Below are positions 1 through 64,000 of a stretch of 64,000 nucleotides of DNA, piece after piece. Within the stretch, counting starts at the first letter, position 1; every line of letters starts with the position of its first letter. This DNA is from Patiria pectinifera (Eukaryota; Echinodermata; Asteroidea; Valvatida; Asterinidae), in the NCBI GenBank assembly GCA_029964075.1, contig CM057147.1:10995513-11059512 (forward strand). The letters run 5' to 3'. The notes under the pieces were generated by a model. The model saw only the letters and a program-made list of their open reading frames with translations, had not been told where the DNA came from and did no database searches. The position numbers and the translations under genes are program-made.

Positions 1-188
1 TAGACTGATGGGTCTCCTATACCCTAGGTCCTCTCTCTACTGACACAGCAACCCTACTGTTCCACCCCAGTGAGCACCAAGCTTGTTCCAGGATCGTGCC
101 CACTTAGCATCCTCACGGGATGCAACTTCGCACTTCATTGACTCCGCCTTTTGCTACTTAGGTATTCACTTTCTTAGAGTTTAGGCAC

Positions 189-312
189 TCTCCTGAAGAC
201 GGTCAGAGCACACTGACCGGAACGTCGAGTTTATACCTCTGGTTCTCTTCAGAACCATTCTCTTAGTTGAGAAACTATTCGCACATGGTGTTTCCGCAAA
301 CCCTTCATTATT
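189..312. repeat. Half of a foldback element also present at 60126-60352
   Basis: The stretch with GACGGTCAGAGCA, TTCAGAACCATTCTC and TTATTCGCACATGGTGTTTC types of sequence is nearly identical to 60231-60350. Only one arm is present here. Bases 1-188 show nothing I recognise. Confidence 0.7.
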
Positions 313-314
313 AA

Positions 315-1110
315 GACAGAAGATTTAAACGAAAAAAATGTGTTTCTCTCTCCCAACACCGTCTTGTGTCGCAGCGCGGAGAAAAACTTGGCAATGGGCC
401 GCAGTGGCAGTCCAAACAAAAAATTGCCTGACTTTGGCACAGGAACGATAGTCCTGCTGGACACGTTATCTCAAACAATAAGTGCTGCATTGAATTGAAT
501 TTCGGCCAGATGATTTTTCATGAAAAGTAGACAAAAAAGATAGAAGATTTACACGAAATATTGTTTTTCTCTCCCTCAACACCGTCTTGTGTCGCAACAC
601 GGAGAAAAGCCTGGCATTTGGGCTGCAGTGGCAGTCCAAACAAAACAATTGCCTCACTTTGGCACAGGAACGACAGTCTTGCTGGACACGTTATCTCAAA
701 AATTAAGTGATGCATTACATTTAATTTTGGTCAGATGATTGTTCACGAAAAGTAGACAAAAAAGACAGAAGATTTAAACGAAATATTGTTTTTTTCTCAT
801 TCAACAGTGTCTAGTGTCGCAACACGGAGAAAAACCTGGCGAAGTGCTGCAGTGGCAGTCCAAACAAAACATTTGCCTCAGTTTTGCACAGGAACAATAG
901 TCCTGCTGGACAAGTTATTAAAAAAATTAATCGGAGCATTGAATGCAGCCCATCGCCAAGTTTTTGTCCGTATCGCGACACATGACACTTTTTAGGGAGA
1001 GAAAATCAATATTTCGTTCAAATCTTCTGTCTAGTTTGTCTTCTTTTCATAACCAAACATCTGATCACAATTCAATTCAATGCTCCAATTAATTTTTTGA
1101 GATTAGGAGT
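315..1110. repeat. Tandem repeat, ~225 bp unit, three direct copies plus an inverted piece
   Basis: Copies begin near 317, 539 and 767 (AGACAGAAGATTTAAACG type start). Each contains CTTGTGTCGCA, GCAGTGGCAGTCCAAACAAA and TCCTGCTGGAC. An inverted remnant of the same unit runs from about 950 to 1085. Short ORFs here are not genes. Confidence 0.75.
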
Positions 1111-1928
1111 AATTAGAAGAAATTTGGATTAGAAGTAATTCACTTAAAAAAAGTTTTCTCGTCTCATCTCAAAATATGTGGCTTTTGTAAAATCTTGGAA
1201 TGAAAGAAAGTCCATTAAAAAATTGTCATCATGTTATCCCAAAGCACCTGGCTATCAAAATATCTTGAATTATAATATAAGCAATTAATGCATTACACAA
1301 AGCAAAGTCAGAAATCTCAGAAATCTGGCTTACGATAAAAAATCTTAGGTTTGGAGCATTTAACTCATTAAAAAGGGCGTTTAAAACTGACTAAAGTTGA
1401 ACAAAAACGTCCCATCTCGTATGACAAACGGGGCATCACACTTTTAACATAAAAAGTCACCGTTTCTCCATCCAAAGGAATTTCCATAAGGGGCAACAAA
1501 CGGTTGAATCAATAAGGTATTTAGAGCACCAAAAACTTTGCTGTTAATACTAGTAACATTAAGGAATGCAATTGTAAACCTCATACATAAAACTTTCTGT
1601 TAAAAACAGGTTTTGGCAACATGTACTAAATATAAAAAAACACCAAAGCTGTCCACTGGCTATTTTTATTGTGGGTGTATGTGTACTTTCCCAGCTAAAT
1701 ATTTAATCGTACTTCATAGTCATCCTTTGGAGTGCCAAAATCAGAGGCATAAAATCAATCAATGATTGACAGGAATGGTTGTTACTCTAAAGTAAACTTT
1801 TAAAAAAAATAAACCTCAAGTTCTTTCAAATAAATACATCAAATCAATTCAGTATAAAGTTCTTGATACAAAAGACTCGAAATCAATGTTTTTCAAAAAG
1901 GTGGGCGTGGACTCAAAAATCTTATATA
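1111..1928. other. AT-rich intergenic stretch, nothing recognised
   Basis: No splice-compatible coding segment, RNA gene or clear repeat was seen on either strand. Confidence 0.5.
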
Positions 1929-2413
1929 CAGGGTGGATTAAAAAAAACCGAAACATTATTGCTAATTGGAACAGAAGTAGGGCACACGTGAATCAAAGGG
2001 AGATATCCTCTGTTAGGGTTGAATCTCCCTTTAAAATGACACCCTGATCATGTCCTTAACATTCACGGTTGACTGAGCAGTGACCAATTTTATGAAAGGG
2101 TCTATTTAGAGAATTGCGCCACTTTTCAATTGTGTTTTTTGTGGTGTCATTTGTCAGAGAGTGAAAGGCTATGGTTGCCAATCAAGGCAGGTATGGGGAA
2201 GAGATTTCACCATGAAAATGACGCAAATTTCTAAATAGACCCTTTCATAAAATTGGTCACTGCTCATTCAACCGTGAATGCAAGGACCCAATCAGGGTGT
2301 CCTTTTAAAGAGATTAAACCCTTATAGAGAATATCTTCCTTTGATTCACATGTGCCCTACTTCTGTTCCAATTAGCAATAATATCTTGGTTTCAATTTTG
2401 TTTATCCACCCTG
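1929..2413. mobile_element. Foldback MITE, CAGGGTG family (485 bp)
   Basis: Begins CAGGGTGGATTAAAAAAA after TA and ends TTATCCACCCTG. The two halves are near-perfect inverted copies (for example CCTTTCATAAAATTGGTCAC against its complement). Consistent with a non-autonomous Tc1/mariner-type element. The right flank is CA rather than TA. Confidence 0.75.
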
Positions 2414-2811
2414 CATTTCGCGGTGAATTCGCTCAAAAGGCACTGACTATAGACAGGACAGAGTACAGGTAAGCCAACGAAAAATTGCAACTTCAGTAAA
2501 CTTGTTTTTGCAATCAAAAAATTGTATCAGTGGTTATTCAATTTGTTACAGCTTACTGAAATCTCAAAGGTGTTTTTAGCAGACATTTGTAATTTTGCAA
2601 TAGCCTGGTGGTTTTCATAATGATGTTGAAATTGCATGTAAATTGATTGTTTGGTAACAAGGCTTTTTGCGCGAGTTATTTTATAACGGTGATGCAAATG
2701 TACAATGTCATACACATCTGCTTCATATGACTTTGTTTTAGTGCTTTACTAACATGCAAACTTCATACAAAAAAAAAAAAATACAAATGTCAGCAGTACC
2801 GTTCGTTCCGT

Positions 2812-2817
2812 TTTATT
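2812..2817 (-). promoter_or_regulatory. Candidate polyadenylation signal AATAAA
   Basis: TTTATT on the plus strand reads AATAAA in gene sense. It is the first such hexamer I find downstream of the stop codon. Confidence 0.4.
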
Positions 2818-4171
2818 TTAAAGAGCAATATATACATGCAAACCATCACAATATCTTTCACATTATTAACTAAAGTTTTGGGTGTACAAACCACATGTTC
2901 CAGAAACATTTTAACAAATCATGAATTAAACAGCTCGGCTCCACAATACATATTTAACATTTATAATTGTACTCAAATGTGAACAATTTGATATACATCA
3001 AATATCTGCAAATTGTTGACTATGTATAGTTTCCATTGTCCAAAGTGTAAAAATGGAGATACATGTAGCTTGAAAATGTTGGCAGAAATATCAAATACAC
3101 TACATCGTGCAGCGACTTGAGTACATTTTAACCCTAACTCCACAGGGACGGATTCAGGGATAAAGGAACCCACTATATATAATTTACATCTGTATTTGAG
3201 TGTTTCGGTACAAAATTTGTCAAAACAAAATACGGACAAACACTGTTGACCTTGTATATAGGCCTAGTTTCAGATAGTGCTACAGAGTAGAAGAGTTTCT
3301 AATTCACTACCATATGGAGACGTGTGTACAATAGGGAACAACAGATTGTTCCCAATAGGTGAATACGTCTCCAAGTGGTTTTCACGAAAACGATATATAT
3401 GGATTTTACTCAAGGAGTGCTTATATGTCACAAATTGAAGTATTTTATGTAAGGGATATTTGGTCCGAATTTCGGCCCAGGAAATTAATTCTGGTTCATA
3501 TAGGAGCAGTTTGAAAGTAGATTTTCTCACTCTAAATTGTTAGTACACGAGAACAAAGAAATGACTTCACAAGGATACAAATTCCAGTATTCAAGGGCTT
3601 GCATAACAAGTCTATTGGTTTTTCCCCCCTTTTTCACATTAATCATCGTTTTACCATGTTTCATTAACCACAGTGACCTTGGTCAATTTTTATGTTATGC
3701 CAAACATCAATCTAACTCCATTTTGATCACATATTTAACAGTGACCTTTCTGTCAGCTTGACTTGGGTCTTATGACGGAGAAAACCATATTTCACAAAGG
3801 CATATGTGGGTCATTCAATAAATTTGGGGTCCATTTTTTCCTATCTCTAATTACGTCCAACACCCATGATAATAACATTTTAAAGCACTCCTTAGTGCAG
3901 TCGTTCTTCAAGAGTGATTACAAACTTACCTACCCAACAAAATTACCTACCAAATAAAAAATCATTGAAGTCAATCTAAATGATGCTTGATGTTAAATTA
4001 CAAAGTACCATGGTAACGGGGACAGGAAAACTGTCACACTTTTGACCCCAAATTTACAGCATGATCCCTGTACCAATAGGCAGCTCTATGGTCAAAACTT
4101 CACATCCTATAAACTTTTGCTGACCTAAATTTAAGGAAGTACAAAAGTGATCTTGGAACAAAAATCGTATA

Positions 4172-4503
4172 AGGTACAGTCCATCATTTGCAGCTATCTA
4201 AAAAGTAACTGACGTAATTATTGTTGAAAAGGATACTTGGTTTAGAGATAGGAGTGGGACTAAACTCCCTGTGAAATTATTCTTCCCGTGTCTCAGATGC
4301 CGAATTCAGGCCAAATTCAAAACATGACTCAGCAACTTTTGATTTGAAATCGAGATCCTAGAATATTGTATTCTTGGAATATACAGCATTCACTGAGCTG
4401 AAAATTCATCAGGTTAGTTGTTCAGCACCCTTCTTTAGATTTTGAGCACGCTTGTTGCTTCAAACAAACATAATGCACAAATGACAAATGATGGACACTA
4501 CCC
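4172..4503. mobile_element. Foldback repeat family H, copy 1
   Basis: Starts GGTACAGTCCATCATTTGCAG and ends ACAAATGATGGACACTACC, an imperfect terminal inverted repeat. The interior is shared with copies at 10843, 16536 and 22247. Lies in the presumed 3'UTR. Confidence 0.65.
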
Positions 4504-4702
4504 TTCAGTTATCTGGACTGCTAAAAATGTATGCCAGATTTTCAAATAAAACACAAACGGAAATGTGTGAAATATTCAGGGACACGTGAGTTTCTAAACA
4601 TGAAAGCCAAAATGTCTGGGTATATATCAATGCGTTCTGAGTATTAAGGCACTCTATAAAAATACATTAGTTCAGTCTCAAACCTATAATGCTGTAAATT
4701 AT

Positions 4703-4983
4703 CTACACACTGATGATCTTAGTGACTGTCTGTGACAAGCCGGCCGCACTGATGGCCGTCAACGTCAAGTGGTAGTCAGTGAAGGGAGCCAGCGGTGAGA
4801 CACGCATACCAATCTCCATGGTCTCCACCCACTGCATGATATCACTACCTCCTGGGATGGTACCCAGAGATACCTCATAGACCAAGGAGGAGGAGGAGGA
4901 GGAGGAGGAGGCAGAGAACAAGCCATCCCAGGTCAGATCAACCCTTCCATCTCCAAGCCAGGTATGACTGAGCAGGCTTAGCG
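4703..4983 (-). CDS. Exon E49, last coding exon, C-terminal FN3-like repeat with poly-Ser
   Basis: Phase 1 in (GTCTTTATAG), stop TAG at 4703-4705. GRVDLTWDGLFSA runs into eight Ser encoded by a TCC repeat, then LVYEVSLGTIPGGSDIM and YHLTLTAISAAGLSQTV. No hydrophobic helix or GPI-like tail follows. A weak donor-like GTGTGT overlaps the stop, but no FN3-like exon was found downstream. Confidence 0.82.
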
Positions 4984-7900
4984 CTATAAAGACACAATCA
5001 TATACGAAACCTGTGAGATAAAGGAAACTCTCAAACTGTGGATTGCTGGATTAGAGCTCAGGTGATTTGTAGTGATTAAGTATGGAACTCTCAAGGGACA
5101 CAACAGAAACAATGACCATTACATATCTGGTGATTATTTGAGAATATGCAATTAAAACTTTTTTGAGAAGAAGTTAATTAGCCATTTCAAGTCCCTAGTT
5201 AATCCCAAATTTGAGTTTTAGTGGGTGGATGGCAGGCCCATGCATAGTTTGTTTGGTTTCCCTCTTTTCTGTTGCCTCTTTTACAGTGTATACAGGCTGG
5301 TTCTGAAAAAAACGTAAAGCAGCATTTTCAAAATTTAGGCGACATGTTGAAATTGTTTTAAGATATTTCAAAAGTAATAATAATAATAATAATTACACAT
5401 TTATACCGCGCAACATATCTGTCCAGAAACAGGACACCAAGCTGCACATCGGGGAAAAAAAAATTGGAGGAAAAAAGGTTCGAATCAATGAATGAAGTAT
5501 TAATCAAATCACGAGAAGGTTTTGGTGTATAAGAAAAAGTTTTCAAATTTGACTTAAAACACTGTAGGGATGAAGATTCGTGGATGTCTCTTGGGAGAGT
5601 GTTCCAGACTCGTGGTGCAGCTACTACGAGTGACCTATCTCCCCACGACCGTCTCGATCTGATCTCCGACAACCTGTGGATGTTGCTGGAGCAAAGACCT
5701 GAACGGCGGGGAACATTAGTTTAAAAAAGCTCCGAGATGTACAGTGGAGATTGACCGGTAATTGCCTTAAAGGTTGTCATGGCAAGTTTGTATTGAAGTC
5801 GCTGTTTGATGGGGAGCCAGTGTAGTTGCTTGAGGATTGGTGTGATATGTGATGAAGACCGGGAACCGGAGATAAGACGCGCAGCTGTATTCTGCACCTT
5901 TTGCAGTCTCTTGATCTGTCGTTTGACGTAACCCAAATAATGTGGAATTGTACAAGTCTAGACGTGCGGATACTAGTGCATGAATGAGCAGCTTTGTTGC
6001 TGGTGGACCGAAGACCTAACACAAGATGTGATAAGTCCCCTCCTCAAGACACTGTTACCACCAGCACACAACAACAACTTGAAGAAGCAAACATCAAACC
6101 ACAATGCTGTCCCAGACACACTGGAGGACTACAAAGAAAAGGATCAAATCAAGTCCTTAAAGAGTGTTCACCGATGAAAGGAGACAGGAAGTCCACTGAA
6201 TGGTGCTCAATTTCCTGAGGTTTTGTGAGGGGTACAACACCTGAACAATAGGGTGGGGTTTAACAGAAGATAAGACGTGCAGCTGTATTCTGCACCTTTT
6301 GCAGTCTCTTGATCTGTCGTTGAGGTAACCCAAATAATGTGGAATGGTACAAGTCTAGACGTGAGGATACTAGTGCATGAATGAGCAGCTTTGTTGCTGG
6401 TGGATTCAGGTACTCTCTGATTCTGCGAATGTTTCGCAGGTGATAGACCGAAGACCTAACACAAGATGAAATTTGAGGTTCCATAGTCATGTTGGCATCG
6501 AGTATCAGACCAAGATCACGAACTTTGTCGGCAGGGCGTATTTGGGAATCCCCGACTTTGATGTATGGGATGGCGACTTTCTTTCGGTACAAGATTTTGA
6601 TGGTATATAGTGAAAACGGCGTTAAAATAAAGCCTAAACTAAGAAATTGCAGCCATTTACAAAAACCAGTTTGTCCAAATGTGTGTATGAGATATCGTCA
6701 TTATTATTTGTGCACGCAGAGCTTTTGTTTTGACTAGGTCTCATAGACTTGCTTGTAGACCATTTTTCTGTAAATGGCTGCCACTTCTTAATTTAGACAT
6801 TATTCTCAACGCCGTTTTCACCATCTACATTTACCACCAAGATCTTGTAGTTTAGAAATACCTTAAAACAATTTCAACAAAAGTTTGAGTAATCTGCATC
6901 TGGAAAAGTGTTGTTTTTTTTAAGCACACTCTAGAATACATTTGACCATGATTATGGCAACCTCCATAAAAATGCATACAATACAGATAGACCTTTATGA
7001 GCTCTGATTTAAATTGGAATACATCTTTCGGACATGATCGAGATATGTATACGAACCTCCACCAGCAGGTTTGGTAGATTCTATAGTGATGTTGCCAGTG
7101 ATAGCTTGGCTGATCAGACCAGCATGATTGACAGCTCTGACTGATAGGCTATAGGTCGCATCATCGACCAGGCTAAGACCGGACCAATCAAGGTGGGTCT
7201 CTGATGTGGATCCACAAGGTGTCCAGGAGGTGAAGGCGTTGGGTCCACTCAGATGACACTGAGAGGAGGAAAAGTGTTCAATTAGGGATTAAACTACAAA
7301 TTCGGTGTCCAGGAGGTGAAGGCGTTGGGTCCACCCAGATGGCACTGAGAGGAGGAAAAGGATTCAATAAGGGATAACACTACAAACAAAGTGTCCAGGA
7401 GGTGTATGCGTTGGGTCCACTCAGATGGCACTGAGAGGGGGAAAAGGGTTCAATTAGGGATAACACTACAAACAAGGTGTCAAGGTGGTGAAGGCGTTGG
7501 GTCCACCCAGATGGCACTGAGAGGAGGAAAAGGGTTCTATTAGGGATAACACTACAAACAAAGTGTCCAGGAGGTGTATGCGTTGGGTCCACTCAGATGG
7601 CACTGAGAGGGGGAAAAGGGTTCAATTAGGGATAACACTACAAACAAGGTGTCAAGGTGTCAAGGTGGTGAAGGCGTTTGGTCCACCCAGATGGCACTGA
7701 GAGGAAGAAAAGGGTTCAATTAGGGATAACACTACAAACAAGGTGTCAAGGTGGTGAAGGCGTTGGGTCCACTCAGATGGCACTGAGAGGGGGAAAAGGG
7801 TTCAATTAGGGATAACACTACAAACAAGGTGTCAAGGTGGTGAAGGCGTTGGGTCCACTCAGATGGCACTGAGAGGGGGAAAGGGTTCAATTAGGGATTA

Positions 7901-10900
7901 TACTACAAATAAGGTGTCCAGGAGGTGAAGGCGTTGGGTCCACTCAGATGGCACTGAGAGGAGGAAAAGGGTTCAATTAGGGATTAAACTACAAATTAGG
8001 TGTCCAGGAGGTGAAGGCGTTGAGTCCACCCAGATGGCACTGAGAGGGGGAAAAGGGTTCAATTAGGGACAACACTACAAACAAGGTGTCAAGGTGGTGA
8101 AGGCGTTGGGTCCACTCAGATGGCACTGAGAGGAGGAAAAGGGTTCAATCGGGGATAACGCTACAAACTGCAGCTAATCAACTACTGGGGCCAGCATCAT
8201 CCTGCTTCTGTACTCATCCTGCTTCTGTACTCAAATGTCTACAGTATATCAGAGCACCAGAATCTCTGGCACAATCACAATTCAAGGAGGACAAACATAA
8301 ATGGTCAGAATTTGATTTCAGACAACATTTGGACCCTAATTACTATTGTATGTATTTCTACATACAGCTGGTCTGAAAAAAAGTCACACGTGTGCGAAAT
8401 GCACTGTCCAGAGTAATTTACTCAAATGAGAAGTATAGCTGCAAATATAGTGGAACAGGCGACCAGAATTAGAAGCTTTTACTGCATTGGTGTGACGCTA
8501 CAGAAGAGGCACACATGCATTTTGGTTTTCCTATTGGTCGAAGGAGCCCGGAGTGCGTATACAATACTTGAGCGCAACTCGCACAAGCCTGGTGCCACCA
8601 CAGAAAATGGTTGCCGCCAGATTTGTCTATAAAATGAGGCAGTTGTTCAAGTCGCATAAGCCTACTGTGTTTACTTTGACTTGATATGCTATGTATACTC
8701 AGGCAGCATCAGGTAAGATGGGTTTTATGAGCAGTGGTATACCTAATATTGTTATACCTCTGTCTTGAACATTGCATTTTCATTGGCCCAGAACGATCAC
8801 TCATTTTCGTGGGATACCACGTACATGTATGTACGTGCAGTGTGAAAAGCTTGTATCGTTGGTACCCACATTATTTGCACCATGTTTTCAGACGAGTGGG
8901 AGCAGCAAACTAGCAGATGATGTGAGTTGCCGTTCGCTTGTCATGATTGTTGTGTTTACTTCTGTTTGTTTTGGGGGATTTTTAAATCTAAATCCAAAAA
9001 AATTCAAACACAGAGGTATAACAAAACAATTGTTGACTGCTATGATGTGGGATATGACGTTTTGGACACCCTCTGGCTGAGATGTGCTGTGAACAAACTT
9101 AGTCTTGATATTTGACATATTGGACACTGCCCATCACAGTGCGACACTGACCTCATAGGACTGAATTCCAAATGGGTCCATGAATCCATCCCAGGATGCT
9201 TTGACAGAGTCTCTCTGTGACTGGTACCTATCGCGTGTGTCATACTGAGTCTCTGACACGGTCTTCAGATTGACGACTGCTGCTGATGAGCTAGGAGGCA
9301 TTGTAACTATGGTAACGCCATCTGATGATTTCCACGAGGACTTCTCAGCACCATTGTAGCATGTGATGGTTACGTACAGGCGCTGACCCTCAACCATGGC
9401 TTGGGACAGACTGGTGGTGATGCTGGAAGTGGCATCAGGAGATGGTGAGCTTGGTAGGATGTCATCAAGGCCAGGCTCTGATCCTGGGAAGAAAGGGAAG
9501 AAACACACTGATGGTCTAGTTTTCAGGGTTTCATGCACGGTTTCTCTGAGCGAGGTGGCCAGTATTTTACTCAGACTCAGATTCAAAACAAGTCATGTTA
9601 AGGTGGTCATACAAATCCAATAATAATCAGAAAGTATACAAATATAAAATGATTTGAGGGTGGACAGACGATATTAGCTCCCCGAGGTATTGGAAGTTGA
9701 CAGACTAGTTCCCAAATTGACGAACTAGTTCCCAAATTGACGAACTAGTTCCCAAATTGACGAACTAGTTCCCAAATTGACAAACTAGTTCCCAAATTGA
9801 CAAACTAGTTCCCAAATTGACGAACTAGTTCCCAAATTGACGAACTAGTTCCCGAGGCAAATCCGAGGGAACTAGTTTGTCAACTTCCAATACCGATGGG
9901 AGCTAATAGGGACTGTCCATCCGAAATAAGCCATGTAATATTTGTTTTACTATACCTCATACATATTGAGTTGCCGAATTTTCAAATTGCAGTATGCACC
10001 CTGTGGCCATAAAAACTTGTCCAGCTCACCAGAAGAATATTATTGCTCAACCTCTGAAAAGTTCAGTTCATTTGCAATAGAGTAACTACGGTTGTAAATA
10101 CAGTTGTTTGTGGACAACTTGTTTTAGTATAAAAGGAGGCATCCTTATTGCGCGCGCTTGGTAAACAGCAAAAATAACATCTGGCACGTGATGTTAAATG
10201 GACAAGTGAGAATTCGGCTCATGAATAAATATGAGCTATAGTAACAGGAGATATCAAACTTACCAACTGCCCATTCACAGTGGTCAATTCCACTCTCAGG
10301 ATCAGATGCTGACCAAGTAAATGTGAGAGATGAATCATCTGCACTGAAGTCAATATCTGTTGAGAAGAAACGAATTCTCGATGAAATGTTCTTGCTAAGC
10401 TGTGCTTGAATAGTAAATTTCGCTTTGTGACCAGTCGCAAGACGTCCTACTGCAAGGAACACAACATGCAAAGACTAATTCTCATGCGTTTGTCATGCCC
10501 ATGTTATGGAGAACAATTGCCTGTGTTACACACAACAATGCTAGTCTTATCTGAATGTTAACGATCCCATACTGCATGTGCATGCAATACAAAGGAAGGT
10601 CTAACTCTCCATCTATAACCATTCAAAGGGTATTTCTGCACAGGCTAAAGTCCATGACTATTTTCCTCATACTGTTTTGGACTAATAGTGGTCTAGAACG
10701 GCCACATGTCCAGTCTATAAATATAGCTGTTAACTTCATATTATTGCATTGCATATAAAGTACCTGATATACAATGTATTGTACATAAATTACTTTGTAC
10801 ATGAGCACCTGTAAAGATGCATGTAACGCATTGCAGTGACTTAAAGCTACAGTCCACCATTTGCAGCTATCAAAAAAGTGACTGGCGTAATTATTGTTGA

Positions 10901-13900
10901 AGAAACATACTTGGTTTAAAGATAGTAAGGGGACTGAACTCCCTGTGAAATTATTCATTCTGGCATGCTTCATTTTGAAAAAATAAACAGTGCGTCTTAA
11001 GACGCACCGTTGGAAATTTCCGTTAGTAGTTCCTTTTTTTTATACGGCGAAGCGCGCGCAAGCGTTGACACGACGTACACGCACACGCGCCCTCTATAAT
11101 TTGTCGGATCAGTGCGCCACATCACGTAGCTGCATTCAGCTCAGTAAGAACGTGTCTCGGACGCTGAATTCAGACCCAATTCAAAACACGATTCAGCAAC
11201 TTTTGATTTGAAATCGAGATCCTACAATGTTGTTTTTCTCAAAAAATACTGCTGAAGCTGAGCTGAAACTTCATAAAGTTAGTTGTTTATCACCCTTCTT
11301 TAGATTTTGAGAACGTTTGTTGCTCCAAACGAACAAAATGCACAAATTACAAATGATGGATTATACCTTTAATACATTTCTAGGATGCATACAGCACTCT
11401 CAGATTTGCCTCGGGTGCCATGTTTGCTTGCTTACTTGGGCATGACAAGTCAACTTTGTTAAATGTCAGTTTAGAAAAGAAAAGTTGGAATTTGACATAC
11501 CGTGGCCATCGCCACCATCTTTGACAAAATGAATCATGGGTGGCGTTAGGTCAACCAGAATGGGGTCAGAGGTTGCTATGGTGATGAGATCAGCTGCATT
11601 TCTTGCCATCACGGTGACGTAGACGTAGGAGCCATGTGCCATCATGACGTCAGTATTGATAGCGTCTGTCTGTGTACCCACTGATGTGAAGCTTTGTAAC
11701 TGGGTGCCGCCTTTGGTTGTACCTGATAAATGATTAAAAATAAGAGGGGATTCAGTAATGCCCAAAACAACAAACCATGTAGTAAGTAGTATACAAATGT
11801 AACATGGTATGAGGGTGGACAGTCGATATTCGCTCCCCAAGGTATTGGAAGTTGACAAACTAGTTCCCAAGGCGAAGCCGAGGGAATTAGTTTGTCAACT
11901 TTCAATACCGAGGGGAGCTAATATCAACTGTCCACCCACACTAAACCATGTTATTTTTGTTTTACTGTACCTAATACATAATCAGTTTTTATATATGCAC
12001 CTAAAATAAAAATTTCGGAGAAAATTGTACAGCAAACCAAAAGAACATTGTTGCTCAATTTCACTAGTTCAGTTCGTTTGCAATACAGTTGTAAATACAG
12101 TTGTTTGTGTACAACTTTCTTTTGTACAGGAGGCATCTTGATTGTCCATGAATTTGCTCCAGTACAACATCATTGAGCTTGGGAAAATTAACATTTACGT
12201 GAACCGTGCAACCATGCATCTCTCTTGGGCGATGCATACTACACCCGTGCGACAGTTCCTTGATTGCTTTGCATAGCGCATGCCTAATAGACGGGCAACC
12301 CGTGCAACGGGCAACCCGTGCAACAGTCAACTACGCATGCGTATTTACCCTGTGCGTGAATCCTCTCACGCGCGTTTGGTAAACAGCAAGAATAATGTGG
12401 TATAGTAATAAAGTCTGTCACGGGCCAATGTGCCCCATCACGCCAGCGTTTATCTCTGGTTTAAGTAGCATGGAACGACTGAGATATATTATATTCCCCT
12501 TGGATGGTATGCTAGTTCATCGCAGGTTACACTTCCCAGCTAATGCTGGTACCCATTTATACTTCTCTTGGTGAGAGGCAAGTGGGGGTGAAGTGGCTTG
12601 CCCTAGGACACAACATACAACCAGCAGCTGGATTTGAACCCCTGACCCTCTGATCATGAGTCACAAACCCTAACCACTAGGCCACACTCCCCACGTCCTT
12701 GGTCTTAAATAGAAGGCCCTTGATAGAGGATTCACGCGATTACTAAGAAACCCTTGTTTCCCACGCATCAGAAATGTCAAAACCACAGCCATTTCATGGC
12801 ACAATGACTTTCTCCTTAAAAGAAAAAACAGAAGCCCAAGACTCAACCTACCTATGGCCCAGGTGTAGTCGACTATGGGACTCTCAGGGTCAATGAAATG
12901 CCACTTGGCCTGGATGGATGACCAGCTGTGAATGAACTGGGTATGTACCTCTACAGACCCTTCACCGGTACTGGGTCCAGTGGTAATCTGCCTGACCTGT
13001 GTTTAACAAGAAATGGGATGGTCAGATGAAATGGTGAAATCACATGGACTGTATGAGCAGGTTATAAGGAAAATAGATTGAGATCCCACACCTATATTAG
13101 GACAAGTTAATGATACTAAACAGTAGTAGAATGTATGATCAGTGGGTACTTGGTTTATCTTGATCTATGCGGTAATTAAACTAATAGTTTATTTTATGAG
13201 TCAGCAACATTTATGTTCAGAAGTTGTTGATATTGATCTGTACATCCAAGGTGTGAGTGATAAATTTGGAAATTTAACTATGACTTTATGGAAACTGTTT
13301 TATCATGAAGTTTCAAAGAATCTTTTTTTTTTACATCGGCTTAAAACAATGTAGGGGATGTGTTTACAACCTACAAAATTAACTGTACTGGGCCTATAGG
13401 AGATTCTTTTCACCTGAACATTATCCAATAGGATTCCATTTGATCTTCCTACAGATGAGATTTTCAGTGTTGCTACGTCTCCACTGGCTGTGAAGTAAAA
13501 TCTGTGCTGATGCCATCGGATGGACCTGAGACTCTGGTCTGAGTGACTGTGTGCCGGCCGGTCATACAACCTGAAGATGCGATCCAATCCTGGAGCCTCG
13601 ATATGACCCTCCTGATTCAACAAAGGATTGTGGGAAGGCACCGGGTGACTCGCAAAGAACACAACTTGGTAGTGGCTTCCCTGTGTTGTGTTGAAGGTTT
13701 GGGAGATGGAGCCATGAAGAGACAAGAAGGAATGACCATCTTGAGCAATCTTCTTCCCTGAAGTGACCACAGCAAATTGGCTGTCAGATCCTACATCCCA
13801 CTGAAGTAGTACCTCACCTCGTTTACCATCGGTAACGTGCACACTGGTTGTGGATGACATTTCTTCAGTTGACAAATTGGTGGCAGAAGTGGGATAAGTA

Positions 13901-16900
13901 TCAGAGACATTGCCGTGATTTGGATCAGATGTACCCGAGGCTTCATTTAATGTCTCATTCTCAGCAATCACTGTTGTATATTCATATTCCGTATCTAAAG
14001 AGATCAACAAGATGGTTTCAAACATTTGCTTAATTGGATCAGAAGAACCTATTATGAAAATAAGATTTGAAATAGCAAAACTTCTTTTCTCTCCATTTTG
14101 TTCTAATAAAAACTGTTTAAACAAGTAATATGAAGATATGAATGAACCTAATGATGTTATACCCTCAATGGCTTTTTGATTCACCTGTTATGTCTGGTTC
14201 CTGCATCCTTTCAAATGATGGATTCTGGATCAAGTTATCCCCTAGATTTATCTGTTCTAGTGGCTCAGGGGGTGTAGTGTCCACTACAAACCCGTCTGAA
14301 GAGACAGATGCAGACTGCAAGCCAGCTGCGTCGATGGCTGAAATCTTGGAGTAATAACGGATGCCTGAAAAAAATAAGAATCAAATTCATAGTTAATGGT
14401 CACCCATAGACAAGTATTTGGTCCATATCTGTTGGCTTTGGGATTCAGATGGTTTGCACACACCATCTCCCCTAAATTTTTCACAACAGCATTAGTCGGA
14501 AATATCTTAGATAATACAGGCCTGTTTTGCACAATTACAGAATACCATTTTTCCTATTTCCTTGAAGATTTTTAAGGCATTTAGGAAACCCAGTCTGACC
14601 ATCCTCTAAAATCCTCCACTAAGCCGGGAAATTCTTTGTACTTGAACTTTCAAGGAGCATCATGCCAAATATTACAATAGCAGCTCAGGGATCCACAATA
14701 ACAAATTTATAATGAATCCTTCAAAACTGCATTGTAGATTATGAAGGATATCTTTTAGATTAAATCTGCTAAGGGGAAAAGCACCATCTTTCCACAGAAA
14801 GGCCATGAGTTTGCCCAATATTAGCAATTAAAATTTCCAAACAGACTTGCTGAAATTTAGAGTCAAAGAATTTATATCTTTTAGCCAGAAAAGGTCAAAA
14901 TAAAGTTTGAGACAGGCTTCTCGCAATGGTCATTCAGGACATCGAGTATCCAAGACGCTTGATAGACAAAACCTTACCATCTGTTAGAGGCACAGCTAGA
15001 GTCTTGGAGGCAGACAGGTGGATTCCAACATTGGTACAGGGCAGAATGCCATCATCTGCTGGGCTAGAGGTCTGTCCAACGCACCACTCATAATGGTCTA
15101 TGTAGGATTCCAGATCCACAAAGCCATGCCAGGAGGCTGAGATCAATGTGCTGGAGTTCTGGTATTCCACATCGTGGAGATCTGCAACAAAGAAGTCAAG
15201 TTCAGAAAACCTCAGTTCAGGTTTGTTCTGCTTTTAGCTATGGAAATATTACTCTTGGATATCAGCATCAATCCTATAGTCAAGGTTTACATTAGTACTG
15301 TGTTATATTTTGCTTGATTCTAATGTTATATCTGGGAAAATGCCTGCACCGCAGGGCAGAGTCACTATGGAAAAATTACTCTTTGGATATCAGCATCAGA
15401 TTCTATAGACCTTTATCATGCTGCCACCATTTCAGTCATGTTCCCTGTAACCAATTATAGTCCTGACAGATAATGTTTTTGTGCAAAAAGGAACCAGACT
15501 AATTTTCCCTTCCAACCTTGCTTTGGTTACGTTCATTTGAATGGCGAAAAATGAAAATGGCCGCAACAATTCAGTGGTCTATATTCAAATTTATACATTA
15601 AAACCTTCCTACACAAACATGCATTCTGTGCCAAGACGGTCTTTCAATCAAAATTTAGGCAATCGACTGTTTTTAACAGCTAAGAGCTCCCAGCCTACAT
15701 AAAGCAGGATTGACTGGCTGTGACTGTCTATGTAACTTGGTACACTATGCTTAAGTGGATGGACTTTTTGACTGTCTGTGCCTGTTCAAACAGGAGGAGG
15801 GTTAACATTGTCAGTGTTACATATTTTGCTTGAGTGTGGAAATGTATAGTAGAGATGATGTACACAGATATTTTGAAATTTGTGGACCATCAGGGTAGAG
15901 GTCTTTTAATCTTGCCACAACTGCAATCCTATGAGTGTTGCTTTTGATGAAGACTCATGATGTTTATGTCCAACAGCAAGACACTTTACAACAATTACAT
16001 ACTGGTACATGATTGTTTCCCGAGTGAAGAGACTTTTGTGTCAGTGTGATTACAGAAGTGACGTTTATGTCCAACAGCAAGACACTTTACAACAATTACA
16101 TACTGGTACATGATTGTTTCCCGAGTGAAGAGACTTTTGTGTCAGTGTGATTACAGAAGTGATTATGGCAGTGATGCATTAGGCACTGACAAGGAATTGT
16201 GCAAAGAAATACAAAGCACAAGAGCTGTTCAGAGATGCTTTCGAGTCACCATTATCCATGAAGCATTATCTGTACATTGTGAAGGAGAAACAAGGTGAAT
16301 ATTCACCTGTTCCATCAAACACAAGGCCTGCATCTGGCCTCCTTGTGTCCACCACAAAGCCATCACTGCTTTTGAGCGTGTGCAGACCAGCTTTGTTGAA
16401 CGCTCGTACGTTGCTGTAGTATCGCAGTCCACTCTTTAGATTCAGATTGGTGAACTGTGTGGAGGACACACTGGCCGGGAAGGTGTGGTCAGCAAACTGA
16501 CGAATATCTTCACCTGAGAAACAAAATGAATTACAGGTAGAGGACATCATTTATAATTTGTGCATTCTCTTCGTTTGAAGCAACTAAAGTACTCAAAATC
16601 AAAAGAAGGGTGCTTAACAACTAACCTGATGAACTTTTAGCTCAGTGATTGCTATACATTCCGAGAAAACAATATGCTAGGATCTTGATTTCAAATCAAA
16701 ATTTGCAGAGTCATGTTTTGAATTGCGCTCGAATTCGGAACATGTTCTCATTCAGCCGATTGCAGCTACGCAATGTCGCGCACTGAACCGACAAATTACA
16801 GCAACCGCACTCCCTTGTGGGTTGTGTCAATGCTTGTGCATACTCATTCACGGCTTTGCCAAATTAAAAACGAACTACTAACGGAAATCTATTCAAAAAT

Positions 16901-19900
16901 GTGTCTTGAGACGCATAGTTGGAAATGGCCTTCTTTCATTGTTTTCTTCAAAATGACAGCTTGCCAGAAAGAATAGTTTCACAGGGAGTTTAGTCCCATT
17001 ACTAGCTTTAAACCAAGAATGCTTTTCCACAATAATTTCCTCAGCTACTTTTTGGATAGCTGGAAATGATGGACTGTACCTTTAAGAATATGTTACAAGT
17101 TGATTACATCTCTTACATTCTGTCATGCAAAACATGACAATAAGGTATCATAAATGGGACCTTTAGTCCTACTGGTAAATGTTTCAAATGAGCAAGGGTG
17201 ACTCATATTAAGAAAGTGAGTTTTTGAGTTGATAGGGTGATATTTGAGTGTACTTACCTCCTGGGTAGGTACTCAGAGACACCTGGTAGTGGGACATTGC
17301 TTCGTCTAAAAACACTCTCTCCCAGGAGATAAAGAGGACGTTAGGATCAGTCAAGTAATCAGTGTCTTTCCTGGCATCAGATCTGGCAAGATCTTTTATC
17401 TGGAAACAAAGACATATTTTATTCAGGTTCCTTTAACAATATTGAAAGAATGATTGGTTTAAGAGGTTTGATAATGGCTTGTGTATTCTCAATGATCTCA
17501 CAATATTAGAAGAAAGAGCACCGTTAAAGAACCAAAAAAAAGAGGTCATTTGGCAGGTATTGTCAGATTCTCTTTGTACAACTGACTCTCTAATTCTCAT
17601 ACCTTTGTGCCTCTGACTGTTGATATTTTTGGTGGTGTGATATCCGGGGTGATGCCATCTGATCTGAACACTGCGTATGTAGTAGGATTATACCAGGCCC
17701 TGATGAACACATGATATGTGACTCCCTTCTCCATCTTGTGATCTATAACAGATATTAACCAGGGGTGTGAGTGGAGTTAAAAAAAAATAGCTGAAAATAG
17801 CTGAACCTGTAAATAACCGAACCTGCGAGCGCGAAGCGCGAAGCCCTTTCAAAAAATTGAAATGTAGATGCTCTGTGGTGCATTTTAAAGCCCCCTGGCA
17901 TGCCTGGGCCAACTATTGGTCAAAAATGTTTTGCAATTTAAGCATGTACTTAAGTTAACTTTTCCTTTACATTGGCTTAAAACTGCCTAAATGGCCAACT
18001 TGTATATGCAGGCATGCAACTGGGAAGTCACAAAAAAAGAGGAAAATCAAATCTTTCTAAGACTTTGTACACTGTTTTTCTATTTTCAATGGCACACACT
18101 GGAAGTGAAAAAAGAGGAAATCAGCTGATCCGAGGAAAAGTTGCATGCCTGTATATGAAAACTGGGAAATTCAACCACGTTTTCCAACTCCTCTTACTGC
18201 AGATGATTAATACACATCGTCATCGCGTGTCCCGGCTTCTAATCGAGTCGCCTAATTTCTGCCCATTATTAACCATGTGTTCCATCCAAATCCATTTCCA
18301 CGGATTCGTAACCGATTCGTATCCGATCCTCTTGGGATAATAACACATTTGTGTTGCACTGACATCTTGCGGAATTAATGTCAAAATACGTTCGAAACAT
18401 TTGAAATGACACACTAACGTACGTATCAGCATGCAGCAGAATACGCAGCAGGCCGATGCGTGCATGCAATGAAATGCACACATGAACTTTGCCCCGCATG
18501 ATGCCCTCTACCGGCGCGGCGACAATTTACTAGTCTTATTTCAAGGCTTTATATTTGCAACAAGACGATGTTTACAGCGAGTTATTGTGGAGATCATCGC
18601 GTGTCACTACATGCATAGCCACAGGAACGGCCGCAAAGAGTCCCAACGCGCTTCATGGCGCATGTGTGAATATTCATATTTATCTGCAGCCAATCACAGC
18701 GCAATGACTGTTGGTTCCCCGGATGCTGTTTACACGTTGTGTACACACGCGGCTTCGAGCTGAAAAGTGCATGCACATGGCATCGTGTAGTACTCACGTA
18801 CGTACGTAAATGTACATGTACATGTACATTGAATACTCGCTTGCACGCACCCCATCTCAGAGCTACGTGTATGTTGTAGAGAGCGGATCGCGTGCGTTCG
18901 GCGGAAAATAAATAAACGGAAATAAAATCAAAGCTTACGCGCGGGGGAAAAAGCGGGGGGAAATCTGGACCATCGGAAGAAAAAAAGCGGAAAACAAAAT
19001 GTGGCACGCTGAACAAAAAAGCGGAAATCCGCTAAATAGCGGAGATTTCACACCCCTGGGAAAGGGGAAAAAGTAAGTTCAAGGTGACACTCTGCTCATT
19101 TAAGAAACTTAACCAATCAGTCCCTGCTGTGCCCTAAACCGCCTGAGCAATCTATGGGTTATGGATCGATTCATCAAGGAACAGATACAATGCAATACAG
19201 GGTGAGTAAAAAAACCGAAACCCAAATAGCAGGACAAATTTTGAATGAAGTTTTGCCTGTAACACTTTCAAAATCTAGGATATCAAAGCCCAGTAATTGA
19301 GCTTTCTTTTAGTACAAGAATAGTTCAAATCACTCATGCACTTTTCAAGTAACCGAATTTTTAACAGAAACACTGTTTTAAAGTTCTGTCCACGGATCAC
19401 AAAAAGATATATTCCTACAGCAAGATGAAAACGATTCTCATAGGGTTGTACGTGAATTGTTTTCATTTTGCTGAAAGAACAGTTACCTTTTTTGTGATCC
19501 ATGCATCAATTTAAAACGGTGTTTGTGTTCAAAATTCCGTAACTTGAAAAGTACATGAGTGACTTGAATGATTTTTGTACTAAAACAAAGCTCAGTAATT
19601 GGGCTTTCATATCCTAGATTTTGAAAGTGCTACAGGCAAAACTTCATTCAAAAATTGGTCCTGCCATTTGGGTTTCGTTTTTTATTCACCCTGCACAATG
19701 TAGTACATGTGATACCATACCAAATTACCATCATATTCATTCTGTACAACATATATTTAAAAAAATTTGTTTTTTTCTTCATTATTTATAATGTTGATTT
19801 ATTATAACTTGGACGGATTTCATTACCTTCATCCAGCGTGATGATAGTTTGGTTGTTCTGTCCAATATCATACCATATCCTTTCCTGAACTGGATCAAAG

Positions 19901-22900
19901 ATTCCCACAGGATCTGATGAAGAGTCGTCACCGATGCTCCATTCAAACCTGCAAATATTATAAATTCATAAATTTCTACGACAGTCTACCCAATCCTATT
20001 GGTAGAGCAAGTCATGTGGCCGGCTTTAAACGGTTGATAAAGACCGGCTAAAATTTCACACGAAATCCGGTGCCAGTACAGTTTTATTGGTTGAACGTTC
20101 ACAATCCTCATGTAGGCATGTGCAATACCACACATGAGTCAGTATTTCATAGTAAAATTCACACTACACTGGCACAGCTGCATTCTGCGCCACATTACGC
20201 AGAACGCACATGCCAATCTCCATATAAGGACGACTTCTCATGTGAGGGCCATACCACAAAATAGCTAGAGTGTTCGAAAAACATGAAGTAAAATTTTTGT
20301 CAATATCGTACAGACCTGAGTAAATGAGTTTCAAAATTCAATCTTGCAGTTATATCATAAACGTCGATCATAGAACGACATATCAAAAACCCCTTTAAGG
20401 AGCAATGGCCATCACTAGTTTACCAGGTATCAATTTCTAAAGATGCATAGTCACTCAAGAATTACATAGTAAATGGTTCACAGATATCAATTCTATAATC
20501 GATATAAATCACATGTCTCACCACTTAATATCCAGTCCTTTCTGCTCAGTGACTCGCCATACTGCAGCAGCCATATACTGAGTGGCGGTATCATTAATAT
20601 CAATCACATTATTGATATCATCATACATCAGATCCAATACATCAAGAACTTCTATCTCAGTGTTGGGGTTACCTTCAAGTCATTGTAAAAGAATAGTTCA
20701 AGACAATCAAAATAGCATAACAGTTTAACAGCACTGGTTTGAATCCTGCTTAAATAGTAATCAAGCTGCAGGTAATCATTTCCCTACTATCATAACTGAT
20801 GATTATCACTTTTCTGCTTTAAGATGTTTGCTCACACCTCTAAAACTCATGCCTTTGTCATCTCGTCATCTCAGAAAATATCCTTCTGCGTTCTACTTGT
20901 AAAACTTTGTCAGTTGACATGTTATTTTCCAGCTTTGGTTCATGGAAGTACACTGCGAAAAAAGCGTCTCTGCTAACTATAAAGCTTGACTATTGGCTCC
21001 GTGCACCAACAAAAGAGGGCGTGTTTTTGCCACTGTGAGAGCACCGTGGACAGGACACACAGTGTGTGCGTACTGTACTGTACTATACTGGTTAGCGCAC
21101 AAGTATACACAACTTCCTGAACATGCCAAAGCTATTACTCACAGTGTCTTCACGTGAGCGTCAGGCGTAGTCAGCGCGTGAATACATTCAAATTTAACTT
21201 GCGATGGTCGTCCAGACTAATCCCGCCCCCAATAACTTTGGATCATCTGAATACGCAGTGGATGGACTGGGAACCAGTCTAGGTCTCCCCAACTCTCCTT
21301 TCTGTCCGTTGAAGGGGTATTGTGCAGGGAGCCCATGACAGACTGAGGGTAACTTGAAAACCTTGTTCTTGGATCTCCATCTAGTTCTAAGGATTAACCC
21401 ATTCGTCTCTGTACCGCCCAAAAGTGCCCGGCTTGTCACTTCTTATACATGTTATACACCTCTCAACCAGCCCAACACTGGTGTCACGGATTCATCAATG
21501 AGTAAATACAGTGTAGTACACTATAATACGAGTGCTAATACATGTAGGTTAAACAAATGAAATTTTTAAAACTCATTTGATGATTTGTGCTAATAATTGC
21601 TACCCTTGGTAGCAATTTTCAGCACAAATCTTTGATTCATTTCCAAGATATTAGCCTCCAAAAACCCTATAAATTTATGCGTGTGCGAAAGTGGGCATGG
21701 CACCCCATCTTCAGAAGGCCATATCTTAGAAAACCTTAGGAGATGGTGCCTAAAATTGTTGCATGTGTTCATTATACACAGAAAGGTACTTCTAGGTTTT
21801 TTAAAGCCAAATCCGAGTCGATTGCCATATAGGAACTCTGGTTGGAGTGAATATGGAATGGCATATACACCTAAACTTACTGTGAGTGACATCAGTGCAA
21901 GACTGGTCTGGAGTACATGCTCTATCAATGGGTGCACACGCACAATGGCCCTTGCATGTTGTAGGGAAGCAGCGTCGCAGCAGGACAAGGGAGCCCTCGT
22001 CTGGTAGAGTAGGAGAGGCTTCAAAAGCGGAATGATGGCGGCTGCTTGGTATCCCAACCTAGAAATAATTCAAAACAATTAAATTTCAAAAGGTAGTTTA
22101 TCTTTTTATACTTTCTTTGATCACGTTACAACCAAACCTCTTTCTAGAATGAGACAAAGTTTTTATGACTAGTAACATCTTTTCACGGGATGAATTGGCG
22201 TCAGGGTGATGTAAATCAATATTAGGTTTTGCCCATTTAACATCTTAAAGGTAGGGTAGATCATTTGTCATTTGTGCATTTTTTCGTTTGAAGCAACAAA
22301 AGTGCTCAAAATCTAAAGAAGGGTGCTTAACTAAAAGTTTCAGCTCAGTGAATGCTGTATATTCCGAAAAACATTTTCTAAAATCTCAGTTTCAATTCTT
22401 AAGCTGCTGAGTCATGTTTTAAATTGTGCCCGAAATCAGCGTCCGGGACACGTTTTCATTCAGTTGGTTGCACTTACGCGATGTCGCGCACTGAAGCAAC
22501 GAATAATAGCAACCGCGCGCGTGTGTGAGTCATGTCACACTTGCTTAATGACTCTACCTTCTTTTATTGCTTTCTTCAAAATTACAACATGCCAGAAGGA
22601 ATCATTTCACAGGGAGTTTATTGCCATTACTATCTTAAACCAAGTAAGCTTTTCAACAATAATTAGGTCAGTTACTTTTTGGATAGCTGCAAATGATCTA
22701 CTGTACCATTCAATGAAGGTCATAAACCTCAGCTTTCACCATTTGGTATTGTTTCATGTTTAATGAAAATCAATGTTAATCATGAGTGTGATTTGTTTCA
22801 CTTTTTTTTTAAATATGACCAAAAATATTGTAATACTCCACAAGTTTCTCCTCAGCTCATCCATGAATTTCTTTAATAGAGACCTTAAAGAAATGTATCC

Positions 22901-25900
22901 TTTCATAATATCAGATATTTTGCCCAAATAGCTGATCTCCAATTTGAACAGAATAAACAAAAATTGACAGTGGCTCCAGATGAAGAGATTAATTACAAGT
23001 AAAATTTCAAATAAATGTTACACTTGCAAATCAGAGGTTTTACACTTTTCCAACCAAACTTGTTTTTATCTAAATTTGTTTAGATTCATAACAAGAATTA
23101 CAACTCATTACCCCATTAACGGCCCAGATGGAGATGTAGAGATACGGATGAGATGAGTCTGTTATACTGCCCTCTAGTGGTATGACGGCTGTCTGTGCGA
23201 TGCCCTCATCCAATGACATGCCCTCATTGCTGTGGTTTACACGGACCGGTCCATTCTTAGGAAAACAAAATTGTCATTCAAATCACTTGTGACACGCGAG
23301 AGTTTCATAAACTGAAACAAAATCACATTCTTGAAAACCACACAAAACCAGAATTGGATTGTTCAAAAGAGTCATCTAGAGCAAAGAGCGCTTCAGATTC
23401 TTGCAATTAATACAACAGAAAACTTGACATAGAAAACTGAATCAAAGGGCAAGTTCGTGCAAGAACTAGTGTTAACCATAGTTTGAATAAGTTAACCCGA
23501 ACTCTGTCTAGTCGACGATGGTTGGACTACGCTAGTCAACTTTTTGGAACCAGCCTACTGGGGCTGGTTGCATCACTGGTTATCAGTAGCCTCGTTTTGT
23601 TCAAGTGCAGAGGGAACCATTGACAAAGGTTAAACATAGCGAGTTGTACTACCCGCTGGTGGGCCTCGGAGATATCTTCCGGTTCATTCAACAGGTCAAA
23701 GAACGTAAACAATCCAAACATACTCGTGACCGCCATATGTTGACAATGGTTCGACTAGAGTCGTTCACACTTTCATGTCACAGCGCCCTGTTTGATACCA
23801 ACCAACCATTGGAGTGTCATGGCCTAGCGGTTAAGAACACCGGACTCATGTTCTGGTGTTCCAGAGGCAACAGTGACGTTGGTTCGAGCCCGGGCGCGGA
23901 CACTTGTGCCCTTAAGCAAGGCACTTAACCATTATTGCTTCGTCCTTCGAATGGGACGTGAAGCAGTAGGTCCCGTCTGTTGTATAATATCTAATGCACG
24001 TTAAAGAACCCAGTAAACTTATCGCTAAGAGAAGGGGTTCGCCCCGGTGTTTCTGGCAGTGCGATTATCTTCAGCCATGAAGTCTGCACTTGTAAGGAAG
24101 AAGAAGAATAATGGTTGTTGTGCAAACTTGCCCAGAGATGCAACAAACAGAACACATCAATGAAAGATCAAATACAATTGAATAAAATGGTCAACAAATG
24201 ATTAACACTTTTTGGGGGCAGATGTTGAACTATTTATGCAATTATCTGAACAATTTTCATTTGTCAATAACAGCCATATGCTGGACTTGGAAATCCAACT
24301 AAAGTGCAAAGGTACCGGAGTGAGTTCAGAGCCGCTGTACGTGCGTCCGACAGAGACCAAGTAGTGACTGATACCAGAGTGTACATCAGCAAATCCCAGC
24401 CAGGCAAGGGCTAAGGAACCAGTGGATGTACGGGGGTCTTCAAGCCACGTCATCCAGCCAGAGTGGTAGCGTGGAGGAGATGGGGTGGTCGGTGGACTCT
24501 CCGTGGTAGAGTTGATTGAGTCGGTGGCGTTGTCTGTTCCATCAGGCTGTTTTGGAGGTTAGTATACAGGGTGGTTAAAAAAAAAGGACACTCACTTTTG
24601 ACAGCAATTTTCACCGACTTAATGAACCAATTTTAAATATTTTTTCACATAGTAGTAAAGTAAAAGGCCTTTAATCATGCATGGTGAAAAAAAGCTTAGT
24701 AAAAGTCCCAAAAATAGTGATATTATGCTAATTTGAATACAAGTCACCAAAATCAGTCTTGTCCACGGGTTATTCTATTTAAATTTGACGTTTTTCGTAG
24801 TTCATAAAAATAAACAAACCTTCCCACCAAAACATATTTTGCCATGGCAGCCTTTTAAGCTGTCCAATTATTCATGTCAGTGTTAAGATCATCTACTCAA
24901 TGAGCTGTCGGCTTCAGTTCACTGTTGCATAACATTACATAACATAACAATCAAATGTCATGCCCTTTCAAATAAAGCTCCGATAGCTGAGCTCAGTCAA
25001 GCGAAGGGAATGTATACCTCCATGGACAAACAGGTTTCGCACATGAAATGTTCAAATTAGCGTAGCTCAATGACAAAATGTGCATGTGCAATGATTTCTT
25101 CGTCACATTTGCTTAAAGGCCAGTACTTTAATAGCTACTAATCGACAGTTAAAAATACTTTTTAAAAATAGGTGAACATTGCTGTCAAATGTGGGTGTCC
25201 CTTTTTTTTGAACCACCCTGTATGAATCATACCACAATAACTCAAAGAAAATTCACATTCACAAACATTTTAACAGGATTCAAGGGACAGTTGTCTTCTT
25301 TGTGTGATTCCGGCAGTCCCTGATGTAGGGCACAAGACATCCTATTATTGATTAGAGGAACTTGAGTTTCACGTGAAAACTGACGTTGTTACTTGGAGGT
25401 TTCAACATGCAAACAGCAAACCAAAACTGGTACTATACTTAATTAAGTCTGTCAAATGCTTTCCCTTCAACAAACCTCCTAAACACTTTTTCAATTATAA
25501 ATTCCTGTATATCTTCTCATTTAAACATAACAAATGTACTTTCTTAAGTACGAATTTTCACGAGAATTTCAATAAACGACAGCAACAGTGATTCAGCATT
25601 TTGTCTTCTTTTATTCATTGAAAGCTAAATGCTACGAAAATTCTACAAAACTGTCAAAGACTGAACAGTAATATTATAAACTCACAGCTGTACTTGGTTC
25701 AGTTGGTTGAGTAGTTTCAGCCGGTTCAGTTGGATCAATCCAGATGATGTGATGACGCTGCAAGTTAGCAGCACTCTCTGTGCTCACAGCAAACGTCCCA
25801 ACAGAAGGTGGGCTGCCATCAACCTAAGGAAGAGAAATGATGGTACAGTGCCATCTTACTAATGAGAGAACGAGCTAAAAAGGATTATGGATGGGGATAA

Positions 25901-28900
25901 ATTAAGACAACAGTAACACTGCAGACATATCTAAAGTAAACATCTTAGACAGAGACACATGATACTTCGAAAGGGGGGTGAAGGAGGCAGCCTACATAAG
26001 AGCCTACAAACTCTCTCTGAACCGGGACCGGGGTACAAACTCCCAGGAGTCTATGACGCAGTGTTGGGATCATGTGTCCATATGGTCAAGGATGCAACAT
26101 CCGGGTCATCCTGCTGCTGGAGACCAGAGTTTCGGTCAAAAAATTTCAGGTACAAAATTCTCTAGTGATGTGCTCAAAAGTTTATCCTCTAAAATGTAAA
26201 TAACACTAATGGTAATAATGATGACTGATGACAACAGAGATAAGCACTATGGCATGTGTGTATGGCAACTCAAAGAACTGAATAAGCCTTTTCGGAGTTC
26301 CAACTGCGCATTCGTAACCTGTGACAACGCGCATTGTTTGTCTCAAATGACCTTTGACATCATCGCGCCACTGACTTTACAAAAAGGCTGTTTGTGCATT
26401 GTGGGTACTCTCAAAGGGCATTTGAGACAAACAATGTGCGTTGTCACAGGTTACGAATGCGCGCAGTTGGAACTCCGAAAAAGGCTTATTGATTACTCTG
26501 ATGGATGGAAAGGTCTACCAGAGATTAAATGCAGAAGTACTAAAAATGTCATGAAAGGTCAAGTTGGTGGAGAGGTACATGTGTGGTTATGATCAGGGAT
26601 TGTGAAGTGGATCTCACTTACCAAAAAGGATTCCGTCTTGGCCTGTGTGCAGAGACCAGCAAAGTTACAAGCCACTACGGTAACGATGTAACGACTGCCT
26701 TCATGTAATGTTAGATTGGTGAAGGTGTAGTCCAACTCACTCCCCGCAATCTTCAAATGATACAAGAATCGGATGCATTAAGTTGTTGCCAATAAACATA
26801 CACTGCGATCCCATTCTGACAAACAACGGAATGCGAAGTGACAAATGATCTATCGACCTTCCAACTGTCAAAAAGGTGGAACGGCTGTACAGGGTGTATA
26901 AAAAAGGGCAACCCAAAAGTAAATGTAAGCTACAAAAAATCTAATAAATATTTTCAGATAGGTTAAAAATCATGTAAAACACCAATGGGTCCTCTTTCCA
27001 ATGATATCTTAATTGTGTGTCTGTGGCCACGGATGACTGAGCACTCATTGTTATTGTTAAGGGTTGCAAACCTGCACTGGACCAAGTTTGTGAAAAAGGG
27101 TATCTGGTATTCTGGGCAAGTAGAACGGCTTAATTTAAAGAAAGAATGCATCCTTTTGTTTAAAACAATTTATTTAATTTTAACACGTGAAGTTTATCCC
27201 AAATGGTCCAATGCCTTCAATGTGGCCACCACCTCTTTCCACACAAAGCTCTGCACGAAGTCTAGTCCATTTCAACCTTTGCACAACAAACCAGCCAGCA
27301 GTCCCTCGGAGAAGCCACGCGTTGATTAAATTCTCAACATGTTACCAAATATGGTCACAACTTTTTTTTCAATGGGCCAATAAGGCCAAGATTCCATGTA
27401 ATCCTCACCCCTGGTATACACCACAAGCCTGTAGACTCCCATGGGCCAGACCCTAACCACTGCAGAGTAGGGAGTGTTGAAAGACAACAACCCCAAGAGG
27501 CTCCTAATGCCTTTGTGCAGTAATTGGATATCTTAGTGGCCAACCCCTTTGTGCCGCTGATCTCTCTGTGTCAACCCCTCGTGCCGCCCAGAGCTCAGAC
27601 AGGTCGTAAACAATCCTGGCCCACACAAAGGCCATGTGACCTGCCTATATCTTGAGCATGAGGGGGGTTATTGACCTAGAAACAGTGTGGTGATAAAATT
27701 CTCCATGTGGTTTCACGGTGTGATTTTTTTGGTCACGCGTCTCCGAGGGTTAATAGCTAGGTAAAACTTGGCCCAGTACAGGTTTTGACCCTTGACAGAA
27801 TAACGAATGCTCAGTCATCCGTGGCCACAGACACATAATCAAGGTATCATTGGGAAGAGCTAGGTCATATTGGCATTTCACATGATCTTTAACTTATTTG
27901 AAAACATTGATTATATTTGTTTTAATTTACATTTATATCTGGGTTTCCTTTTTTTGGATACACCCTGTATGTATAAAAGTTGTTACCTAGACCGATTGCA
28001 CATTATGTTGGTTATATTTGGTAAACTTAGCTCACTCTTTGTACTTTCGATTTCACAACTCCCATCTCAACCCATGAATATGTTTGTACCGATAAGAACT
28101 TTACCTTTATTGATGGAATATTCACGTCTCCATTGTGATGTGTGCTGACTGATACATACTGGTCTTTAATACCACTTTCGGGGTCACTGAACTTCCAGGA
28201 AAAGTGAATCAGATCCCGCAGAACCTAAACAAAGAATTTTACAGGTTAATTTCAAACAGAGATTTGAAATCCCCAAAAACCCAAAAGCAATTTTATCACG
28301 GATAAATGCAGGACTAATCTTGTTTAACCAGTTTTTAACCGGGTTTATTTTGACAATGACCAGACCCAGGCGCGGGATTATTTCTCATGAACCTCGATGC
28401 CAGACGGGTTCAGGCCAAATATGCAGGTAGCATACCCTGATATTTTCGGCCTTGCTTGCTGTGAGCGGGTCGCTGACAGATATTTCCGGCCTTGCTCGTT
28501 GCGGGTTGACCTGTTATCCTATCTGAATTTCGGAAAACTTTTGCGTGTATAGGCCTACACATCCTCTGGCACTAGTTGGTTAAACATAAACACAAAAGGT
28601 TTCTATTTTTATCCTCTCTTGTCTGCAGAACATGTCTCTGAAAATAGGGGGCATGGAAATCCTTCAGTCCCATGAGTCCAGAGTTAATTATCATGGAAAA
28701 ATGCCCAATTATGTTTTTTTGAATATTTGTTATAACAAGCTGCATCCTCTCTGAGTTATGCCCATATATTTCCCATGTTTGCAGCATTGCTGATGTTGCT
28801 AGCATCATGACATGTGGTGTGATCCCTGGCTACATGGCATATACTGGTTTATGGCTTCTGACAAGCCCCCTTTGAACAAAGATATTGGGAAAATGGGGAA

Positions 28901-31900
28901 CCACCAATATAGGGCAAGATTGCTCAGTTGGTAGAGCACCGGAATAGCAATTTGACGATTGCAGGTTCAAACCTGCTCCAAGTTCTGTTTAATTTTTTTT
29001 AAATGGAAAAATGTCAAAAGGAAAGATAACTTATGGACATTATTGTGTACTTGTGTATGGTTAATATCTGTCAGTTTCTATTGCTAAATTTTGTCATAGA
29101 GATCCATTTTGACAAGACAGGATTATTTTGACAAGAACGGAACGAGGTGCGGGATGTATTTTCACTCGACCTCAAGCCAGGGGGGTTGAAGCCATCACCC
29201 TCGGGCAGCGCGCACTCATATTTCTGGCCTTGCTTGCTGCAAGTGGGTCACTGACAGAAATTTCCGGCCTCGCTCCCTGCATGTTTATCCGTCATCCGTT
29301 CCGAATACCACAAAACTTTTGCGTACATACAAGGCCTCCGGTGCGAACGGGTTAATACTCTTCAGTTCAATACACGCACAGGGTTGCCTCAGATGTAGAA
29401 TGAAACAAAATGGCCGTTTTTAATTGTGAATCATTTTGGTTTCTTACTTGAGTGTTTGTGACAGCCATCCCCTGAGTCACATCCACAGCGGGTGCATCCA
29501 CTACATCAGGAGGGCTAGAGTCCACACGGAACCCATTAGAGGTAGCCTGACTCCACATACCAAGCCGGTTATAGGCACGGACTGTGATGTAGATATCAGT
29601 GCCAAGTGGTATCTGGTCAGCTGCTGACAGGAATATCAGAGCATCTTCTGACAGCTCAATGCGTGTAGAGGGGAGAATGTCTGCAGCTCCTGGTGTCGTG
29701 CCAGCGCGCCATTCATAGTGGGAGAGCCCCGAGTGAGGATCATGGAAGCCCCACCAATGAGCTCGCAGCTGACGCCTAATGAATCATGGAAAACAAGAAC
29801 ACGGAACACATCATAACGACTCAAGTAATGAAATGTTAATAATGCAAAAATATCATATTACTCCTTTAGATTCCAAACAGCACACTTCAATTTGAAAAGC
29901 TACCAAAAAAGGGCAGCAGAGCAACCAGTACAGAATCCTGTTGGTCACAGGTTCAAATCCAACACTTGTCAGAATTCTTAAAATAAAACTCAAATGAACC
30001 ATTAACCACCTATCTCAGAACTGATGGACTTACAAGGAGACTGCTTACATGGGACTTGATAATTTCAGTTTAATGAGTTTAAATTGAAGTGGAGCTATCT
30101 GGATTAACACGTTTCAAGTGTGCATCTTAATTCAACCAAACAACCAGCTGCCGCCCATCTTGTGGCCTGCATCAGTATCATATCTTGCTTAAAGCACTGT
30201 GACTCTCAATGATTTGGGCGGTTTGAGTTTGTATTCTCCAGTATAGAAAGCTTTTTATATTTGGTGACTCACCTTGACGATTGGTAGCTGATATCGCCAC
30301 CCCCAGGACCACCATCATAGACACGCCCTGGCACTGGGGGAGAGTCATCTACTGTGACCCCATCAGACGTCACTGAGGTACAAAGGTCAGCAGCATTACA
30401 GGCCGTCACTGTCACGTAGTAGGTCAGACCAGGCACTAGGTTCAGGTTTTCAGCAAGGACATCTGGGAAGGAATATATGAACATCAATGTTTAGATTGGT
30501 TATTATTTTTATTTCTAGACTACAAAAATCTAAGTCCACTGGTATACATTCCATTGGATGAAATAGAATTGAATAGGATGACATTCAAAGGTAGCATAGT
30601 GTATGTTTTTATGAGTACCCTCATTGGGTACTTACACAAAGGGGTCTAATGGTGCTCTACAAGGTAAAGTCTACAGAGGGATAAAGGGAGAACAATGCAA
30701 GTGTCCCTTTGTATGTGCCTGTGTACATGTATTCACATTCAAATTGTGGTCCTTGAACAATAGAGGACAATAGAGTCCATGATTGACCGAAGGTCCACTT
30801 TTGATGTGCGTGTACATAACATATGGGAGGTCTTCCTAAAAATGTGAAGTACAAACAAAAGAGGGACAGCAGGGGGTCCATGATTGAAGACAAGGAACGT
30901 ATATTTGTGTGCGCAGGTTGTTTACAGTCACGGTTGATCCCCTGCAACTTGGCTGACAAGTGGCAAAGCAGAGACAAAGCCTCGTCAATCTTTACTTAAA
31001 CAAATATTATTCAATACTTACCAGTGTCCAATCCCACATGTTGCTCAGTCACAACATCACTACACCCTGGACACATCCCAGCTCTCCAGGAATAACTTAT
31101 AATAACACTGTGCGGGTCATGAAACCCTTCCCAAAATGCCCTGATCACTCTGCGATCCTCCTGGAAGTCTCGGTCTCTGTGATTGGCCGGGGCATTTGTT
31201 GGATTCCCATCAAAGACGTGGCCAGCCAATGGCGGGCTTGCATCAACTGTAAATGCTCCGTAACTCTTCAGTGTGATCAGGCCTACAGTATTGATGGCCT
31301 AAAAAAAGGAACAAATGTAAACCACGGTCTTCGAAAAACCACTTTAGTTGTGATCATGAATATACATTGTAAATCTGTAATCACCTTCGTATCAACACAA
31401 ACGATACAATTTGTGACAGTTTACCTTCACAGAAATGAAGTATGAGTGACCTTCATGAAGGTGCAAAGGTCGTGAAGGGTCACTGACCCCTATCTCTGTA
31501 GTCTCTCTTGTAAATGGCATGATGTCTGCATGACCTGGATGTGAACCCACAGCCCACTCATAGTATGCTACACCGCTCTCCTTGTCTGAGAAGACATTCT
31601 TCCAACTGAAAGAAATGACAGTAAACTGGTGTGAAATAATTACACTGACATCAAAAGTAAGCAGATTAATTTGGATCTTTAGAATACCCTGTGATGGCAC
31701 TGTTTGCTGTAGATACGATGGATAAAAGCCTATAAAAAAGATTTCACTCTACAAATTGGCATCATTTTCAAAAAGGGGATGTCAAATCATATCAATGTTC
31801 AATGTTGAACTTTTCCAGTATTTTCAAACATTGTGGCCTACTACCTAATTTTACTAAACATGCAAGAGGCAGAAATCTCACAAACTGCCTTTTACATAAA

Positions 31901-34900
31901 GGTAGGTTATCAGATGTATAGCTCTACAAAGGGATGGACATCTTTGATTGTTCATTTCTGTTGCACGAAAAAAAAGTGTGCCACTTCCTTGGGGCAAAAC
32001 ACAAAGCACATAAGGGCACTGAAGTATGTCATTGAAGTATGACAAATTGAGAATGTCTTACTCTACCTTGCTGAGATGGAAGTTGTAGACTGGATGAAGC
32101 TGCCTCCAATGTCCAGTGAGTGATCAGCACTGATGACAGGAGGCGACATATCAATGGTGATTGAGTCTGACGTGGCGTGTGATGACAGACCAACAAAGTC
32201 AGTCGCTGATTGGAAAATTAAACATCAGTCAAAAGAAACGTATAAAGGAAAGAAACATTGGCCAAAAGGAATAATGTACGTGACATGCCAGTGTACAAAA
32301 ACGTATTTGTTACAAAAGTGCAAAACCTTACCAGATAGATTTAATTTTGATTGATTGTGACCATGATCATGTTACCACAGATATATAACACTTCACCAGA
32401 AAGATTTAGATCTTATGACGCCTGACCTGAAAGATCTAAAATTGACTTGAATCACACACAACATGAACAACACATTAAAATCAAAGCACCTATGCCCATC
32501 TTTCCTCCTTTGGAGAAGACGTGTATTGAATTTTTACCTCTAACAGTGGCAAAGTATGTGTGTCCATTCTGTAATCTCAAGTTGTGTACGATCACGCTGT
32601 TAGTGATTCCAACACGAGTGAATTCTATTACATCACTGCCACCTCGCATCGAACCTGCAACATAACAATTGTATAACGTACGTTATAAAGAACGAATGAA
32701 AAGCAATTTTCACACGGATAAACTAAACCTAAGATGAAAGTGACTTTTGGATATAAAAAATAGAACAGAGGGTCCAGAGCTGCAATGAAAATATCGCAAT
32801 TGGCCTATGAGCATTTACCGCAGTCTATCCCCAAAGTCAGGTGCAAAAACCACAAAATACAGAAACGAAACGATTGTGGATGTATGTGCGTACCAATGGC
32901 ATATTCATAGTACTTGACCCCTGAGTGATGACTAGCCAAACCATGTTCCTCAATGTCAGTGAAGGACTCCCACTGTAGGACTAACTCTGAGCTGGAACTC
33001 TGTCAAAAATACACAACATGGAAAGGTAAGGTTCAAAATCAAAGAAAGATTATCCTTCCTCAAAAATCTATTCCAAAATAATGAACAGTGCTAAAAAAAA
33101 AACCCAGCATTTATACCTAGAACTTTTTCAAATACGTGTGATGTCAGCAATAAGTGAACGTCAGTTTCCTAAAAGGTAACCCAGTCAAAAAGTTGGAACT
33201 GTCTGACATATACTGGTCAGAAGGTGGATTTCCTATATTTATACAGTCGGTTAGTCAGCACACTTTTCAGTGTACCTAAGCAAAATCAACGATGACCTCA
33301 TTTGACCCCTTGATGACCTTTGACCTGAAATGTCTCAAGTCATCTGAAGTCCCCCCACCCAAAGATTATTGTCACCAAGTTTGGTTGAGATTGAAGTCTG
33401 ACTTTTCATATGACAGCACTTTTCAATTTTATACCTAACCGAAATGGAACACACATGTACAGATACACAGTCGTAAATTTCTACACACCCGAGGACAATG
33501 CTTTGTGTTTCCCTTTTTTCTGTAATATAAGGATCTTTTGTTCTCCCTTTGTGTGTCTGTCTTCTATGGTAAAGCCATACATGTACACAAACACACAGAC
33601 AGAATACGCTATCGCAACATCCCTCTTTCTGGCTTAAAAGTCGGGGGCATAAAGACAAAGAGGAAAAAAAAGATTACAGAAATTACTTGATAGGTTTGAT
33701 GCTGGTTCCATCCAATCCAAACAGAGCCAGGGGTCGGTGGGGTCGTATCTATGACAACACCATCGCTACAGCTGGACACAGCAGGCAACAGTTCATTCCA
33801 AAGCTCATGCTCTAAGGTCACTTCATCAGCATGGATGCAAATGCGATAACGCTTGCCATGATGCAGGACCAAATCAGGAACATTGACAAACTCTTTATCT
33901 ACAAGATATAAAAGTATAACAGAACTATCACTTTCACATCAGAGAAAATAGCCTATTGCACGAAGATAACTTTGCTTTTCTAATTGACAATGTGTCTTGT
34001 GTTTTCCCCACCTTAAAAACAGATGTTTCTTGGCAGTGTTCGACCTAATAACTTTTTTTTCACTAGCTAGCTGGGCTACTGAAACAGACTCTAGCCCCCT
34101 TGTTTTTTTTAATCATTTACAGAGTGTCTCATAAACAACAATGTGCATACAAGTAAAACGTGTATAGAGCTTGAAAGTTGACCTCTGGTGACGTGCTTCA
34201 GGGCCCCTCGAAAAGGAAAATTAACGTGTAAATGCCAGAGTTTTTTTTTTTATTAGTTTTGCTGCATTGATCTCTTAAGAAATGATTTCTCAAGAAACTC
34301 ACCCTCAGGATTTTATGGAAACTGAAAAATCGCACGACATGAAAGAGAAATATTGTTCCAAAAATTGACCTCTAACTTCCGAAAACTTTCGTGTGGACTT
34401 GTGGAACTCGATCACTTAGGAAAAAACTTAAGCTTAAACAGGATTTGATTTGAATTTTTTTTTTTTTTTTAACTAGCTCGCCGCTGTTTCGACTAGCATT
34501 TGGCTAGCAGGCTACCGCTAATTTCAAACCCTGGTTTCTTGGTCTTATTTAAATGTGTCCTTGGTGCACTTTATAAGAATCAACGGTATCACTGTTTCAT
34601 TTTCAATCTTTCCTACCTGTACTTCCACAGGTGATCCTCCTCGGGTGATCACAAGGATACTGCAGACCATCATCCAAGTTTCCAAACGATCCAGTGTCTT
34701 CAATGGCTGCCCAGACGTAGGCCCTATGGCGTAATGTGGGCCAGACTGCGGATAATGAGGACGTAGATGAGATGTAGTTCTTGTCTGGTTCCGGCCACAG
34801 GGCATTCTGCTCCATGTTGACTTCATCTGTTTTAAAGTTACAAAGCAAGAAGTTGTTTTTAAGTAACAAAAGTCTTCAGGTCTTCCTTTTGGGATATCCA

Positions 34901-37900
34901 CACTTTGGCCTTGTGTTATTGTTGGGTGCAATCGGTGGACTTGTGCTATCACTCTATCACACAGAATTGCAATTTGCACAGTTGGTCAATCCCGTAGGAA
35001 TTCTCAGACTTTACTTCTAGCTCTTTCTGAAAACAATCCTCCACATGTCCTTAATAAGAAACAGTGATTAACCGATGGCACAATCGACAGTACAGATCCA
35101 CCGAGAGAGCCCAAATTGTTACCAAGCCTGGATAACTTTTGTGATAAATTACGACATACAAGGCACTAGAAAAAAATAAACATATCAATCACGTCAAACA
35201 CACTAGAAAAGTAAACCCTACATGGTATGAATTCAAACGTAATTTTACAATGATGTAAAATCAATAAACATACATTATACATGTATATCAATTACAAAAT
35301 GTCACACACGTGACCGATCAAAATGTCACAAACGTGACCATAGAACAATTCCCACTTAAGCAAAGTGTGTACATTGTTTATGCATTCTGTAAATCACTAA
35401 AGATAAATTAGTATTGTTGTGTGTGTGTCCTTAGAACTTTGGAGAAAAATGTATATTTCCCCAATATGGGCCCAATACATTTTTACGTTTTATGTTTGAT
35501 GTCACACACGTGACCAAACTTTAATGACCCTACCTAATATTTTGACACTATTTGTGAAAGTACAAACTAAACTCTGCGGTAGGGAGTAAAAAATTCCTAG
35601 CCTGACGAGTCATTGAAAGTACTATAAGGTGTAGTTAGCAAGGGTAAAGCTTCAAAAATCAGACAAGCCCAATTGTATGTCACACAGTGACCAAAAAAAG
35701 ACCCTAATATGGATTTCATGCACGTTCAAATTTCCTCACCATTTTCAGCAGTAAATTAATAATTTATCAACTGCTGCAAGTCTGTACTTTTGTATTACTT
35801 CAAAAAAAACCTTTGGTTTTGCAGAAAGACCGGGGGTAAGTCAATTTGTACTTACGATCAGCGTCAATGACAGTATGGGGGACAATCAGCTTCACGTTAT
35901 CACAGTCCACAATCTCAGTGCTAGCGATGGATGACAGACCAGCCTTATTGTAGCCTCTCACTGATAACTGCAGACAGACATCTAGGTCTAAGGATCCACT
36001 GTGAGATGCTGTAAAGCGAGCCTGTTCAGCAAGACATGCAAGACTTAAGGTTGGGTAGTGAAACATTTTGTGTTAAAGAAGAAAAAAAGTCATTTTATTT
36101 CGTAGTAAGCACATGACTGCATTGAAATACTAATAATAATTGTGCTTATATAGCGCTTTCCATCGTATCAACAATCTCAAAGCGCTTTACAATTATTACC
36201 CCGTTCATCAGGCCATGGGACCACGCGGCAGCTGATACAAGCGCTCAATCGGTCCTCGACCCTCACAGGTACCCATTCATACTCCTGGGCGGAGAGAGGC
36301 AATTGTAGTTAAGTGTCTTGCCTAAGGGCACAAACACCATGTTCCTGGCAGGTTTCGAACCCACGCACCTTCGTACAGGAGTCAAACGCCGTAACCACTG
36401 GACCATGGCATTCTACCAGTCGACCACTGGAAAATGCTGAACTTGGAACAGGCCTTTAAAAAATTTTACAATTCCAGACGCGTCATCACCTGAACGAACA
36501 TCAAATATCTATGAGCCATCTTGTCATAAAAAAGAGGCACTTTGAAATCACAAAGACCCACACCTTATCACCTATTAACCATGCAGTTCATGCCGGAATT
36601 GTTCCACAAACCTCAACGCCAGACGGGTTCAGGCCGTCATCTGTGGGTAGCACACCCTGATATTTCCGGCCTCTCTCGCTGCGAGCAGGTCGCAGACAGA
36701 TATTTCTGGCCTCGCTCGTTGCATGTTTATCCGTCATCCGTTCCCAATACCGCAAACCCTTTGCGTGTATGCATGTCATCTAACATAAACCCGGCTTTCA
36801 GATGATGAATGTCAACCTAATTCCATTTTGTGACCATGCACCATGGTCTCTTGCAACAGATTCATCTGGGATTGCTGCATCAGCTATTATATTCTTTGGC
36901 TTTGGGTTCAGTAAATCTCTGCCACTCCCTTCTGCTACAAGAACTTACCACGTCCCCAGTCACCACCAAATCTTGGATTCTTGTCCACTGACTCAGCAAG
37001 GCTCCATCGCTACCATCCTCAGCAATGCTCCACTCGTAGAAATCCATCAGTTCCCGCGGGTCGTCATGACGGACGTAATCGTGGGCAAAAGGCTGAAAGA
37101 CCACACGGATCTCCGTCCCGCCTGGCGTAGCCTCAACGTTGCTCACTGTGACCTGACCGACCTCAGGAGGTTGGGATAATACCCAGAATCCATCAGTGAC
37201 GACGGGTTTGAAGCAAACGTTAACGTGGCAAAACTGAACCTGCCAAATAAATTGCCAGAATACGACCAAATTTATTTTAAAACAGGTCAATTTTTAAAAA
37301 CTGAATCTCACACTTCACCTAAATAAGGCTTGTCATGCCCAACCGCACATTGCAATGTCTCACCAAGGACTTAAATCCCATACGGGAAGAGGACATATCC
37401 CCCCCCCCCCTTTAAAAAAAAAGGGAGGGGGAGTGTGCCATTCAATAAACCACCCAATATCTCTGTGGTGAGAAAACCAAGAAATGTCGATTCTGAGGTT
37501 TCTTTTAACTTTTCAACAGTCAAAATGTAGTAATGAAAAGCGGAGAACATACCCCAGAAGAGTTTTTTAAACGCACTGTATTGATGTAAGGGTAAAGGAC
37601 GCAAGCACACAAGTTTGCATAAAATATAAATGTTCAAGGGAGAGTGTGTGGCCTAGTGGTTAGGGTTCGTGACTCATGATCAGAGGGTCCGGGGTTCGAA
37701 TCCAGCCGCTGGTCATATATTGTGTCCTTGGGCAAGCCACTTCACCCCCACTTGCCTCTCTCAACCCAGGAGTATAAATGGGTACCGGCATTAGCTGGGG
37801 AGTAACCTGCGATGGACTAGCATCCCATCCAGGGAGAATAGAAATATTCTCAGTCGTTTCATGCTACTGAAACCGGAGACAAACCCTGGCCTGAAGGGCC

Positions 37901-40900
37901 ACATTGGCTCTTGACAGACTTTACTATAAATGTTCAAGATATAAATGTGGTAGTCATGTGGTGTCTAGTGCCCCCACCCTCCCTTCTGAAGTTCCATGGC
38001 TGAGCAATTTTAGGATTTTGCCAGACACTCATCTCCCCCACCCCCTCCTCTTCGCAGACTTTGATTTATGCCAACATGTTTCAATATGACACGATTTCAC
38101 TCTTACCTTTGATCTGTAATGACCTCCACCATGCAACCCTAGTCCAGCTCCAACATGTTGGAGTGCCATGCCAAGATCTTGATCATCAACCACTGGGATC
38201 CACTCCATCGTAGTGTTCTCATCATCTGTGGGAAATGAATATAATTTGTTTTAAAAAGGTAACATAAATTTCAAAATCAGCAATTGTAGGTTAAGACACG
38301 AATTTAAAACAGTAGCTTATAGTGGTTCTTTTGGCTAAATAATAAATTTTAAAAAAATATTGAACAAAAGGTATTTAACAATTTGCCTTGAACTTCATAA
38401 CATTATCAATAATTTGAATATCCAAATCAATTATATGGGATCTACATTCTGAAACTCTCCAAAATTCCCTTAAAACATGGCAAAGTACATTTCCAATACT
38501 ATCAAATTAAAGCAGTAAGGATAACACGTTTGTGGTAAAACTCAGAGGCATGTGATTTCAAGTTTACCAAGGTATATTTCGATTTCTTGTTCAACTGCCC
38601 AGAAGACGCCAGTCACAAAGGGTTGCAGCACCTCAGGGATGGTCCAACGAGCTGAGATGTCTGAGGTAGATGACTGGTAAGTGATGTCATCCTCACACGG
38701 TTGCTGAGCGGCAGATGAGTGATGAGATGATCCTGGTGGCACAGACACTGCAAGAAGGAGGCAAGAACTGTGAGTAAAGAGGGATGATGAGGGATGGTCT
38801 AATGAGCTGAGATGAGTGAGGTAGAAGACCAGTAGGTGATGTCATCGTCATCCTGGCAGAAAGGATCAGCAACAGATGAGTGATGGGACAATCCTGATGG
38901 CACAGACACTGCAAGGAGGCAAGAAACTGTGAGTAAAGAGGAATGTTGAGGGTTTGTCTAATGAGCTGAGATGAGTGAGGTAAGACTGGCAGGTGATGTC
39001 ATCCTGACAGGGTTGATGAGCAGCAGATGAGTGATGAGATAATCATGGTGGCACAGACACTGCAAGAAGGAGGCAAGAAACTGTGAGTAAAGAGAGATGT
39101 TGGATTATATGAGCTGAGATGAGTGAGGTAAGCCTGGTAAGTGATGTCATCCTGACAGGATTGATGAGCAGCAGATGAGTGAATAGATAATCATGGTGGC
39201 ACAGACACTGCAAGGAGGCAAGAAACTGTAAAGAGGAATGTTGAGGGATTGTCTAACAAGCTGAGATGAGTGAGGTAGAGGACTGGTAGATGACGTCATC
39301 CTGACAGGATTGATGAACAGCAGATGAGTGATGAGAAAATCCTGGTGGCACAGACACTGCAAGAAGGAGGCAAGAAAGTGTGAATAAAGAGAGATGTTGA
39401 GGGTTGGCTTAATGAGCTGATGTGTCGCAGGTAAAAGACTGGTAAGTGATGTCATCCTGACAGGGTTGATGAGCAGCAGATGAGTGATGAGATAATCCTG
39501 GTGGCACAGACACTGCAAGAAGGAGGCAAGAAACTGTGAGTAAAGAGGGATGTTGGATGGTCTAACAAGCTGAGATGAGTGGGGTAAGACTGGTAGGTGA
39601 TGTCATCCTGACAGGATTGAAGAGCAGCAGATGAGTGATGAGATAGTCCTGGTGGCACAGACACTGCAAGGAAGCTGTGAGTAAAGAGGAAAGTTGAGGG
39701 ATTGTCTAACAAGCTGAGATGAGTGGCGTAGAAGACTGGTAGGTGATATCATCCTGACAGGGAGGATCAGCCACAGATGAGTGATGGTATGATCCTGACA
39801 GCACAGACACTATACAAGAAGGAGGCAAGAAACTGTGAGTAAAGAGGAATGGTGAGGGTTAGTCTTATGAGCTGAGATAAGTGACGTAGAAGACTGGTAG
39901 GTGATGTCATTCCGACAGGGTAGATGAACAGCAATAGATGAGTGATTGGATAATCCTGATGGCAAAGACACAGGCAAGAAACTGAGAGTAAATAGGGATG
40001 TTGAGGGATGGTATAACAAACTGAGATGCCTATGGCAGATGACTGGTAGGTGATGTCATCCTGACAGAGTTGATCAGCAACAGATGAATGATGGATAATC
40101 CTGATGGCAGAGACACTGCAAGATAGGGGCAAAAAACTGTGAATTAAGAGATAGTTGAGAGGGATGTTGAGGGATGGTATAACAAGCTGAGATGCCTATG
40201 GTAGATGACTGGTAGGTGATGTCATCCTGACTGGGTTGAACAGCAACAGATAAGTTATAGATAATTCTGATGCGAAGACTCTGCAAGAAGGCGGCAAGAA
40301 ACTGTGGATTAAGATATAATTGAGAGGGATGTTGAGGGATGGTGTAAGAACCCAAGATGCCTATGGTAAATGACTAGTACGTGATGTCATCCTGACAGGT
40401 TTAAACACCAATCGCCTCCAGGATAATCCTGGAGGCAAAGACACCATTCTGATGGCAAAGACATTGCAAGAAGGAGGCAAGACACTTTGAATGACTAAAG
40501 ACAGTTCTGGAGAGGGTTTTATCACACTCAGAAGGTTAACCAACATCAGGGATAGAGAAATACATTTAGCAATGAGAAAGGATCAGAGAAAGATGTCCTA
40601 TCAAGCTCAAATCCGAGTAAATGTTATCCAATGCAAGATACTTGAATCCTTCCAACAAAAATGTTGCACCACAGAAATAAAAACCACGGGTCTTACTTTC
40701 ATCTTGATCGCAGCCCAGTCCATCTTTGATCACTGCTCCCTCCAGTACCCGACCCTCCTGAATGACTTTGACACCGTCTGAGGTAACATTGACACTACCA
40801 GCTTCAGAGGTAGCACGGATGGTCACATAATAGGTCTAGCAGTAATAAAAATAAATACCTCAATGTATACAGAAAACAGAAACAAACAAAAAAAGGTATA

Positions 40901-43900
40901 AGGAGATGTAAGTGGCTCTTGCAAAAGTAAATTAAAAAAAATACTGCAAGTGAAACTTGCACAATCCCCCTGGCATGCTCACAGTTTTTACATTACAGAA
41001 AGAAAGAGAACAGAATGTATTTACTCACTGCATAGGTTTCCAGATTATACCGAAAGAAATTGTTGGGCAGCTGTATTAGTCAGGCAGTGTTGTGACACTG
41101 TGTAGCTATTAAGGGGTCTTTTACATACAAAACATAACTTTCACGACACCAGAGAAAGATATGGACATAAATCATGGCCTGTAGAGTAACCCTGGAAGTC
41201 ATGACCTGTTGCCTGAGTCCAATGACATTACCAGATACCATGAGCAATAACCACATATCGTCGGGTGCCCGGCAGAAGGGCATATGAGCATTCTGACGCA
41301 AAAATCATTTACAAGAAAATTGCATTGACAGGCTCCATTGTTCCCCCGCGTGTATGATGAATCCAATGTTCACCCACACGTAATACAATTCGTAGGAATT
41401 TGAAATTTGTCACACGTATGAATCATAAGTTTTGGAACAACTGGTAGTAATTTCTGACAAAAGTTTAAATTTCATTAAAATAGAGACAGTTTGCTGCAAA
41501 TGCCCTTTTGCTGGGAACATTTTGGTCATTAAGCGCTATTGCATAAGAGGGCATATGTACATATGCCCTTCTGCCGGGCACACGACGATATCAAGTTTGG
41601 TTGAGATTGATGACTGAACTTACAGTGAACCTAACCAAAATGGAACACACACACATACATGTTTGTTTATGGTGTAAATCAAGGATTTTCTATTGTTCCT
41701 CTTCCCTTTTCCTTCGTTTATATTCAACGTTTTTGCAACAGCTCTCTTTGATTGGTTCCAGTCCTCAATTCATCGATGATGTTGCACGTGTGTGTCCTCG
41801 ATTTACACCATAAACAAACGCACACAGACACACAGAAGGTATACACGATCACAATATCCCCCCCCGTTTGGCTTGAAAGCCAGGGGGATAAAAACCAGAG
41901 CCTGAAACTTCAAATTCCAAATATTTCAGGAAAATGCAGTTAGAACTATTATGAATTCATGTCCCTATTACCATAAGTGGAATGAGATCTAGTCCCTCCA
42001 GTCGATAGAAGGTTGCATTGCCGACATCAATGAAACCACCGCTGACATCAGAAGCACCTCCTTCTGATCCGATTGCAATCTCATAGTTGATATCAAGATG
42101 AGGATGCTCAAAACCAAACCAACGAGCTGAGATGCTTGCGGTGCTCATCTGAACATCAATGTCTTTGGCCACCTGTTATGGGAGACATTTGTGTTACTGA
42201 GACAATAGGCTGGCAGTCAGTAACAGGAATGAATTTAAAATTCCTAAGGTTTTTTTTTATTTTCAACTTGCTATTCAACTTGCTATTCATCGTATGAAAT
42301 AATTTCATTCGATGCTATAACTCTATTCATAAAGCCATCTGCGATTTAAATTTGAATAACATCTGGTACGCTGATTTGCTCAAATGCTTGGCACATTTTC
42401 TCCAGAACAAAGACTAAAAAGTAAAGCCTGTCACGAGCCAATGTGGCCCATCAGGCTGGCGTTTATCTCCGGTTTCATTAGCATGAAACGACTGTGAATA
42501 TTTCTACTCCCCCTGGATGGGATGCTAGTCCATTGCAGATTACTCCCCAGCTAACGCCAGGACCCATTTATACTCCTGGGTGGAGAGAGGCAAGTGGGGG
42601 TGAAGTGGCTTGCCCAAGGACACAATATATGACAAGCAGCTGGATTCAAACCTTTGACCTCTGATAATGAGTAACAAACCCTAACCACCATGCCACACTC
42701 CCCAAAGAGATTGTTACTATATCACGTGATACGGGGCAAGCCTTATGCTAGCATCCCCCAGCTCCAGAATGGTCTGGTGTCTTAGCGCCATTCTCACCCA
42801 TTGTGAACAATATATTGGTGCTGAGCGTCTCTTGCATAATTGTGCAAGAGCTTGCGCCAATTCATTTGATACATAACAACAGTATCTTTGGTATGGAGAG
42901 GTCAAAATTAAAATGGGCCAAGCATTTTGAGCAAGACAGTGTACCAGATTTTTTTTTCAAATTCAATTCCAATTTAGTTTGAAGTGGTCATTACTAACAT
43001 ACCACCAATTTCCTACAGGGTGGTTCCAAAAAAAAAGGACACCCACTTTTGACATCGATTTCCACCTACTTAAGGAACTTATTTTAAATATTTTTTTCAC
43101 GTAGTAGTAAAGTATAGGCCTTTAATGGTGCATGGTGAAAAAAGCTGAGTAAAAGTCGCAAAAATACTGATATTATGCTAATTTGAATACAAGTCACCAA
43201 AATCAGTTTTGTCCACGGGATATTTTATGTAAATTGGACGTTTTCGTAGTTCATACAACTTAAAAAACCTTCCTACCAAAAAATATTTTGCCCTGGTAAC
43301 TTTCATTGAAGCTGTCCAATTATTCATGTCAGTGTTAAGATCATCTCCTCAATGAGCTGTCGGCTTAAGTTCATTGTTGCATAACATTACATAACATGAT
43401 CAAATGTCATGCCCTTTCAAATGAAGCTCCAATAGCTGAGCTCAGTCAAGCGAAGGCAATTTGTACCTCCATGGACAAACAGGTTTCGCACATGAAATGT
43501 TCAAATTAGCATAGCTCATCGACAAAATGAGCAATTGCAATGATTTTTTTTCGTCACATTTGCTTTAAGGCCAGTACTTTAATAGCTACTAATCGCCAGT
43601 TAAAAATATTTTTTAGAAATAGGTGAAAATTGCTGTCAAAAGTGGGTGTTCTTTTTTTTTTAACCACCCTGTATATCTCCAAGACTGCCACCACATTCCT
43701 AAGTGTTGTTACTAAATTAATGCTTCATAGTCCAAGTGCACACAAAGGAATACAATTTTTCAGATAAATTATTTGAAGTTGTGATTTAATGACTAAAATG
43801 AGTTTGAGGCCTTCTCAAGAAATTTTTGGAGGCAACTTAGTGATAGTTACAAAAATGATTGTAAACTAATGAAAAAAATGAGTGAAAAAAACATTCACAA

Positions 43901-46900
43901 TTATTAAAAGTAAAGAATCAAGATAGGTAGCATTGAATTTGTCATAATTACCCCCAAATTCACATGCATCTCTTCGCCAGGGGGTGCAACATCCAATACA
44001 ACACCCAGAGATGGTAACTGCACGATGTGTCTATAAACGGCTGAGGTCCCCACTGTAGCTAACCCAGCACCATTCTGAGCTCTGACTGACACGTAGTACT
44101 CATGATCACCATGGAGATGCCAGTCCAGGCTGTCCAATGAGAATGCAGCACATGATGCTCGGGACAAACATGGGCCGATTTTGTAGGCTTTCTCCTTCTG
44201 GAAATCAAGAGTTTCCGTGCCACCCGGGCTGCTCCCTGGAACAAAATACAATAATTATCATAAATGAATTCAGAAAATTGCACAACGTGGGCAAAAATTC
44301 AACATGGGCCAGGCACTTTGAAGCAATTATCAACACTATCTAGGTTTGATTGACTCACATATGGCAACTTGGTATTTCAGGCTGTTTCATCATCATCATT
44401 TTGTCACCGTTTTCACGAAGAGGCGAATTTAGTATTTCACTATCTGAACAAACATTCGAGATAATCGCGTTTAAAGTTGGTCCTTTTTTCATTTGACAAT
44501 TTGAAACATAAAAATGCATAAAATATGCAATATTTAGGTATCAGAGGAAAGAGGAGCTTTTAATCTTCCTAAATGTAACAAACTTTAAGAAAAATAGGTG
44601 ATTAGTTTTGCAGAATTAATCAATTAAGAGAAGTGGCTATTCGTGAAAACAAATAAAAAGACGAATTAGCAAATTCACCCCTTCGTGAAAGCGCAAAAGT
44701 GACTACGCACAGATTTCGCCCTACTGCGGTCCGAGTCAATGCATTTTTTGTACAGTACGCGCAGATTCTGCCCCACTGCGCATGCGCCTTGAAATTCGCC
44801 CCTTCGTGAAAACGTTTTATTGCACACGCATGGAATTTGCCCCTTCGTGATATACGCGGCATTGTATTACAATGTATTTATTTACTGAAAATGTATTAAT
44901 CTCATAGAGTGCGGAAATTCACCCCTTCGTGAAAACGCAAAACAGCACTTTTGGCAAATTCACCCATTCGTTAATAAGGTTAATTAAGATTTTAATTAAT
45001 TTTTTGAAAGTAAAGCCTCACCAGGTTGTAGATATTGTAGATATTGATATATTTATTCATTTTCACCCAAAAACCAAATTTCAAAAAACAGTGATTTTCA
45101 TGAAATTCGACCCTTCGTGAAAACGGTGACGACATAAAACCATCATTTCTTTTTTAAGCAATCATGCAAGTTCTCATCGTCTACAAGAACCAAGACATGC
45201 CTGACAAACGTGGGCGGGGCACTTTGGACCAATAACCAACCCATTTGGCAATCAAACATTCATCCTCCACAAGGACAGAGATACGCCCAACAAAAATGGG
45301 TGGGGCACTTTGGACCAATAACCAACATTATCTAGGTTTGATTGACTCACCGATGGCAACTTGGTATCTCAGGCTGGTATCCTCATCATCAATGAAGCCA
45401 CCATCTCCCCATTCAGCAAGCAAGTAATCATCCTCCACATGGACAGAGACACGCCCAACAAACATGGGTGGAGTGGTATCCACTACTATTGGACCAACCA
45501 CCTACAACAGGCAAAATAACAAAATGTGACAAAGTTTATGTCAATACATTCAACTGGTTTTCTCTTCTCTTGACATATCTTTAAAACTGTTGCTTGCTGT
45601 TCCTGGAACAAACTAACTTGTGGTTCCTTCCCTCTCAACACACAAGTGGGTGCTGAGTCACACATCTATAGAGCCATCTTGAAAAACAGTCCAGGGCAAG
45701 TTTGTACAGGTCGATATGCACTTGCTGTATGTACAAGTACGTGTGTAAATATATGCAAATTAGGTTTTTTTCCTGGACATGTTATCTTTAAAAAATCATA
45801 ACTTAAAAACTTTAAGAGCGCCCATCACAATATTTTCGAAGATTGTTGCTTACATCATAAACTAACATCTGAAAAAAAATTACGAAATTTGAAGCATATT
45901 TAATTTTCGTAATTCAAGGTCAAAGGTCAAAAGTATTTTCTCTGCGCTTCATGCTACGATTTTGCTTTTATTTTTATGAAATGGAGGCCATCCAAAGAGC
46001 ATTCATATGATGTACAACTTGGTTTTGTAGGTGCTATAGTTTTGGAGATACAAGTATTTAAAGTTCAGAGGTCATGCTATAAATCAGTCAAAAGTTCATT
46101 GACTGTATCTCAAAAACTAACATGCCAAATTACAAAAAAAATCAGTTCTGGGGTTTCTCATATAGGCCAATCATCACACCAAATATCGTTTGAATCTGTG
46201 AGGGTCGGGTCCAAAATTGTGTTGAATTTTCACGGAATGACCCTTATCAATAAAAACTATGAATTGAGTCATCTGTAAATCTCCACAGGTTTGTATGTCC
46301 ATCTTATTCAACTTTCCCACTCATCCTAGCTTGCGTCATAATTAACCGGCTATGTCAATGTGAATTGGGCTTAATCCACTTCCATAGGCATGTGTGTACT
46401 TACAAGCCACAGCCAAATAATTCAGCTTGTGGCTAATTCTTATCTGCAATCAGTCCATTACACACCTTGGATGTAGATAGCTGAGCCTTGTTGATGGCCT
46501 TCAGAACCAGAAAGAACACAGCTCCATGGCTGATATGAGGATGGTACATCACAAAGTGATCATGAGCTGATGTTGACATGAAGGTCACCAGGTCAGGGGT
46601 CGGGTTTGAGGGGTCACTGCTCAGACCTATCTCATAGTCATAGATGGAGCTCTCTGTATCCCCTCCAGTCCATGAGATGGTCACCTGCCATTGATAATAT
46701 GACATTAATACCATCCATAAATACTACATCTGATGGCGTTCTTCATTTTCAAATCTTCATCTCGTACAATACAGTGAATATGAAAAAATCATTGAGTGCT
46801 TAAATCACCGTGTCAAAATTGAATAAATTATGTTAAAGAAAAGGTTGTCTTCATTCTTTGAATTAAGCCGTTCCACCTGCCAGAATACGAGCTACCCTTT

Positions 46901-49900
46901 TGCACAAACTTGGCCCAGTACAGGTTTTGACCCTTGACAGGATAACAATGAATGCTCAGTCATCCATGGCCACAGACACACAATCCAGGTACCATTGGAA
47001 GAGGACACATGATATCGTTTCACATGATCTTTATTTTATTTAAAAATAGTTATTACATTTTTTATAATTTACATTTACATTTGGGTTTCCTTTTTCTTAT
47101 ACACCCTGTACTACAACACACTGTGTTTCGAATGGACTATATTTACATAAACTTCATCTTCGTGGTATATGTGAATGTTATATAAGAGAACTTCAACACC
47201 ACCCACATTGTGAACTGTCCTTCAAACATCCAGTATGTGTAAATGTCCACCTAGGGCCAATGTCTCGGAGATGCTTATAGCACAGCATTTTGTTCAGCAT
47301 AGGAGTTATTTTCATATGATGAAATTTGCATCGGGGTGATGTGAATTTAATATTAGGTTTTGCCCTTCACCGGTGTATAAACACTGTATACTCAGTGTGT
47401 CATCTCCTGAGTGAAAATTGGAAAAAATCACTCGGGTGGGACTCGAACCCACGACCTCCTGCTTTCTAGTGCAGACGTCTTACCACTCGACCACCAAGCT
47501 TGTGGGATCGGTTGGCTGGTTCGAATCTGATGTAGCAGCGGGTACCGCAATGAAACTATTCATAAGATGGAATTTGCGTCAGGGTTGTGTAAATTTAACA
47601 TTAGGTTTTGCCCTTCATCGACTCGCACACATTTTAGGCCCTGGACAGAGATACGTACGTGTTTGTCCGTCGGCAGGAAGGACTTCTGCTCAATGGGTGA
47701 AATCCAGAGACAGTCTAGGTCTCCTTGTAGTATTGCTGAAGAGTTGTCGCTACCAGCTATCTCAGGATAAACTGACAAATCATCTACCAGAGTAGCCATG
47801 GAACTGTGCGCAAGAAATCCCAACTCACGTGAATACACAAGGTCAAGTCAACTTATCAAGTACAGTCGACTCTCGTTAGTACAAACTCTGTTAATACAAA
47901 ATTCTGGTTATAACAAACATAAAGCCTTGGTCCCGACTGTGCCGTTATGTGCACAATGAATGGGACTGATGTTCCTCTTAATACAAAATTCTGATATAAC
48001 AAACAATTTGGCTAGGTCTGAACAAGTTTGTTATACCGAGACTCAACTGTACATCCATTACATGGGAGTCAGGTTGACGTAGCGGTACTTTTCTCGCCTT
48101 CCACCCGGGTTCGAATCCAACCCGGGCCAATATGTGGATTGGGTTTTCAGTCCCTGCGTGATTCCGTGGGTTTCTCCCCATATTCTTCAGGGTTTTTCCT
48201 CCCACCTCTAAAACTGTTATTTTTTCTCATTCACTTCTCTCCACAGGTTTCTTCAGGCTTTCGAGCTTACAGTGCATAGGGCGCTACTTAGGGAATCCTT
48301 GGTTTCAGTACCAGAAGTAATTAAAAAAATATAATTAAAATATATAGTTCAGCTAATTGTGTAAAGCAGCGTGAGTCTTATCAGAACACTCAACTGCTTC
48401 AGTCTCATGCAGTCTTGTCCCTACCTGCAGTCACTGGACGCATTCATTAGCTCCATCTTCCTGCGATGCTCATTGATGAACCACACCCGACCCTCAGCAT
48501 CCTTGGCCAGGCCAGGCCACATCCGAGCATAGCTGATAGCAATCTGGGTCAGCTCTGGAGGGCTGGTATCGATGACAACACCGTCAGAACAGACAGCCGC
48601 TGAGGGTTCCAGGGCACGGTTATAGGCGATGACAGTGATGTAGTACTGGCCAGGCGAGGGGGCTGTCCAACTGGCATGTGTGGAGGTTGTCCTTGTCTTC
48701 TTAAGAAATGATGGAATCATAATTATTGGTAAAACTGTTTTTTAAAAACCTGGTCCCAAAACTTAAAAGTGTTTTATTGCTAAAGTAGAGGAATGATTTG
48801 TAAAGTTATCCCAAACCAATGTAACAGATTAATATTTGGAAGTCCCAGCAATGTGAATCACAATTGGACATTCATAAATACCTAAGACAGTTTGCCCATT
48901 CCTACTGGTCCAGAGCCTGTCAGATATGGCCGGTTTTAAACGGTTGATAAAGACATGGCTAGCTGGTATTAAACACTTTTCCAGTGTCACATGAAATTTT
49001 GACTCCAATGAAATCCGGTGCTGTTTTATTTGTTGAACGTTCACAATCCTCACGGATAGGCATATGTGCAATACTACAAGTGTGTCAGTATTTCATAGTC
49101 CTAAATTCACACAACATCAGTACATCTGCGTTGTGCGCCACATCACACAGTACATGCGATGTGCTCGTTCATCTCCCTATAAGATGCTGTTTACCAGAGG
49201 ACCTTACCATTGTATAGCTAGAGGGGTCTTTTTTGTTCGAAATACTTGACTTGTTTTGACTTTTGGACCAAAAAGTTTGATTTTTTGACCGAAAAGGTAC
49301 TTATGAATGGTCATAAATATGTACTTGGTTAAAGACGATTGGAGTCTAATTATCAGCATCCAGACTCTTTGGTCTTAAACAGAGCGTTTAAAACCTCCAA
49401 AGCACACATTTATTCCCTTTTTAAAGATTTGAGTATTGCTTATACCAAAGACAAAGCACCAATCCACATGCAACTTACATCATTCATGGCACTGCCGATT
49501 GTTGTATTGCCGGTCCTGCAGGAGTCATCAAACAGATACTGATAGAACTTGACCCCACTCTCCTTGTCAAAGAACCCCTCCCAATGGGCCGAGAGGTCAC
49601 TGCCCTCCTGAAAGTCTACCTCACTGGACCCAGGTATCCCATCATGCACCACACCAGCTTGAGGAGCAGAGGAATCCACCGTTATCTGTGATAAGGATTC
49701 GAGTCAAGTTGATAGTTTGGTTTGGTCAAGTTGATTGTTTGGATTGCAAAGTAAAGCGGACGAACCTGTGTTAACAGGAACGGAGTGCCTATCTCTCTTT
49801 CGTTAGTGATTGGGCCAGACTCGTATGCTGCTGTGGGACGATAGCCACACCTCCTCCACAGCGAGTCTGTTACCTTCCCAGCAATGAATAATGCCGGTAC

Positions 49901-52900
49901 CCATTTAACACCTGGGTTGACAGGAGTAATTGAGGTAAAGCGCCTTACTCAAGGGCACAACATGCATGGCCACGGTGGGGCTCAAACCCACAACCTCACG
50001 ATCGTGAATCCTGAGCTCAACCGCTAGACCACACGTGCCCATGATGTTTAGATTGCATTATTCGATGAGATCACTCACTTTCAATTTTCTTTAACATTTT
50101 AAAGACCTTTCAATTTAATCATTCCGAGTGTCATTTTTAAATCATTGTAGGGGCAATTAAATGGTTCAAATACAAGTACTAGTGATTTCATTCAATGTTA
50201 AAATGTATTACTGCATTTTAATGTTTAACCGGACAAGTATTACATTCACTGTGTGCACTTCCGAACAACAGATGTCCATATTAACCAGGTTTCAGATACG
50301 TTGTGTGGACGTGCCCACGTCCACACAGTGTTTCCCCCTCTCTGGAAAACAGGTTTAGAGGCATTTGGGGTTAGGTTTACCGTCGCAAAATGAAGAGAAA
50401 CATTCAAGGGAATCAAAGAAAAAAATTTGGTTTGAGAAAGTTTTCACAATTAGAGTAACATGAGTTTTTTGAAAAGTTTTTCTTAACTACACGAAAACAA
50501 AGGAATATCCACTGAGCAATAAAAAAAATTTAGAAAATAATAATGAATTACAACAATCTTTTGGAATTTCTGGATTTTTTTTCTTTAAATATTTATACCT
50601 TGATTGTCTGAGTAGTAACTAGTCTTGCTTGGTTGGTCACCGTCAGGGTGATGTAGTAATCATAGTCATGGGTGCCAATGTGCATTGTTGGATGGAAACC
50701 ATAGTCTACTGCATAACAATCACCGAGTGGGACACACATACAGCTGACAGGATCACAATCCTCAGTATCCTGTGTAAAAAAAGCAAACAATAACAGCAAA
50801 CTTTCCTGCGCCAAGTCATCATTTTACAGTGTTGTAGTACTCGTACTCGGTACTCGTATTCGAGTACTACTCGAGTACTTTTTTAGTATAGGTTTTCTCG
50901 GTCAATTTCGGCAAATGAGCAGCCAATTTAACCACTACGCTTTTCTATTTCGCGCGAAATCAAATGCTACTGAAAAGGGTCATTCGATTTCGTTTTATGA
51001 CCAGTCAAATGTACTGTTGCGTCGTTCGATTTAACAAAATAATCATGCAATTTAACAATTCAACAAAGCAGCATTCAAATTCGCAGGAGCTTTTTGAGGC
51101 GTGTGTTTAGTCATTCAAATTTATTTTTGGGCAGTCATTTCTGGAATTGTGCAATCTAAAAAACGCTTTGTTAAATTTTTGTTTCCTTAAGAATGTTGAA
51201 GGCATAAATACGGTTCACTTTTTGGCACTTGAGTCACTTTGCCGATGTACTTCGAAGACGAGCTTTCGCTACAGTTTCGCCACAGCAAGATGGATGATGA
51301 CATGCGAAACCATCTGCAAGGCATCCTGGACGCTAATCCTGTCTTGACACTTCAACAAATGAAGGCTAGTTTGAGTGAGCATAAAGTGCCAGAGAAGCCC
51401 CAGGTTTCTACTGCCACCATAGCCAGGGCCTTGGATGGGATGATGATTACACTGAAACTAGTGGAGGACGTCCCTGATGCAAGAAATTCCCCTGAAGTTC
51501 TTGATCAACGCGTCCAGTATGGTGAGTGGTTCCTGCAGCATGGTGTTCTGGCGCATCTAGTCTTCATTGACGAGACAGGTTATAACGTCTGGACTCGACG
51601 CTCCCAGGGTAGAGCTCCACGAGGGATCGCTGCAAGACGAGTCGTCGACAGACAACGAGGGAGAAATTGCAATGTCACCTTCGCTGTTTCTAGTGAAGTA
51701 GGCTTGGTGCACCACCGAATCGCATTCGAAACTGTGACGCGAGAGAGATTCGAGGAGTTTCTTGCGGACACAATTCAAGAGTGTGATGCAGTTTTCCCAG
51801 ACGACGAACCCATTTATATACGACATATACGACAATGCGAGGCCTCACATGCGAGCCCAACTCCCTGAAGGTGCCAACCCAATGATCCAGCTGAAGCGCC
51901 TCCCTCCCTACTCCCCATTCCTGAACAGCACGGAGATGGCACACTCTGCATTCAAGGTTGCAGTTAAACGCATCCTTGGGTTACCTGAGTGGCAACAACG
52001 TGTTGGAGACAGACAGGCTGCCCAGCAAGCAGGAATGACGATATGCTAAATTGAACACAGTGCTAAAGGAATTTGAATGCCTCAAAACGAAATTGAATGG
52101 CCGAATTCTGAATTTGAAACGCAGTAACAACTGGAGAGGCAAAATAGCTTCAATTCGAACGCACGAAAATTAAATTGGCTGCTCATTTGCCGAAATTGAC
52201 CGAGAAAACCTATAGTACTCGTACTTGTACTCGTTCTCGAATGTCAAAGTACTCGTACTCGAAATTTCAAAATTGTACTTGACCGTCAAAGAACTCATAC
52301 TCAAAAAGCAGTACTCGGGGGAAAAATGGTACAGCTTGACTTACCATGGCCTTATTTTATCAGTTTGAAATGGTTGATTGGCTTGTAGAGAAAATGAAGT
52401 TCATGATTTTTCTCTGTGCATGTGCACAGAGAAAAATCATGTCCTGACAAACACATTTAACAGCCAGCCGCGAGTGAGTCTGTATATCGGTCTGACTGGG
52501 CCTGGGCCAATTATCGGAAATACAAGTACTTGTACTCGTACTCGGAAGTACGAGTACTCGTACTTGTACTCGTACTCGGAAGTACAAGTACTTGACTCGG
52601 AGACCTGTCCTTGTACTCGGAGGTACAAATACTCGTACTCGGAGGTACAAGTACTCGTACTCGTTCTTGTACTCGGCAACCTAAGTACTCGGCAGTACTC
52701 GGTACTCGGAAAAAAGTACTCGACTACAACACTGTCATTTTACAATTGCAAATGGAATACGAGCCTGACACAAAATACAAAACTACAATGTTAACCAACT
52801 GTAAAGTTTTACATTCAAGACTTAGTTGTTTTACCGTGTTGATTTTCCTGGCTGCCAAATTCTGGCTGCCATGTGCCATCTCTGCGCCAGTGTGGTTATC

Positions 52901-55900
52901 AAAGAGAAGCCACTCGATGGTTCGTATACCGCTGTGAATGTCATATGTCCTGAATTCAACACTGTGGAAAAATGAAAAGAAAATAGCCCTCAGAAAAAAA
53001 ATGACGTTCTGGTTTATTTTTAATACGGTGTTTTCTATGCAACCTATATATAGGTAGTCATCTCAGGAATATTAGAAAACGCATTGTTTAATTTGCATCG
53101 GCTCAATCAAGGAAAATTAGAAAGCTTGTAAATGTAAGTATAGCTGTGCATATATTTCAAAACATTTTTCAGGCGTAATTTTTTTTCCTATTTTGTTAGG
53201 TATAGCTTTATCAATCACAGATCATCTTAGGATCACCTTATGAAAAATAACATAGAATTCCTACCTCATCTTATCCAGATCCTCTGAATTATGAACGGCT
53301 AGATTCACCTCCCCGTCCCGTACCAGCCAGAAGTCTTCAATCACAGGCGGGGATGAATCAGCATGAACCAACACACTGTCCCTCACAAAGTGACCAGCCA
53401 AATCCCTGGCCTCCACCCAAAACCGAATGGAATCACCATCCACAAGGGTCAGGTCATAGGTCGCCTGTGTGTTTGTGCCTTCACTACTCCAGTGGTCTGA
53501 GTCGTCGTCACTCACGTTGACAGTGGTTCTGCCACCGCTGTGGTCGATGTCGTGAACGACGCGGAATTCTGTCACACCGAGGGAGTTAGGGACGGCTGCA
53601 CGGCCACGTTTCCCAAAGTTCTGGTCATAATCTAGGAAAATGTAAGTCAGGTGTAGCATTTTTTACTGCATAAGCTAGAAGCCCTCGAATACTATAAGCA
53701 GGAACACCATCCCCACCCAACCTCCTCAAGTGCAACAGGAGGTAACAAAACAAAAAAAAACCAGACAAGGGCAAGATTTGAACCAGCAACTTCTAGAAAA
53801 CCTCAGCATCACATTACATGATGAGCTACTGTGTCATGTATGTTTCTCAATTTGGGCGATTCACAATGCAGTGCGCCACCAAGAGTTTGCCATGGAGAGT
53901 CCTTTTTTTCAAATTTATGGTCAACAAAATACAGCTCATTGGAATAAATGCCAGTAGACAACTTGAAGTAAATTGTTATAGATTGGGGTATAGCAATCTG
54001 CCGTCTAACAAACAAACATCACATTGATATAAAAAGAAAAAAAGAAAATAACAAACAGATGCTCGAATCATACGCTTACGAAAATACTGACCGAAAAAAC
54101 GAACAACTTCAAATGTCCCGCACTGCGAATTTTTCGGGCATCTCCCACAATGCACCGGAAAAAATAAACTCTCCATGAAAAACTCTTGGTGGCACATTGC
54201 ATCAAGAACTGTGAATCGATCGCCCGAATTGGCAAACAACTTTGTTCAATTAAACAAACAAAATTACTAAATTACTTTGTCATCAGTTTCCCTCACCATT
54301 TAAATGAAAATATTTCAAAAATGTCAAGTACAATTTCTACGTTTACCAACTACCGTACCATCGAAGTGAAATGTGATAAACTCACTGGAATCGATGGTAC
54401 CAGCAACATAGGAGCCAACTGGTTTCAACAATCCTTGGTTGTGATGAGGTGCATTCATAAATCGGTTCGTCCAATCAAGCTGCACGGATGTCATCCCTCC
54501 GCTGGAGTCCAGATTGGTTATCCACACGTAGTTGGTTTCTGCAGTCGCTGAGACAAGGCGCAGAGAGAAATCATCGCGAAGGGTGACATCGTGTGGATCG
54601 TCATCAAAGAACACAAAGCGTCTGCTGAGTCTGACATTGCCCGCATTGTCAACAACACTCAGGACGATGGAGTACACACCTGTACAGATGTAATTAATAA
54701 TAATAATAGTGGGTATTTATAAAGCGCACGTATCCACCAGGACTGGTGCTCAAGGCGCTACATCATTACTACCCCTGCTCATTGGGCCAATGAAACATTC
54801 CAAATACCATCTCAGCTCCCTGGGGAGTATACAGCTCAATGCAGCCTGTTAGGCGCAAGGAAGCTAATTCAATCACAATAATCATCTCTGCCCTCACAGG
54901 TACCCATTTACTCCTGGGTGGAGAGAAGCAATGAGTGACAAAGTGCCTTGCCCAAGGGCACACTCACCATGACCCCGCCAAGACTCGAACCCACAGCCTG
55001 CAGCTTATAAGACAAGCTGTATCTTTTTCTGTAGAGGAAAAGATACAGCTTGTCTTATATTCTTCTTTACAAGGTGTATTGAAAGTGTTGGAAATTGAAC
55101 AGAACAGTTGGAAATTAATACATTTGGACTTGTTTCGACTTTTGGATAGAAAAGTTTTTATTTTTTGGCCTAAAAGGTATTTATGAATAAATGGTTCGGC
55201 TCGGGTACTTATCAGCATCCAAACTCCAAGCTATCTTAAACATAGTGTTTAAAACTGGCCAAGCACACAATTATTCCCTTAACACGTTTTTTGAAAAAGG
55301 CTTATGCAGGCGTCAATTTGAAGCCTGAACCCACCCTCCTCACGTCATCACCTTTCTTCACCTGAGCCAATTATGTATAAGGTCAGGATTTCACTACCAC
55401 TTCACTCTATCAGCAAATGTGTTAGTCCAGGCTTCACCCTTTGAATTATTTCCATAGGTGAAGCTTCACTTTTTCAGTTTTTGCCAGGTCTGACGCTTCA
55501 CCACTGTTTCACCATATTGGCCATCTGCATAGTTTAAGCTTCACCTCTATTAAAATCAAGCTTCATTAATGTTTACTTATAACTAGACCATGACTGCAAT
55601 GGTTAAATTTGTAATTCCACACTGCTAAAAAAGTACCAAGTCAACCAGGTTTCAATCCAAAGATACAGTGACATTTATTTTGTAAATCCAATGTTTCTAC
55701 AAACACATTTTTGTTAAAAAGCATGAAGTTTATTCGAAAGTTGTTTTAACTTTGACACGTTCGCGATCGCCTTTCCTTGCTAATAAGGACAGGGACTAGT
55801 CTAGTTCGCCTCGTTGCTATAAACTTTCGCCAACGCACAGCTTGTTCGATCCACTCAAAGTGAGATCGGTAGCAAACGTGCGCAAACTTGGCAACGTTTG

Positions 55901-58900
55901 CGCAAGTGGAACCACCACAGGATACAGTTTGCAAGGTGGTGCGGCGCGCGATGTTAGATTGTGTGTATTTGTGTGGGCAAACTTCAGTTCAAAAATTGCG
56001 CGCACACAAATTCCAAGTTGGCTTGCGCGAATTTCAAAACAGGCCATCTTATTAGATTGCATCACAATTACAGTTGTTTGAAACGCCACGACTTCGACAT
56101 ACTTTCGGCGCGACCGATGTCGTGGATTCGATGTCACATCACCAAACACAAATAAGGCTCGTCAACGCTTCACCCTTTCATCAACTTTATAGGTAACGCT
56201 TCACCCAATTATTAAAAAGGAACGTTACGGCTTCACTATAACAACAAATTATTGACCTCAGGCTTCGGCGTCGAAACGGCGTCGATATTTTGCGACCTCT
56301 GAGGAGGGTAGGTCCACGCTTCAAATTGACGCCTGCATTAATAAAAAATAGCCCTTCCAAATGCAATACATGGTCTAGGTTGTGAAAAAAAGTACAACGT
56401 ACATTTTGAAACATAAAAATTAACAAGATTTGCTCAAATGAACTTGAAATTATTATCTGTCAAGGATTTTGAAAATATGATATCAAGGTAGCGAAATTTA
56501 AAGGGAATATACAACATTTGCAAACATCGAAAAATAAAACTACCAAGTTTTTACAAAATACCTTACTACATGTAGGATGTTGGTAAATGACAGTCTAAAG
56601 CATCCTGTAAAATTATGGCACCTGGTGTGAAGTAATTTTCAAGAAAATTGTATTTTTGTATACATTTGGCCGACCACTGTTGGAAAAACCTAACTATTTT
56701 TCAACTACTGCTCCAACTTAACACTTTTTCAGTCCAAATTTTGTTTGCTATTGGTTACATGTTCATGAACGGGTGCAGGCCAGCTAGACTGGTTCCCTTA
56801 CCTTACAATTTTCCGGCTTTTTATTTTTCTTGGTTTTTCCAGCATTTTCGAACACAAAACTTCAAACATGTCAGTGTAACAATATTTGATCTATTATACT
56901 AACCCCTCAAATAGTTCATTTCTGAAAATAACAGCAAAAGCCAATGATGTACATTCCCTTTAACGCTTGATTTGCAAAATGATTTAACGTACCAACATGG
57001 GGCAAAGTGATGTTCTGACTAGAGTTGGTCACTCCACTATAAATGGCTGGACTGTCAAAGATTTCCGTCATCTCATTGCCATGGCTACCAGATAGCTGAC
57101 GTACTTGCAGCTCGTATTCCTTAATGCCAGCAACACTGTCTGCCCAGCCTTGCCAGGTGACAATTATCTCTGCCTGTGAAGAATATGAAACCAAACATTT
57201 ATTCATTAATGCCTAAGACAGTTTACCCATTCCCATTGGTCAAGAGCCTGTCACGTGGCCGGTCTTAAAGATAGTTGGGTGGGAAGAAGGGGGTATTGGC
57301 ACCCTCGGAAATCAACTTCTAATCAACGTCTCTAGATCAGAAAAAAATTCTTGGTTTTTCCAGCATCTTCAAGCCCAAAACTTGAAACAAGTCAGTTTAA
57401 CAATATCTGCTATAACATTCTTATCTCCAAAATCCACTTACTACTGAAAATTGCAGCAAGAGCAAATGTTGTACATTCCCTTTCAGTGTCTTGCCCAAGG
57501 GCATAAACACCATGTTCCTAGCTGGCAGGGAACATGGTGCTTGTGTTCTTGGGAAAGACACTTTACTATAATTGCCACTCTCCACCCAGGAATACAAATG
57601 TGGTACCTTGGAAGGTGGAGACCAGAATGCATTGATCTCGAGCTGCTGCAAAAAGTGGTCTCATGGCCTGATGAAAAGTGGTAATAATTGTGAAGCACTT
57701 TGAGACCTTTGGTGTAAGGCACTATACAGGGTGTTTAAAAAAAAAGGAACCCAACTTCAAAGAACGAGTATGGACAGACGATATGTTTACTGGCTATAAA
57801 ACTGGTATCATCTGAAAGCGTAATCTCTATGCTTTTCAATGATACCGTGTTTAGGTTTTCTGAGTCATGCATCACTGAGCATCATTGTCTTGAAAACTGG
57901 ATGCAAAAATGCAGTTGGTTCACTTTCATAAAAAAAAAACCCACTGGGCACGGTGTGCCTATTGTTACGGAAATGTCTGTGAAATGGCTTGAATGTTAAT
58001 CCTCGGGAAAATGGCACATTGTTTTGAACGTGGCTTGGTCAAAACGAGAAATTCATGACAAACAATAAAATCCAGTTTTGAAACCAACCCGACTTGTTGT
58101 TTTTTTTTGGTTTCTTTTATGCACTCGTGTCTTCTTCTTGAATACTTATTCTCATTCCCACCATGCCTATTGTGTTTGACATGAAAGTGAACCAACTGCA
58201 ATTTTGCATCAAAATCTCATGACAGTGCCGCTCAGTGATGCATGACCCTGGAAATGTAAACAAGGTATCATTGAAAAGCACAGAGATTACGCTTTCAGAT
58301 GATACCAGTTTTATAGCCAGTAAACATTTAGTCTGTCCATACTGGTTCTTCAAAGTTGGGTTTCCTTTTTATTGAAACACCCTGTATAAGCACCACATTA
58401 GTATTACATTATTATTATGCCATAAACCCATCATGCCATATATCCATTCAGGATTGAAATCATGTTTGGTCCACACTAACCTGTGATGTAACATCATTCC
58501 CTGCATACAGCATAGTGGTTCTACATCCACTGCCAACATCCACACAGTGGTAGGGGTCGATGAAGTCAAAGGTGAAAGTTGAAGAGTCGGAGGTTGTCCT
58601 GCCACTGTAGTATCGTGTGATGATGCTGTTTGAATTGTCCCTATCATAGAGCTTCATGTACCCGCCACTTGTGGAATATACATTATACCTCAGGCTGTAA
58701 AACCATACAAATGAAGAAATATAAACAAACACACATACTACAGACATGAAAATATAACAATCTGAAGAAAACAGCTGATTGAAACTGATTCAAGCACTGC
58801 AATGTTGTCATTTGAACCACGGAGCAAGGAACTGAAGGAGTCAGAACTCCCCTACTTCAAAGAAAATTTGCTCTATTCCTTCCGTCGGAAACCTTAGGAA

Positions 58901-61900
58901 ATTTCCCAAAATGTCATATTTCATGAATGATTTATTGCCAATAAAAAATTCAAAAAGACATAACTTATTGGGAAAAAAATTGATTTATCTTCAAATAACA
59001 GGAAGAGATAGCGCATTCAAGGGCCAGCAACTGCACATCGATAACTTGATTTCATTACTCACATCTAACAACTGCGTAGTTGTTAAAATCTACAAAAATT
59101 TTAAAAGAGGAACGACGTGACATGACTATAGGGAGGTTGTTGGTTACCAACTGAAAAGGTGGTGACGATCATCGTGTTCAAAGGCCGCTTGCAGTCACGC
59201 AATGAATGGTCCAGGATTATGGTCACAGTGCTGTAGCTATGGACATTCCCGAGGGATTGGAATGTTAATGCTCAAAACTGTAAATCGCCGAAGAGTTCTA
59301 ACTCCTATTCCTTGCTCCATGTTTGAACAGAGTAATTCTTGTATATTCTGAAACAATCCAAACTGTCCTAATCATGTATAATATCTTTCTGAACATAATT
59401 ATTTCTACAGGCTGGAGAATTTGATAATAATTAATGAAACTGATAAACCTGTATGAATTAAAGCATTACAAAAATTTGTTTCGAATTTTGCAACTTACGA
59501 AATTTGCCGAGTCCTTACACTCAAATTATCAAAACAAAATTGGATTTTTCAAGATACATTGTATTCTCTTACCCCAACGATCTGTCCTAAACCTCTTTAC
59601 TTCAAAGGTTATTTTCATGCAACTTTTCATCTAAAACATGTGAATGTTGCTCTAAACATAACAGCACAGGCAAAAAGTTGTTATCATTAAGTAAAATGTT
59701 TGGCAATTTGATCACACTACGTGTTTCTAATGGGCTTACACATCTCCTGTAGCTGGTGTCCAGGAGTTGTAGTTCAAGTTGAATGTAAACTGACAGGATA
59801 CCACGTCTGTTGCCGGATTGTTTTGATTGAAAGAATTCCCAGTTGTCGACGTTGTACAATCCTGCGAGCCCACTGAATATATCACACTGTAACCCCCTAG
59901 TGCATGAAAAAAATCACAAAGGGCAAAAAACCTAGCTAATATTGATTTACATCACCCTGAAGCAAATTCATCTTATGAATAGGTTAACTGTGGTGCCCCC
60001 TGCTACATACATCGGATTCAAACCAGCCACCGATCCTGCATGTTTGGTGGTCGAGTGGTGAGACGTCTGCGCTAGAAAGCAGGAGGTTGTGGGTTCGAGT
60101 CCCATCCAAGTGTTTTTTCCTACTTTAAATAATAACAAAGGTTTGCAGAAATACCATGTGCGAATAATTTCTCAACTAAGATAATTGGTTCAATAACATA
60201 ACTAGAGGGAATACGAGAAGTTTTCTCCTGGAGACGGTCAGAGCATACTGACCGGAACGTCGAGTTTATACCTCTGGTTCTTTTCAGAACCATTCTCTTA
60301 GTTGAGAAATTATTCGCACATGGTGTTTCCGCAAACCTTTCATTATTTACTATCTCCACCATGCAAAGCCTCAAATCTTACTTTTCCAACTTTCACTCAG
60401 GAGGTAACACACTTGAATATGCAGTGTTTATACGTCGGTGAAGGGCAAAAACCTAATATTGATTCAAATCACAATATTATTTTCTGGTATTGATTAAAGA
60501 TAAAATATTAACCTTATTAAAATGTGAAGGTTGTACAAAATATGCTTTCCGTGTGGCCTAAACAATAGCTTGTAAATGTATTCATATACATGTAGGAATG
60601 TTTGGTTCAATAACATAACTAAAGAAAGACTGAAGGGAATACGAAGAGTACATGCCTGCCCTGCCCCCCCCCCCCCCCCCCCCATTAACCTGTGTCAACC
60701 CCTCTGCCGCCCAGAGCTCAGATAGGTCGTAAACAATCCTGGCCCACACAAAGGCCATGTGACCTGGCTATATCTTGTGCATGAGGGGGGGATTGACCTA
60801 GAAACAGTGTGGTGATAAAATTCTCCATGTGGTTTCACGGTGTGATTTTTTTGGTCACTCGACTTTAAGAGAAGAAAACCTTTTTTGTATATTTGAAGCT
60901 GATTATGATCAGTACCCATTCAGTTGTGTCTTCGATCCACCCCTCCAACAAATACCCTACTGCAAAACTGGACCCTAGATATGCCACTTTGTAGGTACAT
61001 GTACTTAATGGGTGTCTCTGGGTGTGTCGCTTTCGATCTGAATCTGATTTTTAAGCTCTGGCAACAGAGCTTCTACCAGTCACTCGGGTTTCGGTTGGTC
61101 AGTCCCCCCAAAAAATTGACCAAACACGAACCCCCAAACTCACCCACAAACCTGTAAGTACCAAACTGTAACTGTCCAAAACAGCAAACAAAAGACATTA
61201 AATACTTGCCGAAACTTTTCTGTAACAATTTGTGATACTATTGTTTATGAACTTTTCTGATTAGAGGCAAGATAATTGTGGTAACTAGTGCAGAGCCAGT
61301 TGAAAATGTGCCTGTTCGGGAGGGGCAAGTTGAAAATGTGCCTGTTCGGGAGGGGCAAATTGCTTGACCGCTGCGTTTTTGAGAACTTTTCGTGCAAACA
61401 ACGCACACAATTATGAGGAAGAAAAGTGTATCATTGTTTATTTACCCTCTATTCTATGCACGGACGCGGCATATTGACGCCATAGATATAGAACTATAAC
61501 TATGATTGACGCGGCATATTATTCTACACGCGGCTTATCATTCTATGCGAGGACGCGCGCTTTAGCTCAAACATGACGTAAACAATCGAAAAGGACTGTG
61601 CGTGCTCTAAGTTAATAATCTGCCACGTTGAGGCTCAAAAAATGCTGCTTTTTTGCAGCTTTTTCGAGAACCGCTCATCCAAACCACTTCAAACTTGACA
61701 CTGCACATTCAGTGGTGCCGAGCAATACACCTGCCGCTTTTCAACTTCATATGGTGCCCTGTTCTGGAGATAATAGGCGGACAGACAGACAGACACAGAT
61801 TCCTGGAATTATAGTAAGGATGTTATAGTCACATGGTATTTTTGTGCGCTTCGAACTTAGAAAGTTTTAAAAGGGGCTTCTACCTGTGACTATACATCAC

Positions 61901-62393: not shown

Positions 62394-63035
62394 CTGCAAG
62401 GAAAGATTAAGGCTGTGGCTATATGGCTATATGTAGCAATAATGCAGGGGACTAGGGGAAGTGGATTCAGCTGCTTGCCATAGGCACCTGTATGATTGAT
62501 AAGTCTGGTGCTTGACTACTGCCCACTGCAAGGAAAGATTAAGGCTGTGGCTATGGCTACATGTAGCAATAATGCAGGGGTCTAGGGGAAGTGGATTCAG
62601 CTGCTTGCCATAGGCACCTGTATGATTGATAGGACCGGTGCTTGACTGCTGCCCCCTGCAAGACAAGAGTTAAGCTGTGGCTATGGCTACATGTAGCAAT
62701 AATGCAGGGGTCTAGGGGAAGTGGATTCAGCTGCTTGCCATAGGCACCTGTATGATTGATAGGTCTGGTGCTTGACTGCTGCCCACTGCAAGACAAGAGT
62801 TAGGCTGTGGCTATGGCTACATGTAGCAATAATGCAGGGGTCTAGGGGAAGTGGATTCAGCTGCTTGCCATAGGCACCTGTATGATTGATAGGTCTGGTG
62901 CTTGACTGCTGCCCATTGCAAGACAAGAGTTAGGCTGTGGCTATGGCTGTATGTAGCAATAATGCAGGGGTCTTGGGAAGTGGATTCAGCTGCTTGCCAT
63001 AGGCACCTGTACGATTGCTGGCGGTAGCCACTGGA
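62371..63035 (-). repeat. Acceptor-spanning minisatellite at exon E1, 130-bp unit, ~5 copies
   Basis: In gene sense units read CTTTCCTTGCAG or CTCTTGTCTTGCAG, then TGGGCAGCAGTCAAGCACCA, then an intron-like remainder (GTGCCTATGGCAAGCAGC, TGCATTATTGCTACAT). One distal copy has lost the AG (TTGCAATGGGC). The copy at 62371-62393 is the start of E1. Confidence 0.9.
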
Positions 63036-63862
63036 ACACAGCCTTATTGCTTCCCACAAAATATGTTTTTTCTTAAAGTTTATTTAATAGCGAGTTTGGT
63101 ATTCCAGCTGCGCATGTGCACATCAAGATTTGCTGATTTTTCTTTCGGAATAACAATTTCATCGTATGCGTGCAAAAGCATAGCGGGTACCAGCAAAATT
63201 GAAGAGATCATCGTGTTGTGAAGTATAACATTTTGCAAAAACCTTTAGACAGCGAAGTGTTTTTAGGTGTCTTGTGTGTCAAAACGTTTGTGCGGGTGAA
63301 AGTTCCATCTCTTTTCGATTGCACAAAAAATATTGCACAGATTGCAGATTTGGTTACCACGTCCCCCATAGCCTTGTTTCGGCATTTATCTGCCGCGGTT
63401 ATTCCAAAAAAAAAATTGACAAATCCTGCTGTGCACCAGACTATTTGGGAATACCGGACTGGCTTATTGATACCAGTGCAAGTATAACACAGATGATAAT
63501 GCAATGGGATCCGCGGGCACAAGTACCCCCTCAACGGCAAAAAAAGGGAGAGTGCCAAGACTGGCAGAGAACCCATTGCCGAAACTGATGCTCACACAAA
63601 GCCTTTGTGCACATTCAGAATATAATCAATCATGCTTTTCAATATGCACATAAACCAGTGTGCTCATGTGGTGTGTCCCATCAAAAGTGGCAACAAAGCA
63701 TCCTCTATTTTTGTCCATAAAATAACAGCTAAGTGTTCTTCACGTTCTGCTGCAAAGTACATTCTTGGGTCTATTGTATGACAGTTACATATTTCCTTGG
63801 CTCAGATATAAAGAAATGACTTCAAGACTGTCTTTGAAAGGAGATTGAAGGAGATTGAACTT
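63036..63862. other. Upstream intron, nothing recognised
   Basis: Open frames at 63208-63588 on both strands lack splice sites compatible with E1 and show no recognisable protein. GGTATTCCAGCTGCGCATG/GGGAATACCGGACTGG may be diverged foldback arms. Confidence 0.35.
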
Positions 63863-64000
63863 GGGGAGTCAGGTTGTTTCAAGAGCGGTACTTTCCAATA
63901 TGTAGACTGGGTTTTCAGTCCCTACCTGATTCCGTGGGTTTTCCCCAGAATATTCTTCTGGGCTTTTCTTCCCACCTCTAAAACTGTAATTTCTTCTCAT
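63863..64000 (+). mobile_element. tRNA-headed SINE (family 4), cut by window edge
   Basis: GGGGAGTCAGGTTG head and GGGTTTTCAGTCCCTACCTG body match 48064-48340. The box B region is partly deleted. Confidence 0.7.

Follow-up and report, generated by a model that had tools for sequence, protein, structure and literature searches.

Results

The host gene and its setting

The window, by which we mean the whole stretch of DNA that was analysed (64,000 nucleotides), carries on its minus strand a gene in which three minisatellites lie across 3' splice sites, at exons E48, E17 and E1. Compared with a full-length collinear paralog, the window has 49 blocks that are conserved in translation; two of these are pieces of the arrays. 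Many exons of the two genes are about 90% identical, and their introns have diverged. The main features are as follows.

7057..7258, minus strand: functional exon E48, starting in phase 0, first exonic base 7258, reading CHLSGPNAFTSWTPCGSTSETHLDWSG..., donor GTTCGT
7214..8168, minus strand: E48 array, 86 bp x 11.0 (Tandem Repeats Finder, TRF)
38568..38747, minus strand: functional exon E17, phase 1 at start and end, first exonic base 38747, reading MSVPPGSSHHSSAAQQPCEDDITYQSSTSDISARW...
38635..40411, minus strand: E17 array, TRF periods 165/307/453
62136..62393, minus strand: functional, internal exon E1, phase 1, first exonic base 62393
62365..63017, minus strand: E1 array, 130 bp x 5.0 (TRF)
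C19:10404864-10455478 (L009-L015), opposite strand, inverted: full-length collinear paralog, ~0.6 Mb away

The gene product is composed of many repeated domains. Among the nine minus-strand frames tested against Pfam, one contained DUF642 above the cut-off and another Big_3_2 below it. Because conserved EGF-like exons, identified by eye, lie upstream of E1 beyond the window end, and because the nearest of them ends in phase 1, the intron phase that E1 requires, E1 is, judged from these phases, an internal exon and not exon 1 of the gene.

Two further tandem arrays are present in the gene, at 9704-9853 (20 bp x 7.5) and 15958-16162 (101 bp x 2), both between conserved exon blocks. Within the span of the gene, an open frame on the plus strand (51233-51868) with DDE_3 above and HTH_32 below the cut-off is probably the remnant of a Tc1/mariner-like transposase.

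An amphioxus origin of the genome was rejected. Its tektin scores 592 bits against 8snb_8Q, a chain from sea-urchin sperm, and 344 bits against the next chain, from a mammal; GFP, which is abundant in Branchiostoma, gave no family hit, in a search that was equally negative for all of its control genomes. The assembly contained no COX1 match that would reveal the mitochondrial code. Of two published primers, a Parvulastra TP primer (PMC3314618) matched at two places with 2 mismatches, no better than its reversed control. A Patiria miniata Gsx primer (PMC3710244) matched exactly at one place, where the 120 bases around the expected position lacked its partner and the first 400 bases showed, by eye, no Gsx-like frame.

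Anatomy of the arrays

The arrays were located with TRF, and their copies were then divided at the acceptor. In all three, the unit consists of a polypyrimidine tract, AG and the first bases of the exon, as an earlier preliminary description had proposed; its copy numbers agree with ours at E48 (11) and E1 (5), and its figure of ~12 for E17 becomes 11 recognisable copies. The E48 copies measure 86 bp, except one of 85 and one of 94, and combine about 41 bp of intron end (polypyrimidine tract plus CAG) with about 45 bp of exon start. At E17, the spacings between acceptors are mostly 145-161 bp and the unit joins about 43 bp of intron end to about 110 bp of exon start; the uppermost copy, whose acceptor position at 40463 falls beyond the TRF range, is very decayed and lies 348 bases from the next. 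The E1 unit has about 91 bp of intron end, largely an old MITE-like element, and about 39 bp of exon start. The exon thus contributes about 45 of 86 bp (E48), 110 of 150 (E17) and 39 of 130 (E1). The AG is kept in 11/11 copies at E48, 9/11 at E17 and 4/5 at E1; counting the upstream copies only, it is kept in 21/24, including all ten at E48.

The three arrays are unrelated in sequence, as had been described, with short matches at most: the E48 unit gave no blastn match to either of the others at E<=1, and the units of E17 and E1 shared six matches, the first of them 12 bases long at E 0.15. Identity among copies ranges from 64 to 100%. The last E1 copy is 84-87% identical to the others, and the remaining four are 92-97% identical to each other. 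This contrast of the edge copy is weak at E48 (last copy 84-93% to the others, other pairs 84-100%) and likewise at E17. Two E48 units, u7 and u9, are identical and the unit u8 between them differs, which suggests block exchange within the array.

The intronic part of the E1 unit, together with 62936-63064, is an old dispersed MITE-like element with ends, as seen by eye, like AAGGCTGTGTCCCA..GTGGCTA and AGCCATAGTCAAGTGATT; similar stretches occur on C3, C19 and C20 (L003, L005, L007, L008). That an entire array is a transposon was rejected, since the units hold the gene's own exon and only the intronic part of the E1 unit is a dispersed element.

Only the last copy leads into an open exon

Read from its acceptor position, every upstream copy (E48 10, E17 10, E1 4; 24/24) reaches an in-frame stop before the true exon, and the last copy of each array alone remains open through the exon. 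In the reading of E1, an A was supplied as the carried-over base, a choice that touches no codon but the first. In each case the last copy runs into an exon whose frame the collinear paralog preserves, and the arrays do extend upstream from the functional exon start, as had been noted.

At E48, the position of the used acceptor agrees with a relative, P0006, that is apparently spliced, because it encodes 478 residues on a contig of only 1856 bases. Its protein reads ...GIQAYECQLTGPNA..., and the junction YE|CQLTGPNA falls exactly at the last E48 acceptor, the corresponding stretch of the window running from GIQSYE through a donor (GAG|GTCAGT, in its longer context TATGAG|GTCAGT) and the array to CHLSGPNA. 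The phases of E16 (GATGAAA|GTAAGA), E17 and E18 agree; a close spliced relative of E17 was not found, and in P0008, a distant one with 32% identity, the first E17 residues are missing. P0009 has E1, E2 and E3 joined, and our search found no relative spanning the E1 acceptor itself.

The sense strand of all arrays is free of GTRAG. This says little, because the gene's own donors on either side of E48 (GTCAGT before, GTTCGT after) fail the same test, and the arrays amount to ~370 bp of independent sequence. We infer that the upstream acceptors are ignored in vivo. As coding alternatives the upstream copies were rejected, and no alternative coding product is evident, since a stop follows every one of the 24.

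Copy numbers in the paralogs

E48 has one copy in the collinear paralog versus 11 in the window. At E1, four paralogous genes have 1 (L004), 1 (L006), 2 (the collinear paralog) and 5 copies (the window). The E17 array of the collinear paralog comprises 4.4 copies, an inserted stretch and then the last copy with its exon, and it also spans the acceptor; the insert resembles, by eye, a reverse-transcriptase fragment. Because the window gene and the collinear paralog have the same unit junctions at E1 and E17, the founding duplications at these two exons predate the duplication of the gene. The copy numbers are as expected for growth by tandem duplication; compared without a tree, they leave gain and loss unpolarised, so that the E48 difference may reflect a gain in this gene or a loss in the paralog, and the E1 array may have grown from two to five copies or shrunk.

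Boundary arrays in other genes

A scan of other genes of the genome (613.5 Mb in 1020 contigs), which the preliminary description had suggested, was carried out as an exon census. Searches with seven protein families yielded 581 matches at the level of exons (tektin 20, myosin 75, AAA_6 125, AAA_8 69, kinesin 130, DHC_N2 103, AAA_9 59); the AAA families we take to be dynein. For myosin, AAA_6, kinesin and DHC_N2 only part of the candidates was scored, and neighbouring matches with overlapping model ranges (e.g. C3:7463269/7464142 and C18:15423332/15424064) were left in the count. By hand count, 51 of the 581 matches come from partial tandem copies, 10 of them at one locus on C22 and 21 and 20 at two loci on C19. 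Arrays are found at 3 of the remaining 530 exons, one at an acceptor and two at donors; the census detects an array only where the exon contributes a long part of it.

In the acceptor array, which lies in a dynein gene on C22 (L070, L072), a 118-bp unit (about 23 bp of tract and AG plus about 95 bp of exon) is present in 10 partial copies, after which comes the true exon. The string CCATTGTC (8 bp) occurs both in the intron flank of the first copy and at the exon breakpoint, with 12 of 16 positions matching around it by eye. The donor arrays lie in dynein genes at two loci ~284 kb apart:

C19:33537705-33540827: dynein donor array locus
C19:33821585-33824994: dynein donor array locus

In the donor array whose letters were read (L071, L073), units of 142 bp, each with a donor, repeat the end of a P-loop-coding exon, and it is the first copy that is intact, with 21 partial copies downstream. 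At the second locus, known by coordinates only, 20 partial copies were seen; the two loci are likely a paralogous pair. Both types of boundary are thus affected in one genome, and in genes unrelated to that of the window.

Two nearly identical myosin loci on C18 (L061 and L062) contain a 132-bp array at about 1690-2200. They were not counted as boundary-spanning, since by eye the array starts at donor +3 and does not include the exon.

Chance and enrichment

All three arrays of the gene with a period of at least 50 and at least 2.5 copies lie on acceptors. For segments of 86, 130 and 155 bp placed at random between 7 and 63 kb, the probability of spanning an acceptor is 0.075, 0.111 and 0.133, acceptors being taken as the 5' edges of the 49 conserved blocks including the two array pieces; the product of 0.0011 is post hoc, for a window that was picked for the feature. 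In 174 kb, made up of the window, the tiles of the paralog and two 10-kb tiles from the flanks, five arrays (period at least 50, at least 2.5 copies, score at least 200; mean period about 245) lie on no known splice site. By hand arithmetic these give a rate of about 0.7% per boundary, and hence about 0.3 arrays expected versus 3 seen at the roughly 47 acceptors of the gene, and about 7 expected, before detection loss, versus 3 seen at the 1060 census boundaries. The gene is rich in boundary arrays, but it was selected because it has them, and the census is without excess. For the concentration of three arrays in one gene, chance and the choice of the window are the only explanations at hand.

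Discussion

We consider it likely, on the basis of the anatomy, the reading frames and the occurrence of arrays at both kinds of boundary, that the arrays are "mirages", that is, boundary-spanning minisatellites that represent tolerated mutation and not a control device. An array would be founded when a tandem duplication takes in a segment that by chance spans an intron-exon boundary, and would later grow by slippage or unequal exchange, with partial homogenisation of its copies. The exon-proximal copy would keep the full exon and remain the used splice site. The other copies, with splice-site letters and a partial exon but with stops and no consensus partner site, would act as extra intron and be tolerated. 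We infer both the near-neutrality of the arrays and their founding by exchange between short imperfect repeats. The 8-bp match at the C22 array fits an origin by slippage, or by unequal exchange involving short repeats, and it is the only clear microhomology; by eye, about 2 bp are shared at E48 and E1 and 2-4 bp at C19, and E17 is unreadable in this respect.

The preliminary description regarded the three arrays as independent occurrences of one design, and this part stands. Its further step, from a shared design to selection or to a mechanism of acceptors in particular, is not supported. When a segment over an acceptor is duplicated, only the downstream copy stays joined to the remainder of the exon, and extension upstream is therefore forced. 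The direction of an array needs no cause of its own, because the intact exon must come last over an acceptor and first over a donor, and both arrangements are seen. Two points nevertheless count against tolerance as the whole account. If tolerance were all, boundaries should not be preferred to the interior of introns, but the three arrays of the gene all lie on acceptors; and the AG kept in most upstream copies admits constraint as another reading, although homogenisation accounts for it.

Mutation specific to 3' splice sites, seeded by slippage in the polypyrimidine tract or by repair coupled to transcription or to the lariat, would account for the position of all three arrays and for the paralog's E17 array, which spans an acceptor too. 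The breakpoints, however, are not confined to the tract but fall within the exon and, on the intron side, about 23-91 bp ahead of it; the acceptor type makes up one of the three arrays in the exon census, and donor-side arrays exist. The dynein donor arrays on C19 are the mirror image of those studied here, and slippage at acceptor tracts, offered earlier as a cause, fails as a general one. We regard acceptor-specific mutation as improbable.

A role in splicing control had also been suggested. Stacked acceptors kept by selection could serve as decoys, control the rate of splicing or provide alternative starts, and three arrays in one gene, the intact AG in 21 of 24 upstream copies (E48 10/10) and the founding of the E1 and E17 arrays before the paralogs split would all fit such a role. 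But a stop is reached from every upstream copy, arrays are absent from E48 in the collinear paralog and from E1 in two other paralogs, unit lengths, exon shares and phases vary between the arrays, and dynein genes have the same design at donors. We think that a splicing role maintained by selection is quite improbable.

Assemblies often get the copy number of near-identical arrays wrong, and collapsed or stuttered repeats have to be considered here as well. For one amphioxus mirage, the sequence in the draft genome is reported to look aberrantly assembled (PMC3087553). In the present case the copies differ from each other, the E1 and E17 junctions recur in a separate paralog and matching arrays occur at two dynein loci, all of which makes an artefact very improbable.

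Tandemly duplicated, mutually exclusive alternative exons are a hardly credible reading: exon starts are indeed repeated together with acceptors, but the copies hold the exon start only, are closed by stops, include no complete open exon each and, as a weak point, carry no GTRAG donor. Dscam is the well-known case of tandem mutually exclusive exons. The arrays resemble exons of that type in that exon-like units are repeated in an intron, and differ from them in that each unit holds one exon end only and is closed by stops.

Mirages as a reading of these arrays have consequences beyond the gene. We speculate, although we consider it rather unlikely as a general statement, that boundary minisatellites form a widespread and recurrent mutational class in deuterostomes and no peculiarity of cephalochordates, enriched at splice sites through a process linked to intron ends or to exon sequence, which lengthens introns repeatedly and supplies cryptic acceptors. 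If this is true, such arrays would be a source of new exons or introns, with cryptic acceptors ready-made. The paralogs described here provide the un-expanded state and intermediate copy numbers at acceptors, in a genome where donors are affected as well, and the arrays allow exon definition and intron growth to be tested on cases supplied by nature. They are also a warning to gene finders, with 21 decoy AG acceptors in front of three real ones.

Several known systems can be compared. Repeats within coding sequence are reported for bindin (PMC3605852, in the part available). In intron gain of the type described by Rogers (PMC4974935), a tandem duplication carries splice signals inside a gene, which is the case here too. 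Unlike that model, as far as the accessible part of the paper sets it out, no new intron or exon is evident in our arrays, since the last copy keeps the frame conserved in the paralog, and the copies lengthen an existing intron.

The closest likeness is with amphioxus. Mirages were described there as minisatellite-like duplications of intron-exon boundaries, earlier in Adh3 and then in the globins BflGb6 and BflGb9 (PMC3087553), to which PGBD5 and TnC were added (PMC3902484). The available part of the globin report has both boundary types affected, RT-PCR results that suggest regular splicing, and a mechanism that is called unclear (PMC3087553). Among the papers listed in searches of the open-licence literature, titles and abstract starts showed no boundary-spanning minisatellite outside amphioxus. 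The genes named above, which the accessible parts of the two papers treat one by one, are now joined by cases apparently from a second deuterostome phylum, at acceptors and at donors and with paralogs for comparison, which makes mirages countable. As in amphioxus, going by those parts of the papers, the unit is an intron end with an exon start, or the reverse at donors; the authentic exon stands at one end of the array; the splice-site letters are found in many but not all copies; and the unit sizes are similar (about 150-160 bp in the amphioxus globins, 60 and 108 bp in PGBD5). Two further marks of the amphioxus arrays are edge copies that escape homogenisation, a contrast that is clear here at E1 and weak at E48 and E17, and copy numbers that are unstable among alleles or in the soma, for which the single assembly used here offers the spread among paralogs. 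In contrast to the amphioxus cases as presented there, the host is an echinoderm, two acceptors have 11 copies each and one donor has 22, three arrays are found in one gene, and the E1 unit derives in part from a dispersed element; in addition, RT-PCR was reported for amphioxus Adh3 and the globins, and the echinoderm arrays are known from sequence alone. Taken together, the arrays of this gene apparently belong to the mirages already described in amphioxus, and it is the phylum that appears to be new.
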